The notes under the pieces are model-generated. The model saw nothing but the letters and a program-made list of their open reading frames with translations. It was not told the DNA's origin and did no database searches. A stretch of DNA of 64,000 nucleotides, taken from Clostridium sp. GTDB lineage: Bacteria > Bacillota > Clostridia > Clostridiales > Clostridiaceae. Below, in pieces: positions 1-64,000 of this stretch. How positions within the stretch are numbered: position 1 is the first letter of the stretch; each line of letters begins with the position of its first letter. The stretch spans positions 23,383 to 87,382 of the forward strand of contig NZ_JAJFUC010000044.1 of the NCBI RefSeq assembly GCF_021372645.1, in the 5' to 3' direction. Both the position numbers and the translations under genes were made by a program.

Positions 1-723
1 TTTTCCATATTGTTTCATATCTTCTGGAGCATTTTCCATTACAAAACTGTATTCAGCTTGTTCAAGCATCTCTATATCATTATAATAGTCTCCAAGAACC
101 ATAGTTTCTTCTTTTGAAATATTATCAGTATCCATTAAATTTTTTAAGGCAAGGCCTTTATTAACACATTTATTTGAAATATCAATCCAAATTTCACCAG
201 AACCTACTATGTTTAATTTATCTGCGAATTTAGGTTTGAATATAGTATTCAAATTCTCGGAAGAATTTTCTAAGTTACAAATGGTAATTTTAACTATATC
301 ATCAGTAATCTTAGTTAAATCATCTACAATTTCTAAATTTGTATAATATTTTTTTATTTCAATCAAATGCTCATCAGAACATTGCTCAACATAAGCTCGG
401 TTTATTGAACATAAAATTATTACATTTTCGTCTATTTCTTTTGAATACTTAATTACATCAGTAACAATATTAGTATCAATGGTGCTTTGATATATTATTT
501 TATTATTATCAACAACTAAAGCTCCATTTTCACATATGTAAGACAAATATCTTCCTACAGGACCAAAGTTAGTTTGTAATGTGTAATAAGGTCTGCCACT
601 AGCAACGACTAATTTGATATTTTTTGCTCTTAAACGATCTAAGATATCAGTAAAACCTTCTGGTAAATGTCCATTTTCATCTAATAAAGTTCCATCCATA
701 TCTGTTGCAATTAATTTAATCAT
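1..723 (-). CDS. Cof-type HAD-family phosphatase, 3' end outside window
   Basis: Hydrolase of the haloacid dehalogenase superfamily, probably acting on a small phosphorylated metabolite in the cytoplasm. The visible 241 residues begin with the DMDGT motif (nucleophile Asp8, acid/base Asp10). An SGRPY motif follows near residue 42, then a Lys-Gly pair in NKCVNKGLALK and the Mg-binding motif GDYYNDIEML. This order is that of Cof/YkrA-type proteins with a C2 cap. The C-terminus (about 20-30 residues) lies left of position 1. The start at 723 is the first ATG after an in-frame stop. It has a poor ribosome site; a GGAGG lies about 70 bases further upstream on this strand. Family is clear, substrate is not. 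Confidence 0.85.
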   Translation of the reverse strand, partial: MIKLIATDMDGTLLDENGHLPEGFTDILDRLRAKNIKLVVASGRPYYTLQTNFGPVGRYLSYICENGALVVDNNKIIYQSTIDTNIVTDVIKYSKEIDENVIILCSINRAYVEQCSDEHLIEIKKYYTNLEIVDDLTKITDDIVKITICNLENSSENLNTIFKPKFADKLNIVGSGEIWIDISNKCVNKGLALKNLMDTDNISKEETMVLGDYYNDIEMLEQAEYSFVMENAPEDMKQYGK

Positions 724-1172
724 ATATCTTTTGTACTATTCAAAGTAAGAGTAAATAATAGTAAATTTATACTATATTTAATATGAATAGTAACTCCTCC
801 TTTTTATTTTTTTATTTGGTTATAAATGAATTTATTTTTAATAAAGTAAATGTAAAAATAAATTCCATATCATTATAACCTATTTAAAGGAAGTGAATCA
901 AATTATCACTCAAATTATTAAGGTTATTGTATGAGTTAAAGATGCTTTATTGAGATCATTAGGTGATATTTGTAAGGATACAAGTTACATAAATAGTTTT
1001 ATAAGTAAATGATTTTATGATTTTCAAGCAGTTTAATTGATAGGTGAAGTATGATAATATAGTTAATGAAGGAAAATATATTTAAGTTTATTAATTGTAC
1101 TAGATGATTATATAGTTAATATAAAATTGTAATATTAAAATTAAAAATTTTTAATGAAAAAAGGGTGATTTA
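724..1172. other. Intergenic region, possible decayed gene
   Basis: Divergent intergenic stretch between the HAD gene and the PHP gene. On the plus strand around 890-1030 one frame reads as protein-like segments (for example ALLRSLGDICKDTSYINSFISK) interrupted by stop codons, so a short gene may have decayed here. No RNA gene or clear promoter is seen. Confidence 0.3.
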
Positions 1173-1904
1173 ATGAAATACGCATTAGATGTACATACTC
1201 ACACTATAGCTAGTGGGCATGCTTATTCAACTTTAATGGAAAATGCAAAGGCTGCTTCTGAAAAGGGCATAAAAGTACTTGGAACTACAGAACATGGAAT
1301 TAGTATGCCGCATTCTCCACATATTTGGTATTTTAATAATTATAAAGTTTTACCAAGGGAAATGTTTGGGGTTATTATGCTTTATGGAACAGAGGCAAAT
1401 ATAATTGACTATGATGGAAATTTAGATATGGATGATATTACATTAGATAACTTAGATATTGTAATTGGAAGTATACATGATGAAGTTTATAAAGTAGGTA
1501 ATATTGAAGAAAATACAAGTGCTTTTATTAAGGTAATAAAAGGTGGGAAAGTTGATATTATAGGGCATCTTGGAAATCCAGGAGTTCCAGTTGATTTTGA
1601 AAAAATAATAAAATGTGCTATAGAAAATGATGTTTTAATAGAAATTAATAATAGTTCTTTTACAACATCTAGAGTAGGAAGCTTTAGTAACTGCACTAAA
1701 ATAGCATCATTATGCAAAAAATATGGTGCTAAGCTAATAATAAATAGTGATGCGCATTTTTGCACGTTAATAGGAGAATTTACGCAAGCAGTTAATATGT
1801 TAGAATCCATAGATTTTCCAGAAGAACTTATAATTAATAAAGATCCAAATCAATTATTATTAAGATTAAAGGAAAAAGGTAAAATACAAGACTTGAATAT
1901 CTAA
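1173..1904 (+). CDS. PHP-domain phosphatase (YcdX-like)
   Basis: Metal-dependent phosphatase of the PHP superfamily, 243 residues, the usual size for YcdX-type enzymes. Metal-ligand motifs appear in the expected order: DVHTHT (Asp6, His8, His10), TTEHG (Glu40, His41), GTEAN, GSIHDE, GHLGNP near residue 132 and SDAH near residue 194. Such proteins bind three metals, usually zinc, and hydrolyse phosphomonoesters; the natural substrate is not known. The ATG at 1173 follows AAAAAGGGTGA. The gene stands alone, with intergenic gaps of 450 and 190 bases. Histidinol-phosphatase is a less likely alternative because no his genes are nearby. Confidence 0.85.
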   Translation: MKYALDVHTHTIASGHAYSTLMENAKAASEKGIKVLGTTEHGISMPHSPHIWYFNNYKVLPREMFGVIMLYGTEANIIDYDGNLDMDDITLDNLDIVIGSIHDEVYKVGNIEENTSAFIKVIKGGKVDIIGHLGNPGVPVDFEKIIKCAIENDVLIEINNSSFTTSRVGSFSNCTKIASLCKKYGAKLIINSDAHFCTLIGEFTQAVNMLESIDFPEELIINKDPNQLLLRLKEKGKIQDLNI

Positions 1905-2092
1905 TTATTTTTGCTCTCCTAATTTTTTTAAAAACTACAATTTTTGAGTTTAATTTATAAAAAAAAATATAGCATAATACAACAAATATGGAATAAACTT
2001 ATATAAGTATTGAAAATTTTCAGAATATTTAGTATAATATCCTGATAATGGGTAATAATATCAAATGATTTACATGATATGGAGGGCTTAAA

Positions 2093-2500
2093 ATGATTGA
2101 AAGAAGTGTAGTATTAATTAAACCAGATGGAGTAGAAAGAAATATAATAGGAAATATTTTAAGTTGTTATGAAGACAATGGATTGAAGATAGTAGAGTTA
2201 AAACTTATGAAAGCTACAACAGAAATTGCAGAAAAGCATTACTGTCAACATAAAGGAAAAGATTTTTATGAAGAACTTATAACATATATAACAAGAAGTC
2301 CATTATGTGCAGTAATTTTACAAGGGGAAGATGCGGTAGCAAGAATAAGAAATATTAATGGGGCAACTAGCCCAACTGATGCTGAAGAAGGAACTATAAG
2401 ACATAGGTATGCCAGAAGCAAAACAGAAAACTGTGTTCATGCATCGGATACTGTAGAAAGTGCAAAAGAAGAGATTCAAATATGGTTTCCAGAAGTATAA
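2093..2500 (+). CDS. ndk: Nucleoside diphosphate kinase
   Basis: Transfers the gamma phosphate of ATP to nucleoside diphosphates through a phosphohistidine, balancing NTP and dNTP pools. The 135-residue length fits the family. IKPDGVER at residues 9-16 supplies the catalytic-site lysine (Lys10). NGATSPTDAEEGTIR is the usual substrate-binding stretch. NCVHASD carries the active histidine (His116), with VHASD instead of the common IHGSD. The sequence between TIR and the active His (HRYARSKTE) also departs from the usual GDFA form. GGAGGG lies 7 bases before the ATG. A strong terminator follows, so the gene is probably monocistronic. Confidence 0.95.
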   Translation: MIERSVVLIKPDGVERNIIGNILSCYEDNGLKIVELKLMKATTEIAEKHYCQHKGKDFYEELITYITRSPLCAVILQGEDAVARIRNINGATSPTDAEEGTIRHRYARSKTENCVHASDTVESAKEEIQIWFPEV

Positions 2501-2574
2501 AACTATATTTGTTCTAATTGAAATTATACATTTAAATGATTAAATTGTTAATCTAAATATATAATGTTGTACTA

Positions 2575-2633
2575 AAAATGCTTGTTTTAAGAATAATTTT
2601 ATTCTATAGAACAAGCATTTTTTATATATTTTA
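2575..2633 (+). terminator. Terminator after ndk
   Basis: AAATGCTTGTT pairs with AACAAGCATTT across an AT-rich loop and is followed by a T run. It ends the ndk transcript. Confidence 0.75.
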
Positions 2634-2776
2634 TATTTGATTATGCCTTAGTTGAAGTTTCTCTATGAGCTTTTATCATTAATTGTAAACTGTACATTGC
2701 TAATTGCCATATATATGATGAAAATAAAAAATATGATATAATAAAAATAAAATATGAATCTAGTGGGAGGTTATTA

Positions 2777-3637
2777 ATGAAATTTAAAAAGACTAGTATT
2801 ATAGGAAGTATTACTTTATTATTTCTTCTTATAATCATAGTTATAATACTGTATAATTTTATTGGGCCTGGTGCAGGAGATATTAAAGCATCTAAAAACT
2901 TCATAGCTAAACTATATTCAATTAATGCAATAAGCACTGAACAAAATTTAGATGTTATAAAATATGATAGAATTAAAATATTAAATAGTCAAACTGATCT
3001 AGTTCATAAAAGTATAGCAACTCAAAGTTTTGGTATAGATTTAGATAAAAATAATAATGTGATAGGTTTTGCTAAAAAAGAAAATCCAACCAATATAACT
3101 AAGCTTAATTTACAAGATGCTAGAATTTTAGCAGAGAAATATTTAAAAAATATATATGATGGGGAAGTAGTTCTAAAGACAATTAATAGTAATGAGGACT
3201 TGAAGTATTTACCATATTATTCATTTATATATACTAAACAGAAAGATGGATATCCATTTTATTTTGATGAAATAAAATTAAATATTGATAAAGAAAATGG
3301 TTTTTTGGATGGGTATTCGAATTCTACAATGCAAAGAGAATGCATGGAACCTGTAATAAACATTTCAGAGGAAGAAGCTAAAAAGATAGCCTTAGAATAT
3401 TTTCAAAATCATAATAAAGAAGGTATCGTTGAAAATGAAACAAATTTAGTTTATGCAGATGATAAGATAGATAATGAAGCAAATAAAATATACCAAGTTT
3501 GCTATATTGTAAATATAGACGGTAAAAATGATAAGAATGTAAATATTAACTGGAAAATTTTTGTAGGATCAGAAAATGGAAACATCCTAAACATATTAAA
3601 AGATGGAGCAGAAAAAGAAGCAATAATAAAAAGATAG
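2777..3637 (+). CDS. Membrane-anchored protein with PepSY/YpeB-like repeats
   Basis: Uncharacterised 286-residue protein. Residues about 8-29 form one strongly hydrophobic helix after a KFKKTS basic start, so it is probably a signal anchor with the rest outside the membrane. Two similar segments begin with the pattern D/EARxLAEKYL (near residue 116) and EEEAKKIALEYF (near residue 197), each followed by beta-rich sequence. This resembles PepSY-type domains as in YpeB C-termini, but the match is by eye and weak. The start follows GTGGGAGG. The gene converges on the penicillin-binding protein gene and shares a bidirectional terminator with it. Function unknown; a cell-envelope role is inferred only from topology. 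Confidence 0.6.
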   Translation: MKFKKTSIIGSITLLFLLIIIVIILYNFIGPGAGDIKASKNFIAKLYSINAISTEQNLDVIKYDRIKILNSQTDLVHKSIATQSFGIDLDKNNNVIGFAKKENPTNITKLNLQDARILAEKYLKNIYDGEVVLKTINSNEDLKYLPYYSFIYTKQKDGYPFYFDEIKLNIDKENGFLDGYSNSTMQRECMEPVINISEEEAKKIALEYFQNHNKEGIVENETNLVYADDKIDNEANKIYQVCYIVNIDGKNDKNVNINWKIFVGSENGNILNILKDGAEKEAIIKR

Positions 3638-3667
3638 GATAATCAGTTCAGATCATCCTATCTTTTT
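3628..3667. terminator. Bidirectional terminator between convergent genes
   Basis: AAAAAGATAGGAT and ATCCTATCTTTTT form a perfect stem with A and T tracts on both sides. It serves the gene ending at 3637 and the minus-strand PBP gene ending at 3687. Confidence 0.85.
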
Positions 3668-3686
3668 ATCACTTTGTAGATGAAGT

Positions 3687-6104
3687 TTATTCTGGACTTT
3701 CAGAATTAATATCATCTGGACTCAAGGGATTATGATTTCTATTATTCTTCTTATTCTTGATAGTATTTTTAGTAGTATTATCATTATTATTAGATGACGT
3801 AGGTGTATTTACAGGAGGTGGATTTAATGTATCATTGGTTACAGGAGGAACTTTAACATCACCTGTAATATTATTAGTTTCAGATGTTGAAGGTCCACTA
3901 TTTAATATACCCCGAATAGGAGTAGAATGTATTTGACAATTTGTTGTAGGTTCTGTTCCTTTAATAAACAATTCTTCATAAACTCTATTGCCTCTAAAAT
4001 TTAGGCTGCAGAATAAGCTAGGAAGTAAACCAGAATCCTTGCATACATTAACTTTAACTATGTCACTAGGTTCTTCTATATCTTTTACTTCTAAACCTTC
4101 ATGTGCTTTGGCCATTAATTTTCCCCAGACTATAGCACAACCACTGGAACTTCCAAGAAGTTTTGTGGGTTTATCATATCCAATCCAAACAGAGCCAGAA
4201 AGGTACGGTGAAAGTCCTGCAAACCACAAATCAGTTGAATTAGAAGTGGTGCCAGTTTTACCAGCAGCAGGCATATCCCCCCATTTGGCACCAGTTGCAT
4301 TATACTCATTTACTGGACCTTTTAACATATCGTAAAGTATATAGGCAGCTTGAGGTGAAAATACTTTGGTTTGCTTAGGTGTAGTGTTATCAAGTATAGT
4401 CTTACCTGTCGCATCAACAACTTTTGTATATAATACAGGTTTTGTATATATACCGTTGTTACCAAAAGTACCATATGCTCCTGCTAAAATATAAGAATTA
4501 CCTCCATCTCTATCGTTAGGATCATTATTAAATTGACCTAAAGCAAGAGATGCAATTGATGTCTTAGATGCAGAATTATATTTTAGACCTAAATTTTCTC
4601 CATAAGAGATACCAGTTTTTAATCCAATCTTATCTTCAATTATAACGGCACCAACATTTTTAGAATGAGTAAGAGCATCCCTTGCAGTAATGAGTCCTAA
4701 GTATTCATTAGGAGAATTTAAAGGATTATAAGGTCCATCACTAGTAGGATATTTCTTACCAATTTCTTCAGGTAATGGAGCATCATCTATACTTGTAGCA
4801 GCTGTTATAATCTTTTTGTCAATTCCAGGACCATATACTGTTAATGGCTTTGTTGAAGAACCAATAGGTCTTAAATCATTATAAGCTCTATTAATTGATT
4901 GTGGCTGTTGTTTTCCACGTCCTCCAACCATAGCAATAACATGACCTGTTCTGTAATCCATAATAGTAGCAGATGCTTGTAATAAAGGAACACCATCATT
5001 ATTATAGGTTTCTTTATTACTAATTCCTAGATTCCTATAGTTATCTAATGTAGATTGAGTAAAATTTTGAAGTTGTCTGTTCATTGTTGTGTAAATTTTA
5101 AGACCACCATTTACCATTAATTGTGATGCTTCTTCATCAGTATATTTATATTTTTCTTTTAAATCTTGTTTTACTTGAGATACAGTAGGATATACAAACC
5201 ATTCATAGTTTAATCTATAATCTTTTTTACTTGATTTAAATACTAATCCACCATTTTTCACATCACTAACTGCTTTAGTATAATCAGTATCATTGATATA
5301 TTGAAGCTTATGCATCATTCCCAAAACTGTAAGAGTCCTATCAATATATGGTGTTGGATCTTTTACGTTATTTTCGTTATAAGCACTATAATAACTTGGA
5401 GCTTGAGTTATACCTGCTATGTATGCACATTCTATTAAAGATAAATCAGAAGCACTTTTGCTGAAATATAACAAAGACGCAGCTTCTATTCCATATGCAT
5501 GACCGCCTAATGGAATTGTATTTAAATATGCTGTTAAAATTTGATCTTTAGTTAATTTTTCTTCTAAGTTAATGGCTAGATACGCTTCTTTTATTTTTCT
5601 TTCAAAAGAAACATCATTAGTTAAAATTGTGTTTTTAAGTAATTGTTGAGTTAATGTAGAAGCTCCATGGAAGCCTTTTTGCCCTGTTACTATTTTTTTC
5701 GCATCTAAAAATGCTGCACCTAAAATTCTTTGAATATCTACACCTTTGTGTGAATAAAATCTTTCATCTTCTATGGATACAAAAGCATTTTTTAAATTAG
5801 TAGGTATTTTTTTAGAATCTATAACATAACGTTCCTCATCTGTATGAAGATTATCCATAAAGTCTCCATTGCTATCATATAAGCTTGAAGGTTGATTTAA
5901 TAATAATACAGCTTCAACATTTAGAGGAGGCATAGTTTTTATAATAGCAAAAGCATAGCCAGAACCTATTACGAAAATTGCCAGAAAACAAGATAGCAAA
6001 CCAAGACCTATGCCTTTAAATATTTTTTTTGCTTTTTTTTGTTTAGTTGGCTTTTTCCTTCTTGGAGTACTATTTGTTCTTTTTGCGTCATTATTAACTG
6101 CCAT
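3687..6104 (-). CDS. Class A penicillin-binding protein (PBP1A-like)
   Basis: Bifunctional peptidoglycan synthase of 805 residues, membrane anchored and facing outward. A basic cytoplasmic tail precedes a transmembrane helix at about 33-55. The GT51 glycosyltransferase domain follows, with EDERFYSHKG (Glu112 is the likely catalytic base) and the ASTLTQQLLKN motif at 148-158. The transpeptidase domain has SSTK (Ser416, Lys419), SKN at 481-483 and KTGTTS near 617. The last ~80 residues are a Thr/Pro/Asn-rich tail ending in NNRNHNPLSPDD, common in clostridial PBP1A. The ATG at 6104 is preceded by TAGGAGG. Upstream lies a copy of a large intergenic repeat (6122-6245) that would be part of the leader. 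The pbpA/ponA symbol is not assigned because paralogues cannot be told apart here. Confidence 0.93.
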   Translation of the reverse strand: MAVNNDAKRTNSTPRRKKPTKQKKAKKIFKGIGLGLLSCFLAIFVIGSGYAFAIIKTMPPLNVEAVLLLNQPSSLYDSNGDFMDNLHTDEERYVIDSKKIPTNLKNAFVSIEDERFYSHKGVDIQRILGAAFLDAKKIVTGQKGFHGASTLTQQLLKNTILTNDVSFERKIKEAYLAINLEEKLTKDQILTAYLNTIPLGGHAYGIEAASLLYFSKSASDLSLIECAYIAGITQAPSYYSAYNENNVKDPTPYIDRTLTVLGMMHKLQYINDTDYTKAVSDVKNGGLVFKSSKKDYRLNYEWFVYPTVSQVKQDLKEKYKYTDEEASQLMVNGGLKIYTTMNRQLQNFTQSTLDNYRNLGISNKETYNNDGVPLLQASATIMDYRTGHVIAMVGGRGKQQPQSINRAYNDLRPIGSSTKPLTVYGPGIDKKIITAATSIDDAPLPEEIGKKYPTSDGPYNPLNSPNEYLGLITARDALTHSKNVGAVIIEDKIGLKTGISYGENLGLKYNSASKTSIASLALGQFNNDPNDRDGGNSYILAGAYGTFGNNGIYTKPVLYTKVVDATGKTILDNTTPKQTKVFSPQAAYILYDMLKGPVNEYNATGAKWGDMPAAGKTGTTSNSTDLWFAGLSPYLSGSVWIGYDKPTKLLGSSSGCAIVWGKLMAKAHEGLEVKDIEEPSDIVKVNVCKDSGLLPSLFCSLNFRGNRVYEELFIKGTEPTTNCQIHSTPIRGILNSGPSTSETNNITGDVKVPPVTNDTLNPPPVNTPTSSNNNDNTTKNTIKNKKNNRNHNPLSPDDINSESPE

Positions 6105-6121
6105 TTTATCCTCCTAAAATT

Positions 6122-6245
6122 ATAAGGTTTATCCGATAGCTAGCATTCGTAACACTCTTTTTTTATATGAGATAACGACTCCACGCCCTTGGACATTGTG
6201 CCCCCTGCGGTCATAAGTTCTTCTAAGCTTCAGGTGAATTAAATT
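6122..6245 (-). repeat. Intergenic repeat copy in the PBP leader
   Basis: On the minus strand it contains GAAGCTTAGAAGAACTTAT, then CGTTATCTC, then CTAGCTATCGGATAAA. The same blocks in the same order occur on the plus strand at about 50842-51097. It is therefore a dispersed intergenic element, here shortened in the middle, with its copy order pointing toward the PBP gene. Confidence 0.7.
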
Positions 6246-6349
6246 GTATTTCTATTTAAGAAGAACTTTATAAATTTAATAATATTTTATACCATTATAG
6301 CATAATTATATTATGATTAAATAAATAACTCAATATAAAGGTGTTGATA

Positions 6350-7012
6350 ATGCAATATTATACCAAACGTAGAACCCATAAATATATATCATTTCTAGTG
6401 GCTATTATTTTTATAATTGTTGTTTTTAATATAATATTAGGATTTTTTAATAACAGGGTAATGCCGTCAATAATAGAAACAGCAACAATGATGGCGAAAT
6501 CTCAAACATTAGATATAATAAATAAAAAAAGTGTAGATATTTTATCACAAGAATTTAAATATGATCAGATGATAAAAATAGAAAAAGATAAAGATGGAAA
6601 TATAATTTTAGTTCAATCAGATAGTATAAAATTAAATTATATAGCAGCTAAATTAGCTACAGAATGTAATAAAGAATTGAGTGATATGAATAATGCTACA
6701 ATAAAAGTTCCTTTTGGATGGCTGAGTAATAAAAGTGCTTTCTATAATATAGGACCTAAAATAACCGTTGAGATACAGCCTATAGGAAATATTAGTACAA
6801 ATTATGAATCAAAATTTGAAAGTGCTGGGATTAATCAAACTAGACATAAAATATATCTAAATGTTGTTGCTAAAATAAGACTGAAATTACCACTGCAAAA
6901 TCAAGATATTGAGGTAAGTACACAAATACCAGTTTCAGATACAATTATTGTTGGGAAAATACCAAATACAACTTTGGGATTTCCTACGAATAATGAAAGT
7001 AAGACCAATTAA
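6350..7012 (+). CDS. yunB: Sporulation protein YunB
   Basis: Sporulation protein YunB family, known in Bacillus as a SigE-dependent protein needed for efficient spore formation. From the chosen start it has 220 residues. A basic start (YTKRRTHKY) and one hydrophobic helix at about residues 13-35 are followed by an extracytoplasmic part with the family stretches PSIIETATMMAKSQ and VPFGWLSNKSAFYNIGPKITVEIQPIG. ATG 6350 is preferred over GTG 6341 because AAAGGTG sits about 7 bases before it. The gene converges with hpt through a short shared terminator. No SigE promoter could be called with confidence. Confidence 0.85.
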   Translation: MQYYTKRRTHKYISFLVAIIFIIVVFNIILGFFNNRVMPSIIETATMMAKSQTLDIINKKSVDILSQEFKYDQMIKIEKDKDGNIILVQSDSIKLNYIAAKLATECNKELSDMNNATIKVPFGWLSNKSAFYNIGPKITVEIQPIGNISTNYESKFESAGINQTRHKIYLNVVAKIRLKLPLQNQDIEVSTQIPVSDTIIVGKIPNTTLGFPTNNESKTN

Positions 7013-7037
7013 AAAAGAAGCCTTTCGGCTTCTTTTT
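7011..7037. terminator. Bidirectional terminator yunB/hpt
   Basis: AAAAAGAAGCC, loop TTTC, GGCTTCTTTTT. It sits exactly between the convergent stops of yunB and hpt. Confidence 0.85.
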
Positions 7038-7557
7038 ATTCCCAATTAAATATATAAGGCACATTTCTATAAAAATCACCATAATTTAATCCATATCCAA
7101 CTACAAATAAATCTTCAATTTCAAAACAACAATAATCTGGCTTTATATCTATTTTTCTTCGAGATGGTTTATCAAGAAGAACGCAAGATTTAACAGAAGC
7201 AGGATTTAAATTTTTTACATGATTTAAAACGAAATCCATTGTAATACCAGTATCAACAATATCATCAACTATAAGAACATCCCATCCTTCAATATTATCA
7301 GAAATATCACTAACTACCTTAACGGATCCAGAAGATGTTTCGCTATTATCATAGCTTGATGTAGTCATAAATCCTATCTTTGCATTTAAAGCTACAGCTC
7401 TAACTAAATCAGCAGCATATACAAAACTCCCACGAAGTAAAGATAAAACATAAAGATTTTTATCCTTATAATCTTCAGTAATAATTTTACCGAGTTCTTC
7501 TATTCTAGAATTAATTTGTTCTTTAGAAAAAAGAATGTTACGTTTTTTATCTTCCAT
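7036..7557 (-). CDS. hpt: Hypoxanthine phosphoribosyltransferase
   Basis: Purine salvage enzyme that joins hypoxanthine or guanine to PRPP. It has 173 residues from the chosen start. The PRPP-binding loop is VLIVDDIVDTGITM, and LRGSFVYAADL near the N-terminus supplies the PPi-binding loop. SSYDNSETSSG corresponds to the flexible catalytic loop, and the C-terminal FVVGYGLNYGDFYRNVPYI is typical of bacterial HPRTs. The ATG at 7557 is preferred over the longer frame start at 7596 because AGAGGAG precedes it at normal spacing and homologues begin near this point. In many Firmicutes hpt is next to tilS and ftsH, but not here. Confidence 0.93.
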   Translation of the reverse strand: MEDKKRNILFSKEQINSRIEELGKIITEDYKDKNLYVLSLLRGSFVYAADLVRAVALNAKIGFMTTSSYDNSETSSGSVKVVSDISDNIEGWDVLIVDDIVDTGITMDFVLNHVKNLNPASVKSCVLLDKPSRRKIDIKPDYCCFEIEDLFVVGYGLNYGDFYRNVPYIFNWE

Positions 7558-7696
7558 TATTTCTAAAACTCCTCTTAAATTTATTTCACAATGCATTTTG
7601 ACAATTTACAATTGTGCATTTCATAAGTTGTAATTAATGAATTAATAGTATAAAATTATATGAAAGTTGTCAAGATAACTTATGTGAGGTGTTTAT

Positions 7697-9487
7697 ATGA
7701 TATATGGAAATATTGAAGGAATAAGAAAATCTACAATAGATGAATTAGAGAGTATTTATTCTATTAAAAATTTAAAAGATGAAATATGTGATATAGAAAT
7801 TTTAAATATAATTTCTAGAGTTTCTAGTTTCATTGAAAGAGAAGTTAGTGTAGGAATAAATAGAAAGGGCAATGTTACTTCTGTTGCCATTGGAGATTCA
7901 ACATCAGTTGAAGTGCCAATAATAGATATAGAGGAAAAAAGATTATCAGGAATTAGAATAATTCATACTCATCCAAATGGTTATTGTAATCTTTCTGCTT
8001 TAGATTTAACAGCGCTTTTAAAGTTAAAATTAGATGCAATTATATCAGTAGCAATAATAGAAGGAAAAATAATAGATTTTTCACTAGGAATGCTTACTTT
8101 ATATAATAATAAATTGGAATTTGAAGAAAAAAGTAATCTCTCATTAGAAGATATAATATCTATAAATATAATAGACAAAATAAGATTTATAGAAAATTTA
8201 ATTAAAACCAATGATGTTATAGAAGCAACAGAAGAAAAAGCAATATTAGTTGGTTCTGATACAAAAGAAAGTTTAGAAGAATTGAGGGAACTTTCAGAAG
8301 CATGTAATGTACCTGTTTTAAAAACAGTATTTCAAAGTAGGAATAAAATTGATGCAGCATTTTTTATAGGTAGAGGTAAGGTTTTAGAAATTGCATCTAT
8401 GAGACAAATAGAAAGAGCAAATGTCATAATATTTGATGATGAACTTTCAGGTTCTCAAGTTAGAAATTTAGAAGCAGCGATAGGTGCGAAAGTAATTGAT
8501 AGGACTACTTTAATATTAGAAATATTCGCAACTAGAGCTAAAACAAAAGAGGCTAAAATACAAGTAGAACTAGCTCAACTTAAATATAGATTAAGTAGAT
8601 TACAAGGATTAGGTACAATACTATCTAGAACAGGTGGTGGAATTGGGACTAGAGGTCCTGGAGAAAAGAAGCTTGAAACAGATAGAAGACATATAATGGA
8701 GACTATATATGACTTAAAGGACGAACTTAAAAAGATTAGAAAGACTAGAGAAGTTCAAAGAGAAAAAAGAAATAAGGAAAATATTCCGAAAGTATCTCTA
8801 GTTGGATATACTAATGCAGGAAAATCCACTTTAAGAAATACTCTCTGTGATTTAGCTGCAAAAAAAGAAAATAAAACAAAAGAAAAGGTATTTGAAGCAA
8901 ATATGCTCTTTGCAACTCTAGATACTACAACAAGAGCAATAACTCTAAAGAAGAAGGGTGTAATAACTCTTACAGATACAGTTGGATTTGTAAGAAAGTT
9001 ACCTCATGATTTAGTAGAGGCATTTAAGTCAACCTTAGAGGAAGTGATTTTTTCTGATCTTTTATGTCATGTAATAGATGCATCCTCAGATACTGCAGTG
9101 GAACAATATATGGCTGTAAATGAAGTTTTAACTGAGCTTGGTGCAATAAATAAAGAAATGATATTAATTTTAAATAAAATAGATAAAGCAAGCGAAGAGC
9201 AAATAGCAATAATAAAAGAAGCAATAGATGATAATAAAGCAATAGAAGTTTCAGCTAAAGAAGGAACTAATTTAGAAGAATTTTTAAACTTAATAGAAGA
9301 AATACTACCTTATAATTATAGAAAAGTGGAATATTTAATACCTTATGAAAAAGGTGATGTTCAGTCATTTTTACATAGAAACGCTAGAGTGATTGAAGAA
9401 GAGTATAAAGATAATGGTACGTATATGGTTGCTGAAGTAGATGATGAGGTGTATAACAAGACTCAGGATTATGTTACACAAGAATAA
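7697..9487 (+). CDS. hflX: GTPase HflX with N-terminal JAMM-like extension
   Basis: Ribosome-associated GTPase that splits or rescues stalled 70S ribosomes under stress. At 596 residues it is about 170 longer than E. coli HflX (426). The HflX core covers about 180-590. It has the N-terminal HflX domain (VGSDTKESLEELREL onward), the GGGIGTRGPGEKKLETDRR linker, G1 GYTNAGKST, G3 DTVG and G4 NKID. The extra N-terminal ~180 residues contain His90-x-His92-Pro and, ten residues later, Asp103 (HTHPNGYCNLSALD). This is the HxH-x10-D spacing of JAMM/MPN metalloproteases, with Glu47 or Glu49 as a possible fourth residue. Whether this domain binds metal is unproven. GTGAGGTG precedes the ATG. Confidence 0.92.
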   Translation: MIYGNIEGIRKSTIDELESIYSIKNLKDEICDIEILNIISRVSSFIEREVSVGINRKGNVTSVAIGDSTSVEVPIIDIEEKRLSGIRIIHTHPNGYCNLSALDLTALLKLKLDAIISVAIIEGKIIDFSLGMLTLYNNKLEFEEKSNLSLEDIISINIIDKIRFIENLIKTNDVIEATEEKAILVGSDTKESLEELRELSEACNVPVLKTVFQSRNKIDAAFFIGRGKVLEIASMRQIERANVIIFDDELSGSQVRNLEAAIGAKVIDRTTLILEIFATRAKTKEAKIQVELAQLKYRLSRLQGLGTILSRTGGGIGTRGPGEKKLETDRRHIMETIYDLKDELKKIRKTREVQREKRNKENIPKVSLVGYTNAGKSTLRNTLCDLAAKKENKTKEKVFEANMLFATLDTTTRAITLKKKGVITLTDTVGFVRKLPHDLVEAFKSTLEEVIFSDLLCHVIDASSDTAVEQYMAVNEVLTELGAINKEMILILNKIDKASEEQIAIIKEAIDDNKAIEVSAKEGTNLEEFLNLIEEILPYNYRKVEYLIPYEKGDVQSFLHRNARVIEEEYKDNGTYMVAEVDDEVYNKTQDYVTQE

Positions 9488-9543
9488 TTAAATACTTTAG
9501 TTAATATATTAGATATGAGGATTAATTTAAGGAATGTATAACT

Positions 9544-10263
9544 ATGGGGAATCGAAAATCTAAGAGGCATTCTAAAAAAAGTAAATCAAAGAAGTCTAGA
9601 GATAATAGTAGTCAAGTTAACGTATCACAAAATAAAGAAGAAAATCCTGAACAGCTAAAATATGAAGGTCTTTATGAAACTACATCACAAGATAGTGTAG
9701 AAAATGATAGCGATATACATACTGGACAAGAAAGACCTCTTTCAGATGATTTAAGTAATCTTTTTTTTTCAAGTACATCTAAAACTTCAGCGGATACTGG
9801 CTCAGAAACTCCGCCGCCTCCTTCTCCTACAGCTACAACTACTGCTACTGATATAAATGATTATTGTGAGGAAATAAAAGCAAAGCAACAAGAACTTTTT
9901 GATAAACTAAAAAATTTAAGTGAAGCCCTTGCTGGTATAACATTAATAAGAGATAATGTTAATTCTATTAGAGTTGATAATTTAACTGAACTTTATTTTA
10001 CAAGGCAGGTACGGCCTCTTTTAGATGCTTTAAATATTATTTCTTTTGCATCTTATAATATGTCATATACTGCAACAACCTTTCAGAACAATTCATTTGC
10101 AGATAGAAAGGAAATTAAGAATTCATTAAAATTAAGTTATAAAATGAATGATGAAGTTGATGATATTATAACTGCTGTAGGAAGAAGATTAACAATTTTT
10201 ATTAATCTAATAAATAATATGGATAAAAACTGTCCACCATTTGATTTTAATAAAGATTCTTAG
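9544..10263 (+). CDS. Uncharacterised protein with basic low-complexity N-terminus
   Basis: Protein of 239 residues that I do not recognise. Residues 1-25 are Ser/Lys/Arg-rich. Residues 25-105 are polar and low in complexity, with a run of prolines and threonines (PPPPSPTATTTATD) at about 90-103. Residues 110-235 are predicted helical (EEIKAKQQELFDKLKNLSEAL and later helices). There is no signal peptide or membrane segment. It starts 57 bases after hflX and may be cotranscribed with it. The tail followed by a helical domain resembles some spore-coat or surface-layer-associated clostridial proteins, but nothing here proves that. Confidence 0.55.
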   Translation: MGNRKSKRHSKKSKSKKSRDNSSQVNVSQNKEENPEQLKYEGLYETTSQDSVENDSDIHTGQERPLSDDLSNLFFSSTSKTSADTGSETPPPPSPTATTTATDINDYCEEIKAKQQELFDKLKNLSEALAGITLIRDNVNSIRVDNLTELYFTRQVRPLLDALNIISFASYNMSYTATTFQNNSFADRKEIKNSLKLSYKMNDEVDDIITAVGRRLTIFINLINNMDKNCPPFDFNKDS

Positions 10264-10298
10264 ATTTAGAATTAATAATACTAAATTTAAGAATCTTT
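10252..10298 (+). terminator. Terminator-like hairpin at end of the 9544 gene
   Basis: AAAGATTCTTA-ATTTAG pairs with CTAAAT-TAAGAATCTTT; the 5' arm overlaps the last codons of the gene. The T tract is short. Confidence 0.6.
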
Positions 10299-10304
10299 CT
10301 ACTA

Positions 10305-10440
10305 TTAAGTAAAGAACCAAAATCTATGATTTTGTGTGAATCACTTAAGCAGACATCTCAAATCTATGATTTGATGATGGTCGTTTACTCTGTGAGTACT
10401 CAGTGAGCGAATGCGAATCGAGTTTCCTTTTAATTATAAC
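10305..10440 (+). repeat. Partial copy of the large intergenic repeat family
   Basis: It contains CACTTAAGCAGA, a pair of AAATCTATGATTT blocks that can fold on each other, and AGTGAGCGAATGCGAATC before GTTTCCTTTTAA. The copy near 50890-50985 has the matching blocks TAACTTAAGCAGA, AGCGAGTGAGAATGAGTC and GTTTCCTCTAA in the same order. The rest of the 328-base gap before 10592 is AT-rich with no other feature I can support. Confidence 0.55.
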
Positions 10441-10591
10441 TTAGGTATAATTATATACTATTAGCTGTGAATAGTTAATTAAATCAGTTATAATGTCAAG
10501 TGATTTTATTGAAAACTATATTTAATTATAATATACAATGTAATATTCTTAATTATAAAGTTAGGCTATAGCTAAAGAGGGTGAAGATAAA

Positions 10592-11497
10592 ATGTCAAAA
10601 TCCATATTGGATTATCAAAAATCATTTGAAAAGTTAATTAATGTTTTAAAGGTCAATAAAAAAGTATTAGCTATATTTGCATTTGGAAGTATAGTTAGTG
10701 GAGATCTTTGGGAAGAATCTGACATAGATTTATTTGTTGTTTATAAAGATGTGTTTGATGACGTTAGAGATATATATTCAGAAATATTAGATGTACCAGT
10801 ACATATGAAAGTATTAAATAAAGAAAAATTTTTAGATTTATATGAAAGTGATGGGAAGAAGGGTATTATAAGAAAATTACTTGTATCTTCTAAGATAATA
10901 TTTTCAAGAGATGATGAAATAGAAAGTGTTTTTAATAAAGCCAAATATAGTTTAGATAAATATAGAGAAACATGGAATTTGGTTTATTTAGGTAACATTA
11001 TAAAGGATATTAGGGTAGCTAAGAAGTATCTACAAAATTATAGTGTATTTACATCTTATGAAGTGTTAATTAGAGCGTTGGATAGTTTTGCTAAGTTATA
11101 TTTAAATCTAAATGGATATACTGTAAGTAAAGATGCTGTAAATATGGCTAGAAATTTAAATAATAAGTTTAATGTAGTAGTTGAAAATTTGTTTAATAAT
11201 AACTGTACAAAAGAAAATGTACAAAATACTGTTAACTATATAGAAGATTTTTTAGATAAGAACATAAATGAAGCAGCTAAATTGTTATTAGATTATCTAT
11301 ATGAAAAAAGCATTTTTTTTAGTTCATATGAAATAAAGAACAGTGAATTATTTAAAGAATTTGACATAAAGGTAGAGGATATATTAAAAGAATTATTTAA
11401 AAGAAATTTGATAGTAAAAGATACTAAAAGTTTAGATTTACCTTTTAATGAAAAATTGATAAGCGAGAATGTATATTCATATAAGGTTTATAATTAA
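10592..11497 (+). CDS. Nucleotidyltransferase-domain protein
   Basis: The N-terminal ~100 residues form a Pol-beta-type minimal nucleotidyltransferase, with FGSIVSGDLWEESDID giving Gly32-Ser33 and the metal-binding Asp44 and Asp46. Residues about 125-230 are helical and may be a HEPN- or four-helix-like domain. The C-terminal ~60 residues (DIKVEDILKELFKRNLIV) look like a winged-helix piece. Total length is 301 residues. The gene lies 18 bases before the MocR regulator and is clearly in one operon with it. Possible roles are nucleotide or aminoglycoside modification, or toxin-antitoxin-like AMPylation; no choice can be made. The start follows AGAGGGTGA. Confidence 0.7.
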   Translation: MSKSILDYQKSFEKLINVLKVNKKVLAIFAFGSIVSGDLWEESDIDLFVVYKDVFDDVRDIYSEILDVPVHMKVLNKEKFLDLYESDGKKGIIRKLLVSSKIIFSRDDEIESVFNKAKYSLDKYRETWNLVYLGNIIKDIRVAKKYLQNYSVFTSYEVLIRALDSFAKLYLNLNGYTVSKDAVNMARNLNNKFNVVVENLFNNNCTKENVQNTVNYIEDFLDKNINEAAKLLLDYLYEKSIFFSSYEIKNSELFKEFDIKVEDILKELFKRNLIVKDTKSLDLPFNEKLISENVYSYKVYN

Positions 11498-11515
11498 TTA
11501 AAAGGGGGTGATTTT

Positions 11516-12955
11516 ATGGATATTTATAAAGATTTTAAATTCAAAGATGATGAAGTACCAAAATATATTCAAGTAGCGAATTTTATAAAGAATTTAATTG
11601 ATAAGAGAAAAATAAAAGAGGGAGATAAGCTGGAAGCCATAAGAGAATTATCAAAGAAGCTAGGAGTAAATAATGTTACAATAGTTAGTGCATATAATAA
11701 GCTTAAAGCAGAAGGATATGCTTATCAAAAAGTAGGGAGCGGAAGTTATGCTAAGAGAAAAGAAGTTACTTCAAACTTTAGGAGAGAATATTCAAATACT
11801 TTAAAGAAGTTATCAATGGAAGATTTAATAGATGTAGTGGATTTTACAGGAGAGACTTCAAAAGAAGTATTGTTCCCTATAAATGACTTAAAACATATTA
11901 TAAATGAGGTTTTGGAAAGAGATGGCGCCAATGCATTGCTTTCAGATAACAGAAATGGATATACCAATCTTATATATACAATAAACAAGGTATTTTGGGA
12001 TTATAAATTAAATAATGAAGATATAATAATTGTATCAGGAGCTCAACAAGGGATCGACATAGCTTCAAAGGGAATATTGAATATAAATGATAATATAATA
12101 GTTGAAAAGCCAACTTATGTAGGAGCGTTATCAGTTTTTAAATGGAGAAAAGTTAATTTATTTGAAGTACCAATTGAAGATGATGGGATAAACTTAGAGA
12201 AATTTGAAAAAATACTTCAAAAAAATGAAATAAGATGCTTTTATACAATGAGTTATTTTCAAAATCCAACAGGAATAAGCTATAGCATTGAAAAGAAAAA
12301 AAGAATTTTAGAGTTTGCAGAAATTTATGATTTTTACATAATTGAAGATGATTATTTATCTGAGTTAATATACGAAAATTCCTTAGAATACGTACCATTT
12401 AAATGGCTTGATAAAAATGATAGAGTTATTTATATAAAAAGTTTTTCGAAAATATTTCTTCCAGGAATAAGGCTAGGATATTTAATAGCGCCAACAATAT
12501 TTAGGGAAACACTTCAAAATTCAAAACATAATACAGATATATCAACCTCTAGTTTAATGCAAAGGTCACTAGAATTATATATTTCAGGTAATAAATGGAG
12601 GAAGAATATAAAAAAATTGAATGATGAATATATAAAGAGATATCAATTTATGAAAGAAATATTAGACAAAGATTTTAAGGATATATTAACATATAAAGAT
12701 CCAAAGGGTGGCTTAAATTTCTATTTAACTTTAAAAGAAGGAGTTATAATGAATACAAAAGATCTTTTTATGCGACTTAGGCAGAAAAATGTATATATTA
12801 CTCCAGGCGTTATGTTTTTTACATCACAAAATGATGGACAAGATTCTTTTAGAATATCTTTTTATCAAACAGATAAAGATAAAATTGAAAAAGGTATGAG
12901 AATACTTAGAGAAGAACTGATTTCTGCAAAGGTTCAGAATCAACATAAGGCATAA
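11516..12955 (+). CDS. MocR/GntR-family regulator with aminotransferase-like domain
   Basis: Transcription factor of 479 residues. The GntR winged helix (residues ~12-80, KEGDKLEAIRELSKKLGVNNVTIVSAYNKLKAEGY) is fused to a fold-type I aminotransferase-like domain (~110-470). The pyridoxal phosphate lysine is in YIKSFSKIFLPGIRLGYL, and the EDDYLSEL stretch supplies the cofactor-ring aspartate. MocR proteins sense PLP or an amino compound and control neighbouring or distant genes. AAGGGGGTGA precedes the ATG. It is the second gene of a pair with the nucleotidyltransferase at 10592, which may be its target or partner. The PdxR symbol is not used because no pdxS/pdxT genes are present. Confidence 0.88.
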   Translation: MDIYKDFKFKDDEVPKYIQVANFIKNLIDKRKIKEGDKLEAIRELSKKLGVNNVTIVSAYNKLKAEGYAYQKVGSGSYAKRKEVTSNFRREYSNTLKKLSMEDLIDVVDFTGETSKEVLFPINDLKHIINEVLERDGANALLSDNRNGYTNLIYTINKVFWDYKLNNEDIIIVSGAQQGIDIASKGILNINDNIIVEKPTYVGALSVFKWRKVNLFEVPIEDDGINLEKFEKILQKNEIRCFYTMSYFQNPTGISYSIEKKKRILEFAEIYDFYIIEDDYLSELIYENSLEYVPFKWLDKNDRVIYIKSFSKIFLPGIRLGYLIAPTIFRETLQNSKHNTDISTSSLMQRSLELYISGNKWRKNIKKLNDEYIKRYQFMKEILDKDFKDILTYKDPKGGLNFYLTLKEGVIMNTKDLFMRLRQKNVYITPGVMFFTSQNDGQDSFRISFYQTDKDKIEKGMRILREELISAKVQNQHKA

Positions 12956-13201
12956 TCAAAAAAATAACAAGTCAATATGCCTAAATTAGATAATTAATGA
13001 ATAAACAGGTGGTTAATTCAATATTATTTAATATAGAGGAAATTATATTTTTTATGCACAATTCACAATAAAGAGACAAATGCTAAAGGGGATTTGATAA
13101 CAATTAGTAGAAATGTTAGGGCATTTCTAGACATAATAATTTAATCCCAATGGAATTGTACTGTCATTGTGGATTGTTACTTGGAAAGGGGTTAGATATG
13201 A

Positions 13202-13861
13202 ATGTCCTACATTACAATAAGAGATTTTGGGGAAGATAGATTTGAAGAAAAAAAATCAGAGTTTATTGGATATGCAAAAAGAGTGGAAAATGAAGATGAG
13301 GCTAAAGCTTTTGTGAATGAAATAAAAAATATGCATAAACAAGCTAGGCATAATTGCTTTGCTTATATTATTGGAAGTAATATGAATATTCAAAGATATT
13401 CTGATGATGGAGAGCCACAAGGAACAGCAGGAATACCCATTCTTGAAGTAATGAAAAAAAGTAGAATAACAGATTGTGCAGTCGTTGTTACCAGATATTT
13501 TGGAGGGATACTTCTTGGTACAGGTGGACTAACTAGAGCATATACAAAAGGGGCGAGTATTGCCATAAAAGCTGCAGGTATTGTAGAAAAAGTTGAGGGG
13601 CTAAAATTAAGTTTTGAAATAGAATATGATTTATTCGGAAAAATTCAATATATATGTGGGCAGAATTCTTGGTATATAGAAGATACAGAATATAGTGATA
13701 AGGTAATTGTCCATATATTATCGGAAAAGATAATTTCAGATGATATAGAAAATGAAATTGTAGAAGCTACAAATGGAAAAGTAATAGTTCGCAAAAGTGA
13801 AGAAGATATTTATTTTAAAGAAGGAAATAGACTTTATGGACAATTGACAGCGTACAATTAA
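13202..13861 (+). CDS. YigZ/IMPACT-family protein
   Basis: Member of the UPF0029/IMPACT family (YigZ in E. coli, YvyE in Bacillus), 219 residues. Family signatures are KKSEFIGYAKRVENEDEAKAFVNEIK, ARHNCFAYIIG, RYSDDGEPQGTAGIPILEV and VVTRYFGGILLGTGGLTRAYTKGA. A C-terminal ferredoxin-like domain covers about 140-215. The family is linked to regulation of translation factors or proteolysis, but its exact activity is unknown. The ATG at 13202 is used because the overlapping ATG at 13198 is out of frame. GGAAAGGGG lies about 13 bases upstream. Confidence 0.88.
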   Translation: MSYITIRDFGEDRFEEKKSEFIGYAKRVENEDEAKAFVNEIKNMHKQARHNCFAYIIGSNMNIQRYSDDGEPQGTAGIPILEVMKKSRITDCAVVVTRYFGGILLGTGGLTRAYTKGASIAIKAAGIVEKVEGLKLSFEIEYDLFGKIQYICGQNSWYIEDTEYSDKVIVHILSEKIISDDIENEIVEATNGKVIVRKSEEDIYFKEGNRLYGQLTAYN

Positions 13862-13939
13862 TACTTTTTAGAGTACATCATGGCGCTTAAAAAAATTAAA
13901 TTGAATATTGAAATGTAGTTTAAAGATAAAACAATTACA

Positions 13940-13968
13940 TTGCGAGTCTATGCAAAATGTGGTATAAT
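13940..13968 (+). promoter_or_regulatory. Likely SigA promoter of yebC
   Basis: TTGCGA at 13940, a 17-base spacer and TATAAT at 13963, about 140 bases before the yebC start. Confidence 0.6.
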
Positions 13969-14109
13969 ATTTGTTGAATTTTGTATTCCAAAATAAACTA
14001 AATTAATTATAAGATAAGCTGTAATATAAATACATATTATTTAATTAATAAGCATGTAGATTTATTATTAAAAACTACGTATTTTAAATTAAAGTAAGGA
14101 GGAAAACAC

Positions 14110-14850
14110 ATGTCAGGACACTCAAAGTGGCATAACATTCAAGGAAAAAAAGGTAAGACAGATGCAAAAAGAGGTAAGATATTTACTAAAATAGGTAAAG
14201 AAATCGTTGTAGCTGTTAAAAATGGTGGACCTAGTCCCGATACAAATGCAAGACTTCGAGATGCAATTGCTAAAGCAAAAGCTGAAAATATGCCTAATGA
14301 TACTGTAATAAAAGCAATTAAAAAGGCATCTGGTGAATTGTCAACAGTTAACTACGAAAATATAGTTTATGAAGGTTATGGTCCTAGTGGAGTGGCTGTA
14401 ATAGTTGAAACTCTTACTGATAATAAAAATAGATCTGCAGGAAATGTAAGAAGTGCATTTACTAAAGGTGGAGGAAACATGGGAGCAGCTGGCTGTGTAG
14501 GATTCATGTTCCAAGAAAAAGGAGAAATCATCATTGAAAAGGATAATAAAGATGAAGATGAAATAATGATGATAGCCTTAGATGCTGGTGCAGAAGATTT
14601 CTCCGCAGATGAAGAAGAAGTATTTGTAGTAACTACAACTCCAGAAGACTTTGGAGCAGTTAGAGAAGCATTGGAAGCTGCAGGAATTGAATTCTTAGAA
14701 GCATCTGTTAAAAGGATTCCAGATACATATACAGAAATAAACGAAGCAGATGCTAAGAAGTTCCAAAAGATGTTAGATTTACTTGAAGATGATGATGACG
14801 TTCAAGAGGTTTATCATAATGCTGAATTCCCTGAAGGATGGAGTTTTTAG
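14110..14850 (+). CDS. yebC: YebC/PmpR-family protein, 3' end rebuilt by the integrated element
   Basis: YebC family protein of 246 residues, a normal length. It begins with the signature [25 protein letters not shown] and has [15 protein letters not shown] and the [14 protein letters not shown] stretch. YebC proteins act as DNA-binding regulators (PmpR type) or help ribosomes through proline-rich stalls. The last 90 bases before 14841 are repeated exactly at 31743-31832, where the downstream codons differ. The present gene ends EGWSF, whereas the copy beyond the element would end EGWDE. The C-terminus has therefore been exchanged by insertion without loss of the reading frame. AAGGAGG precedes the ATG. 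Confidence 0.95.
14752..14841 (+). repeat. attL: 90-bp direct repeat inside yebC
   Basis: Identical over 90 bases to 31743-31832; it differs at both flanks (14751 against 31742, 14842 against 31833). It covers the last ~30 codons of yebC. The strand-exchange core must lie inside it. Confidence 0.93.
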
Positions 14851-14857
14851 CTTCGCG

Positions 14858-14882
14858 AACCTACACTACGACTAGGTTTTTT
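14858..14882 (+). terminator. Element-supplied terminator after yebC
   Basis: AACCTA, 9-base loop, TAGGTT followed by TTTT. It is carried by the element just inside attL and replaces the native terminator, which is now at 31893. Confidence 0.6.
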
Positions 14883-14912
14883 GGAGTAGTTAAAATATGT
14901 AAAAGTATATTT

Positions 14913-14954
14913 GACTACGATGTACGTCTATTTTTAGTCTTCGACTATGATGTA
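14913..14954 (+). repeat. Pair of 12-bp direct repeats, possible integrase arm sites
   Basis: GACTACGATGTA at 14913 and GACTATGATGTA at 14943, 30 bp apart (about three helical turns), between attL and the integrase gene. Position and spacing fit arm-type recombinase sites; this is inference. Confidence 0.4.
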
Positions 14955-15005
14955 TATTGAAAAAGACAACTACTATTGAGTGAAATTAATAGGAGGTGTC
15001 TTTTT

Positions 15006-15932
15006 TTGTTATTAAAAGAATTATTAAAGGAATTTATTCTCGAATTGGAGATAAGGAATTATTCCAAAAGAACGTTAAAAAGTTATAGAAATAATAATTT
15101 GTTAATGTTCACTTATTTAGAAAAAGAATATGAAATTATAGAAATTGAAGAGGTGAAAACACCTCATATAAAAAGTTATATCAAGTTTTTAGAAAGACAA
15201 GGAAGAAAAACAACTTACATAAATGGAATCATAAAATGTTTTAGAGCCTTTTTTAAATATGTTGTTGATGAAGAAATTGTTTCATTAAATCCTATGGCAA
15301 GAGTTAGTTGGATTAGAGAAGGAAAAGTTATTATAAATACTTTCAATGATGAAGAAGTTTCAAAATTGATTAATGTTTTCAAAGGTAGAGATTATATTGA
15401 TATAAGAAATAAAACTATAATGGCATTTTTATTAGATACAGGTGTTAGAAATTTAGAATTATGTAACATAAGAAATATTGATGTAAATGAGAATAGTTTG
15501 ACCATTAAACAAGGAAAAGGAAGAAAAGATAGAAGAGTGGCTTTAAGTCCATATTTAAGAAAAATAATTATTAGATATATTAGATGTAAAGAGAGTTACT
15601 TTAAAAATAGGATAATGGACGAAAATACACCATTTTTCTTGTCTTATAGATTTAAACCTTTAACGGTAGAAGCCGTTGAAAGAGTAGTGCGATTATGTGG
15701 CAAAATGGCTAATATAAGAAAAGAAATAAGATGTAGTCCACATACTTGCCGTCATTATTTTGCACAGGCTCAACTTAGGAATGGATTAGATATTTATAGT
15801 TTATCTAGGTTATTAGGACATGAGGATATTGCCATAACTAAACGGTATTTGCAAGGATTGGAAGATGAAAATATTATAGAAATGAGCGTTAAAACAAGTC
15901 CGTTAATGAACTTGAATAAAATGAAAATCTAA
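15006..15932 (+). CDS. Tyrosine recombinase (integrase) of the element
   Basis: Site-specific recombinase that would insert and excise the element at yebC. It has a SAM-like N-terminal core-binding domain (LKEFILELEIRNYSKRTLKSYRNN) and a catalytic domain with all expected residues: Arg in TGVRNLEL, Lys in KQGKGRKDRRV, His-x-x-Arg in SPHTCRHYF, His in LLGHEDIAITKRY and the Tyr nucleophile there. It is close to XerC/XerD-type enzymes in length and lacks an AP2-type arm-binding domain. A TTG at 15006 is chosen because AGGAGGTG sits 7 bases before it; the frame is open further upstream to 14976 but without a ribosome site. The weak start codon may keep expression low. The gene is adjacent to attL, as usual. 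Confidence 0.92.
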   Translation: MLLKELLKEFILELEIRNYSKRTLKSYRNNNLLMFTYLEKEYEIIEIEEVKTPHIKSYIKFLERQGRKTTYINGIIKCFRAFFKYVVDEEIVSLNPMARVSWIREGKVIINTFNDEEVSKLINVFKGRDYIDIRNKTIMAFLLDTGVRNLELCNIRNIDVNENSLTIKQGKGRKDRRVALSPYLRKIIIRYIRCKESYFKNRIMDENTPFFLSYRFKPLTVEAVERVVRLCGKMANIRKEIRCSPHTCRHYFAQAQLRNGLDIYSLSRLLGHEDIAITKRYLQGLEDENIIEMSVKTSPLMNLNKMKI

Positions 15933-15994
15933 TGGATAATATAATTGAGTAAAATTGGAAAGTTGGTAAAAAAATAACTGTATGAGGTGATATT

Positions 15995-16735
15995 ATGTCA
16001 AGTTCAAATGCACAAGACAAATATTTTAGTTTTGCAATGGATACACAATTAAGACCTTTATTTGAAAACAAGTATTTTCTCTATCATTTTCTTTTCAAAC
16101 AATACGTGGAAGAGGAAATATTTTCATTAGAAAAGAATGATAAGAGGTTATTTAATTATTTGCAAGAGAATCAAATTTATGTTAATAACATAAATAAAGT
16201 TATTGAAAAATTGTTGAAAGAACGTTATAAGCTAGAAGGAATTGCAGATAATATTTTAGTGATTCTTGATTATCTAAAATGGAGTTATGGTATTGATGTA
16301 GATTATAATACTATTGATTTAAACAAGTATAAAAGAGAGCCTATAAAATATGAAAATTATGTAGTACCGATTAAAAGTTTAGGTACGTTAAGAAAGTTTT
16401 TGATAGAAAAATATAAGTGTTGTCAGCTTTGTGGAATAACTAAAGAAGATTTGTTAATACAAAGTCATTTAAAACCACAAAGTATTAGTAAAAAAGAAGG
16501 AAAAAAAGAGGAGATTTTTGATATTAATAATGTATTGTTATTATGCAATAGACATGATAAATTAATTGACAAAGGACTAATAACATTTACTGATGAAGGT
16601 GATATTAAGATATCTAAAGAATTAGATGAAGAAGATGTGAAAACATTAGGAATAAGTAATGATATAAAAGTGGACTTAAATGAAGAACAAAAGAAATACA
16701 TGAGATATCATCGTGAAAAGGTCTTTAAAAAATAG
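15995..16735 (+). CDS. HNH endonuclease, restriction-like
   Basis: Protein of 246 residues. The C-terminal half (about 125-220) is an HNH nuclease: CQLCG gives the first zinc knuckle, SHLKP the catalytic His, and NNVLLLCNRHDKLIDKGLITF the Asn and second His. The latter stretch is typical of restriction-type HNH domains rather than packaging HNH proteins next to terminases. The N-terminal ~125 residues are helical and not recognised; they may be a target-sensing domain. The start follows GAGGTGAT. It follows the integrase by 62 bases and precedes a terminator, in the slot where satellites often carry defence genes. A defence role is inference. Confidence 0.75.
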   Translation: MSSSNAQDKYFSFAMDTQLRPLFENKYFLYHFLFKQYVEEEIFSLEKNDKRLFNYLQENQIYVNNINKVIEKLLKERYKLEGIADNILVILDYLKWSYGIDVDYNTIDLNKYKREPIKYENYVVPIKSLGTLRKFLIEKYKCCQLCGITKEDLLIQSHLKPQSISKKEGKKEEIFDINNVLLLCNRHDKLIDKGLITFTDEGDIKISKELDEEDVKTLGISNDIKVDLNEEQKKYMRYHREKVFKK

Positions 16736-16791
16736 TGAGTAATATGTGACTAAGGTTTGAATTATATATGACAAAATATTGAATAAGATTA

Positions 16792-16821
16792 GGATTAAGT
16801 TTAATTACTTAGTCCTTTTTT
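16792..16821 (+). terminator. Terminator after the HNH gene
   Basis: GGATTAAGT, loop TTAATT, ACTTAGTCC (one G-T pair), followed by six T residues. Confidence 0.8.
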
Positions 16822-17095
16822 GCGTTTAAGCGTGGGTCACTTATACGGACGGTAGTATATACTATAGTATTACTATAGAGACTAGGGAGTTAGTACGGTT
16901 TTAAGGGTTGATTTAAGCCACTTTTTGAGTTGCGATAGGGGAGGGAATGAAATGAGCGTACCGTAGGGGTGAAAATTTTGGCGAATTTGAGGATACGTGA
17001 GAGTTCTCAAAATAGTCCAAAATGGTTCGGCATTTAATTTTTTTACACCATTAATTACTAGGCAAATAAGGCATTGTAGAAGTTTGCACTAATGG
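16822..17095. other. Noncoding lead-in to the 115-bp array
   Basis: No credible gene. It holds a short palindromic stretch around 16850-16880 (GTAGTATATACTATAGTA) and, from about 16993, a degenerate unit of the array. That unit shares AATAAGGCATTGTAGAAGTT with the third unit. Confidence 0.5.
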
Positions 17096-17797
17096 TACTT
17101 TAGGAGAGAAATTCAAAAAAATCGAAAAATAACGAAAATCGGATAAAAAAATTTTTATTACCACCCTCAAACCTAGTAATACCAATGGGTTTGAGGGTTT
17201 GTTAGTTTCCTACTTCAGGAGAGATGTTCAAAAAATCAAAAATAGGACAAAAATCGGATAAAAAGTTAAAATCGTATGGCTTAAAACATAGTAGAGGTAA
17301 GAGTTTGCGAGTTTTAAAATCTCGATACTTCAGGAGAGAAATTCAAAAAATCAAAAAATACGCAAAATAGTTCGGCAAATTTTATTTTGACACCTTTTAT
17401 TATGCGTAAAATAAGGCATTGTAGAAGTTACCACTATTCCTACTTCAGGAGAGAAACCCAAATATAAAAAATAGGTCAAAAAGGCTACGACTTTAATTTT
17501 TTTACACCATCTAAATCTAGTAATATGAATGGGGTTGGAGTCTGTCGCTATTAGTGCTTCAGGAGAGATGTTCAAAAAAATCATTTTTCGTCCCTTTTAT
17601 CGTTAAAACTTAAATTCTAATACCTCCTAAACGTAGTGATATCAATGGATTCGAGGGTTTAAGTTATCTGTGCTTCAGGAGAGGAATCGAAAAACTCAAA
17701 ATAGGTCAAAATTAGGATAAAAATATTTTTTTAACACCGTTTATTATTAGTAATATGAATGGTTATAGAAAATCGCTCTAATGGTACTTCAGGAGAG
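17096..17797. repeat. Seven-unit tandem array with ~115-bp period
   Basis: The block TACTTCAGGAGAG (variants TACTTTAGGAGAG, TGCTTCAGGAGAG) starts at 17096, 17211, 17326, 17441, 17555, 17671 and 17785. The spacings are 115, 115, 115, 114, 116 and 114. Each block is followed by an A-rich tract (often TTCAAAAAATCAAAAA), a T-rich tract ending in ACACC, and in most units a TAGTAATATGAATGG-like block; the rest varies. The first unit has a perfect hairpin (CCCTCAAACC at 17164, GGTTTGAGGG at 17188). No frame runs through, since 115 is not a multiple of three. Repeats are not identical, so it is not CRISPR. Function unknown: an array of protein sites on one helix face, or of small structured RNAs, would fit. 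Confidence 0.85.
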
Positions 17798-17875
17798 AAG
17801 ACTCTTACAATTTATAACCAAATCGTTACAAAATACATAATAAACATAAAAACAAATGAAAAAGGAAGTAATATT

Positions 17876-18058
17876 ATGGAAGAATTAAGAGAAAGATTGA
17901 GAGGTCATAAAAAGAAATATGGCACAAGTCTTGCATTTATAGGTAGAAATATTGGAATCCATAGATGTACATTATCACTATTTATAAATGATAAGAGGGA
18001 CTTACCATTGCCGATAGCTAAGAAACTAGACCAATACTTAAATAATTTTGATAACTAG
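17876..18058 (+). CDS. Small HTH protein (Cro-like)
   Basis: A 60-residue protein that is mostly a helix-turn-helix domain. YGTSLAFIGRNIGIHRCTLSLFINDKRDLPLPIAKKLDQYL gives the helix, turn, recognition helix and helix-4 pattern of XRE/Cro proteins. ATG 17876 is chosen because AAAAGGAAG precedes it; the frame is open upstream but would run into the repeat array. A terminator follows directly, so it is a single-gene unit whose leader would include the array. It may regulate the element's lysogeny or bind the array; both are guesses. Confidence 0.75.
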   Translation: MEELRERLRGHKKKYGTSLAFIGRNIGIHRCTLSLFINDKRDLPLPIAKKLDQYLNNFDN

Positions 18059-18083
18059 CTTTACGATTATCGTAAGGCTTTTT
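18058..18083 (+). terminator. Terminator after the small HTH gene
   Basis: GCTTTACGA, loop TTA, TCGTAAGGC, then TTTTT. Nine-pair stem with one G-T. Confidence 0.85.
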
Positions 18084-18427
18084 ATATATACTGGTATTCA
18101 TTGTTTAATTTCAATGAAACTCATTTTAATGGTAATTTGTTAGTTGATGTGGTTCAAAATCCACCGTCCTCGAAAATTAATGAAAACTAACTATTGCAAA
18201 GGTAGTATTTACCTCATTGTGGCAATTAAGTCTTGAGTAGACAATAAACGCTCACTTACATAGTAATGGTTAAGCTATTACATGAAATTCATTATTCATA
18301 ATTTAAACTCTCTGCTTCTCTCTAAGAGGGGCAACTTCTCAAGAATAAAATATACTAGGGTATAGTTTAATGAACTCATACGAGGGCAGACAAGAACTAT
18401 AAACTAACATGAAAGGAAGAATACAAT
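18084..18427 (+). other. Noncoding leader of the head-gene block
   Basis: About 340 bases without a gene between a terminator and the scaffold gene. It must hold the promoter of the scaffold gene, but no clear -35/-10 pair could be chosen. It contains CCACCGTCCTCG (about 18160) in otherwise AT-rich DNA and a short CTCTCTAAGAG dyad near 18315. Confidence 0.45.
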
Positions 18428-18901
18428 ATGGAATTAAGCGAATTAAATTTATCAACTGAACAGTTAAGTGGGGTACAAGCTATACTTCAAAGTGAAACGG
18501 ATAAAGTGAGAACTAAATACAACAAAGAAATCAAAGAATTAAAAGAAAAATTACCTGTTGAAAAGACAGAAGCTGAAATAGCTTTAGAGGAAAGATTGAA
18601 AGTTCTCGAAGATAAGGAAAAAGCTATTGCAAAACAAGAACAATTAAATAGTTTGAGTAAACAATTATCCGATAAAGGAATTAATGGTGAACTTGCAAAG
18701 TATCTAAATATTAGTGAAGACACTAATTTAGACGAGATATTTAAAATGATAGTTGGTGATGGTAATAACACTTATAAACCAAGTAATCATCAAAACTCTA
18801 ATGGTGTAGTTACAAAAGAACAATTCAATCAAATGAGTTATGCCGAAAGGGTAAGTTTATATAACGCTGATATTGAACTTTATAACGCATTAAGTAAATA
18901 G
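18428..18901 (+). CDS. Capsid scaffolding protein
   Basis: Phage head scaffold of 157 residues. The N-terminal ~85 residues are charged and strongly helical (KVRTKYNKEIKELKEKLPVEK onward), giving a coiled coil. A flexible Asn/Ser/Gly linker follows near 118-127. The C-terminus VVTKEQFNQMSYAERVSLY with ELYNAL is the family-typical capsid-binding tail. Scaffold directly before the major capsid gene is the usual order. GAAAGGAAGA precedes the ATG. A terminator lies between this gene and the capsid gene, which is unusual. Confidence 0.85.
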   Translation: MELSELNLSTEQLSGVQAILQSETDKVRTKYNKEIKELKEKLPVEKTEAEIALEERLKVLEDKEKAIAKQEQLNSLSKQLSDKGINGELAKYLNISEDTNLDEIFKMIVGDGNNTYKPSNHQNSNGVVTKEQFNQMSYAERVSLYNADIELYNALSK

Positions 18902-18918
18902 TAAACGATTCATATATA

Positions 18919-18949
18919 GCTTAGGAAATTATTTTCCTAGGCTTTTTTT
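18919..18949 (+). terminator. Terminator/attenuator between scaffold and capsid genes
   Basis: GCTTAGGAAA, loop TTAT, TTTCCTAGGC (one G-T pair), then seven T residues. It ends 38 bases before the capsid start codon. Confidence 0.85.
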
Positions 18950-18987
18950 ATATGCAAAAAAACAAAAGAAGAAAGAAGGAATTTAAT

Positions 18988-19827
18988 ATGGCAAATACAA
19001 TTATAGTACCTGACGTTTATTCAGCTCTAGTAACTGAAAAAGTTAAAGGTAAAGTAAAAATCGCAAATATGGCAACAGTATTAGGAGAATTAACAGGCAA
19101 TGTTGGAGATACTGTTACTTTCCCAATGTTTAAGGCTTTAAGTGATGCAGAATTAATGGCAAAAGGTGATAAGATTACTTTAGAAGAACTTTCTCAAACA
19201 AGTACAGGAAAGAAAATTATGCAATACGGAAAAGGCGTGAAAATCTATGATGTTGATGATTTAACTGCATTAGGAAACTTCGTAGAAAACGCTAGTCTTC
19301 AACAATCTCGTATATTCGCTAAGGCTCTTGATAATGAAATGGTTAAAGATATTGATGCAAATGCAATATTAAAATCAAGTGTTGCAAACGCAAAAGCTAT
19401 TACAGAAGATGAATTAAACTTAGCTTTTCAAAACTTTGGTGATGAACAAGATAACAACGAGTTCGCAGGAATAGTTGTAAATTCTTTACTAGTACCAAGC
19501 TTCTATAAAATGGAAGGGTTTGTAAACGCTACAAAGACTTACGCTAAAGATGGCAATGGTAAGATTGAGAACGGAGTAATTGGTTATTTCAGAGGAAGTA
19601 TTCCAGTTATAGTTGCCGATTCTAATACTTATGATTCAACATTAAATGAAACTAAGACTTACATCATCAAGACTGGTTCTCTTGGTATTATGCCTAAGAG
19701 AAATGTATTAATTGAACTTGATAGAGATGCAAGTACAAAGTCAACAGACGTATACGCAGATATGATTTTTGCAGTAGGTCTAATCCAAAAAGACGGAGTT
19801 GTTATTGTAAGAAAAACAATAGCTTAG
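18988..19827 (+). CDS. Major capsid protein (HK97-like fold expected)
   Basis: Phage major capsid protein of 279 residues. It starts MANTIIVPDVYSALVTEKV and has TVLGELTGNVGDTVTFPMF, a pattern shared by N4-gp56/SPP1-type capsid proteins of Firmicutes phages. LDNEMVKDIDANAILKS forms the spine-helix region, and VIVADSNTYDST with KTYIIKTGSLGIMPKRNVLIELDRD is the typical C-terminal core ending. No N-terminal propeptide or protease gene is seen, consistent with a separate scaffold. The start at 18988 follows GAAGGAA; the frame is open upstream but only through the attenuator. The gene is separated from terminase and portal by ~4 kb of replication genes, an unusual order. Confidence 0.88.
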   Translation: MANTIIVPDVYSALVTEKVKGKVKIANMATVLGELTGNVGDTVTFPMFKALSDAELMAKGDKITLEELSQTSTGKKIMQYGKGVKIYDVDDLTALGNFVENASLQQSRIFAKALDNEMVKDIDANAILKSSVANAKAITEDELNLAFQNFGDEQDNNEFAGIVVNSLLVPSFYKMEGFVNATKTYAKDGNGKIENGVIGYFRGSIPVIVADSNTYDSTLNETKTYIIKTGSLGIMPKRNVLIELDRDASTKSTDVYADMIFAVGLIQKDGVVIVRKTIA

Positions 19828-19832
19828 TTTTA

Positions 19833-19866
19833 AAGGACAGGGTGAATAGCTCTGTCTCTTTTTTAA
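19833..19866 (+). terminator. Terminator after the capsid gene
   Basis: GGACAG and CTGTCT arms around a short loop, followed by a T run. Confidence 0.7.
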
Positions 19867-19910
19867 GTTACCTAAAGTAATAGAAATAAAATAGGAAAGG
19901 AATGAGAATT

Positions 19911-20159
19911 ATGACAATGAGGGAAAGAATAAGATACACCAGAGCCATTTATAACTTAACTCAACTTGATGTAGCTAAAGCGTTAGGGACAAGTAAACAA
20001 TACATCACACAAATAGAGAAGAATAGAAACTTAGTTAGTGATGAAAAATTAGAAGAGATTTACAAAATTACTGTTAAAATTGGGGAAGCCAATAAACAAG
20101 GAAGAATGGAAGACGTATTAGAAGACCTAATTAAAAATAGAAAAGAAGAACAAGAATAG
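19911..20159 (+). CDS. XRE-family HTH regulator
   Basis: A DNA-binding protein of 82 residues from the chosen start. Residues ~3-60 form a classical XRE helix-turn-helix (RERIRYTRAIYNLTQLDVAKALGTSKQYITQIEKNR). The C-terminus is acidic and helical (QGRMEDVLEDLIKNRKEEQE). Several ATGs are possible (19902, 19911, 19917); 19911 is chosen for its distance from GGAAAGG. It follows the capsid terminator and precedes the replication block, so it may control the replication/packaging genes. Confidence 0.8.
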   Translation: MTMRERIRYTRAIYNLTQLDVAKALGTSKQYITQIEKNRNLVSDEKLEEIYKITVKIGEANKQGRMEDVLEDLIKNRKEEQE

Positions 20160-20265
20160 AGAGGTAGGTGAATTAATTAATTTAGCTATCTTTCTTATAC
20201 ATTATTGTGAAGAAAGAACAAAACATTATTATTAACAAAAAAGATATTAGATTAATTATCTAATT

Positions 20266-21153
20266 ATGATGCATGAATTAAAAGAACTAATGCCTAAATG
20301 GTGCGAAGACAATAATACAAAGTATTCTCTATTACTAAGTGATGATATTGATTCGTTTATGTGTTCAATAATTGAAAAGGAATTATTTAATAGAGAAATA
20401 AACTATTTTTTAGATGTAAATTATGAAAAAGCTAATTGGAATAGCTATGGTAAACAAATGTTATATGGAACTAATGATAATTTGGATTGGAACAATATTA
20501 TAGGTTTGGATATGGCTCTTGAGGGAGAAATAAAATGTTGGGATAATCATGTTGTAAAAAAAGATAAGTCAGATAAAGTAAATCCTAATAGTGCAAACTT
20601 GAACGCTATTACTAATATATCATCTAGTAATTACACAGATAAATTTATAGTGAGTAGTTTTATAACTATGTTGAGTTATTATGATTATGATATTACCACA
20701 TGGGACAAAGACCAACTAGCTGTTTTATGTGCGATTGATGGGGTATATCACCCATTTATTAATCCAAGCTTTAAGGAAAAGGGAAGAAAGAACTTAGCTA
20801 TCTTAGAATATGAATTTTTAGCTGATTTCATAGAAGAGAATTTAAGTTACATTATTTATGTAGAAAATCAATTGAATTTGAAATACGGCAAGATATGGGT
20901 AAATGAAGAAGGATATTTAGAAACTAATATAGATTTATTAGGACTAGAATTAATATTTAGTGATATCTTTAAAACTTCATTTAATTTGTCAGATCTGCGA
21001 TTTAGAGAATTAAAAAGCTACAAAAGTAAGTATGTAAATTTTGAGGGTAAGAATAGTAAATACAATAAAGATATTTTAAATGTAAAAGATAGAATGATTA
21101 ATTTCGCTTTGACTTATAAATCAAAAGGAATTGTCAGTTATAACATGGATTAA
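20266..21153 (+). CDS. Divergent DHH-like phosphoesterase candidate
   Basis: Protein of 295 residues with no close family I can name. Its acidic motifs fall in the order of DHH-superfamily phosphoesterases: SDDIDS at 25-30 (motif I, Asp26/27/29), GLDMAL at 80-85 (motif II, Asp82), CWDNHV at 91-96 (motif III, DNH in place of DHH) and CAIDGV at 155-160 (motif IV, Asp158). The C-terminal 130 residues are not recognised. DHH proteins include RecJ exonucleases, nanoRNases and cyclic-dinucleotide hydrolases. In a satellite such an enzyme could serve replication or counter a nucleotide-signalling defence; both are inference. The ATG has no good ribosome site. It begins the replication block. Confidence 0.5.
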   Translation: MMHELKELMPKWCEDNNTKYSLLLSDDIDSFMCSIIEKELFNREINYFLDVNYEKANWNSYGKQMLYGTNDNLDWNNIIGLDMALEGEIKCWDNHVVKKDKSDKVNPNSANLNAITNISSSNYTDKFIVSSFITMLSYYDYDITTWDKDQLAVLCAIDGVYHPFINPSFKEKGRKNLAILEYEFLADFIEENLSYIIYVENQLNLKYGKIWVNEEGYLETNIDLLGLELIFSDIFKTSFNLSDLRFRELKSYKSKYVNFEGKNSKYNKDILNVKDRMINFALTYKSKGIVSYNMD

Positions 21154-21191
21154 AAGAAAAAAATCAAAAGAAGAAAGACGAGGAAATTAGA

Positions 21192-21896
21192 ATGATAATA
21201 ATTAAGTTTAGAGAGAACAAGAAACATCGAGGAGATGGGAAGTATTATATTTATGAAAGAAAATCATTTAGAGTTGATGGGAAGGTAAAGAAGAAAGATA
21301 TATATTTGAAGAGTATTGACCAAAAACAGTTTCATGCAGAAGATTGCCTTATTTATACAAGACGAGATGGAACACTATTCCATTTTGAGTTTCCAGAAGA
21401 ACTAAAGGAAGAGTTGTATAAAGCCGTAGAAAGACGAAAAGTGAAAGAACAAAATAAAATCCAAGAGAGATTAAATTGGTTATCCGATGAAGGGTTCATC
21501 ACAGAGGATAATTACAAAATATATGAAGCTGGAATAGAAGGCAAGTTATGGACTAATAAGGAAGAGTTCTACAAAGATGAATTATTCAATTCTAAAGTCG
21601 TAATGTCTAATCTAAAATATTTCCGTAGAGGGTGTAGAAATAAAGAAGAAGACGATATAAGACATGAAGCTATAATGGAAGAATATAGAAGAATAATAGA
21701 ACAAAAACAACTAGAACAAGATATTGCCGATAAACGTATGGCTATTGATAAAGAACAAGCTTCTATCAAAGAAGAAAAAGCTAAGATTGAAGAAATGGAA
21801 GAAGGACTTGAAAGACTTATGAAAAAGAGTGAGTTATGTGAAAGAATCGACAAAGTGATTATAATGATAGAAGAATTGGAGAAAATGTGTAAATAG
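21192..21896 (+). CDS. Uncharacterised coiled-coil protein
   Basis: Protein of 234 residues, not recognised. Residues 1-70 are basic and beta-like (KFRENKKHRGDGKYYIYERKS), 75-150 mixed, and 155-232 a long Glu/Lys-rich coiled coil (QDIADKRMAIDKEQASIKEE onward). GACGAGGAAATTAGA before its ATG recurs almost exactly before the gene at 22101. Its stop overlaps the first base of the inverted-repeat cluster at 21897. The position between a DHH-like protein and a Rep-like protein suggests a replication or DNA-handling role, but no motif proves it. Confidence 0.6.
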   Translation: MIIIKFRENKKHRGDGKYYIYERKSFRVDGKVKKKDIYLKSIDQKQFHAEDCLIYTRRDGTLFHFEFPEELKEELYKAVERRKVKEQNKIQERLNWLSDEGFITEDNYKIYEAGIEGKLWTNKEEFYKDELFNSKVVMSNLKYFRRGCRNKEEDDIRHEAIMEEYRRIIEQKQLEQDIADKRMAIDKEQASIKEEKAKIEEMEEGLERLMKKSELCERIDKVIIMIEELEKMCK

Positions 21897-22067
21897 TGTG
21901 GAGGGTACGAAAAGGTGATTTGTCCATAATCATACCCACCACAAAAAATAATACAACTTGTGGTGGGTACATTTGTACAAGCGTATGGACATTCATACCC
22001 ACCACACGAAGAAGAATAATTGTGGAGGGTATAGAAGAGAACAAAGTTCCGAAATGTACCCTCCACA
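21897..22067. repeat. Three inverted-repeat modules with 62-bp period, possible replication origin
   Basis: Six copies of an 11-bp motif TGTGG(A/T)GGGTA in alternating orientation: plus at 21897, 21959 and 22021; minus at 21933-21943, 21996-22006 and 22057-22067. Plus copies are exactly 62 bp apart, near six helical turns, so equivalent copies face the same side. Each plus/minus pair can fold into an 11-pair hairpin; the first has one mismatch. The cluster lies about 250 bases before the Rep-like gene. An iteron-type origin is the favoured reading; an operator or RNA hairpin series is possible. A reading frame crosses the region (21896-22099) but looks accidental. Confidence 0.8.
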
Positions 22068-22100
22068 AAATACTAAAGAAGAAAGACGAGGGAAATTAGA

Positions 22101-22301
22101 ATGAATAAAGAAATTACTTATGAAAATAGAATAGTTAGGTCATATATAGATGCAGACAAATTAATGAAGTTGGGGTTTATATGTTTAGGGATAGAAACCA
22201 ATATACAAGATAGTACCAAATTAATATTTTGGTTCAAAAATACTAGAGAATTAAACAAGGCTTTACAAGAAATCAGTAATAGCTTTAAAACTAAAGAATA
22301 G
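22101..22301 (+). CDS. Small uncharacterised protein
   Basis: A 66-residue protein with ribosome site GACGAGGG. The sequence (ENRIVRSYIDADKLMKLGFICLGIE) suggests a small alpha/beta fold without membrane segments or cysteine clusters. It precedes the Rep-like gene by 18 bases and is probably cotranscribed with it. Not recognised. Confidence 0.6.
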   Translation: MNKEITYENRIVRSYIDADKLMKLGFICLGIETNIQDSTKLIFWFKNTRELNKALQEISNSFKTKE

Positions 22302-22319
22302 GATAAATGGTGAAAACGA

Positions 22320-23162
22320 ATGAGGAAACAATATAATGATAATTACAGTAGAATACCAAACAAATTATTTTACATGAAAAACGATGAAGAAGAAAGAGAA
22401 GAAGAAATAGAATATATAAAGGAAGGAACTATAATGGAAGTAGTAGGAGATAATAAAGTAATACTAATATTGCATGAATTATATTTAGGTAGCGACTTTA
22501 GATTCAAATGTTATAGAACTATAGATAGCTTACTTGAGGATATTGGTTATAAGTTAGATAAAGATAATAGAAGAGCCGTAAAGGATATATTATTAAAACT
22601 AAGAGAAATTGGATATATCAATTTTGAAGGAACTGAAACTTCAATCAAATCAACAACATTACTAAAAATTGATGTAAGTAAATTGAAGGAAGAAACAAAG
22701 GATAATTTCGTTGAGTTGGCTCAATGTGAGATTGACAAGATAATGGAATTAGAATGTGATTTAAGAACTAAGATGGGAATGTTAAAATTCTACTTATATC
22801 TAAAGGCTAGGGTATATAAGAGAAAACTAACAAGTGAAGATACTTATTTAGATAGAAGAGCTGATGCAAAGGCAGAAGCTACTTGGCAATCATTTGATTT
22901 TATTCACAAATGGACAGGCATCAAAGATGAACAAGCTAGTAAATATGTAGATATGTTAGTTGAATTGGATATGATAACGGTTTATAAAAGTAAATATAAG
23001 TTCAAAGAAAAAGATAAGGACTTATGGAAAGACTTCTCCAATATATATGTTATTAATAATTTACAAGCGAGTGTAGACGATATTAATGAAGAAATCAAAC
23101 TTTGTGTAAAACAATATAGCCATATACTAGAAAAAAGGGGTTGTAGTATCATACACATTTAA
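22320..23162 (+). CDS. Replication-initiator-like winged-helix protein
   Basis: Protein of 280 residues with two likely winged-helix segments, about residues 45-110 (VILILHELYLGSDF; TIDSLLEDIGYKLDKDNRRAVKDILLKLREIGYINF) and about 150-250 (KWTGIKDEQASKYVDMLVELDMITVYKSKYKF). This two-winged-helix layout occurs in plasmid/phage RepA-type initiators and DnaD-like proteins. The inverted-repeat array just upstream supports an initiator role. No Walker motif or polymerase motif is present, so the element would use host polymerase. Identification is from pattern and context, not from a clear family match. The start is ATG 22320, where GGTGAAAACGA provides a weak ribosome site. Confidence 0.55.
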   Translation: MRKQYNDNYSRIPNKLFYMKNDEEEREEEIEYIKEGTIMEVVGDNKVILILHELYLGSDFRFKCYRTIDSLLEDIGYKLDKDNRRAVKDILLKLREIGYINFEGTETSIKSTTLLKIDVSKLKEETKDNFVELAQCEIDKIMELECDLRTKMGMLKFYLYLKARVYKRKLTSEDTYLDRRADAKAEATWQSFDFIHKWTGIKDEQASKYVDMLVELDMITVYKSKYKFKEKDKDLWKDFSNIYVINNLQASVDDINEEIKLCVKQYSHILEKRGCSIIHI

Positions 23163-23185
23163 AGTGAGTAATAGACTAATTCCGA

Positions 23186-23262
23186 TAGTCCCCTTTACCG
23201 AGGGGGTCTAAAAGTTGGATATGAGAATTTAGTCCCCTCAACTGAAGGGGTCTCAGGGGGTA
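23186..23262. repeat. Two similar GC-rich dyads, candidate cos/packaging site
   Basis: AGTCCCCT-(6)-AGGGGGTCT at 23187 and AGTCCCCT-(6)-AAGGGGTCT at 23231 form two near-identical imperfect dyads 44 bp apart, followed by CAGGGGG. They are a GC-rich island in AT-rich DNA, between the Rep-like gene and the terminase genes, where cos or terminase-binding sites are often found. Not proven. Confidence 0.5.
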
Positions 23263-23356
23263 CAGTTAATAGAAGAACCTATTTTAGTAAAAGTAAAATA
23301 ATCTTTGATTGCATGAACAAGTTCACGCAAAGCTTGTTGAAGCGTTGGAGTTGAAA

Positions 23357-23388
23357 GAAGCGTTGGTAATTGCACCTTCGCTTTTTTT
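23357..23388 (+). terminator. Terminator upstream of the terminase operon
   Basis: AAGCG and CGCTT arms with an inner GGT/ACC pairing, then a seven-T run. It ends the replication transcript. Confidence 0.7.
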
Positions 23389-23424
23389 ATGCAATAAATT
23401 AGAAATTAAGAAGGAGTGATTTGA

Positions 23425-23670
23425 ATGTTAAATATAGGAATAATGGTTTTAATATGTGGAATTTTACTTGAAGAAATGAGGATAGCTAATTATAAGGATA
23501 AGCTTATCCAAAGTGAGGAAAATAGAAAACGCAACAATGAATTTATGGAAATACAAGAGAGGATAATGGTTGAATCAGCTAAGTTGGGTGAAAGAATGAA
23601 GATATCAAGTGAACAAAGACAAAGAACTTATGAAGAAATAATGGAGGTGATAGAATGTCAAGAAAAGTAG
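23425..23670 (+). CDS. Small membrane-anchored protein
   Basis: An 81-residue protein. Residues 3-16 (NIGIMVLICGILLE) form a short hydrophobic segment, followed by a charged helix to the C-terminus with no predicted domain. Its end overlaps the small-terminase start by 16 bases, so the two are translationally linked. AGGAGTGA precedes the ATG. Function unknown. Confidence 0.6.
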   Translation: MLNIGIMVLICGILLEEMRIANYKDKLIQSEENRKRNNEFMEIQERIMVESAKLGERMKISSEQRQRTYEEIMEVIECQEK

Positions 23671-24044
23671 TTAATTTACAAGATAATGTACAGGATATTT
23701 TAGAAAATAAAAAGCTTTGGTATTTTATCAAATGGTATATAAATGGTCAAAAGCTAGAGGAATGGAAAAGTGTTCAAACTTCAATTGGAATATCTCAAAC
23801 TAGTGATTGGGCTGTTAAAACATATTTTGAAAGAGAAGATGTTCAAAGAGCCATGATTGAGATTACTAAGTTAAACAAGGATTTTAATTTGGTTCAGATA
23901 TATAATGCAATGTTAAAGCTTGCATTAGAAGGTGATAAGAGTGCAGCTGATTGGATTATGAAGTTTAGTGGAAGTGATTTCTTCGAAGCTAAATCATCTG
24001 CATTAGATGATTTGATTGGAGGATTGAACTTAGATGATGAATAG
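23655..24044 (+). CDS. terS: Small terminase subunit
   Basis: DNA-recognition subunit of the packaging motor, 129 residues. Helical N-terminus with an HTH-like part (YINGQKLEEWKSVQTSIGISQTSDWAVKTYF), a central oligomerisation part and the acidic C-terminus SALDDLIGGLNLDDE. Identification rests on position directly before and overlapping the large terminase, size and overall pattern. It would recognise the element's own pac or cos site. Confidence 0.75.
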   Translation: MSRKVVNLQDNVQDILENKKLWYFIKWYINGQKLEEWKSVQTSIGISQTSDWAVKTYFEREDVQRAMIEITKLNKDFNLVQIYNAMLKLALEGDKSAADWIMKFSGSDFFEAKSSALDDLIGGLNLDDE

Positions 24045-25599
24045 AGACGAGAAATTTATGAGGGTGTGGAATAATCCTGTATTATTTATACAAAACTTTT
24101 TAAAGATTACTGATAAGAATGGTAAGCTAGTGCCATTTATTTTAAATCCAATGCAAAAAGATTTCATTAAGAATTTAGATAGTTACAATATAATATTAAA
24201 GGCTCGTCAGGGTGGAATGAGCGTGGCTATATGTGGACTAGCTATTTACTATGCAGTAACTATTCCTAATTCAACTTGCATGATGTTATCTCATAATGAT
24301 GAATCTACAAGGGCAATATTCAATAAGCTTAAAGCTATTTATAATAGTTTGCCAAGTGGTATTAAACCTAAATTAGTAAAAAATAACAGAGCCGAACTGC
24401 AATTGCAAAATGGTTCTATAATATCATGTTCAACTATGGGGCATACAGATAAATCAAGAGGTAACACCTTAAAATTATGTCATATATCTGAATTTGCATT
24501 TGTTCAATCAGATGTAGCTACAAAACAATTATTGGCTATTGAACAAGCTATTCAAGCTAATGGTCACTTAATCATAGAATCAACGGCTAATGGATTAAAC
24601 CATTATAATATCTTGTATAACAAATCTAAGAATAATGAAAACTCATATAAAGGATTCTTTTACAATTATATTGATACATCATGTATGTTCTTAGATGAAT
24701 ATGAGAAGTTCAAGAAGATATTTAATAATATTAATGGTCATGAATTTGGCGAAAAGGATTTAACGGAAGAAGAAAGAGAATTATTAAAAATTGAAGGAAT
24801 GACTTTAGATATTATATGTTGGAGAAGGCTCAAGATTCAAAATAGTTCAATTGACCAATTTAATCAAGAGTTTCCATTAACAGATGCAATGGCATTTATC
24901 ACAAGTGGTAATAGCGTGTTTGATAATGAAAGGATAACCAATGTATTAAGTGTATTACAATTGCAAAAAGAAAAGTTTATAAAGAAAACAGATATTGAGG
25001 ATTTACCAAGTATTTTAAAACAATACTATGGTAGGTCTTTTTTTATGTACCAAAAACCTAAAGTTGGGGAAAAATATTACATTGGTGTGGATAGTTCGGA
25101 GGGTGTTGGTAAAGACTCAAGTACGTGTGTTGTTCTTAACAAAGATGGTGAAGAGGTTGCAATGTTCAAGGATAACAAGATTAAACCTTATGTGTTCGCA
25201 GAGTTTGTAAATGAGTTAGGTCATTATTATAACAAGGCTCTTTTAGTTGTGGAAAAAGCTAGTGGAGGGCATAGCGTTATTGAGAGATTGAGATACACAT
25301 TCAAATACATGAACATGAGTAAATACAAATCTTATGATGAATTTATGAAGGTCAGATACACAGTTGGATTTGATACTAATTCAAAAACCAAAGGTATTAT
25401 AATCAACGACCTTAGAGAAATGTTTGAAACAAATCAAATATTATTACATTCGGCTGAAACATTGGAAGAAATGAAGGTGTTTGAGGTTAAAGATAACGGC
25501 TCTATGGGTGCAATGGGAGGATTCCATGATGATTTAGTTATTGCAACTGCATTAGCTTTAGCTGGTTTGAAGAGTGGTCAGAATTATAAATGGTTATAG
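24034..25599 (+). CDS. terL: Large terminase subunit
   Basis: ATPase-nuclease that pumps DNA into the prohead, 521 residues, full length. The ATPase domain has LKARQGGMS (residues 55-63, Walker A variant of terminases), followed by MMLSHNDESTRAIF, the LCHISEFAF stretch for Walker B and LIIESTANGLN as the coupling motif. The nuclease domain starts with YIGVDSSEGVGKDSST (metal-binding Asp near residue 352) and ends with the acidic GGFHDDLVIATALAL motif. This belongs to the Terminase_6/SPP1-like group. The start codon ATGATG overlaps the small-subunit stop. Confidence 0.93.
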   Translation: MMNRDEKFMRVWNNPVLFIQNFLKITDKNGKLVPFILNPMQKDFIKNLDSYNIILKARQGGMSVAICGLAIYYAVTIPNSTCMMLSHNDESTRAIFNKLKAIYNSLPSGIKPKLVKNNRAELQLQNGSIISCSTMGHTDKSRGNTLKLCHISEFAFVQSDVATKQLLAIEQAIQANGHLIIESTANGLNHYNILYNKSKNNENSYKGFFYNYIDTSCMFLDEYEKFKKIFNNINGHEFGEKDLTEEERELLKIEGMTLDIICWRRLKIQNSSIDQFNQEFPLTDAMAFITSGNSVFDNERITNVLSVLQLQKEKFIKKTDIEDLPSILKQYYGRSFFMYQKPKVGEKYYIGVDSSEGVGKDSSTCVVLNKDGEEVAMFKDNKIKPYVFAEFVNELGHYYNKALLVVEKASGGHSVIERLRYTFKYMNMSKYKSYDEFMKVRYTVGFDTNSKTKGIIINDLREMFETNQILLHSAETLEEMKVFEVKDNGSMGAMGGFHDDLVIATALALAGLKSGQNYKWL

Positions 25600-25665
25600 A
25601 AAATCAAATCCGACAATGTCGGACTTGAAAACTCAAAAGGATAAAAAGAAAGGAATGATTTACTA

Positions 25666-26958
25666 ATGAAAAAAATAGAAGAATACATTAAAAATGAATA
25701 TACAAACGATATATTTTGGTTTACAAAAGAGGTGGAAAAACCTCATAACACAACTAGAATTGCAAAGGTGAGGACTTTAAAGAATTATCTACATGGAACA
25801 CATAAAGTATTAGGTAGACAAGATACTAAGTATAAGGATAAGGAATTTAAGGTTAAGAAGTTAATACTTAATAATGCAAAGACTATATTAAATTTTCATT
25901 CAACTTATTTATTAGGGAATAGTGTGAGTTTAACAGGTTCAGAAGCTTTAGTTAAAGAACTACAAGAAATATATAACTATGGTGGATTTAATGATATTGA
26001 TTTTGAACTAATGGATAAGCTAACTAAATACGGAGATTCATATGAATATATTTATAAAGATGGAGATAGAATTACATCTAAGGTCATAGATAATAGTTGC
26101 AGTTATCCTGTTTATAATGATTCGCTTGAATATATTGCATTCATTGAACATTGGACTAACGCAGAAAACAAGAATTATTGGAATGTCTATTATGAGGATA
26201 AAGTTCAAGAATGGAATGATAATGGTGATACTATTACTATGACAGGAGAATATAAGAATGTTAGTGGCTTACCATTACATTATAAAGGTTTGAATGATTG
26301 GGATAGTAGATATGGCGAAGGATTACTTGAAAATATAATACCAGTTCTTGATGAAATAGAAGATATACTTTCAAAAATGGGAGATAGTATTTATACATTA
26401 TCTTTAAATCCATTATTATTAACTCAAGGACAGGCAATTGAAGGAAGTATTAGTAATGATAGTGTTGGCTTTAATGTGGCTCTGGAGAATGGAGCTGACA
26501 TGAAGTATGTAACGGCTACTATGGATTACTCTACTATTAAATATTATCTTGATACATTACAGAATGAATTGAATATTATCTCTTATATGCCTAGTATATT
26601 AGGTGGAAGTGGTAATATAGCTAATGTTAGTGAAGTATCATTAAAGATGTTATATTCTCTTGCAGATGTTAATGCAATGATTAATGAGAAAGTAATGAGA
26701 AGAGGATTCAATGAAAGGTTTAATGTTATTAGAAAGCTTATAGGTCAAGAGACTAAGAGCGAGTATGTTAATGTTACATTTAATTATAGTAGACCTCAAA
26801 ATGCAAGTGAGTTACTTGATAACTTAAAGAAACAATTTGATATGAACGCTATTAGCTTACAATCTATCATTGAGAAGTCACCTGTATCAGACGATGTAGG
26901 TATGGAGTTAGAGAGGTTAAAGAAGAGCGAGAAGGTTGATGAACCTGATGCAGCTTAA
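25666..26958 (+). CDS. Portal protein (SPP1 gp6-like)
   Basis: Portal vertex protein of 430 residues through which DNA enters the head. SPP1-type signatures include TILNFHSTYLLGNSVSL, YGDSYEYIYKD, LPLHYKGLNDWDSRYGEGLLENIIPVLDEIEDILS and LGGSGNIANVSEVSLKMLYSLADVNAMINEK. Length is slightly short of SPP1 gp6 (~500), but the start and end look complete. It follows the terminase by 66 bases. No head-morphogenesis (gp7) gene follows; instead a terminator and ~0.9 kb of noncoding DNA come next. Confidence 0.9.
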   Translation: MKKIEEYIKNEYTNDIFWFTKEVEKPHNTTRIAKVRTLKNYLHGTHKVLGRQDTKYKDKEFKVKKLILNNAKTILNFHSTYLLGNSVSLTGSEALVKELQEIYNYGGFNDIDFELMDKLTKYGDSYEYIYKDGDRITSKVIDNSCSYPVYNDSLEYIAFIEHWTNAENKNYWNVYYEDKVQEWNDNGDTITMTGEYKNVSGLPLHYKGLNDWDSRYGEGLLENIIPVLDEIEDILSKMGDSIYTLSLNPLLLTQGQAIEGSISNDSVGFNVALENGADMKYVTATMDYSTIKYYLDTLQNELNIISYMPSILGGSGNIANVSEVSLKMLYSLADVNAMINEKVMRRGFNERFNVIRKLIGQETKSEYVNVTFNYSRPQNASELLDNLKKQFDMNAISLQSIIEKSPVSDDVGMELERLKKSEKVDEPDAA

Positions 26959-27146
26959 AAGGTGACGAATAGTGAGTTAGATGCGACAGCGATGTCGTAT
27001 TTTCTTTGTGATGGTGGGGGAGTGAGTAAATAGGAGTATGAGAGAGTATGATGGAGGAAGGTAATAGTTAGAAAAGACAAGGACAGAATGGTTAGTGAGG
27101 ACAAGAAGATAATGGCATATTGAGAAGGGTAATTGTTGAAGGAGAT

Positions 27147-27184
27147 ATGTGGATAGTATAGTCTTGTTATCTACACATTTTTTT
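27147..27184 (+). terminator. Terminator of the terminase-portal operon
   Basis: ATGTGGATA pairs with TATCTACACAT (two-base bulge), followed by seven T residues. Confidence 0.7.
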
Positions 27185-27791
27185 ATAACAAAGTATAATT
27201 GAAATATGACCCTTTTAAAAACAAAGCGATTATCTTCATCTTTTCATCATGTTCTTGAAGTCTATCAATGATTTTGAGGGGTGGAGATACTACCAAGTAT
27301 GGATAATCCAAGTTTGGTACACAACAAGATTATAAGTATCTGTATGAAAAAGGCTATATTTCCATAATAATGTGTCATATTTGGTGTGATTTGGAGTACA
27401 TTTAGGTGATTTAATGGTCATAATTGGCATTAAAATTTAGGTTTTAAGGTTCTTAGTGATGCATAATACTGCATTATGCACCGTTAAGGCTATAATGAAC
27501 GCTATTTATTGATGTATAAGTATGCAAAAAGACTAACTATGTGAGAAGATAAGGGTGTTGATGTTAGAAGTGGCACTAATACTAGGATTGAAGAGGATTG
27601 GTATTCGTTTTATAAGGATGTATTCATCATAATATTACGCAAAACAGTTCGGGAAATTTTTATTTAACGAAATTATTGTGGTATTTTATGGTATAAAGTG
27701 AATTATATACGTTAGATGTGTGTAATAATGCAATTACCCCATTTTCAGAAATAGTCGGCTTACAGAGTAAAAAACCACCCACCGAAAAAAT

Positions 27792-27820
27792 TTGAGAATA
27801 CAGGAATATTATGGTACAAT
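27792..27820 (+). promoter_or_regulatory. SigA-type promoter of the 27853 gene
   Basis: TTGAGA at 27792, 17-base spacer, TACAAT at 27815, 33 bases before the start codon. Confidence 0.65.
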
Positions 27821-27852
27821 CCAGTTACAACGAAGTTTAAGGGGGAAATGGT

Positions 27853-28281
27853 ATGAACAATAGTTCAATGATGGCACTCTATACAGGAGTAATAATATTA
27901 GTAATATGCATATCTATATGGGTTATATGGCAAAGTAGTAAAGTAGATAAGGCAATGCCAAAGAAAGAAATTTATGATGATTTATTAAGCGAATTAAGGG
28001 AAACCCCTAATAATGCTTATTTAAGAGAAAAGGCACTATTGGCAGGAAGAGATTATTATGGGACTCTTAGATTAGATGGACACTTAACCATTTATGATGA
28101 ACAAGCTATTACTAATGATATTAATGTAGCTGTAGGTAATGGGAATCCAATTGAGCCACATAATAATAGTAACAATGTTTATAAAGATATCGAACAATTA
28201 GCGAATTTGAAAGATAAAGGTATTTTGACGGAAGAAGAGTTTAATGAAAAGAAAAGAGTATTATTAGAAAAAATTAATTAA
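27853..28281 (+). CDS. Membrane protein with C-terminal SHOCT domain
   Basis: Protein of 142 residues. A hydrophobic helix (MMALYTGVIILVICISIWVIW, ~5-25) is followed by a charged middle part. The C-terminal DIEQLANLKDKGILTEEEFNEKKRVLLEKI is a SHOCT motif, a short helical oligomerisation module seen in many phage and bacterial proteins. It has its own promoter and terminator, so it is a separate unit inside the element. It could be a lysogenic-conversion or superinfection protein; no evidence decides. Confidence 0.75.
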   Translation: MNNSSMMALYTGVIILVICISIWVIWQSSKVDKAMPKKEIYDDLLSELRETPNNAYLREKALLAGRDYYGTLRLDGHLTIYDEQAITNDINVAVGNGNPIEPHNNSNNVYKDIEQLANLKDKGILTEEEFNEKKRVLLEKIN

Positions 28282-28285
28282 CAGA

Positions 28286-28325
28286 TTAAAAAGGGATTAT
28301 CTTATTTTGAGGTAGTCCTTTTTTG
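28286..28325 (+). terminator. Terminator after the SHOCT gene
   Basis: AAAAAGGGATTA and TAGTCCTTTTTT arms with a short loop; six T residues. Confidence 0.75.
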
Positions 28326-28354
28326 ATACTCAAAAATAGAAAGGAATGGTTTAA

Positions 28355-28519
28355 ATGAAAGATTACACAGAACTTTATAGAAAAGAATATGAAGCGAAAC
28401 AAAGAGCCCAAGAAATAATATATGGTTCAGGAAGAGATATATACAAAGAAAACGATGAACTCAAAAAAAGAATTAAAGAACTTGAAGAAGAACTTGAATC
28501 TTTAAAACAAATGAAATAG
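28355..28519 (+). CDS. Short coiled-coil protein
   Basis: A 54-residue protein from an ATG preceded by GAAAGGAATGG. The N-terminal half is polar (YTELYRKEYEAKQRAQEII), and the C-terminal half is a leucine-heptad helix (ENDELKKRIKELEEELESL). It resembles small head-gene-cluster proteins in Firmicutes phages. Starts and ends fit its neighbours, with 16 bases to the next gene. Function unknown. Confidence 0.55.
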   Translation: MKDYTELYRKEYEAKQRAQEIIYGSGRDIYKENDELKKRIKELEEELESLKQMK

Positions 28520-28535
28520 AAAGGAAGATGCACAA

Positions 28536-28886
28536 ATGACTAATAATTTACAAAGATTAAAACTTGAATTAAACAACAAAGAATATTTCACAGACGAGGA
28601 TTACACTTTATTATTAGATGAAAATGGTTTGGTTGCAACATCTCCTTATGTGAAGAGTGATAATGAAATCAAACTATTAGAAACAGTAATATCTGTATTA
28701 GAAGCGTTATCAAATGATGTGGATTTAATGAGAAAGATAGATTCTAAAGACTTATTATCAACTGATGAAGCTAAATCATCAATAGCCGATAGAATATATG
28801 ATTTGAATAAAAGAATTATGACATTAAAACAAAAAAAGGATGAATATATATCATCAAATATAAGACCTATATTTTTTACACGATAA
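28536..28886 (+). CDS. Possible head-tail connector/adaptor
   Basis: A 116-residue, mostly helical protein (LQRLKLELNNKEYFTDEDYTLLLDENGL; KLLETVISVLEALSNDVDLM). The N-terminal pattern of a short helix, Tyr-Thr/Asp turn and second helix resembles gp6-type head-tail adaptors, and it sits 12 bases before the large structural gene. If correct, it is the only neck protein of the element and the likely docking point for a helper tail. Assignment is tentative. Confidence 0.45.
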   Translation: MTNNLQRLKLELNNKEYFTDEDYTLLLDENGLVATSPYVKSDNEIKLLETVISVLEALSNDVDLMRKIDSKDLLSTDEAKSSIADRIYDLNKRIMTLKQKKDEYISSNIRPIFFTR

Positions 28887-28898
28887 GGAGGTGGAAAA

Positions 28899-31316
28899 AT
28901 GATAAATACAATAGAATATGCAATGAATTTAGAGATTCAGATGAATGGAGTTTCTGGTCAAATAGATGGAGTATCTACTAAGTTCGTATTAAAACCTTGT
29001 AGTAATGGCTCTGAAAACCATTATGACTTGAAGACAATTATATCTAAGACACCATTTAAACAAGGTTCTCTTATAACTATTGGTACTGATATCTATTTAG
29101 TTGTAGATATTGAGGAACAATTCGCTCAAACCGTTTATCACAAAGGAACTATAAGAAAATGTGATAAGTTTATGGCTTCTACTGATGAACAATATCTTAA
29201 TAGATATAACCTTAATGGATTTGTTGACAAAGATACATCAACAATAGTGGCTACTGATTATTTCCTTGAAGAAAACTCTTATATTAATGCAACTATTCCA
29301 TTAAATCAATATTCACCTAGTTTTACTAATTTATTGTATAAAAACTATGCATATTTGGTAACTAGTTCAGATAATACAAAAGAAGGAATAAGAATAGTTA
29401 CGGCTAAGAAAACAGCTTATGGTTATAGTGAAGACCATTATACTATAGTGTTATCAACTATTAGTTCTCAAAATCATATTGGAGATACAATTCAATTAGT
29501 TGCAACTTGTAAAAAGAATAATATTGTAATTGATAATCCTGTGATAATGTATTCATCTAGTGATGAAAGCGTTGCAACGGTATCAGCTAGTGGTTTAATT
29601 ACTTGTATTGCAAATGGTAATATCAAAGTAACTTGTACTTATGAAGGTATATCTACTGAATATTCTTTAGAAGTTAAAACTGATAGCTATGAAATATCAT
29701 TGAATAGTGCAAGTGGAGATTTACAAGAAGGAACAACTTATCAATTAAGTCCTGTTTGTAAGAAAAACAATGTTATAGTTGAAAATCCATTAGTAACTTA
29801 TTTATCAAGTGATGAAACTATTGCAACAGTATCAACTACTGGTTTAGTATCGGCTATTAAGAATGGTTCATGTGTCATAACTTGTACTTATATGGGTGTA
29901 AGTGCAACTTATGCATTAAACGTTAAGCTAGGAGATATATATACAATTGAATCTAATGTGACTTCTATAATAATAGAAAGAACTAAGACTATTCAATTAA
30001 ATCCAACAGTTAAATTAAATGGTACGGTAATAGAAAATCCAACATTAAGTTATAGCGTTGGTGATACTTCGATTGCAACTTGTAACAATGGACTTGTAAC
30101 TGGAACTGGAGTTGGTTCAACTTCTATTAACATTGATTATGAGGGTAAAGCTAACTACACAATAAATGTTACTATATCTGAATTGCAAGTGGTTTATACA
30201 ATTAATGGAGTAGATTCATTCCACCAATTAGATGATGAAGTATTTACTATTAGTCCGTTAAGAACTTGTACTTTCTATATAAGTGACTTTGATTCGCAAA
30301 ATATAGCCAACATTATTTCTGATGATGGTAATGGTACTTGTACAATTTATGGTCATTCAACATTATCTGCAAATACGTTCACTTTACAAGCTAAAGATAA
30401 CTTAGGAAACGTAATAGCTAGTAAGAATATAAATGTTGATAATGGCACTTCAACTTATACATTAGATGTTGATAGTTCTCAATTATCATTAAATTTAGAT
30501 GAAACATTTACACATCAAATAGTGGCTACTTGTAAGAGAAATGGTGTTGTTATGACTAATCCATTAGTGACTTATTCATCAACCAATACAAATGTGGCAA
30601 CGGTATCTGCAAGTGGTTTAATTACTGGTGTTAGTCTTGGCTCTACTAGTATTAAGGCTACTTATAGAGGTGTTACTAAAACTATAAACACAGTTGTAGC
30701 TAGTAACGCTCCAGTAGTACAAGTGCCTTTCCATTTAGAAGCTACTTCTGCAATTTCATCATTTTCAAAAGGGCAACAAGTAGTATTTAAAGTTTATAAA
30801 GATACTGGTGGCTTATATCCTAATACCGATAAATCATTAACTTGTACATTAACAAGTGCAAATGGTACAAATAATTGGTCAGTACCATCTATTAATTATG
30901 GTTATGCAGATCATTATGAAGTGTATGTTACAAATATTAATTGTGCAAGTAGTGGAGATTATCAATATCAATTAACTACTACGGATTCAACAGGCTATAC
31001 TGTTACACAATCATTCTTCAATAAATATTCTACTCCATCTCCTAATTTGAGAGAATTTATTGATAATGTAGAGGTTCATAATCCTACTATAAATATGACC
31101 GTTGGACAAGTTAAATCTATTAAAGTTTATTGTAATGATTGGGGAAATTTAATCAACAATTGGTTTGTAAGTGGTTCTGACGTTGTAACATTTGATAGAA
31201 GTAAATTAACTTATTCAACTAATGATGTAAAAATTACGGCATTAAAAGCTGGAACATCAGTTGTTAAGTTACAAAGTGATACTCTTATAGAAACAATAAC
31301 TATAAATGTAGTATAA
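28899..31316 (+). CDS. Large virion protein with Ig-like (BIG2) repeats
   Basis: Protein of 805 residues without a signal peptide. Residues 1-~115 form a separate beta domain (QGSLITIGTDIYLVVDIEEQ, VYHKGTIRKCDKF) reminiscent of phage head-closure or neck proteins. From ~175 several BIG2 units follow, each with the pattern ...ATCKKNN-NP-YSSSDESVATVSASGLIT...YEG/MGV (about 178-258, 262-343, 345-425, 512-598). Then come unassigned beta domains and a last BIG2-like unit at ~735-805. Ig domains are common on phage heads and tails, where they bind cell-surface sugars. As the largest gene and the last structural one, it may be a head fibre, neck or adaptor protein. AAGGAGGTGG precedes the ATG. Confidence 0.7.
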   Translation: MINTIEYAMNLEIQMNGVSGQIDGVSTKFVLKPCSNGSENHYDLKTIISKTPFKQGSLITIGTDIYLVVDIEEQFAQTVYHKGTIRKCDKFMASTDEQYLNRYNLNGFVDKDTSTIVATDYFLEENSYINATIPLNQYSPSFTNLLYKNYAYLVTSSDNTKEGIRIVTAKKTAYGYSEDHYTIVLSTISSQNHIGDTIQLVATCKKNNIVIDNPVIMYSSSDESVATVSASGLITCIANGNIKVTCTYEGISTEYSLEVKTDSYEISLNSASGDLQEGTTYQLSPVCKKNNVIVENPLVTYLSSDETIATVSTTGLVSAIKNGSCVITCTYMGVSATYALNVKLGDIYTIESNVTSIIIERTKTIQLNPTVKLNGTVIENPTLSYSVGDTSIATCNNGLVTGTGVGSTSINIDYEGKANYTINVTISELQVVYTINGVDSFHQLDDEVFTISPLRTCTFYISDFDSQNIANIISDDGNGTCTIYGHSTLSANTFTLQAKDNLGNVIASKNINVDNGTSTYTLDVDSSQLSLNLDETFTHQIVATCKRNGVVMTNPLVTYSSTNTNVATVSASGLITGVSLGSTSIKATYRGVTKTINTVVASNAPVVQVPFHLEATSAISSFSKGQQVVFKVYKDTGGLYPNTDKSLTCTLTSANGTNNWSVPSINYGYADHYEVYVTNINCASSGDYQYQLTTTDSTGYTVTQSFFNKYSTPSPNLREFIDNVEVHNPTINMTVGQVKSIKVYCNDWGNLINNWFVSGSDVVTFDRSKLTYSTNDVKITALKAGTSVVKLQSDTLIETITINVV

Positions 31317-31355
31317 ATTTAATGCCCAAATATTATAAGAAAGGAGGTGTTCATT

Positions 31356-31586
31356 ATGGAACAAATGATAACTGTAATACAAAACTTTGGATTCCCAGTA
31401 GCTTGTTGTATAGCTATGGCTTATTTCATTTATATCATGTGGGGAAGAATGAACTCAACATTAGATAAAATTACAGAGACTAACAATCAACTAGTTTTGA
31501 CTAATCAATCTTTAATATCTAGTATCAATTCTAAGGTAGATACTATAGAAGAAAAAGTAGACAAGATTGCAAATAAAATTGGATAG
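31356..31586 (+). CDS. Small membrane protein, YvrJ/BhlA holin-like
   Basis: A 76-residue protein. The N-terminus (MEQMITVIQNFGFPVACCIAMAYFIYIMW) has one membrane helix preceded by the NFGFPVA turn typical of YvrJ/UviB-type small proteins. The C-terminus is a coiled coil (LDKITETNNQLVLTNQSLI; VDTIEEKVDKIANKI). Such proteins are annotated as holins or bacteriocin-associated proteins. ATG 31356 is chosen because AAAGGAGGTG lies 8-10 bases before it. No endolysin gene is next to it. Confidence 0.65.
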   Translation: MEQMITVIQNFGFPVACCIAMAYFIYIMWGRMNSTLDKITETNNQLVLTNQSLISSINSKVDTIEEKVDKIANKIG

Positions 31587-31623
31587 TATTTCCATTGACA
31601 TACAATTAGGGAAGGTATACAGT

Positions 31624-31734
31624 GTGATTATGATATACAAAGCTTTGATGATGGTTTTTGCCATGTGTTGGATGATGATGTATGTCATAAAAATAATTAT
31701 GAATAAAAATCGCTCAATAGTAGTGCGAAGCTAG
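31624..31734 (+). CDS. Very small Met-rich membrane peptide
   Basis: A 36-residue frame starting with GTG (or ATG at 31630) after AGGGAAGG. One membrane helix rich in methionine ([20 protein letters not shown]) is followed by a basic tail ([10 protein letters not shown]). It lies 37 bases after the YvrJ-like gene and 9 bases before attR, so it is the last gene of the element. It could be a second holin-like peptide. Confidence 0.45.
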
Positions 31735-31742
31735 GTAAGTCG

Positions 31743-31832
31743 GCTAAGAAGTTCCAAAAGATGTTAGATTTACTTGAAGATGATGATGACGTTCAAGAGG
31801 TTTATCATAATGCTGAATTCCCTGAAGGATGG
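31743..31832 (+). repeat. attR: 90-bp copy of the yebC 3' end
   Basis: Perfect repeat of 14752-14841. Beyond it the reading continues GATGAATAG, giving the presumed native yebC ending EGWDE. No ribosome site or start is present, so this copy is not expressed as protein. Confidence 0.93.
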
Positions 31833-31892
31833 GATGAATAGTAGATTTAAAGAAAATAAAAGTTGTAAAATATTTAGAAGATAAGTTTAGTT

Positions 31893-31935
31893 AAAAACAT
31901 ATTCAATATTTATATAATTATTGAATATGTTTTTT
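31893..31935 (+). terminator. Native yebC terminator, now beyond attR
   Basis: AACATATTCAATA and TATTGAATATGTT arms with flanking A and T tracts. It lies 60 bases after the native yebC stop and was separated from yebC by the insertion. Confidence 0.8.
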
Positions 31936-32031
31936 CTTATATAAGATTATAAAAAGTTGAAAATAGAAGCATAAAGTTTTTTGTGTATAAATGGTGAAAT
32001 GTAGGATTAATTTACGGAAGAACTATATATA

Positions 32032-32061
32032 TGGACAAATGTACCATATTAATGATATTAT
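32032..32061 (+). promoter_or_regulatory. Possible promoter of the pilus operon
   Basis: TGGACA at 32032, 18-base spacer, TATTAT at 32056, about 35 bases before the riboswitch. A TATAAT at 32062 is an alternative -10 box. Confidence 0.4.
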
Positions 32062-32094
32062 TATAATATAGAAAAGAATATTGTATTTTATTAT

Positions 32095-32164
32095 AAGGAA
32101 ACTGTGATCCATATATTTTAATTGGGCACTTTATATATGGTAAGTTAATAGTGCAACCGACCTT
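32095..32164 (+). promoter_or_regulatory. c-di-GMP-II riboswitch aptamer
   Basis: The conserved skeleton of class II c-di-GMP riboswitches is present in order and spacing: GGAAAC (32097), TGTGAT, TTTAATTGGGCACTT (32118), then AGTTAATAGTGCAACCGACC (32143-32162). GGGCAC pairs with GTGC, and AAGG at the 5' end pairs with CCTT at the 3' end (P1). The 3' P1 strand is part of the 5' arm of the following terminator, so ligand binding should block termination. The expected logic is ON with c-di-GMP, as described for C. difficile pilA1. Confidence 0.92.
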
Positions 32165-32189
32165 TAGAGTTTATAAAGGTCGTTTTTTT
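32158..32189 (+). terminator. Riboswitch-controlled terminator
   Basis: CGACCTTTA, loop GAGTTTA, TAAAGGTCG, then seven T residues. The CGACCTT part is shared with the aptamer, making the two folds exclusive. From here to pilD (about 190 bases) no further gene is seen. Confidence 0.9.
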
Positions 32190-32379
32190 ATATGCAAAAA
32201 TGAATAAAACTCACTTTGTTCAGTTAGCTTTAAATATTATGAAATATATATTAAGAAGATGCTTGAAAGTATGTTACATAAAGTGCAAAATTAAGTAAAC
32301 ATTTACTTTACAATATATTTCAAATTAACCGAAGAAAAATGGCAAAAGTATTAAAAGATATATTTAAGAAGGTGATAAA

Positions 32380-33132
32380 TTGGATTATGCTTTAATAGGG
32401 ATTTGGGGATTGGTTATAGGAAGTTTTTTAAATGTATGTATTTACAGAATTCCTAAAGAAGAATCAATTGCATTTCCACCATCACATTGTGCAAAATGTC
32501 AACATAATTTAAGTTCAGTGGATTTAGTTCCTGTATTTAGTTATATTTTTCTTAGAGGAAGATGTAAATATTGCAATGAAAAAATTTCTATAAGATATCC
32601 ATTCATAGAAAGTCTTAATGGAATATTATATTTGATTATATACTTAAAATTTGGATTAACTCTAATTGCTTTAAAATACTGTATTTTAGTATCAATTTTA
32701 ATTGTCATTGGACTGATAGATTATGATACTCAATTTGTTTATACTTCTACAACGATATTTGGAGGTATTGTAGGTGTAGTTTTCATAATAGTACAAGCTG
32801 CAATGTATAAGAATGAAGTTCTTGATTTAATATTAGGTGCAGTAATAGGCTTTGGAATTATAGGATTAATTGTATTTTTAACCAGAGGAATGGGAGAGGG
32901 CGATATTGAAATCGCTACTGTTTGTGGATTATTCTTAGGCGTTAAAGGGATTTTATTAGGTTTATTTTTAGCAATAATAATAGGTGGGATAATAGGAATA
33001 ATTATTTTAGCTTTAAAATTAAAAGAAACAAAAGAAAAAATAGCATTTGGACCATGTATAGCAATTGGAAGTTTAATTTCTATGTTATGGGGAGTTGAGA
33101 TATTAAAGTTTTATTGGAATTTACTAATATAA
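32380..33132 (+). CDS. pilD: Prepilin peptidase
   Basis: Membrane aspartic protease that cleaves prepilin leaders and, with its N-terminal domain, methylates the new N-terminus. 250 residues, about eight hydrophobic helices. The N-terminal domain begins WGLVIGSFLNVCIYRIP and has the zinc-type CAKC...CKYC cysteines of the methylase part. The catalytic aspartates are in GLIDYDT and GEGDIE. It uses a TTG start at 32380, with AAGAAGGTGAT just upstream. First gene of the riboswitch-controlled operon; it should process PilA and the minor prepilins downstream. Confidence 0.93.
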   Translation: MDYALIGIWGLVIGSFLNVCIYRIPKEESIAFPPSHCAKCQHNLSSVDLVPVFSYIFLRGRCKYCNEKISIRYPFIESLNGILYLIIYLKFGLTLIALKYCILVSILIVIGLIDYDTQFVYTSTTIFGGIVGVVFIIVQAAMYKNEVLDLILGAVIGFGIIGLIVFLTRGMGEGDIEIATVCGLFLGVKGILLGLFLAIIIGGIIGIIILALKLKETKEKIAFGPCIAIGSLISMLWGVEILKFYWNLLI

Positions 33133-33250
33133 ATTGTAGTAAAACATATATACTTGATTAAATTAAAAGAGGAATTTAAACTATTAATATAGAAATAAAT
33201 ATATATTTTATAATAGTTGTCAAGAATTGACAAGAGAGGTGAGACAAAGA

Positions 33251-34942
33251 ATGGCAACTGAAAAAAAAAGATTAGGGAACATTCTCGTAAATGCGGGTAA
33301 AATTACGGGATATCAACTGCAAGAAGCATTAAAGTCTCAAAAGACACTTGGAAAAAAACTTGGAGAAATACTAGTTGATAATAAGATCATAACAGAAGAT
33401 GAAATAATAGAGTCTATAGAGCAGCAAACAGGAATAAAAAAAGTAGATTTAAATACAATAAGTTTTGATAGAAAAGCAATAGCCTTAATACCTCAAAATT
33501 TATGTAATAAATATATATTAATTCCATTCGGATTTGATAAGAATAAAATTAAAGTTGCACTTGCAGATCCATTAAATATTTTTGCAATAGACGATGTGGC
33601 AATATCTACAGGATTTGAAATAGAGTCTTTTATATCTAGAAAGAAAGATATAAGTAAATTCATAGGGATATATTATAGTAGCCAACAAGTTAGTAATGCA
33701 GCAATGCAACTTGCAAAAGAAAGCACAAAAGCAATTAAACATAAGACAATAGATGAAGATATAAATGAGGTAAATAGTGCACCCGTTGTTAAAATGGTTG
33801 ATTACCTATTTAAGAATTCAGTAGAAATGAAAGCATCTGATATTCATATAGAACCTTTTGAAAAGGAAATAAGAATAAGATATAGGATAGACGGAAAACT
33901 TCAAATTGTTAATACACTTGGAATAGAAAGCTTAGGACCTTTAGTTACTAGAATAAAAATTCTCGCAGGGCTTAATATAGCAGAAAAAAGAATCCCTCAA
34001 GATGGAAGAATAATGGTTAAGGTTGGTGGCAAAGAAATAGACCTTAGAGTTTCAGTACTTCCAATAGTTAATGGAGAAAAAATAGTAATAAGAATTTTAA
34101 ATACTGGTGGTTCTATATTAAGTAAAAATCAGCTTGGAATGAGTGAAGATAATATAAAAAAACTAGATAGGATAGTTGCAAATCCTCATGGAATAATTTT
34201 AGTTACAGGACCTACAGGGAGTGGTAAATCTACTACTTTGTATGCAATACTCAAGGAAGTCAATTCCAATAGTGTAAATATAATTACAGTAGAAGATCCA
34301 GTTGAGTTCACAATGAATGGAATTAATCAAGTAAGTGTAAATGAAAAAGCTGGATTGACCTTTGCAAGTGGACTTAGAAGTATATTAAGACAAGATCCTG
34401 ATATAGTAATGATTGGAGAAATTAGAGATGAAGAAACCGCAGAAATTGCCACTAGAGCAGCGATTACAGGGCATTTGGTTTTAAGTACACTCCATACAAA
34501 TGATGCACCTTCATCTATAATAAGACTTGTGGATATGGGAATTAAACCATATTTAGTTGCAACATCTGTTGTTGGAGTATTGGCTCAAAGACTAGTTAGA
34601 AAAATATGTAATAATTGCAAAGAAGAATATGAAGCTAGTAAATATGAAAAAGAAATTTTAGGACAAGATGCAGACAAGCCACTTATTTTGCATAAAGGAA
34701 AAGGTTGTGGATACTGCAACGAAACTGGCTACTCTGGAAGAATTGGTATTTATGAGATTATGGAAATGACAAGAAAGCATAGAGAGGCTATAAATGCAGG
34801 TGAAAATTCAGATACCATTAGAGATATTTCAATAGCAAATGGAATGAAAACTTTAGAGAGTGAATGTAAAGATTTTGTTTTAAGTGGGATGACAACTATC
34901 GAAGAACTTTCAACAATTGCAACATTAGCAATTAATAATTAA
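33251..34942 (+). CDS. pilB: Type IV pilus assembly ATPase PilB
   Basis: Hexameric cytoplasmic ATPase that drives pilus extension, 563 residues from the chosen start. The N-terminal MshEN-type domain (LGNILVNAGKITGYQLQEAL, LGEILVDNKIITEDEIIESI) matches the c-di-GMP-binding fold in related ATPases. The C-terminal ATPase has GPTGSGKSTT (Walker A), the Asp box GEIRDEETAEIATRAA, the His box TLHTNDAPS and the tetracysteine zinc site CNNC...CGYC. ATG 33251 is chosen because GAGAGGTGAG precedes it. Direct c-di-GMP binding by the MshEN domain would add a second level of control besides the riboswitch. Confidence 0.94.
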   Translation: MATEKKRLGNILVNAGKITGYQLQEALKSQKTLGKKLGEILVDNKIITEDEIIESIEQQTGIKKVDLNTISFDRKAIALIPQNLCNKYILIPFGFDKNKIKVALADPLNIFAIDDVAISTGFEIESFISRKKDISKFIGIYYSSQQVSNAAMQLAKESTKAIKHKTIDEDINEVNSAPVVKMVDYLFKNSVEMKASDIHIEPFEKEIRIRYRIDGKLQIVNTLGIESLGPLVTRIKILAGLNIAEKRIPQDGRIMVKVGGKEIDLRVSVLPIVNGEKIVIRILNTGGSILSKNQLGMSEDNIKKLDRIVANPHGIILVTGPTGSGKSTTLYAILKEVNSNSVNIITVEDPVEFTMNGINQVSVNEKAGLTFASGLRSILRQDPDIVMIGEIRDEETAEIATRAAITGHLVLSTLHTNDAPSSIIRLVDMGIKPYLVATSVVGVLAQRLVRKICNNCKEEYEASKYEKEILGQDADKPLILHKGKGCGYCNETGYSGRIGIYEIMEMTRKHREAINAGENSDTIRDISIANGMKTLESECKDFVLSGMTTIEELSTIATLAINN

Positions 34943-34984
34943 CAATTGAGCATTGATCATTGATCATTAAAAAGAGGTGTTTGT

Positions 34985-36187
34985 GTGCCAAAGTTTAAAT
35001 ATAGAGTTATGAACTCAGACGGAGAAAAAATAGAAGGACGTTATGAGGCAAATTCTAAAGAAGAAGTTATAGATTTTATTTCAGGTAATGGATATTATCC
35101 TCTAATGGTAGAGGAAATATCAGAAAGTACAAATATAGAAATAAAATTTAAGAAAAAAGTAAAATTTAAAGATTTATCAGTATTTTGTAGACAATTTTAT
35201 ACTATGTTAAATGCAGGAGTACCAATTTTAACCTGTTTAGAAATATTAAGTGTTCAAATTGAAAATCAAAAATTAAGAGAAGCTACAAAAGATATAAATG
35301 AAGAGGTTGAAAAGGGTGGAGTTTTATCAGATGCCATGAGAAAGCATACAGATGTATTCCCAGAACTTTTAGTATCTTTAATAGCATCAGGAGAAGCAAG
35401 TGGTAATTTAGATGCCATAATGCTTAGAATGTCAACTCATTATGAAAAGGAAAATAAGATTAACAATAAAGTAACAGGTGCGTTAATTTATCCAATGGTA
35501 CTGGGAATGGTTTCTATTGGTGCAGTTGTATTTATATTAACTTATGTAATGCCTACATTTACAGAAATATTTAAACAAAGCGGAACAGTTCTGCCTTGGT
35601 CTACTAGATTTTTACTTGGGCTTAGTGACGGAATTAAGAATAATTGGATTGCTATAATTATTGGAGTAATTATAAGTGTATATGGACTTAATACTTTTTT
35701 TAAGACAGAACAAGGAAAATTAATTTCAAGTAAACTTAAATTAAAATTACCAATACTTAAGAAACTTAACCAAATGATTATAGTATCAAGATTTACAAGA
35801 ACTTTATCTACGCTGATTGCAAGTGGACTACCTTTGATAGAGGCTTTGGAAATTGTTTCAAGCGTTGCAGGAAATAAAATTGCTGAGATTGCACTGATTA
35901 AAATTAGAGATAAGGTAATGAGAGGAGAAAGTTTATATTCTTCGATGGTAGAAAGTGAAATCTTTCCAGCAATGCTTTATTCAATGGTTAAAATAGGTGA
36001 AGAAACAGGTTCACTAGATGATATCTTAAATAAGACAGCTGATTTTTATGACGATGAATTAGAAACAATAATTCAATCATCAGTAGCACTTATGGAACCA
36101 ATTTTAATAGTAGTAATGGGATTTATAATTGGATTTATGATAGTATCCATAATGTTACCAATGTTTGATAGTTATAATCAAATTTAA
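34985..36187 (+). CDS. pilC: Type IV pilus inner-membrane platform PilC
   Basis: Polytopic membrane protein of 400 residues (GspF family) that couples PilB to pilin polymerisation. It has two similar GspF domains, about 65-190 (VFCRQFYTMLNAGVPILTCLEIL) and 270-392 (VSRFTRTLSTLIASGLPLIEALEIV). The SGEASGNLDAIMLRM and IGEETGSLDDILNKT motifs recur, and there are three main membrane helices. It starts with GTG at 34985 after GAGGTG. 42 bases separate it from pilB. Confidence 0.94.
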   Translation: MPKFKYRVMNSDGEKIEGRYEANSKEEVIDFISGNGYYPLMVEEISESTNIEIKFKKKVKFKDLSVFCRQFYTMLNAGVPILTCLEILSVQIENQKLREATKDINEEVEKGGVLSDAMRKHTDVFPELLVSLIASGEASGNLDAIMLRMSTHYEKENKINNKVTGALIYPMVLGMVSIGAVVFILTYVMPTFTEIFKQSGTVLPWSTRFLLGLSDGIKNNWIAIIIGVIISVYGLNTFFKTEQGKLISSKLKLKLPILKKLNQMIIVSRFTRTLSTLIASGLPLIEALEIVSSVAGNKIAEIALIKIRDKVMRGESLYSSMVESEIFPAMLYSMVKIGEETGSLDDILNKTADFYDDELETIIQSSVALMEPILIVVMGFIIGFMIVSIMLPMFDSYNQI

Positions 36188-36266
36188 AAAAACAGCAATT
36201 AATGCACAATGTGCGATCCAGAGTGCATTAAAAATAAAACATATAAAAATTAGGAGGCGTTTTAAA

Positions 36267-36719
36267 ATGAATAATTTATCAATCAAAAAAATGAATGAAT
36301 TAACAAAGAAAAAGAAGAAAGGATTTACGTTAGTTGAATTAATTATTGTTATTGCAATTATTGCAATCTTAGCGTCTATTGCTATACCAAAGTTTGCTGA
36401 AATAAGAGAAGATGCCAATGTAAAAGCTGATATAGCAACTGCTAAGGCTATTCAATCAGCTGTAACAGTTGCAGTTACAAATGGGGTTACTGGATTTGGA
36501 TTAGGAGCAGATGCAGCAACTCCAAATGTAGTTACTACTGCGAATCTTCAGAGTGTACTTAATGGGAACACAATACCTAAACCAAAAGCTAAAGAAGCAA
36601 CAGCTGGAACATTTTCAGCTGAAATTGATAATAATGGGAATGTAGTTGTAGAGGCAAATAGTTTACAAGTACTTCCAAAGCCTGCTGCTGTTGCTGCTGG
36701 CAATCCATATAGTAAGTAA
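36267..36719 (+). CDS. pilA: Major type IV pilin
   Basis: Prepilin of 150 residues. A 20-residue basic leader (NELTKKKKKG) is cut before Phe in KG-FTLVELIIVIAIIAILASIAIPKFAEIRE; Glu5 of the mature protein is present. The rest is a short Ala/Val/Thr/Asn-rich globular domain without cysteines, as in Gram-positive pilins, and ends KPAAVAAGNPYSK. TAGGAGGCG precedes the ATG. A stem-loop after the gene may separate its expression from the downstream assembly genes. Confidence 0.92.
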   Translation: MNNLSIKKMNELTKKKKKGFTLVELIIVIAIIAILASIAIPKFAEIREDANVKADIATAKAIQSAVTVAVTNGVTGFGLGADAATPNVVTTANLQSVLNGNTIPKPKAKEATAGTFSAEIDNNGNVVVEANSLQVLPKPAAVAAGNPYSK

Positions 36720-36749
36720 AAGCTTGAAAATTATGTTAAATTAATTATT

Positions 36750-36787
36750 AAAGTGTAAGGTTAAATAATATTCTTACACTTTAATTC
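36750..36787 (+). terminator. Attenuator-like stem-loop after pilA
   Basis: AAAGTGTAAG and CTTACACTTT form a perfect ten-pair stem with a 13-base loop. The T tract is weak, so partial termination or mRNA 3'-end protection is likely, raising pilin over assembly proteins. The 200 bases to pilM hold nothing else. Confidence 0.6.
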
Positions 36788-36987
36788 AATAATAAATTAT
36801 AATAAGTTTTATATTTACTTATTATTGGTTGTTAACTAGACATCTTATATTGAATCATTAAGTAATTAAATAATATGAATTGCAAAATATAAAGGTATTG
36901 TTAATAAGCAACATTGAGCTAAAGTTAAGAATAACTTGATTAAATTGTATATACAAAATGAATAAAAATAGGGGTATGGGTGAGGCT

Positions 36988-38193
36988 ATGAAGCTAAGAA
37001 GAAATAAATATGATGAATTAAATGAAAATAATAATGAGATAGACCCTAAAGAAAAGAAAAAATCAATTGACATTAAGTCTTTAATGAATATGGATATAGG
37101 AACTTTAAAAGCTAAATGTTCAACAAGTTTAAAAAAAATAAATAAATTAAGTACCCAAGAAAAAAAGAGAAAAGTCATTGCTTTTGATATGGGAAGTTCT
37201 ACTATAAAAATAGTCGAAGGGATGTATTATAAAGAAGATTTAACTATTGACAAATATATTACAATCTCAACGCCTAAAGATGCCATTATAGATGGAGAAA
37301 TAAAAAAAGAAGAAGAATTATATGGTAAATTGAGTCAAGTATTAAAAGAAAACGGAATAAAGGTTAAGGATGCAACATGTACAACTAATTCTACATTAAT
37401 TATAAATAGAGAAATTTTAATTCCAAAGGTAGAAGAAGAAGAAATGGATACTGTAGTAAGATATGAAATCCAACAGTATTTACCAATTAATTTAGAAGAT
37501 TATATATTGCAAGTAACAATTTTAGGCGAAGAAGTAGTAAATGAAACAACAAAACTTAATGTCCGTGTTATTGCATATCCAGAAAAAATAGCTAGAGGAT
37601 ATTATAATCTTTTACTAAAATTAAATTTAAAGCCATATGCTTTAGACGTAAATTATAATGCAGTAAATAAATTTATTAACTTTACAGGTATAAATAGTGA
37701 ATTTGAATATAAGTCAAACGATTCAGTTGCTTTTATTGATATGGGAGCAAGCTTTATCGATGTTAATATATATAAAGATGATCAGCTAGACTTTACTAGA
37801 ATAATAAAAGATTGTGGAAATGATATTGATGAAATATTACAAAGAAGTGGTGTTAAGGCTAGTGAATTAATAAATTTTAAAATAAAAAACATAGATTTAA
37901 AAAAAGAATTAGATCCATTAAATATAGATGTTAGATATGTTGTAGATGACTGGATAGAAAAAATAGAAAAAATAATTCAATTTTATAAAAATAGAAATAC
38001 AGAAAATGAAGTGAATAGGATAATTATTTTTGGAGGAAGTTCTAAGATAAATGGCATGGAAGAATATATGGCAGAAAAACTTGGAATAAAAACAAAAATA
38101 AACGGAATTACTAAAATTGCCTTCAAATCAAAAGATGATGGAAAACCTATTGATGACTTTATAAATGTCATAGGTTCAGTCATAAGAGTTTAG
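36988..38193 (+). CDS. pilM: Type IV pilus assembly protein PilM
   Basis: Actin-like ATPase of 401 residues that forms the cytoplasmic ring and binds the PilN N-terminus. A ~55-residue charged N-terminal extension precedes the fold, which starts at VIAFDMGSSTIKIVEG (phosphate-1). RYEIQQYLPINLEDY is the family signature; VAFIDMGASFIDVNIYKDDQL is phosphate-2 and RIIIFGGSSKINGMEEYM the adenosine motif. Start is uncertain: 36988 is chosen, 36958 is possible; neither has an ideal ribosome site. Confidence 0.9.
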   Translation: MKLRRNKYDELNENNNEIDPKEKKKSIDIKSLMNMDIGTLKAKCSTSLKKINKLSTQEKKRKVIAFDMGSSTIKIVEGMYYKEDLTIDKYITISTPKDAIIDGEIKKEEELYGKLSQVLKENGIKVKDATCTTNSTLIINREILIPKVEEEEMDTVVRYEIQQYLPINLEDYILQVTILGEEVVNETTKLNVRVIAYPEKIARGYYNLLLKLNLKPYALDVNYNAVNKFINFTGINSEFEYKSNDSVAFIDMGASFIDVNIYKDDQLDFTRIIKDCGNDIDEILQRSGVKASELINFKIKNIDLKKELDPLNIDVRYVVDDWIEKIEKIIQFYKNRNTENEVNRIIIFGGSSKINGMEEYMAEKLGIKTKINGITKIAFKSKDDGKPIDDFINVIGSVIRV

Positions 38194-38207
38194 GTGGAGG
38201 TTACAAT

Positions 38208-38765
38208 ATGAAAGATATAAATTTTTTTAAACCCTATTTAGGGAAAAAGAAAGAAAAGATAAATTCGAATATTTATGTATATGGAGCAATGATAATAGTT
38301 GGACTTTTAATAATTGTAACTTTTGGTGTTAACATTACTAGAATATTTTTGCTAAATAAAAGTATAAGCAGCTATAATGAGAAATTATCAGCTTCAGAAA
38401 TACAAACACAATTAAAGGAAGCAGATAATATAAATAAACAAATAGATATACTAAAGCAATATGATACAGCACTAACTGATGTTGCAATTTCTGTTAAAGG
38501 CAGAGATAATGTTTCCGACACCTTACTAAAGGATATAAGTTCAACGCTGCCAAGTGAAGTTTCATTTAAGAACTTAGATGTGGTAGAAAATACTATAGCT
38601 ATAAAAGGTACATCCACTAATAGAGAAGCAGTTGCTGAATTAAAACACAATTTAAATGAACTACCAATAATGTCAGACGTTTATGTAAATTCAATAGATA
38701 CTCAGAGTGCAGTAGAGGGAGAGTACTCCTTTGATATAAAATGTGTGTTAAAGGATGTTGGATAA
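38208..38765 (+). CDS. pilN: Type IV pilus assembly protein PilN
   Basis: Bitopic protein of 185 residues in the PilMNO alignment complex. The N-terminus MKDINFFKPY contains the short INF-type motif that binds PilM. One membrane helix at about 24-46 follows. The periplasm-side equivalent part has a coiled coil (NEKLSASEIQTQLKEADNINKQI) and a small alpha/beta domain. GGTGGAGG lies before the ATG. It is followed at once by pilO. Confidence 0.85.
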   Translation: MKDINFFKPYLGKKKEKINSNIYVYGAMIIVGLLIIVTFGVNITRIFLLNKSISSYNEKLSASEIQTQLKEADNINKQIDILKQYDTALTDVAISVKGRDNVSDTLLKDISSTLPSEVSFKNLDVVENTIAIKGTSTNREAVAELKHNLNELPIMSDVYVNSIDTQSAVEGEYSFDIKCVLKDVG

Positions 38766-38766
38766 T

Positions 38767-40098
38767 ATGAAGATAAGCAATAAAGAAAAAATAATGTTAT
38801 GTGTATTAGGAAGTATTATAGTAGGTTTTGTATATTATCAATTTGTTTATACATCACAAACAAATGAAATTGAAGCAAAGGTTAAGACAGAAAAGGAAAT
38901 TAAACAAAAATATGAGACTGCTATGAATACAATCAATTCAATGGAAAGTAAAAAAAGTGATATTAAAATATTAAAAGCGAAGATAGGTGATGAAGCCCTA
39001 CCTTTTTATCCAACAATAAGTGAAGAGAATATAATAATAGAATTAGATAAGTTACTAAAAGATAGTGGATTAAAAGGAGGAATTACTTTTGCACCTATAG
39101 TTTCAAATAATGTAGAAAATTCAAAAAAAGAGCAAAAATCTTTAGCTGAAAGTTCCTTACAGGGAATAGTTGACAAATACAACAGTGCATTTAACGATAC
39201 TAAAAAAACAGTGGATAATTCTACAAAGAGCGAAACTAATAATGCTAGCGGGACAAGTGATTCAAACAGCAAAAATGCTTCAAATAATTCTAATGAAAGT
39301 AATAAAAAAGATTCAAAAGATACGAAGAAAAATACGGTGCAATATATTAAGTGTGAAGTTAAATTTGAAGGGAGTTATGAAAATTTAGATAAATTTTTAA
39401 ATGCAATTGGAAATAATAAGAAGAAGATTGTAGTAAATTCCATAAAATTGAGCTCAGATAATTCAAAGGGAATAAAAGGAACACTTAATCTTGAATTTTA
39501 TTCAATTCCAAAGATTAATGATGAGTTAGAAAGTTATTTGAAATGGGATTTAAATAAAACTTATGGAAAGAGCGTACCATTTAGTGCAGGAGTGGCAAGT
39601 ACAGCATCTAACACATCAGTGACAGGTGGAACAACAGCTAATAATTCAGTATCAAACTCACAAGTAAATAAAGAACAAAGTGATTTTATAGCTTCAGTTA
39701 AACCTACAGCTTCTGATTTACCAACAATAATCATGGGTAAGGCAAAGGATGATTTAAGAACAACTTATGTTTATGCAGATAGTAATTCAGTGGAAAATGT
39801 TGAAATGATATTAACTCAAGATGGAGATAAGTATTATTATAAATATAAGACCTCAAAAGGAACATTTCCAGCTAATTATGATGGATTAGGGGCAGAGTTT
39901 ATACCAGTAGCCAAAAATATAGTTTTGGATATTTTAAGCAGAAGCAGATTAGATGCAAATGATAATTCAGCAATGAAACTTAAAATAGTTAATAAAACAG
40001 ATAAGTTGTTAAATGTAAATATAAGTGGAGAGGATTCTAATAATCCACGAGTTATAGTTGAAGGTGATTTAAGTAATGTAAGTGTTAATAATAAGTAG
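38767..40098 (+). CDS. pilO: PilO-like pilus assembly protein with low-complexity insert
   Basis: Protein of 443 residues from the chosen start, long for PilO (~200). Membrane helix at about 8-27 (EKIMLCVLGSIIVGFVYYQF) and coiled coil at about 35-65. A PilO-type domain is split by a Ser/Asn/Lys-rich low-complexity stretch at about 140-195, resuming with YIKCEVKFEGSYENLDKFLNAI. A further C-terminal domain from ~290 is not recognised. ATG 38767 is chosen because AAGGA precedes it by about 11 bases. Context with pilM and pilN supports the name. Confidence 0.75.
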   Translation: MKISNKEKIMLCVLGSIIVGFVYYQFVYTSQTNEIEAKVKTEKEIKQKYETAMNTINSMESKKSDIKILKAKIGDEALPFYPTISEENIIIELDKLLKDSGLKGGITFAPIVSNNVENSKKEQKSLAESSLQGIVDKYNSAFNDTKKTVDNSTKSETNNASGTSDSNSKNASNNSNESNKKDSKDTKKNTVQYIKCEVKFEGSYENLDKFLNAIGNNKKKIVVNSIKLSSDNSKGIKGTLNLEFYSIPKINDELESYLKWDLNKTYGKSVPFSAGVASTASNTSVTGGTTANNSVSNSQVNKEQSDFIASVKPTASDLPTIIMGKAKDDLRTTYVYADSNSVENVEMILTQDGDKYYYKYKTSKGTFPANYDGLGAEFIPVAKNIVLDILSRSRLDANDNSAMKLKIVNKTDKLLNVNISGEDSNNPRVIVEGDLSNVSVNNK

Positions 40099-40107
40099 GT
40101 GAGTATT

Positions 40108-41094
40108 ATGAAGAATAATTCTAAAAAGTATGGAGGGTTTACTCTCATAGAAGTAGTGATAAGTATTGCGATATTATCAATAATGTCCATTTCTGTTTAT
40201 GATGGATTAATGATTATTATAAAACAGACTAAGGCAGGGCAGGTAAAACAGGAAGCTGCTTTAGAAGGAAAGAAGATAATTGAGAATATGAAAGCTTCCA
40301 GTTTTAAAATTCCTGGTACTATAGAGATGACACTTAATATAGGTGGTGATATATTCCAAAAGGAAGAGGATCATGAAGGAAATATTTTTTATACAAGATA
40401 TGTAGATAAAGATTATGCTATATGTAATAAAGACGTAAGTAAATATAAAGAAAAAGTTACTTTAACTCCTGCAAAAGCATTTAAGACACCGCAAACAACA
40501 GGGCAAAGTGTTGAATTAAATACAGATGATGGATCTCGTCTAAAAGATAATAAACTTTATGTTAGTAAAATAGTTTCACAAGATTGTATGAGATATTGGA
40601 AATATAGTGAAAACAATAAATATACACCAGTTGAAGATAGTTTAACAGTACAAATACCAATGCCAAGTAACAGTGAATCAAAAATAGAAATGTCTGTTTA
40701 TTTTACGACAACTGATACAGGATATCAAAATATTGAAATTAAAGATTATAAAGGTGTTCATCTATTATCAATAGATAAAGATGATACTGATGATAAGGAT
40801 TTAGTTATAAACTTTAGCAACTATGTAGATTCAAATGGAGCAGTACCGATAAATGCAGAAATAGAATTAGATATTTATAATAAAACAACAGCAGATATTC
40901 CTAAAATTTATATTGAAAAACTTCAAGCATTAGATGTAAATGTCGAAGCACGTAAAGGTGAAATAAATGTATATAATAATCGAGCTGAAGATTTAGAAGA
41001 GAATAATGTTGGAACTTTATATGATATTAAACTTGAAATAAATGAAGACAACAATAATTTATTTACAGGATACGATAAGAAAAATATGCACTAA
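40108..41094 (+). CDS. Minor prepilin (PilV/GspI-like)
   Basis: Prepilin of 328 residues. Leader KKYGG is cut before FTLIEVVISIAILSIMSISVYDGL, with Glu5 kept. The large C-terminal part (~290 residues) is unlike known pilins and has charged and beta-like segments (VYFTTTDTGYQNIEIKDYKGV). GTGAGTATT precedes the ATG. It is one of three minor prepilins that probably form the tip complex. Confidence 0.82.
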   Translation: MKNNSKKYGGFTLIEVVISIAILSIMSISVYDGLMIIIKQTKAGQVKQEAALEGKKIIENMKASSFKIPGTIEMTLNIGGDIFQKEEDHEGNIFYTRYVDKDYAICNKDVSKYKEKVTLTPAKAFKTPQTTGQSVELNTDDGSRLKDNKLYVSKIVSQDCMRYWKYSENNKYTPVEDSLTVQIPMPSNSESKIEMSVYFTTTDTGYQNIEIKDYKGVHLLSIDKDDTDDKDLVINFSNYVDSNGAVPINAEIELDIYNKTTADIPKIYIEKLQALDVNVEARKGEINVYNNRAEDLEENNVGTLYDIKLEINEDNNNLFTGYDKKNMH

Positions 41095-41098
41095 TAAA

Positions 41099-41185
41099 AA
41101 AAGCAGCTATGCTGCAATTAAGAACTTAAATAAAAAAAGCAGCTATGCACTTATAAAAAGAGTGGCTTTGCCACAATACGGAACT
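41099..41185 (+). repeat. Cluster of three short hairpins
   Basis: AAAAAGCAGCTATGCTGC (41099), AAAAAGCAGCTATGC (41134) and GTGGCTTTGCCAC (41162) lie in tandem with AATTAAGAACTTAA between. Similar hairpin and flank sequences occur at 53716-53755 and 59915-59930, so this is a dispersed short repeat. It may act as a processing or partial termination site inside the operon. Confidence 0.6.
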
Positions 41186-41243
41186 TTTCTGCAATGAATA
41201 ACTTGTAATATATTATTAAAGTTTTTAGATAGGAGGTGAGGTT

Positions 41244-43694
41244 ATGAGAAGAAAAAAGCAAGGAGCTAGTTTGATTGTAGTAGTAATCGTATTTATGTTT
41301 TTATTTACAGTATCAACAGCTATGTTATCAATGGTAGTTGGCAATTATAAGGCGAGAGTTACAGAAAGTAAAAGAGTCGAAAATTTGTATGCTTCAGATT
41401 CGGGATTAGATGTTGCATATAATGTAATAGGAAAAACTTTTGATGCTGCAACTAAATATGGTTATTGGAAAGTAGAGGAATTAAAAAACGAGACCAATAA
41501 AGGTCCGTATAACGATAAATATAAAGATATAGAGGATGAGATTAATCAATTAAAATCAGATATTACTACTTTAAAGGCTGAAAGCCCTTCAGTGACAAGG
41601 TCTCAAAGTGATATAAATAAGGATATAGTGAAAAAAAAGAATTTAATAGAAGAAGATGAAAATATAAAGAATATTCTTTGTGATGAAGAATTTAAAAGAG
41701 CGTTTAGAAATTTTATTAACAAAACAGCTGAAGTTAGTGACAGTGAAAATGTACCTGATACACAACTTAAAGACTCAATAAATCACCACAAATATGTTAG
41801 TGAAATTACTTCTGAAAATATAGATACAGATAAGCCGGAGCAGACTATAGAATTTGGTATTGTAAATAAGAGTGGAAATTCACCAGAACTTAAAGCAGAA
41901 ATTAGTGGTCCGGGAAGTTCAAATGAAACAAAAGGAATATACAGTACATCAGATGGTGGAAAACATAGTAAAACTGTAACATTTAGTGTATATGGAGAGC
42001 AGTATTATGATGTGTTGGTTACTTCAGACTTTTATACTGAAAGAGATAAAGAAAATAATGAAACTAATAAAAGACAGCTTAAAGCGCAATATAAAGTATC
42101 AGTTCCTAATTATAAGGATATATATTTTGAAAATTCCAGTGGAGATTTAAAAGAATATTTAGCTACTAAAGACAGAGCATTAACTATTTTTGGAGATATG
42201 AATGTAAATAATGTAACAGGATTAACTGTTAGCGGTGATATATTTGTTAAAGATGTTCCTGATACTATCCCAAGTGATAATAAGGTATATGGAAAGTATT
42301 TTGGTGGAATAACATTGAATAATAGTGGTGATGTGAACTTTAAAAATAATGTAATTACGAGAGGGACTTTTAACATTCAAAATACTACAACACCTGCAAG
42401 CGCAAATGTCACGACAACTGTTGGGGAGAATATATATGCTAGAAATATATATGTAGGCAAAAAGGATAATAGTTCTTTGGCTGGTGGAAACACTATATTA
42501 AATATAAGCAATAATGTAATAATAAATAATGATTTAGCATTAAATGCTGATAATGCGACTATAAATATAGGACATTTATATGGAATTAATGATGAGAATA
42601 TTAATGATAAAGCACAATCATCTAGTAGTATAATAGTTAATGGAAACAATAGTTCATCAATTAATATTGAAAAGTCAGCATATCTTATGGGAACAGCACA
42701 TATTGCAACTGATGGTGACTATCAAACGGCAGAGTCAGGAGCAGTTAAAGGAAATTATATAGCTTATTGTATTCCTTTAACAGATGAAGAAAAAAGTAAA
42801 TTTGGTATTACTGGAACAGAACAGTTTAAATATGATAATCCATTGCAATTACTATCACCGCCAGATCCAGAAACAGCTCAACAACAAAAAGAAAATCATT
42901 TTAGAGCTTATTGGGATGGGAAAATTCCAAATGCAAATGCAGGAGGAATAATTTGGCCTCATAATTTAGATGGGAGTATCAACCAGAATAACATATGGTC
43001 TAGTGGTGTTATAGTTTATCAGAATAAGGATGGAGGAGATACACAAGTAATTCCGTCTCATTATGAAGGAGATTTGGAATCACAGACTGGAGTCATATAT
43101 AGCAAAAGAGTAGAATTTGCACAATATGCATATAAATTTGGTCAAGATGCTAATATATATGATTATACCAATGCAAGAGTAATTTCTGGTGATTCATTAA
43201 TTAATACTGCAAATATTACATCAAACATATTAGAAAATCAGCAAAATAAAGGTGAATATGCAATTTTTAATGGAGATAAGAACAAGGAAATAAAAATTAA
43301 GCAAGGTTCTGGTAGTGAAGATGAAATAGAGAATGCTGATTCAAATACTATAACGATATATGTAGGAAATCATAGTGATAGTTATATTTTAAATGCTGTT
43401 ATAGCAACAGCGGGAAATGTTTCTATTGAATCTGGAGTTACTATTAAAGGATGTATTATTGCTGAAGGCAATTTAGATATTAATGGAAACCATGTAACAA
43501 TAACTTATGATCAAGGGGTTATAGAGAGAGTTCAAGCACAAAATTTAAATACTTTTAAAGCTGTATTTGGTGAAAGTATTTGGGCTGATACAGATAGTGC
43601 TTCAAGTTCTACTGAACCAACTACAGAAGACTCAAGTTCAAATTATGATTTGAAGAAATTTTTACAAAATGAGTTATGGAAAATCATTAAATAA
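41244..43694 (+). CDS. Large minor prepilin (PilX/GspK-like)
   Basis: Protein of 816 residues. The N-terminus RRKKQG-ASLIVVVIVFMFLFTVS is a prepilin leader plus hydrophobic helix. The mature residue 5 is Val, not Glu, as in GspK/PilX subunits that cap the filament. Residues ~85-135 are coiled coil. The region ~300-480 and the C-terminal ~660-760 have repeating short beta strands (GDIFVKDV, SIESGVTIKGCIIAEGNLDINGN) like polymer-forming/bactofilin or beta-helix proteins. AGGAGGTGAGG precedes the ATG. Probably a tip component. Confidence 0.78.
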   Translation: MRRKKQGASLIVVVIVFMFLFTVSTAMLSMVVGNYKARVTESKRVENLYASDSGLDVAYNVIGKTFDAATKYGYWKVEELKNETNKGPYNDKYKDIEDEINQLKSDITTLKAESPSVTRSQSDINKDIVKKKNLIEEDENIKNILCDEEFKRAFRNFINKTAEVSDSENVPDTQLKDSINHHKYVSEITSENIDTDKPEQTIEFGIVNKSGNSPELKAEISGPGSSNETKGIYSTSDGGKHSKTVTFSVYGEQYYDVLVTSDFYTERDKENNETNKRQLKAQYKVSVPNYKDIYFENSSGDLKEYLATKDRALTIFGDMNVNNVTGLTVSGDIFVKDVPDTIPSDNKVYGKYFGGITLNNSGDVNFKNNVITRGTFNIQNTTTPASANVTTTVGENIYARNIYVGKKDNSSLAGGNTILNISNNVIINNDLALNADNATINIGHLYGINDENINDKAQSSSSIIVNGNNSSSINIEKSAYLMGTAHIATDGDYQTAESGAVKGNYIAYCIPLTDEEKSKFGITGTEQFKYDNPLQLLSPPDPETAQQQKENHFRAYWDGKIPNANAGGIIWPHNLDGSINQNNIWSSGVIVYQNKDGGDTQVIPSHYEGDLESQTGVIYSKRVEFAQYAYKFGQDANIYDYTNARVISGDSLINTANITSNILENQQNKGEYAIFNGDKNKEIKIKQGSGSEDEIENADSNTITIYVGNHSDSYILNAVIATAGNVSIESGVTIKGCIIAEGNLDINGNHVTITYDQGVIERVQAQNLNTFKAVFGESIWADTDSASSSTEPTTEDSSSNYDLKKFLQNELWKIIK

Positions 43695-43706
43695 GGAGGT
43701 AGAGAA

Positions 43707-44261
43707 TTGGCTGTGAAAAAGAAAAAGCCTGGTTTTACACTGATAGAAATGATAATTGTATTAGCATTAACAGTAATTGTATTAGGAATTACAAGTTCTA
43801 TGTTTATTACAGGTAATAAGGTTTTTTCTGATTCAGACATTAAATCAACATTGCAAATGGATGGACAAGCGATTCAAGAAAAAATAAGCGACATTGGAAT
43901 GCAGGCTACTACGGCACAAGCTGTGACGGTAGAAAATAGTGGTACTAATGAAATTAATGATATAACAATTAATTCATATGATAAGGATGGAAACTTAAGA
44001 CCATTTACAATTGAGAAAAAAGATTCAGGTAGTGTCTATAAAGATGGAAGAAGCAAAATATATAAACTTTGGGTAGATGGTAAATTAATTTCAAGTAATG
44101 TAAAGAGTGTTATGTTAGATAATAATACAATTACTGATGCCAAAGCAAATACATTAAAAAATGTTAATTCAATTGAATTTACTATTATATTAAGAAAAGA
44201 AAAAGGCTATAGCAATATTGAACAGTCTGTTGATTTTAGGGTTGCTTTTAGAAATAAGTAA
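43707..44261 (+). CDS. Minor prepilin (PilW/GspJ-like)
   Basis: Prepilin of 184 residues. Leader VKKKKPG is cut before FTLIEMIIVLALTVIVLGITSSMF, with Glu5 present; the small beta-rich C-terminal part covers 60-184. TTG at 43707 is chosen because AAGGAGGT lies 6 bases before it; GTG 43713 is possible. It lies 12 bases after the PilX-like gene. Confidence 0.82.
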   Translation: MAVKKKKPGFTLIEMIIVLALTVIVLGITSSMFITGNKVFSDSDIKSTLQMDGQAIQEKISDIGMQATTAQAVTVENSGTNEINDITINSYDKDGNLRPFTIEKKDSGSVYKDGRSKIYKLWVDGKLISSNVKSVMLDNNTITDAKANTLKNVNSIEFTIILRKEKGYSNIEQSVDFRVAFRNK

Positions 44262-44279
44262 AAAAAGGAGGAAGGCATT

Positions 44280-47138
44280 ATGAAAAGAACAGTAAAACAA
44301 AACAAAAAAATTATAAGTATCTTTTTGGTAGTAATGATGATATGGTCAATGGGATTTACAGGAATTAAAGTATCGGCAGCAACTACGGGATTGACTATAG
44401 GTGTTAATGATTCATCTAATCAGAGCATACCTAAATATACAAACAATGGAGGCACAAGAAGTGACAATATATTTAGCAATCCTGTAAGACTGGCAGCAAA
44501 TGCAACTGCTAAAATTTCATACAATTTTACTAATGCAACCATGGCAAAATATCAATTTGTCCAAGCTGGTAATTTAACTACTGTACCACAGTTTCCACAG
44601 GATTCAACAATGACCAATATAAATTTACCAGCACCTAATAGTCATGATGCTTATGCAAATGATATAGGTGATAGAGGAACAATTAGCACTATGCAATATG
44701 TATATGCAGGTAATCCTAGTACTGCTAGTAGCACTGCACAGTTATCAAGAGATGTGAGCTTTGGAACACCACTTAGTTCTACTATGCTTGTTCAAAATGC
44801 AACTGTAGATAGTGATATACCTAATTATACTCTTCCAGGAAGCAATGCATTTTTGTCAAACCAAACAATTTATAGTGATAAAACTACAAATAAAACTACT
44901 AAAACTTCTACGTATTATGTATGGAATCCTTGGAGTAATGCTTATAGTAAACCTACTAAAAATGCTGCTTGGAAAGCAATGAAATTTTGGGGATATTTTT
45001 CACCGTCACAATCTGGTTATTATAACCTAGGTGCATATTCAGATGATGGAGCCTATGGATATCTTATAGTAAACGGTGAGACAAAAGAATTTGTTAATGA
45101 TTGGTCTATTAAATCTGCTTTTAATAGAACTAAGAATAATCCTATATATCTTACAGCTAATTCTTATTATCCAATATATATGGAATGGTATGAAGGATGT
45201 CCTACCGAAGGTGCATTTACTCCAGTGTATCAATTTAGCAGCCAAAGTAGTAGTGACGCACTTAATAATAGTTGGTCAAATGTACCACAAAATTATTTTT
45301 ATTCAAGTAAAACAACAACTCCTGGCACCATTCCTGGAGCATATTTTGGAGATGTTTCTGGAATTCCATTCCCTACTCAAGATGGAATTTACTATATTGC
45401 TACTAAATTTGTAAGTGGTGAAGGTACAACTTCAGGTTTATACGGTCCGTTTATAATTGATAAAACTCCGCCTACAATTAGTAATTTGTCTGTTGTATCG
45501 GATTATTCTATGGATAATAAAAAAGCAGATCTAGGAAATACTCTAACTATAACTTTCAAGGCTAGTGAAACATTGCAAGCAAATCCACAAATATTATTAG
45601 ATGGATATGTTACGAATCCAACATCCTACACAAAGACTTCTGATAATAATTATACAGCAACTGTTAAGATAGCAGCGGATGGTTCAATTAACTCTAGTGG
45701 TGATAAGATAACTCAGACAGGACCAATTAATGTACAAATTGCTAATTATTCTGATTTATCAGGAAACGTAGGACTTCCTGTTCAGGATAGTTCAGTTACA
45801 TTTATTAATAAAACAGACATAACATTAACATTAACTCAGAATCCTATGCCTACAGTATTGACAAATGGAAATGTAACAATAACCGCTAATGCTAGTGCAT
45901 CAGGTTATGGAAATAGTATTAAAACAATAAAATACGCAACAGGTAATCGATCAATAAATTATTTTACCGCGGGTGGTACAAGTATTTATGATTCCAGTAT
46001 TAGTGGTAGTAAATCGACAGTGCAGTCAACTTTTAATGTTAATACTAATGGAGTTTATACTGTATATGCGACAGATAATTCAGGAAATGTGGCAGTACAA
46101 ACTATAGATGTTGAGAATATTTATGCAACACCTCCAGTAATTACAGCACCAATAAATGGAACAATAACAAATAACAATAAGCCAACAATAAAAGGAACAG
46201 GGGAAGCAGGAGCAACAGTAACGGTATATGATAATGGAACAGCAATAGGTACGGCACTAGTGCAATCAGATGGTACTTGGAGTCTTACATTGACTACAGC
46301 ACTATCAGATGGAACGCATCCAATAACAGCAAAGCAACAAAATTTAGCAGGAAATATAAGTGCAGTATCAAATACAGTAAATTTAACAATAGATACAGTA
46401 GCACCAGCAGCACCAGTTATAATTGGAAATCCATCAAATGGTACAATTACAAACGATAAAGTTACTATTACTATAAATTACTCAATTGATTCTGCAATAA
46501 AAGAGTATAGAATTGATGGAGGAGAATGGCAAGCGTATAATGGTTCATTTGATGTTACAGAAAACTGTACAATTTATGCGAGAGGAACAGACGCAGCTGG
46601 AAATAAATCAGAAATAGAAAGCTATTCAGTAACTAATATTTATGTACCAAGTATTATTTCAGCACATGGTTTATATAATGGCAATGGTACTAATATAACA
46701 GAGGAAAAAGATCTAAAAGATGCAAATGGAAATCCTGTAACAAATGGAATTCCTGTAACAGATAAAATTCCAGTAACATTAGCTATGATAGTTGAGGCTA
46801 ATTCATCAAATCCAGCAATAAATTTGAGTACGGATACATCAAGAATTAAACAAGGAACTATAGAATTTAAAATGTATAAAATTTCAGATTCAGATAATGA
46901 CACAATTGACACAAATGTTTCGCCTACAGTAGTAACGTTGAATAATACTGGAAAAATTAATTTGACAGGTCTTACAATGGAAAGCGGTCATAAATATTTA
47001 ATAGTATATACTGTTACTCCATATAAAACTACTCAAGACAAAATTGAGAAAGTTAAGGTAACAGCAAAAGCAGATGAAGATGAAATAAATTCCAAACCTG
47101 TTAATTTAAATATATTAGTTCAACCTGATTTATTTTAG
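44280..47138 (+). CDS. Secreted PA14/Ig-domain adhesin of the pilus operon
   Basis: Protein of 952 residues with a signal peptide (KQNKKIISIFLVVMMIWSMG...VSA). Residues ~205-345 look like a PA14/GLEYA sugar-binding domain: FWGYFSPSQSGYYNLGAYSDDGAYGYLIVNG then YYPIYMEWYEG. Ig-like domains follow: a first with IDKTPPTISNL at ~395, another at ~620-700 with GTGEAGATVTVYDNGTAIGTA (Big_6 type), and one with DAAGNKSEIESYS at ~705-790. There is no sortase motif or prepilin leader, so it is probably held on the cell or pilus tip by other proteins. Last gene of the operon; a strong terminator follows. A pilus-associated adhesin role is inferred. Confidence 0.75.
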   Translation: MKRTVKQNKKIISIFLVVMMIWSMGFTGIKVSAATTGLTIGVNDSSNQSIPKYTNNGGTRSDNIFSNPVRLAANATAKISYNFTNATMAKYQFVQAGNLTTVPQFPQDSTMTNINLPAPNSHDAYANDIGDRGTISTMQYVYAGNPSTASSTAQLSRDVSFGTPLSSTMLVQNATVDSDIPNYTLPGSNAFLSNQTIYSDKTTNKTTKTSTYYVWNPWSNAYSKPTKNAAWKAMKFWGYFSPSQSGYYNLGAYSDDGAYGYLIVNGETKEFVNDWSIKSAFNRTKNNPIYLTANSYYPIYMEWYEGCPTEGAFTPVYQFSSQSSSDALNNSWSNVPQNYFYSSKTTTPGTIPGAYFGDVSGIPFPTQDGIYYIATKFVSGEGTTSGLYGPFIIDKTPPTISNLSVVSDYSMDNKKADLGNTLTITFKASETLQANPQILLDGYVTNPTSYTKTSDNNYTATVKIAADGSINSSGDKITQTGPINVQIANYSDLSGNVGLPVQDSSVTFINKTDITLTLTQNPMPTVLTNGNVTITANASASGYGNSIKTIKYATGNRSINYFTAGGTSIYDSSISGSKSTVQSTFNVNTNGVYTVYATDNSGNVAVQTIDVENIYATPPVITAPINGTITNNNKPTIKGTGEAGATVTVYDNGTAIGTALVQSDGTWSLTLTTALSDGTHPITAKQQNLAGNISAVSNTVNLTIDTVAPAAPVIIGNPSNGTITNDKVTITINYSIDSAIKEYRIDGGEWQAYNGSFDVTENCTIYARGTDAAGNKSEIESYSVTNIYVPSIISAHGLYNGNGTNITEEKDLKDANGNPVTNGIPVTDKIPVTLAMIVEANSSNPAINLSTDTSRIKQGTIEFKMYKISDSDNDTIDTNVSPTVVTLNNTGKINLTGLTMESGHKYLIVYTVTPYKTTQDKIEKVKVTAKADEDEINSKPVNLNILVQPDLF

Positions 47139-47191
47139 GAACTAGGGTGACTGTCACCTACTGAAATAAGTAAAAAATTACAAAATACAAG

Positions 47192-47226
47192 AACTCCACT
47201 AAATGCAGATTTAGTGGAGTTTTTGT
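47192..47226 (+). terminator. Terminator ending the pilus operon
   Basis: AACTCCACTAAAT and ATTTAGTGGAGTT form a perfect 13-pair stem followed by TTTT. Confidence 0.9.
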
Positions 47227-47305
47227 TTAAGAAAAGTTTGATGTGGGATATAGGCTCAACGCCAAAATGTGTTCTTGACAGTTTGGGGATGTAAAAAATT
47301 GGATA

Positions 47306-47470
47306 TTACAAAGGTTCAAGTTCAAAAAGGTTTGGATTTATATTTTTATGTTTTCTAAGTTCTTCAAGCTTTCTTCCTGGAATTATTTCAAGTAGTGTTC
47401 CATTACGCAAATCATGAATTCCAGTGTTATAAGTATGACCCTTTCTTATTGCAAAATCATCCATTCCAAT
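47306..47470 (-). pseudogene. Fragment of an ISL3-type transposase
   Basis: The minus strand reads GMDDFAIRKGHTYNTGIHDL then LLEIIPGRKLEELRKHK before a stop. This is the DDFAxRKGH-Y-T catalytic region of ISL3-family transposases. Only about 55 codons remain; no start, ends or terminal repeats are visible. It is a relic of an old insertion. Confidence 0.7.
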
Positions 47471-47658
47471 ATTTAAGTAAAAATGAAACTTTTTAAATTA
47501 ACTCACAAAACTGATCTTAATTAGTGTATAATATATAGTAATTAAATTTTCATTATGTTATATGTGTATGAGTAGAATTAGTTTATAGAGTTTATGTTTT
47601 AATATTTTTTATTACTAGAGAGAATAATATGGTGCATTGAAAAAGGGGATAGTTTTTA

Positions 47659-48438
47659 ATGATTGAGTTCAGAAAATTAATAGTATTTGTATTTGTATCA
47701 ATACTTTTTATTTACATGGTATGGATTAATTTTAGTGTTTTAAAAAAATTTAATCATAGAAAGTACTTACCATTCTTAATGTTCATAGGATTAGGGCTGA
47801 TTAATCTTGGTACATTTTTTGATGTGATATCAAATATAATAGATAGGAAATTCGCAAATTTGATTCCAATATGTTTTACAGCAGGAGCAATTATATTTGT
47901 AGTATATATAATACTGTGGAGCAATTATATGGTAGAGATTATGACAACTCTTAATGAATGTGCACATAATGATTCAATGACAGGATTATATAATAGAATG
48001 GGGTTTGAAAAGGTTTTCCAAAAAAAGATTGCTATTCAAGAATTTTTTTATATTATGGTTTTTGATTTGGATAAAACTAAGATAATTAATGATAATTTTG
48101 GACATCTAAAAGGTGACAAATATATAATTAATGCAGCTAGGATTATAAAAGATGAGATAGGTAAAAACGGATTCATAGGGAGAACTGGAGGCGATGAATT
48201 TGTTGCACTTGTGGAAAATATAACTGAAGAAGAAATAGAAGATATTAAATTTTTAATAAAAAATCGTGTTTCACATATTTTTCACAAACAAAATACACAA
48301 GTAAGTATAGGGTATTCAAGATATAAAAAAGATGGACAAACTTTTGAAGAACTTTTAAGTTTTGCAGATAAAAGAATGTATGAAGATAAGAGAAAAAGAA
48401 AAGAAATTCTTTTAAATAACAAGGAAATTATAATTTGA
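47659..48438 (+). CDS. Membrane diguanylate cyclase (GGDEF)
   Basis: Makes c-di-GMP from two GTP. 259 residues: three hydrophobic helices (about 7-27, 37-60, 70-92), then a GGDEF domain with NDSMTGLYNRMGFE, FDLDKTKIINDNFGHLKGDKYI and the intact active loop RTGGDEF. No RxxD inhibitory site is seen before the active loop, so product inhibition may be absent. AAAAAGGGGATAG precedes the ATG. It lies 0.5 kb after the c-di-GMP-controlled pilus operon in the same direction but behind a terminator. A link between the two is likely but inferred. Confidence 0.9.
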   Translation: MIEFRKLIVFVFVSILFIYMVWINFSVLKKFNHRKYLPFLMFIGLGLINLGTFFDVISNIIDRKFANLIPICFTAGAIIFVVYIILWSNYMVEIMTTLNECAHNDSMTGLYNRMGFEKVFQKKIAIQEFFYIMVFDLDKTKIINDNFGHLKGDKYIINAARIIKDEIGKNGFIGRTGGDEFVALVENITEEEIEDIKFLIKNRVSHIFHKQNTQVSIGYSRYKKDGQTFEELLSFADKRMYEDKRKRKEILLNNKEIII

Positions 48439-48605
48439 TAATGGAACATTTAAGATTAGTCGTCGTATATTGCATTTTTTGACTCATTATTTTTTATATG
48501 TTCAATTTTAATGAAATCTTAATTTTACTTTATCAATTAATAATGTATAATAACCATATGTGATAAAATAAGTCAACATGATATTTTAACGTATGGGAGG
48601 AATTA

Positions 48606-49262
48606 ATGATGGATACATTTGTTTATCTAATAGATATATTTTTACACCTTGATAAATATTTAGGAATGGTAATAAATAACTATGGATTTGAAACATATTT
48701 AATATTATTTGTTATAATATTTTTAGAAACAGGTTTAGTAGTAACACCATTTTTACCAGGAGATTCTCTAATATTTGCAGCAGCAGCATTGTCAGTGGAA
48801 GGAATGCTTAATATATATGCATTAATAGGAATTTTGATGGTTGCAGCAATTTTAGGTGATACAGTAAATTATGAAATAGGCAGATTTTTTGGAAATAAGC
48901 TTATTACAATTGGTAGAGGAAAACTTATAAAACAAGAACATCTTGATAAAACTAATGCATTTTATGAAAAGTATGGTGGAAAAACAATAATATTTGCAAG
49001 ATTTATTCCAATAGTTCGTACATTAGCACCATTTGTAGCTGGAATAGGTAAAATGCAATATAAAAAGTTCATTTCGTTTAATGCAGTAGGTGGAATTCTA
49101 TGGGTATTAGGAGTTTCAGCTTTAGGATATTTCTTTGGAAATATTCCAGTAGTTAAAGGGAATTTTGAGATTGTAATTATAGCGATAATAGTAATTTCAA
49201 TTTTGCCAGTTGTTATTGAGTTTTTAAAAAGCAAAATGAAAAAATCTAATGAAGTAGTATAA
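48606..49262 (+). CDS. DedA-family membrane protein
   Basis: Polytopic membrane protein of 218 residues (DedA/SNARE-associated). Signatures are FLETGLVVTPFLPGDSLIFAAAAL, GDTVNYEIGRFFG and ARFIPIVRTLAPFVAGIGKM with the conserved Glu and Arg. Members are linked to undecaprenyl-phosphate or phospholipid flipping and membrane potential. GGGAGG precedes the ATG. It stands alone between the cyclase gene and the convergent aspartokinase gene. Confidence 0.9.
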   Translation: MMDTFVYLIDIFLHLDKYLGMVINNYGFETYLILFVIIFLETGLVVTPFLPGDSLIFAAAALSVEGMLNIYALIGILMVAAILGDTVNYEIGRFFGNKLITIGRGKLIKQEHLDKTNAFYEKYGGKTIIFARFIPIVRTLAPFVAGIGKMQYKKFISFNAVGGILWVLGVSALGYFFGNIPVVKGNFEIVIIAIIVISILPVVIEFLKSKMKKSNEVV

Positions 49263-49283
49263 AAATAATTCATATGCTTAAAA

Positions 49284-49327
49284 CTAAAAAGCGAGGTGTA
49301 GTTATCTATCATAACTATGCCTCGCTT
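49284..49327 (-). terminator. Terminator of the aspartokinase gene
   Basis: GCGAGG/CCTCGC outer stem with AGTTA/TAACT inner stem. The run of A before it gives the T tract on the minus strand, so it mainly serves lysC; it may also work weakly for dedA. Confidence 0.75.
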
Positions 49328-49420
49328 CATATATTAGAGTAGGAGAACGTGATATATTAATATTCTTAGTAACGGTCACAATAGAGTACCCTTTATTTCG
49401 GTAGTTTGTGAATTTATATT

Positions 49421-50734
49421 TTAGTTAAAAGCATTATAGATTGCAGCAATTCCTTTTTCAAAATTATCATTTTCTATACCAACTAAGATATTCATTTCAC
49501 TAGAACCTTGATCAATCATTCTTATGTTAATTTCAGCATTTGAAAGAGCTATGAATATTTTAGCAGCAGTTCCTCTTTGCTTAGCCATTCCACGTCCAAC
49601 AGTTGCAATCATAGCCATGTTTGGATGTATATCTATGCTATCAGGGTTACAAGTTCTTTTTATTTCATCTAATACTGCTTCTTTCTTATGCTTTAATTGA
49701 GAATCTGAAATAACTAGACATACTGTATCTATTCCAGAAGGCATATTTTCAAATGAAATATTATGTTGTTCAAGAATTGATAGTAGCTTTCTACAGAAAC
49801 CAAGTTCTGAATTCATAGATGCCTTGGCAATTGAAATTACTGTAAAGTCCTTTTTGCCAGCAATACCAGTTATAGTAGTTGGCTTCGTAGAAATATCTGT
49901 ATCTTTTACTATAAATGTACCTTCATCTTCAGGTTTATTTGTATTTTTAATGTTTATTGGAATACCAATTTCTCTTACTGGGAATATTGCATCTTCATGT
50001 AGTACTGAAGCACCCATGTAAGAAAGTTCTCTAAGTTCTGTATAAGTTATTTTACTTATTGGTTTTGGATTTTCAATTATTCTAGGATCTGCCATTAAGA
50101 AACCAGAAACATCTGTCCAATTTTCATAAAGATCAGCATTGATGCTTGCAGCAACTAAAGCTCCTGTAACATCAGAACCACCTCTTGAAAATGTGATTAT
50201 ATTACCTTCCTTATCTGCTCCGTAAAATCCAGGGATTACAGCTTTAGAAATTTTAGATAATTTAGAATTAAGTGCTGAATTTGTTGCTTTAGAGTCTAAA
50301 GAACCATCAGTAGTAAAAATCATAACATCCTTAGCATCAATAAATTCAAAACCTAAGTAGTTAGCAAGGATTAATCCGTTTAAGTATTCTCCTCTACTTG
50401 CAGCATAATCACTTGAAGCCCCTTCTTCAAGATTCTTTTTTATGATATCTAAATGCTCGCCAATATTGAAATCTAAGTTTAAATCTTTAACAATATCAAA
50501 GTATCTATCTTTTATATGATTAAAGACATCATCGAAAGCTATTCCTGCAGATACATGAGCATGACAAAGATATAATAAATCAGTTATCTTAGAATCTTTA
50601 GAATTTCTTTTACCGGGTGCTGAAGGCACTACATATCTTCTTTCAGAGTTAGAAAATATTATATCTTTAACTTTTTTAAATTGATTAGCATCTGCTAGCG
50701 AACTTCCACCAAATTTTGTTACAATTGTATTCAT
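49421..50734 (-). CDS. lysC: Aspartokinase
   Basis: Phosphorylates aspartate, the first step to lysine, threonine, methionine and diaminopimelate. 437 residues from the chosen start. The N-terminus VTKFGGSSLADANQFKKV holds the kinase lysine motif, followed by FSRGGSDVTGALVAA and ENWTDVSGFLMADPRI. Two ACT domains (about 295-360 and 370-435) provide allosteric control; MIDQGSSEMNILVGIE is typical. Start 50734 is preceded by GGGGGC; a longer frame starts at 50749. A large intergenic repeat lies upstream and no lysine-riboswitch pattern was found. Confidence 0.92.
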   Translation of the reverse strand: MNTIVTKFGGSSLADANQFKKVKDIIFSNSERRYVVPSAPGKRNSKDSKITDLLYLCHAHVSAGIAFDDVFNHIKDRYFDIVKDLNLDFNIGEHLDIIKKNLEEGASSDYAASRGEYLNGLILANYLGFEFIDAKDVMIFTTDGSLDSKATNSALNSKLSKISKAVIPGFYGADKEGNIITFSRGGSDVTGALVAASINADLYENWTDVSGFLMADPRIIENPKPISKITYTELRELSYMGASVLHEDAIFPVREIGIPINIKNTNKPEDEGTFIVKDTDISTKPTTITGIAGKKDFTVISIAKASMNSELGFCRKLLSILEQHNISFENMPSGIDTVCLVISDSQLKHKKEAVLDEIKRTCNPDSIDIHPNMAMIATVGRGMAKQRGTAAKIFIALSNAEINIRMIDQGSSEMNILVGIENDNFEKGIAAIYNAFN

Positions 50735-50779
50735 AATTATAGCCCCCATATTTATATGTATTTTATAAAGTGATTCTTA

Positions 50780-51100
50780 GCTTCAGGTGGAGTTTTCTTA
50801 ATAGGAATGTAATTAATATTTCTCAACCAGAAGCTTAGAAGAACTTATCCAGGAACGTACAGCCGTTATCTCTAACTTAAGCAGATAAGTAAGAGTCCAA
50901 ATTTGAAGTGAAAGTCCAAATTTTATATTTGGTTACGTGAACTTCCACAGCGAGTGAGAATGAGTCATGTTTCCTCTAATTTAGTTACTCAAATTTAGTT
51001 AACTCATGCATACTAGTTAACTTCCTCATAAAAATGATTTTGTATCATCTGACTTTAGGAAGAGGAGTTGTTACGGATGCTAGCTATCGGATAAATTTTA
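50780..51100 (+). repeat. Large intergenic repeat element, longest copy
   Basis: It contains CTTCAGGTGGAG, GAAGCTTAGAAGAACTTATC (50842), CGTTATCTC, TAACTTAAGCAGA, a CCAAATTT hairpin, AGCGAGTGAGAATGAGTC with GTTTCCTCTAA, then GAGTTGTTACGGATG and CTAGCTATCGGATAAA. The first and last blocks recur at 6122-6245, the middle ones at 10305-10440. It codes for no protein and has several foldable parts, so it may be a nonautonomous mobile element or a repeated structured RNA. Confidence 0.7.
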
Positions 51101-51484
51101 TATATAAGATTGTAGCAATTTATCGAAGAATGTTCAAGATAATTATTTATCAATTGAAGTAATACAAGTTCCAATGATTTTTTAATGCACAGTTTATAAT
51201 ACACAATTAAAGAAAAAAATAAAGTATTAAATATCTAATAAGTCATATAATATAATTAAGATTGAAAATGAAAAAAATTTAACATTAGGAATGAAAAGTT
51301 TTCCTATAATGATTGGCATGATATATATTGATTTATATTATGAAAATATAAATTTATATATTTTGGCAACGGAGTCATGGGGAAATGTTTCTTATTGATT
51401 TCGTTTTTTCGTTATAAAATAACATTCTGCAGAATTTATTTTAATATATTAATTTTAGAACAAAAGTGCTTGGGATATTATTTC
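51101..51484. other. AT-rich intergenic region before glnA
   Basis: No gene seen. One less AT-rich block, GGCAACGGAGTCATGGGG (51365-51382), stands out and lies about 100 bases before a strong hairpin with a T tract, so an unannotated small RNA could lie at about 51350-51540. Confidence 0.4.
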
Positions 51485-51540
51485 AAAAACTTTAAAATAT
51501 AAAGAATATGTCATTCATTTCTTTAGATTTTAAAGTTTTT
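51485..51540 (+). terminator. Long hairpin with T tract upstream of glnA
   Basis: AAAAACTTTAAAAT and ATTTTAAAGTTTTT are perfectly complementary (14 pairs), with a further TAAAG/CTTTA inside. It lies before the glnA promoter and so does not belong to the glnA leader. It may end an upstream small RNA or insulate glnA. Confidence 0.6.
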
Positions 51541-51573
51541 ACAACAAAAATGTTTATTTTTTTAGAAAATGAC

Positions 51574-51602
51574 TTGATTTGTTAGAAATAGTAGTATATA
51601 AT
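51574..51602 (+). promoter_or_regulatory. SigA promoter of glnA
   Basis: TTGATT at 51574, 17-base spacer, TATAAT at 51597. Expected start of transcription near 51609. Confidence 0.7.
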
Positions 51603-51617
51603 TTCATTATTATATGA

Positions 51618-51637
51618 ATTGAGCAAAGGCGTTCAAT
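51618..51637 (+). promoter_or_regulatory. ANTAR-type antiterminator hairpin in the glnA leader
   Basis: ATTGAGC, loop AAAGGC, GTTCAAT: seven pairs closing a six-base loop with A at position 1 and G at position 4, the features required by ANTAR proteins. Its loop and 3' arm overlap the 5' arm of the terminator, so the two folds exclude each other. A second (P1) hairpin with the same loop bases was not found. ATATAAT/ATTATAT just upstream has a six-base loop without A1/G4 and overlaps the promoter. Confidence 0.65.
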
Positions 51638-51671
51638 AGATGGTTATACCTATTTATTGAGCGCCTTTTTT
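51625..51671 (+). terminator. Leader terminator of glnA
   Basis: AAAGGCGTTCAATA and TATTGAGCGCCTTT (one G-T pair) around a 16-base loop, then a T run. It lies 24 bases before the glnA start codon, so readthrough is needed for expression. Confidence 0.88.
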
Positions 51672-51694
51672 AAAACAAAAAGGGGGAATGTAAA

Positions 51695-53026
51695 GTGGCA
51701 AAGTACACAAAGGAACATATTATTAACTTAGTCAAAGAAAATGGGGTTAAATTTATAAGACTTCAGTTTACAGATATGTTGGGATCCTTAAAAAATGTAG
51801 CAATAACAGACAAGCAATTAGAAAAAGCGCTAAACAATGAGTGTATGTTCGATGGATCATCTATTGAAGGGTTCGTTGAAATTGAAGAATCAGACATGAA
51901 TTTAAGACCAAACTTAGACAGTTTTGTAATATTCCCATGGAGACCACAACAAGGTAAAGTTGCAAGATTGATTTGCGATGTTTATAGACCAGATGGAACA
52001 CCATTTGATGGAGATCCAAGATATGTATTAAAGAAAGCTTTAGAAGAAGCTCAAGAACTTGGATATACTATGAATGTTGGACCAGAATGTGAATTCTTCT
52101 TATTTGAAACTGATGAAAATGGTAATGCAACAACTAAGACTCAAGATAAAGGTGGATATTTTGATTTAGCACCTACAGATTTAGGAGAAAATGCTAGACG
52201 TGATATGACTTTAGCTTTAGAAGACATGGGATTTGAAATTGAAGCTTCTCACCATGAAGTTGCAGAAGGTCAAAATGAAATTGACTTTAAGTACGATGAT
52301 GCGTTAACTACAGCAGATAGAATTATGACATTTAAATTGGTTGTTAAATCTATTGCTCAAAGACATGGATTATTTGCATCATTTATGCCAAAACCAATCT
52401 TTGGTATCAATGGTTCGGGAATGCACGTTAATATGTCATTATTTAAAGATGGAAAAAATGCATTCGTTGATGAAAAAGATCCAAATGGATTAAGCCAAAT
52501 AGCTTATAACTTCATTGCTGGATTATTAAAGAATATTAAAGGACTTGCAGCTGTAACTAATCCTTTAGTTAATTCATACAAGAGATTAGTACCAGGATAT
52601 GAGGCACCAGTTTACTTAGCTTGGTCTTGTAAAAACAGAACTCCATTAATCAGAGTACCTGCGGCTCGTGGAGCTGGAACTAGAATAGAATTAAGATGTC
52701 CAGATCCAAGTTCTAACCCATACTTAGTATTAGCTTGCCTTTTACAAGCTGGATTAGAAGGTATTAAAGAAAATTTGCAACCACCAGCTCAAGTAGAAGC
52801 TAACATATTTAAAATGACTGACGAAGAAAGAGCAACTCAAGGAATTGATAATTTACCAAACAACTTATATGAAGCTGTTAATTTCATGAAAGAAAGCTCA
52901 CTTGCCAAGAAAGCTTTAGGAGAGCATATATTTAATAATTATGTTGAAGTAAAAGCTGCTGAATGGGATAAGTACAGAATTGATGTTCATGACTGGGAAA
53001 TAAATAACTATCTTAATAGATATTAA
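51695..53026 (+). CDS. glnA: Glutamine synthetase type I
   Basis: Condenses glutamate and ammonia to glutamine with ATP. 443 residues, the length of the GSI-alpha enzymes of Firmicutes. Motifs: [16 protein letters not shown] start ([15 protein letters not shown]), [10 protein letters not shown] (the D50 loop), [37 protein letters not shown] and [25 protein letters not shown]. No adenylylation-tyrosine insert is present. GTG start at 51695 after AGGGGGAATG. Controlled by the leader terminator and presumably by the ANTAR protein encoded next. Confidence 0.96.
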
Positions 53027-53067
53027 TCTGGTATTGGTAATTACTCTTATTTAAGGTGGGGATTGCA

Positions 53068-53628
53068 ATGACTCAAAATGGGAAAATTATTATAGCTTTA
53101 AGCAATATTGAGACAGCAAATAAATTAAAGAGTTTACTAGTGCAAGAGGGCTATGACATTATAGGATTATGTACTTCAGGAAATGAATTAATTAGATTAG
53201 TTAGGCAATATTCTCCAGACCTAGTCTTAGTTGGATATAAATTTAAGGATATGAGTTTGCTAGATGTTTATGAAACATTAGTAGATACAACTAGTTTTTT
53301 AGCTATTGTAAATGAACCTTATAGGTCATTTATAGAAGAGGATACTGATATATATTGTATTGGTACTAAAATTTCTAATGTACTCTTAACAAATGCTATT
53401 GATTTAATATTTCAAAGTAAAAAGAGAATTAAGAAATTAAGAGATCAGGTTGAAAAGTTAGAACATACGCTAGAGGATAGAAAGCTTATAGAAAAAGCTA
53501 AAGGTCAACTCATGTCAACTTCAGGACTAACAGAGAATGAAGCATTTAGATATATGCAAAAAATAAGTATGGATTCTGGAAAAAGAATGAAGGATATTGC
53601 TAGTTTAATATTGAGTGAATCAGAATAA
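53068..53628 (+). CDS. nitR: ANTAR antiterminator (NitR-like)
   Basis: RNA-binding regulator of 186 residues. The N-terminal ~120 residues form a receiver-like domain (KIIIALSNIETANKLKSLLVQEGYDI, DLVLVGYKFKD) in which the usual phosphorylated Asp is replaced: the corresponding segment reads LVLVGYKF. Phosphorylation is therefore unlikely. A coiled coil at ~125-145 leads to the ANTAR domain (KLIEKAKGQLMSTSGLTENEAFRYMQKISMDSGKRMKDIA). In solventogenic clostridia a protein of this kind next to glnA is described as NitR. ATG 53068 is chosen after AAGGTGGGG. Likely targets are the glnA and glnN leaders. Confidence 0.9.
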   Translation: MTQNGKIIIALSNIETANKLKSLLVQEGYDIIGLCTSGNELIRLVRQYSPDLVLVGYKFKDMSLLDVYETLVDTTSFLAIVNEPYRSFIEEDTDIYCIGTKISNVLLTNAIDLIFQSKKRIKKLRDQVEKLEHTLEDRKLIEKAKGQLMSTSGLTENEAFRYMQKISMDSGKRMKDIASLILSESE

Positions 53629-53834
53629 ATTGTAAAGTGAATATGCGAGTGATTATATTGAAAAAAATGATATTTTTACTCGTTATTTTGCTATAATAAA
53701 TATACACATATGAAAAAAGCACGAAGTGCTGAAAAGAGTGCGAAGCATAATTAGGAACTTATTAAGTGCAACCAAGAACATGTAACATACAAAAATTACA
53801 AATGAATATATTATTATCTCAAGGGGGAATTTTA

Positions 53835-56800
53835 ATGGAAAACAATATTCCGAATGCACAAGGGTTATATAATCCAAGTTTTGAACATGATGCTTGTGGA
53901 ATTGGAACTATAGTAAACATTGATGGTGAAAAGTCTCATGAAATTTTATCAGACTGTTTAACTATATTAGAAAAATTAGAACACAGAGGCGGTACTGGTG
54001 CTGATGAAAATACTGGAGATGGAGCCGGTATATTATTTAATATACCTCATAAGTTCTTTGAAGAAGAACTTAAATCAAAAGGATTGACACTAGGATCTGA
54101 AGGTGATTATGCTGTTGCTATGGTATTCTTACCACAAGAAGAAAAGGCAAGAAAAGAAGCTATGAGCCTTTTTGAAGATATATCAAAAGAAGAAGGTCTT
54201 GAATTAATTGGGTGGAGGGAAGTTCAAACAAATCCTTCAATACTTGGAAAAGCATCTTTAGAAGCAATGCCTGCAATAATGCAAGCTTTTGTAAAGAAAC
54301 CTAATGGCATAAAAACAGGAAAAGAATTTGAAAGAAAATTATATATTGTTAGAAGAAACATAGAAAAAAGAGCAGGATGGATAAGTAAATTCTTAAATGA
54401 AACTTTCTACATAGCATCTTTTTCATCAAAGACAATTGTATATAAAGGTATGCTTTTATCTACGCAATTGAGAGAGTTCTATAAAGACTTAGAAGATGAA
54501 AGAGTTGAAACATCTTTAGCATTAGTGCATTCAAGATATAGTACTAATACATTCCCAAGCTGGGAAAGAGCACATCCAAACAGATTAATGATTCACAATG
54601 GTGAAATCAATACACTACGTGGAAATGTAAATAAGGTTTATTCTAGAGAAACAAATGTAAAATCTAGAGTACTTGGAAAAGAATTAAACAGAGTGTTACC
54701 TATTATAAATAAAGAAGGATCAGACTCTGCAATTTTTGATAACAATTTAGAATTCTTATATATGAATGGTATGGACTTAACTAGAGCAGTTATGATGGCA
54801 ATACCAGAACCATGGTATAAGAGTAAAACTATGAGTAAAGAAAAGAAAGCTTTTTATGAATATAATGCTACACTAATGGAACCATGGGATGGTCCAGCAG
54901 CTATCGTATTTACAGATGGTGAAAAAGTTGGTGCAGTTTTAGATAGAAATGGTTTAAGACCGTCAAGATATTATATAACTAAGGATAGAAGACTTATTCT
55001 TTCTTCAGAAGTTGGTGCATTAGATATACCAGCTGAAATTGTTGAAAAGAAAGATAGATTGATGCCAGGTAGAATGTTACTTGTAGATACAGTTAAGAAA
55101 GAAGTTATAGATGATGAAGAATTAAAAAATTCTTATGCAGCTGAAAATCCTTACGAAGAATGGTTAAAAGAAAATTTACTTACTTTAGATAAAATGAAAG
55201 ATGGTAAGAAATTTAGAATTGAATATGATAAGGAAACTAGAAAGAGATTAGAAAAAACTTTTGGATATACTTATGAAGAAGTAAAGACAACTATGCTTCC
55301 AATGGCTGACAGTGCAGCAGAACCTCTTGCAGCAATGGGTGTAGATGTACCAGTAGCAGTATTATCTAAAGAAGCTCAACCATTATTTAATTATTTCAAG
55401 CAATTATTTGCGCAAGTAACTAATCCACCTATAGATGCGATTAGAGAAGAAATAGTTACAGCTTCTAATGTTTACATAGGGCCAGAAGGAAATATATTAG
55501 AAGATAAGCCTACAAATTGTGAATTACTTAAACTTGATTCACCAATAATAAATGATGAAGAGTTAGCGAAAATAAAAGCTCTTAACGGTGGAAACTTAAA
55601 ATCAAAAGTTATAGATATCGTGTTTGATAAAGGTGGTTCTTTAGAAAATGCGTTAGATGAAATGTTTGAAAAAGCTCAAGATGCATATGAAAAAGGATAT
55701 ACTATATTAATATTATCTGATAGAAATGTATGTGAAGCTAAGGTTCCAATACCATCATTATTAGCAGTATCAGCACTTCATCAATATTTAGTTAAAAAGG
55801 GAACAAGAACATCAGTAGGGTTAATTCTAGAAAGTGGAGAACCAAGAGAAATTCATCATTTTGCTACTTTAATTGGATTTGGTGCATCAGCTGTAAATCC
55901 ATACATGGCTTACGAAGCTTTAAGAGGATTAATAGAAGAAGGATTACTTAATGTAGAATATGACAAGGCTGTTTATAACTATAATAAAGCAGTACTTAAG
56001 GGAATAATTAAGATACTTTCTAAAATGGGTATTTCAACAATTCAATCTTACCAAGGAGCTCAAATATTTGAGGCTATCGGTATAGGAACAGAAGTAATTG
56101 ATAAGTACTTTACTAATACTGTAAGCAGAATTGGTGGAATTGGGTTAAAAGAAATACAAAAAGAAGCAGAAATGAATCATACTAATGGATTTAGAGAAAA
56201 AACATATGCAGCTGACTTTACATTAGACTCACCAGGATATGAAAAACTTAGATCTGGTGATGAGCAAGAAAAGCATTTATATAATCCATTAACTATTCAT
56301 AAACTTCAAGAAGCAACAAGAACAGGAAACTATGAATTATTTAAAGAATGTACTTCTTTAATAGATGACGAAAAGGCAGAAATAACTTTAAGAGGGTTAT
56401 TAGAATTTAATTATAATTCTAAGGAAATCCCACTAGATGAAGTTGAACCAGTTACAGAGATAGTTAAGAGATTTAAAACAGGAGCTATGTCTTATGGATC
56501 AATTTCTAAGGAAGCTCATGAAGCACTTGCTATAGCAATGAATAGAATTGGTGGTAGATCTAATACTGGTGAAGGTGGAGAAGATTCTGAAAGATGGACT
56601 TTAGATGCAAATGGAGATTCTAGAAGATCTTCAATAAAGCAAATTGCATCTGGTAGATTTGGTGTAACTTCAGAGTATTTAGTTAATGCAGATGAACTTC
56701 AAATAAAATTAGCACAAGGGGCTAAACCAGGGGAAGGTGGACAATTACCTGGAACTAAGGTTTATCCATGGGTTGCTAAAACTAGACATTCAACTACAGG

Positions 56801-58409
56801 TGTTGGACTTATATCACCACCACCACATCATGACATTTATTCAATAGAAGATTTAGCTCAATTAATTTATGATTTGAAAAATGTAAATACTGGAGCTAGA
56901 ATATCTGTTAAATTAGTTTCTGAATGTGGAGTTGGTACTGTTGCTGCTGGTGTTGCTAAAGGTGGAGCAGAAGTAATATTAATTTCAGGATATGATGGAG
57001 GAACAGGTGCATCACCTAAGAACTCTATTAAAAATGCAGGACTTCCTTGGGAATTAGGACTTGCAGAAGCACATCAAACTTTATTACTTAACGATTTAAG
57101 AGAAAGAGTTAGAGTAGAAGTTGATGGTAAGCTTATGAGCGGACGTGATGTAGCAATTGCAGCATTACTTGGAGCAGAAGAATTTGGATTCGCAACTGCA
57201 CCACTTGTAGCACTTGGTTGTGTTATGATGAGAGTATGTAATTTAGATACTTGTCCTGTAGGTATTGCAACTCAAAATGAACAACTTAGAAAGAGATTTA
57301 AAGGAAAACCAGAATATGTTGTTAACTTTATGTACTTCATAGCTGAAGAACTTAGAGAAATCATGGCTAAGCTTGGCTTTAGAAAACTTGATGAAATGAT
57401 TGGTAGAGTAGATAGACTTAAACAAAGAGAAAGTGCTTATGGCTGGAAAGCTAAGAGTATTGACTTAAGTTCTATACTTTATACTCCAGATAAATATAAA
57501 GGTAAAGTTGTTAAATTTGATGAAACTAAGAAGTATGACTTTAAGTTAAATAAAGTATTAGATGAAAAAGTATTCTTAGACAAATTTAAAAATGCTATAG
57601 AAAATAAGGAAAAGACAAATTTAGAAATTGACATAACTAATACGAATAGAACCCTTGGAACTATTCTTGGATCTGAAATAACTAAGGCAAATGGGTCAAA
57701 AGGATTACCAGAAGATACAATAAGCATTAAATGTAATGGAGCAGCTGGTCAAAGTTTTGGTTCATTTATTCCAAAGGGATTAACTTTTGAAGTTGAAGGA
57801 GATGCTAATGACTACTTAGGTAAGGGATTATCAGGTGGTAAAATTGTAGTATATCCTCCAAAGAAATCAACATTTGTAGCTGAAGATAACATCTTAATTG
57901 GAAATGTTGCTTTATATGGTGCAACTTCAGGTAAAGTATTTATAAATGGTATTGCAGGAGAAAGATTCTGTGTTAGAAATTCAGGTGCAACTGCTGTTGT
58001 TGAAGGAGTAGGAGCTCATGGGTTAGAATATATGACTGGTGGTAAAGTTGTTGTTTTAGGTAAAACAGGAATTAACTTTGCAGCAGGTATGAGTGGCGGA
58101 ATTGCTTACATTTATGAAGAAGATCCAAACTTCAGAATAAATTTAAATGAAGAAATGATATTGTTAGAAGAGTTAAACTTAGAGGATGAAGAAGAATTAA
58201 AGAACTTAATTGAAGAACATGTAAAAGTTACAGGCTCTCCTAAAGGAAATAAAATATTATATAACTTTGAAACAGAAAAATCTAAATTCCATAAAATAAT
58301 TCCAAAAGATTATAAGAGAGTAATAGAAACTGTTGAAAAGTATAAGAATCTTGGATGTGATGAGGACGAAGCATTAATTAAAACTTTCCAAGAAATTAAA
58401 GGAAATTAG
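53835..58409 (+). CDS. gltB: Glutamate synthase large subunit
   Basis: Makes two glutamates from glutamine and 2-oxoglutarate with GltD. 1524 residues. A ~21-residue propeptide ends before the nucleophile Cys in [10 protein letters not shown] of the glutamine amidotransferase domain (to ~440). The central domain, then the FMN/synthase domain with EGGEDSERW and [14 protein letters not shown] follow. The 3Fe-4S cysteines are in [15 protein letters not shown], and the C-terminal GXGXG domain covers ~1260-1500 ([14 protein letters not shown]). ATG 53835 follows AAGGGGGAA; the frame is open further upstream without a ribosome site. 206 bases separate it from nitR. Confidence 0.97.
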
Positions 58410-58423
58410 GGGGTTAAACTGAC

Positions 58424-59896
58424 ATGGGTAAACCAACGGGATTTTTAGAGTATGATAGAGAAATAGGTAAAAATAGAGAACCTAAAGAAAGATTAAAAGA
58501 TTATAAAGAGTTTCATGAAAGACTTTCTTTAGAAAAGCAGTGCATTCAAGGTGCAAGATGTATGGATTGTGGTGTTCCATTTTGTCAATCAGGAGTATTA
58601 TTTTCAGGTATGGTATCAGGATGTCCACTTCACAATCTGATTCCTGAATGGAATGATTTAGTGTATAGAGGAAAATGGGAATTAGCTTATGAAAGATTAA
58701 ATAAGACTAACCCTTTCCCTGAATTTACAGGAAGAGTATGCCCAGCTCCTTGTGAAGCTGGATGTACAGCAGGATTAAATGGTCCTTCAGTTGCTATAAA
58801 GGAAAATGAAAGAGCTATAATTGATACTGCTTTTGAAAATAAAACAGTTAAAGCAAATCCTCCACTTAAGAGAACTGGAAAAACAGTTGCAGTAATAGGA
58901 TCAGGTCCAGCAGGACTTGCAGCAGCAGATACATTAAACAAATGTGGTCACAAAGTTACTGTATTCGAAAGAAGCGACAGACCAGGTGGATTATTAATGT
59001 ATGGAATTCCTAACATGAAGCTTGATAAAGAACTTATCTTAAGAAGAGTACATCTTATGGCAGAAGAAGGAATTAGATTTGTAAATAATGCAAATGTTGG
59101 TGACAACTATGACGCAAAGCAAATCTTAGATGAATATGATGCAGTAGTTCTTGCAACAGGAGCATCTGAGCCTAGAGATCTTCAAGCAGAAGGAAGATCA
59201 GATGTTAAAGGAGTTCACTTTGCAGTAGACTTCTTAAAAGCTAATACTAAGAGTCTTTTAGATTCAAACCTTGCTGATGGTAATTATATTTCTGCAAAAG
59301 ATAAAAATGTAATTGTTATTGGTGGTGGAGATACAGGAACAGACTGTGTTGGAACTTCACTTAGACATGGATGTAAATCATTAGTTCAATTCGAAATAAT
59401 GGGAGAACCAGTTAAGGAAAGAGCTGAAAATAATCCATGGCCAGAATGGCCTAAAGTTCTTAAGGTTGATTATGGCCAAGAAGAATTTATAGACCTTTAT
59501 GGTAAAGATCCAAGAGAATATTTAACTACAGTTACAGCTCTTCATGCAGATAAAGATGGAAATCTTGAAAGTGTTGATACTGTAAAAGTTGAATGGAAAA
59601 AGGATGATAGCGGAAGATTCGGACCAGCACCAGTTAAGGGATCAGAAAAGAATTGGAAAGCTGAACTCGTATTACTTGCAATGGGATTCACAGGCTCACA
59701 AAGCTACATTAAAGATGCTTTTGGAGTAGAATTAGATGCAAGAACTAATATAAAAGCAGAAGAAACAGATTTCAGAACTAATATTCCTAAAGTATTTTCA
59801 ACAGGTGATGCTAGACGTGGTCAATCATTAGTTGTAACTGCAATAAGTGAAGGAATACATGCAGGAATAGCTGTTAATGAATTTTTAAGAAAATAA
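58424..59896 (+). CDS. gltD: Glutamate synthase small subunit
   Basis: NADPH-oxidising flavoprotein partner of GltB, 490 residues. The N-terminal iron-sulfur domain has CMDCGVPFCQSG, CPLHNLIPEWND and CPAPCEAGCT. The FAD site is VIGSGPAGLAAADTLNKCGH with RPGGLLMYGIPNMKL, and the NADPH site VIGGGDTGTDCVGTSLRHG. The C-terminal STGDARRGQSLVVTAI completes the FAD pocket. It lies 14 bases after gltB, with GGGGGTT as ribosome site, in one operon. Confidence 0.97.
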   Translation: MGKPTGFLEYDREIGKNREPKERLKDYKEFHERLSLEKQCIQGARCMDCGVPFCQSGVLFSGMVSGCPLHNLIPEWNDLVYRGKWELAYERLNKTNPFPEFTGRVCPAPCEAGCTAGLNGPSVAIKENERAIIDTAFENKTVKANPPLKRTGKTVAVIGSGPAGLAAADTLNKCGHKVTVFERSDRPGGLLMYGIPNMKLDKELILRRVHLMAEEGIRFVNNANVGDNYDAKQILDEYDAVVLATGASEPRDLQAEGRSDVKGVHFAVDFLKANTKSLLDSNLADGNYISAKDKNVIVIGGGDTGTDCVGTSLRHGCKSLVQFEIMGEPVKERAENNPWPEWPKVLKVDYGQEEFIDLYGKDPREYLTTVTALHADKDGNLESVDTVKVEWKKDDSGRFGPAPVKGSEKNWKAELVLLAMGFTGSQSYIKDAFGVELDARTNIKAEETDFRTNIPKVFSTGDARRGQSLVVTAISEGIHAGIAVNEFLRK

Positions 59897-59953
59897 AAAT
59901 ATACACATTAGAAAAGAGCAGCTATGCTGCATATAAAATCATTTCATAAAAAG

Positions 59954-59990
59954 TAATACCTTTAGGTTTATACCTAGAGGTATTATTTTT
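59954..59990 (+). terminator. Terminator after gltBD
   Basis: TAATACCTTTAGGT, loop TTAT, ACCTAGAGGTATTA, then a T run. One G-T pair. Confidence 0.85.
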
Positions 59991-60158
59991 CATTAAATTT
60001 ATTTTTAAGGTAAATTTAAATATATTTTATTCTATAATTAGAAAAATGAAATTATAATAATTAAGAGAACTATAAAATATTTGAATATAGTTTAAAACTA
60101 TGTTTATATTGAAGAGAAGTCAAAAGTTATAAAATTAAATAATAGATGGGAGAAAATA

Positions 60159-61076
60159 ATGAAAGTTTTAAAAAATGATATTAATCAAATAAGATCTGGG
60201 TGGAAAATAGGAATTCTTTTTTTATCATTTATTATTACAACATTGATTGTTTCATTCATTTTTACTATGGTATATAGTTGGATTATTGTAACTAAGAATC
60301 CAGAAATTTTATCTGATCCTAAATATGTGAATCATATACGGGACCAATTTTCAGGAATGAGCAATTTTCCAGCAGTATGTTTAGAGTTGATTCAATGTAT
60401 ATGTCTAATTTTTTTTGTAATTCTATTTTGGAAAATGTGGGACAGAAGAAAAATTAAAGATATTGGATTTACCAATATAAAAAGCAGTTGGAAAGATTTA
60501 TGTATTGGGTTATTAATTGGAGCATTATCTTTTACAATAGTAGCAATTATATTGTTGTCAACAAAGTCTGTGGAATTAGTAAATAGTTTTAGTCAACCGA
60601 ATTTTTCTAAGGCATTAATTTTACAATTAGTTATTTTTATTTTTGTTGGAATTAATGAAGAACTTTTCAGTCGCGGATATTGTATGACAATTTTAAAACA
60701 AACGAAAAAATCATGGGCTCCTATTGTAGTTTCATCAATAATTTTTGCACTAATGCATTCTATGAATGCTGGTATAAGCTTGATAGCATATATTAATTTA
60801 TTTTTATTTGGAATATCCATGGGATATTTGTTTATAAAAACTAAAAATATATGGATGTGCATAGGTTATCATATAACATGGAATTACTTTCAAGGCGATG
60901 TTTTTGGCTTTTTAGTGAGTGGAAATGTTACAGATTCTATATATACTATAAAAACCTTGAGTCCTAATATAATTAACGGAGGTAGCTTTGGGCCAGAAGG
61001 TGGACTAGTAGTTACAATATTACTTGTAATCACAATTCTAATAATATATAAATTTTTGCCTAGCAGAGAAGCATAA
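60159..61076 (+). CDS. CPBP-family intramembrane metalloprotease
   Basis: Membrane protein of 305 residues with about eight helices. The CPBP/Abi (CAAX protease-like) motifs are NEELFSRGY (Glu-Glu-x3-Arg), LMHSMN and YHITWNYFQG with the conserved histidines. Members cleave membrane-embedded peptides and include bacteriocin-immunity and PrsW/Rce1-like proteins; substrate unknown. GATGGGAGAAAATA precedes the ATG. Stands alone between two terminator-bounded units. Confidence 0.88.
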   Translation: MKVLKNDINQIRSGWKIGILFLSFIITTLIVSFIFTMVYSWIIVTKNPEILSDPKYVNHIRDQFSGMSNFPAVCLELIQCICLIFFVILFWKMWDRRKIKDIGFTNIKSSWKDLCIGLLIGALSFTIVAIILLSTKSVELVNSFSQPNFSKALILQLVIFIFVGINEELFSRGYCMTILKQTKKSWAPIVVSSIIFALMHSMNAGISLIAYINLFLFGISMGYLFIKTKNIWMCIGYHITWNYFQGDVFGFLVSGNVTDSIYTIKTLSPNIINGGSFGPEGGLVVTILLVITILIIYKFLPSREA

Positions 61077-61220
61077 AGAAGATTTAAGTTCATTATGTCT
61101 ATAAAAGTTACACATTGTAAATTTTATAGTCTTAAGGTATAATTGTAACTAAATTAGGCGTCGTAGGACATTATTTTCATTAAGATGTCTAAAAACTATG
61201 TAATGCAGAGGTTGATTATA

Positions 61221-61517
61221 ATGAATGGAAATATTACAAGGTATATATATATTATTGGAACAATTTGCATAGTATTTTTATTGGGATCAATATTGATTCG
61301 TATTCTTCCGTGGCTTTTATTATTTGGAGTAATAACATATATCATTATGAAAATTGTAGAATTTGCAAAAGGAAAGAAACAACAAAAGAATTTAAACAAT
61401 TTTGATTTTAATAATAGAAGTGATAATGAAGATAGCTATAAAGAGTCAAATGATAATTATACTAATGGAGAAGTTATTGATGTTGAATATGAGGATATAG
61501 ATACTAAAGAAGACTAA
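61221..61517 (+). CDS. Small membrane protein with acidic tail
   Basis: Protein of 98 residues from the chosen ATG (AGAGGTTG 8 bases upstream; the frame is open to 61185). Two close hydrophobic segments at about 6-25 and 29-48 (IYIIGTICIVFLLGSILI; WLLLFGVITYIIMKIV) are followed by a KGKKQQK stop-transfer and a polar acidic C-terminus (SDNEDSYKESN...VEYEDIDTKED). Not recognised. The location before glnN gives no functional hint. Confidence 0.6.
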   Translation: MNGNITRYIYIIGTICIVFLLGSILIRILPWLLLFGVITYIIMKIVEFAKGKKQQKNLNNFDFNNRSDNEDSYKESNDNYTNGEVIDVEYEDIDTKED

Positions 61518-61795
61518 TACTTAATTTATATATAAAAATTTAATTTTATGGACTGAGTTTTTTGATGCCTAAGAAAGTATAGAATTTTTAGTGACCGAAT
61601 GCGGACATAATTCACTTAATGTAAATATTTAATCATTGAATAATTGATATTTATATAATAAAATAAGTTGAGATTTATGGTTTTAAGCAATATTCACCTA
61701 ATCAAAATCCATTATACGTAATAAAATACCATTCCTATTATTCAAATGGAAAAATTTATTTTTTACTAGGTTATCCTAAAAAATCGAGTTCAGTA

Positions 61796-61824
61796 TTGAA
61801 CAATCTTTAACAATATAGTATAAT
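61796..61824 (+). promoter_or_regulatory. SigA promoter of glnN
   Basis: TTGAAC at 61796, 17-base spacer, TATAAT at 61819, giving a ~300-base leader before the glnN start. Within that leader TAAGACT/AGTCTTA at 61842-61860 forms a short hairpin with a five-base loop. The remainder of 61518-61795 shows no gene. Confidence 0.7.
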
Positions 61825-61909
61825 ATAACATATATAGTATGTAAGACTATGGTAGTCTTAGCAGTAAATGTCCTAGTAATAACCAGTTTAGAATATTAAT
61901 TAAATGAAA

Positions 61910-61931
61910 TTTTTAGCAATGGAGCTAGAGA
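61910..61931 (+). promoter_or_regulatory. ANTAR-type antiterminator hairpin in the glnN leader
   Basis: TTTTTAGC, loop AATGGA, GCTAGAGA: eight pairs (two G-T) closing a six-base loop with A at position 1 and G at position 4. The 3' arm is shared with the terminator 5' arm, the same layout as in the glnA leader. A partner P1 hairpin is not clear. Confidence 0.6.
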
Positions 61932-61960
61932 ATATTAAAATATTCTTTAGCTTTTTATTT
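61923..61960 (+). terminator. Leader terminator of glnN
   Basis: AGCTAGAGAATATT and AATATTCTTTAGCT (one G-T pair) with a tight loop, then a T-rich tail. It lies about 180 bases before the glnN start. Confidence 0.85.
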
Positions 61961-62138
61961 TTTTGCATGCATTTTATTCCAAATGTGTATTTAAAAGGAA
62001 GTCATCTACTGTCTTATTCTATATTTTTTTGTTGACAATTTAATATTTATAATCTAAAATTTTTATTAAATTATTAAATATTTTAATTAGTTAATAACAA
62101 TTCAAATAATGTTGTATATCTGAAAGGAGATTTTATTA

Positions 62139-64000
62139 ATGAACAAAATCAACGAAATTTTTGCTTCAAATGTATTTAACGATGCCGTAATGAAAGAACG
62201 TCTTCCAAAGGCTACTTATAAAGCATTAAAAAAGACAATTGAACAAGGAACTACACTTGAATTAGAGGTTGCTGACGTTGTTGCAGCTGCAATGAAGGAT
62301 TGGGCTGTTGAAAAAGGCGCTACTCACTTTACTCATTGGTTCCAACCAATGACTGGAATTACTGCTGAAAAGCATGATTCTTTCATAAATCCAACTTCTG
62401 ATGGAAATGTTATATTAGAATTTTCAGGTAAAGAATTAATTAAAGGTGAACCAGATGCATCTTCATTCCCTAATGGTGGATTAAGAGCTACTTTTGAAGC
62501 TAGAGGATATACTGCATGGGATTGTACTTCTCCAGCATTTATTAAAGATGATTCTTTATGCATACCTACTGCGTTCTGTTCTTATAACGGAGAAGCTTTA
62601 GATAAGAAAACTCCATTATTACGTTCAATGGAAGCTATATCTACTCAAGCTCTACGTGTTTTAAGAGCATTAGGTAATACTACTACACAAAAAGTTATCA
62701 CAACTGTAGGACCTGAACAAGAATACTTCTTAATTGACAAGGCAATGTATGATGCTCGTAAAGACCTTATCTTAACTGGAAGAACATTATTCGGAGCAAA
62801 ACCTTCAAAAGGTCAAGAACTTGAAGATCATTACTTCGGAACATTAAAACAAAGAATTTCTGATTTCATGAAAGAGTTAGATGAAGAACTTTGGAAGCTT
62901 GGAATATTAGCTAAAACTAAGCATAATGAAGTTGCTCCTGCTCAACATGAGTTAGCTCCTATATTTAGCACAACAAATATATCAACTGATCATAACCAAC
63001 TTACAATGGAAATCATGAAAAAAGTTGCTGCAAAGCATGACTTATATTGCTTACTTCATGAAAAACCATTTGCTGGAGTAAACGGATCAGGTAAGCATAA
63101 CAACTGGTCAATGGGTACTGATGACGGAATGAACCTTCTTGAACCAGGAAATTCTCCACACGAAAATCAACAATTCCTTTTATTCCTTTGTGCTGTAGTA
63201 AAAGCTGTTGATGAATATCCAGATTTATTAAGAGTATCAGCTGCTAATGCTGGAAATGACCATCGTTTAGGTGCTAATGAAGCTCCTCCAGCTATAATCT
63301 CTATATTCTTAGGAGATCAATTAGAAGATGTATTAGAACAAATAGAAAAAGGTCCGGCTACAAGCTCTAAAGCTGCAAGTGAATTAACTATTGGTGTAAA
63401 TACATTACCAGCTCTTCCAAAAGATGCAACTGATAGAAACAGAACTTCTCCATTTGCATTCACTGGAAACAAATTTGAGTTTAGAATGGTTCCATCTTCA
63501 GCTTCAATTGCTGGTTGTAATTTTGTTTTAAATACAATAGTTGCTGAAACTTTATCTGAAATTGCAGATAAACTTGAAAAAGCTACTGATTTAAATGCTG
63601 AAATTCAAGCAATTTTAACAGACATCGTTAAGAACCATAAGAAAATTATATTCAATGGTAACGGATATTCAGATGAATGGGTTGTTGAAGCTGAAAGAAG
63701 AGGACTTCCAAATATTAAGTCTACTGTAGAAGCTGCTAAAGCTATGATTAATCCAAAGAATCAAGCAGTATTAGAAAAGCATGGAGTATTAACTAAAGTA
63801 GAAGCAGAATCTCGTTATGAAATTACTCTTGAAAACTACAATAAGATTATAAATATTGAAGCCTTAACAACACTTGAAATGGCAAAACGTCAAATTTTAC
63901 CTGCAGTAATTCAATTTGCTACAAGTGTTGCTGAATCAATAAACACTATTAAAGCTACTGGAGTAAATGCAGATATATCAGTTCAAACTGAATTATTAAC
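62139..64000 (+). CDS. glnN: Glutamine synthetase type III, 3' end outside window
   Basis: GSIII family enzyme (family length ~700); the first 620 residues are visible, start [20 protein letters not shown]. Motifs: [76 protein letters not shown] and [16 protein letters not shown], the last being GSIII-specific. AAAGGAGA precedes the ATG. It provides a second, structurally different glutamine synthetase beside glnA and sits behind its own leader terminator with an ANTAR-type hairpin. Confidence 0.97.

Follow-up and report, generated by a model that had tools for sequence, protein, structure and literature searches.

How does a mobile element spread that encodes the head of a phage and no recognisable tail? 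The question is raised by an element at the end of yebC in the window, the whole stretch of 64,000 nucleotides of Clostridium DNA analysed in this study, which the original prediction had filed among the phage-inducible islands (PICIs). An AlpA-type regulator is a feature of PICIs. Their capsid-forming kind (cf-PICIs) was reportedly described by Alqurainy et al. 2023, and satellites that make their own heads and take only tails are on record from a small number of bacterial groups.

We consider it likely that the element is a capsid-forming phage satellite which borrows tails. The helper, excision, packaging and tail borrowing we infer as follows. A helper phage would enter the cell or be induced, whereupon the element would excise and replicate, build its own heads and pack its own DNA via its own portal. 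Two late proteins of putative neck function, U116 and BIG2, would close the head. The heads would then dock onto tails made by the helper, which would also lyse the cell. If true, this clostridial lineage, with its headless sibling at the same att site and its cousins with tape measures, would shed light on the origin and evolution of such satellites and on the neck proteins that allow a head to take a foreign phage tail. The named hosts, C. weizhouense and C. cibarium, make it testable.

The element at the end of yebC

The bounds of the element, predicted at 14752 and 31832, proved exact, since the 90 bases at 14752-14841 recur unchanged at 31743-31832; a chance repeat is ruled out by exact identity over 90 bp. 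The attL copy closes yebC as ...EGWSF*, and the attR copy bears the other end of the gene (...WDE*). The element sits at the end of yebC with a tyrosine integrase of its own and re-creates the yebC end, so that the gene stays whole. Site-specific integration, a feature of phage satellites, is present in the form of att repeats and integrase. In the window, yebC and the prepilin peptidase gene lie 17.5 kb apart. Of the 68 genomes of the genus that were searched, 10 have a gap of 0.9-4.3 kb at this place, and judged by this distance the site appears to be empty there. The features are as follows.

14110..14850, +, yebC, host target gene, 3' end supplied by the element (YebC relatives)
14752..14841, +, attL, left copy of the exact 90-bp direct repeat, yebC 3' end
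14976..15932, +, tyrosine integrase (PF00589 2e-27; phrog_1 8e-44)
15995..16735, +, HNH endonuclease-type protein (PF13391 HNH_2 1.5e-10)
17083..17800, +, non-coding array, CTTCAGGAGAGA-type motif seven times at a spacing of about 115 bp (motif count)
17759..18058, +, HTH1, small HTH protein (PF01381 E 0.019, below cut-off)
18428..18901, +, scaffolding protein (PF14265 8.5e-7; phrog_172 2.3e-8)
18952..19827, +, major capsid protein (phrog_544 1.9e-30; PDB 9m66 Gp6 4.8e-22)
19902..20159, +, HTH2, small HTH protein following the capsid gene in the family (PF01381 2.3e-8)
20266..21153, +, SDD, conserved SDDIDS...DNHV protein (family conservation)
21192..21896, +, 234-aa protein in the replication zone, no assigned role
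22101..22301, +, U66, small DUF5659-like protein (PF18903 E 4.6e-4, below cut-off)
22320..23162, +, Rep, replication-initiator-like, HTH_36-like (PF13730 E 0.005, below cut-off)
23425..23670, +, 81-aa small protein (no family match; one relative in genome G069)
23655..24044, +, putative small terminase subunit, TerS (place and conservation, no significant family match)
24034..25599, +, large terminase, TerL (PF17289 2.6e-9; phrog_2 7e-36)
25666..26958, +, SPP1-type portal (PF05133 3.3e-62)
26959..27852, no strand, stretch without + strand ORFs of at least 40 aa
27853..28281, +, SHOCT-domain protein, variable cargo (PF09851 1.9e-9)
28355..28519, +, 54-aa coiled-coil-like small protein (weak coiled-coil matches only)
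28536..28886, +, U116, conserved 116-aa protein (putative head-tail adaptor, from place only)
28899..31316, +, BIG2, 805 aa, conserved N-terminal domain and Big_2 Ig repeats (PF02368 1.6e-21; phrog_16444 5.7e-41)
31347..31586, +, small BhlA/holin-like protein, 79 aa, last gene (phrog_9829 1.6e-14; phrog_4898 holin 0.0015)
31743..31832, +, attR, right copy of the repeat, carrying the GATGAATAG end of yebC

Integrase, Rep-like protein, scaffold, major capsid protein, TerL and portal, all named in the original prediction, were recovered with Pfam and PHROG families, Rep below the cut-off. The predicted TerS is upheld by its place and its conservation in the family and not by profile searches, its best family match being phrog_37769 at E 0.045. 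Profiles of the family scaffold and capsid reached 97% and 100% in hhalign against phage scaffolds and capsids. The gene order is also as first read: scaffold and capsid precede the replication genes, apart from TerS, TerL and portal.

A family of tailless elements

Eight att-bounded elements of 16.3-20.9 kb, the window's included, were found at yebC, spo0A-like and tRNA-like sites, and the family occurs at several integration sites in different genera. The tRNA-like repeat of one (G179) was picked by eye among several long repeats, and G113, with a repeat of 17 bp only, was not counted as att-bounded. At least two further members and a headless island use yebC, so that the target is not a peculiarity of this copy. 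Nine core genes stand in one order in all eight elements (SCAF-MCP-HTH2-SDD-TERS-TERL-PORT-U116-BIG2), and none of the eight matches the tape-measure, neck-like, minor-tail, chaperone-like, Alp or polymerase-like proteins found in larger cousins. Within the TerL clade of the window, five att-bounded elements have this same tailless set, one of them from C. cibarium (TerL 66% identical). The frames are intact, as first read, the att sites are intact as well, and dN/dS of core genes lies below 1 (TerL 0.08-0.10, portal 0.15-0.17, capsid 0.12-0.25; rough values, with dS at 0.57-2.5 and mostly above 1). No published description of this clostridial family was found.

The headless island (G074) occupies the same yebC site in another genome, lacks head genes and carries a SIR2/ThsA-type protein. 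Its Int, U66 and Rep are 67%, 71% and 75% identical to those of the window. On these similarities, the head module appears to sit on an integrase-replication backbone of which there is also a headless version.

Tail, neck and lysis genes

In agreement with the original prediction, the 20 window proteins scanned gave no significant match to families of tape measures, baseplates or endolysins, no tail tube is recognisable among them, and profile searches uncovered no hidden tail genes in the window. PHROGs are able to see tails in this family, since they picked up tape measures and one minor tail protein in cousins. Besides U116, BIG2 and the assigned genes, the only + strand ORFs above 120 aa encode the 234-aa, SDD and SHOCT proteins; a tail hidden in unassigned + strand ORFs was rejected for want of a significant tail match. 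Weak tail-labelled matches came from the 234-aa protein (phrog_19394, E 0.065) and the 54-aa coiled-coil protein (phrog_5834, E 0.048). The Ig stretches of BIG2 gave several tail-labelled matches, including the 'major tail protein' families phrog_28902 (1.3e-7) and phrog_3575 (0.008), which weakens the satellite reading. The lack of a recognisable tail tube, tape measure, baseplate and lysis enzyme fits the incomplete virion gene set of satellites. As to lysis, the predicted absence of genes held for enzymes, and the 79-aa last gene may encode a holin-like protein.

Where at most one neck-protein candidate had been allowed, there are two conserved late candidates in connector-like places of the gene order, U116 and the N-terminal domain of BIG2; BIG2 may serve in head closure or in decoration and adhesion. 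They were compared by hhalign with sets, each from four phages, of adaptor, stopper, neck, terminator, tube and chaperone proteins, scaffold and capsid serving as positive controls. Neither was significantly similar to any of these sets, known adaptors and stoppers included, and this, too, weakens the satellite reading. The 175-aa and neck-like proteins of larger cousins likewise gave nothing significant against the same sets; by eye only, the 175-aa protein may be a chaperone. Profiles of U116, the BIG2 N-domain and SDD met PDB sequences at chance level only, and tblastn returned no match to any of the three at E 0.01 among 50,697 phage records.

The main rival, which we hold to be unlikely, is a self-sufficient tiny temperate phage whose tail is short or unusual and in which U116 would be an adaptor, BIG2 a nozzle, tube or Ig receptor binder and the holin-like protein a release helper. 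The tail-labelled Ig stretches and the BhlA-like gene at the element's end would suit such a phage, as would the conservation of BIG2 with its Ig repeats and the rapid evolution of the BIG2 N-domain (dN/dS 0.37-0.76), which would be natural for a part that faces a receptor; several carriers, moreover, show no PF10145 tape measure, among them C. weizhouense YB-6 and C. cibarium Sa3CVN1. However, neither a lysis enzyme nor a cell-wall hydrolase is found in the 20 window proteins, U116 and the BIG2 N-domain are without match at E 0.01 in the phage records, and the headless island has the same backbone. The larger cousins, furthermore, pair U116 and BIG2 with a long tape measure, which would be needless for a stub tail.

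Regarding a helper for the proposed satellite, a prophage region with tail genes lies on contig 25 of the host genome. A PF10145 tape measure occurs anywhere in the genome in 5 of 11 carriers of tailless-type elements and in 102 of 214 others, and there is thus no co-occurrence signal. This weakens the satellite reading, as does G069, a genome in one contig in which no PF10145 tape measure was found.

Six larger cousins (G143, G145, G156, G160, G107, G191) all combine related TerL, portal, U116 and BIG2 with tape measures of 1,590-2,778 aa; scaffold, capsid and HTH2 of the window's family are found in four of them, and some add a neck-like, polymerase-like or Alp-like protein. No tail tube was recognised in these cousins, one of which (G145) measures about 41 kb with bounds set by eye. 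The cousins' tape measures weigh against the satellite reading, in that they reveal a family capable of more phage-like forms. The two forms interleave on the TerL tree, for instance G136 beside G145; the tree holds rows of at least 450 aa and leaves out L012 and L017, whose TerL is split, and one partial TerL from G153. At the level of the family, relatives of the window's head genes do occur within larger elements with a tape measure; in the window's TerL clade no tape-measure member was seen among 13 rows, 8 of them partial contigs. That the element is the remnant of a larger tailed prophage which lost its tail and lysis genes would agree with these cousins and their interleaving. We regard it as very improbable in view of the intact frames and att sites, dN/dS below 1 and the recurrence of the tailless set in the window's clade. 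Simple prophage decay of this copy is ruled out by intact frames, selection and the conserved set; an ancient reductive origin may lie behind the lineage.

Hardly credible is a head-only gene-transfer agent or interference device whose heads bind helper tails at the helper's cost without spreading themselves: tailless heads would titrate helper tails and the sibling island has its SIR2/ThsA-type protein, but integrase, att sites, Rep-like protein, own terminase and several integration sites in different genera all fit self-spread.

For the satellite family we put forward, as a speculation that is quite unlikely to hold in full, that one backbone and one head module interchange to give headless defence islands, tailless head-making satellites and tape-measure elements apparently without tail tube, the last of which would set anew how long a stolen helper tail becomes. 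A satellite that supplies its own tape measure for a stolen tail was not found in a literature search.

Known satellites and accessory genes

In the available parts of the published accounts, cf-PICIs have capsid, portal and terminase of their own and no tails (PMC10690885, PMC10803314, PMC11389934), a mean size of 14 kb (PMC10803314) and capsids in three clades (PMC11389934), and an AlpA-type regulator is described for PICMIs (PMC10803314). Like them, the window's element is a tailless island in the chromosome, comparable in size and equipped with genes of its own for capsid, portal, TerL and, by place, TerS. In contrast to cf-PICIs, it shows no AlpA-type regulator (no family match at E 0.1 in 20 window proteins, HTH_3-type proteins only) and no head maturation protease (in the same 20, only phrog_530 against the scaffold, E 0.016), its scaffold and capsid genes lie before the replication genes and away from TerS-TerL-portal, and it carries extra conserved SDD, U116 and Ig-domain proteins. 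Its clostridial host is absent from the host list in the available part of PMC10803314. Head-tail connectors and an HNH endonuclease in the packaging module are further cf-PICI features; in the window's element, U116 and the BIG2 N-domain stand in connector-like places, and an HNH_2 protein adjoins the integrase. What stands is an intact mobile element that encodes a capsid, has no recognisable tail genes and belongs to a conserved lineage. Its filing among PICIs or cf-PICIs is not supported by gene content and order, and cf-PICI membership was rejected on the two features not found, AlpA-type regulator and head protease.

A precedent for the proposed satellite is MulchRoom, isolated from Streptomyces phage work as a satellite and annotated, according to the available part of its description (PMC10690885), with TerS, TerL, portal, scaffold, capsid, adaptor and stopper but without any tail gene. 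MulchRoom (OQ784832, 14.8 kb) and MiniFlayer (OQ357865, 17.4 kb) consist of nearly the same parts as the window's element up to the adaptor, which is putative in the window, MulchRoom having also stopper, integrase and HTH. Unlike the window's element, both have contiguous TerS-TerL-portal-scaffold-capsid genes, terminal repeats and virulent helpers. Against them the window family reached 87.5% for capsid, 9.3% for TerL and 0.4% for portal in hhalign, with best hmmsearch E values of 6e-6, 8e-5 and 7e-4 (set of 17 proteins); with packaging and capsid similarity only distant, close membership is ruled out. The element is like cf-PICIs or MulchRoom, yet probably forms a separate lineage, because neither AlpA nor protease was found and its capsid genes are split from terminase and portal.

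Staphylococcus phage 37, with a Phietavirus-type late module, shares a related capsid (28% identity) and scaffold, the TerS-TerL-portal and scaffold-capsid blocks and a DNA-binding gene after the capsid gene. In the phage, a minor head protein follows the portal, and then comes a run of adaptor, closure, neck, terminator, tube, chaperone and tape measure genes that is missing or unrecognised in the window's element.

When core genes, ORFs below 60 aa and opposite-strand ORFs below 100 aa were left out, 77 accessory proteins remained, of which 66 were scanned, 11 small HTH proteins being set aside. Among the best 25 of 74 PHROG and the best 25 of 33 Pfam families, replication PHROGs match other accessory proteins of relatives, and PF10960 (BhlA) lies above cut-off in 2 of the 66. 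Relatives have variable genes between portal and U116, where the window has its ORF-free stretch, and HTH1 has relatives at the matching place in several members. The invariant Asp/His pattern of SDD may correspond to the motif of DHH phosphoesterases.

An Rfam search returned nothing within the element at E 1. The motif array lies in a region of about 1 kb at 16.7-17.8 kb. Its motif has eight matches in the window, seven of them in the array, with 0.17 expected. No other region compared shows the array, although G113 and G080 have single copies of the motif, and it is likewise absent from the headless island and from the stretches of contig 25 and contig 98. It could possibly provide origin or regulator sites.

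Integration and gene content of the yebC element

The window's element, on contig 60 of a genome of 3.12 Mb (105 contigs, 93.5% complete), is bounded by an exact repeat of the end of yebC, and its assigned genes are all on the plus strand.

14752-14841 and 31743-31832: att repeat, yebC end, 90 bases, exact
17083-17800: seven CTTCAGGAGAGA-type motif copies, non-coding, spacing ~115 bp
20266-21153, plus strand: SDD, a conserved SDDIDS...DNHV protein
32088-32170, plus strand: c-di-GMP-II riboswitch, 70.7 bits

Integrase, HNH, repeat array, HTH1, scaffold, capsid, HTH2 and SDD are followed by a replication zone (234-aa protein, 67-aa protein, the small DUF5659-like U66, the replication-initiator-like Rep, 81-aa protein) and by TerS (assigned by position and conservation), TerL and portal. 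After the portal come a stretch without plus-strand ORFs, a SHOCT protein, a 54-aa protein, the conserved 116-aa protein U116, BIG2 (a conserved N-domain with Big_2 Ig repeats) and a BhlA-like protein. Twenty proteins scanned against Pfam and PHROGs gave no significant match to a tape-measure, baseplate or endolysin family; among tail-labelled matches, the Ig-bearing part of BIG2 matches two families named major tail protein. The scans and the 90-bp repeat confirm the original prediction of a head-gene element in yebC without recognisable tail or lysis-enzyme genes.

In SDD, D27, D29, D82, N94-H95 and D158 are invariant across 19 sequences, which we take to be reminiscent of a metal-dependent DHH-type phosphoesterase. 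In the element of C. cibarium (G026 of the genomes compared) the corresponding integrase-scaffold gap has another motif, CCAATAGGGAGA, repeated five times; both arrays are possibly fast-diverging replication or regulator sites.

From yebC to the downstream prepilin-peptidase gene the distance is 17.5 kb in the window's genome. In 10 of the 68 genomes of the genus searched (own included), namely G022, G030, G031, G040, G021, G049, G066, G025, G036 and G055, it is 0.9-4.3 kb on one contig, so that the site, judged by distance, looks empty there. Three more genomes have wide gaps (G041 17.6 kb, G047 11.5 kb, G020 39.8 kb); in the others the two genes are on separate contigs, are a long way from each other, or could not both be located. 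The span in G041 (contig 1, 4861183-4878758) has no match to TerL, U116 or capsid of the family and might be a different element inserted at this site. The riboswitch lies immediately outside attR, upstream of the prepilin-peptidase gene and a pilus-type ATPase gene (both named by eye).

A family of tailless elements

Relatives of TerL occur in IMG/VR contigs, C. weizhouense (G085), C. cibarium and other genomes, both species being listed in the same genus as the window's genome. Among 225 genomes of the order, SDD matches occur in 15, U116 matches in 23 (one marginal, E 6e-4) and capsid-profile matches in 22 (weakest six E 6e-18 to 1e-21). Eight elements have clear att repeats.

Att-bounded elements: repeat length (bp), repeat offset (bp), site
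Window; 90; 16,991; yebC
G026; 54; 17,001; yebC
G069; 37+27; 16,743; yebC
G085; 88; 16,334; Spo0A-like response regulator gene end, by eye
G008; 137; 20,449; tRNA-like, by eye
G177; 60; 19,766; tRNA-like, by eye
G179; 61; 20,877; tRNA-like, by eye
G136; 73; 20,729; tRNA-like, by eye

All eight hold scaffold, capsid, HTH2, SDD, TerS, TerL, portal, U116 and BIG2 in this fixed order (the G069 portal is interrupted by an insertion with transposase genes), and none matches the polymerase-like, Alp, chaperone-like, neck-like, tape-measure or minor-tail proteins of larger clostridial cousins with related head genes. The seven other elements have 77 listed accessory proteins; 66 were scanned against PHROGs and Pfam, and the best 25 of 74 PHROGs and 25 of 33 Pfam families are replication initiators, integrases, transposases, HTH, BhlA/XhlA and similar. 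For ten of the larger accessory proteins without assignment the full match tables contain no tail family. The window's element is a member of a family and not a fragment.

Pairwise dN/dS (window versus L009, L008 or G085) is below 1 in every core gene compared: TerL 0.08-0.10, capsid 0.12-0.25, portal 0.15-0.17, U116 0.14-0.25, scaffold 0.19-0.40, SDD 0.25-0.30 and BIG2 N-domain 0.37-0.76, figures that are rough since dS is near saturation.

One yebC island shares the backbone of the window's element.

L212 1530-20000 and L213 1-2855: G074 yebC island, repeat offset 23,357 bp

Its Int, U66 and Rep are 67%, 71% and 75% identical to the window's. The yebC-integrase and U66-Rep stretches have 77-78% nucleotide identity, and the head genes are unmatched at E 1e-3; hence the integration-replication backbone occurs in elements that have the head module and in elements that lack it. 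The part from Rep to the second yebC end holds the gene of a 1,053-aa protein that matches ThsA/SIR2 (1.2e-38), along with unknown genes; one protein of the island matches Cas12f/Cas12u models (TnpB-like by eye). Rep was found in the window's genome and G074, and not in G026, G069, G085, G022 or G030; in the carriers G026, G069 and G085 its place is occupied by other genes, some with replication-type matches.

Larger cousins with tape measures

Three genomes of one genus encode tape measures of 2,362-2,778 aa (in the two scanned, PF10145 together with SLT and NlpC/P60 domains).

L138 8535-15623: G143
L142 3784-12120: G148
L139-L140: G145

The elements of G145 (~41 kb) and G148 (~46 kb) are inserted in a UvrD-like helicase gene (by eye). 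G148 contains SDD, tape measure and polymerase-like protein; scaffold, capsid, terminase, portal, U116 and BIG2 were all unmatched in the 33 kb searched there. SDD, present in all eight tailless elements, occurs also in some larger cousins. Tape measures of 1,590-1,714 aa (PF10145) are encoded in G160, G156, G107 and G191, together with a neck-like protein of 138-140 aa (phrog_5 connector 1.8e-4 in G160; hhalign not significant); G156 has in addition a minor tail protein of 1,223 aa (phrog_6211, 4e-127 for the scanned part). In G110, G143, G145, G148, G160 and G107 the polymerase-like protein (~900-1,121 aa, presumably YonO-like) is encoded upstream of the head genes; it is phrog_8308 in the two scanned and has distant relatives among phage proteins that carry the annotation RNA-dependent RNA polymerase (E 2e-6 to 6e-7). 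No tail tube was recognised among the larger cousins' proteins scanned.

In a TerL tree of 34 rows the window falls in a 13-row clade (support 85/99) in which no tape-measure member was seen. In the neighbouring clade G136, without tape measure, is sister to G145, with one (100/99); the tape measure was therefore gained or lost more than once.

Relation to known satellites and possible tail donor

According to passages of PMC10690885, cf-PICIs have genes for capsid, protease, portal, connectors, terminase and HNH, and MulchRoom/MiniFlayer make heads too but are satellites unrelated to them; the latter have only distant sequence similarity to the window's element. Clostridia are absent from the cf-PICI host list as excerpted from PMC10803314, and an excerpt of PMC11389934 places cf-PICI capsids in three clades. 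Compared by description in these excerpts, cf-PICIs follow the same logic, whereas the window's element shows no protease and no AlpA-type regulator and its head module is split. The predicted kind, a capsid-forming satellite, is probably right, and membership in the PICIs is not supported. Titles and abstract openings of the open-licence literature gave no description of the family under clostridial head-making satellites, satellite tape measures or yebC-integrated elements. The sequence is best read as a capsid-forming satellite of a new clostridial type, with putative tail borrowing.

At sequence level the element is integrated and conserved, with intact head and packaging genes and no recognisable tail genes. 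Upon helper activity it would excise and replicate, assemble its own heads and fill them; U116 and BIG2 may close the heads, which would dock to helper tails, and the helper would lyse the cell.

Three matches to PF10145 occur in the host genome (two places among the matches listed), and neither a further SPP1-type portal nor a PF04860 portal was found there. A resident prophage region on contig 25 (18-75 kb; L215, L217, L218) is a possible tail donor, and nothing more is claimed for it; with the 57 kb compared, the element has a single 27-bp near-match and nothing else in common. The tape-measure gene of the region is fragmented around an HNH-type gene, and its other genes include one for a 2,826-aa homolog of the minor tail protein of G156 and, judged by eye, one for an amidase.
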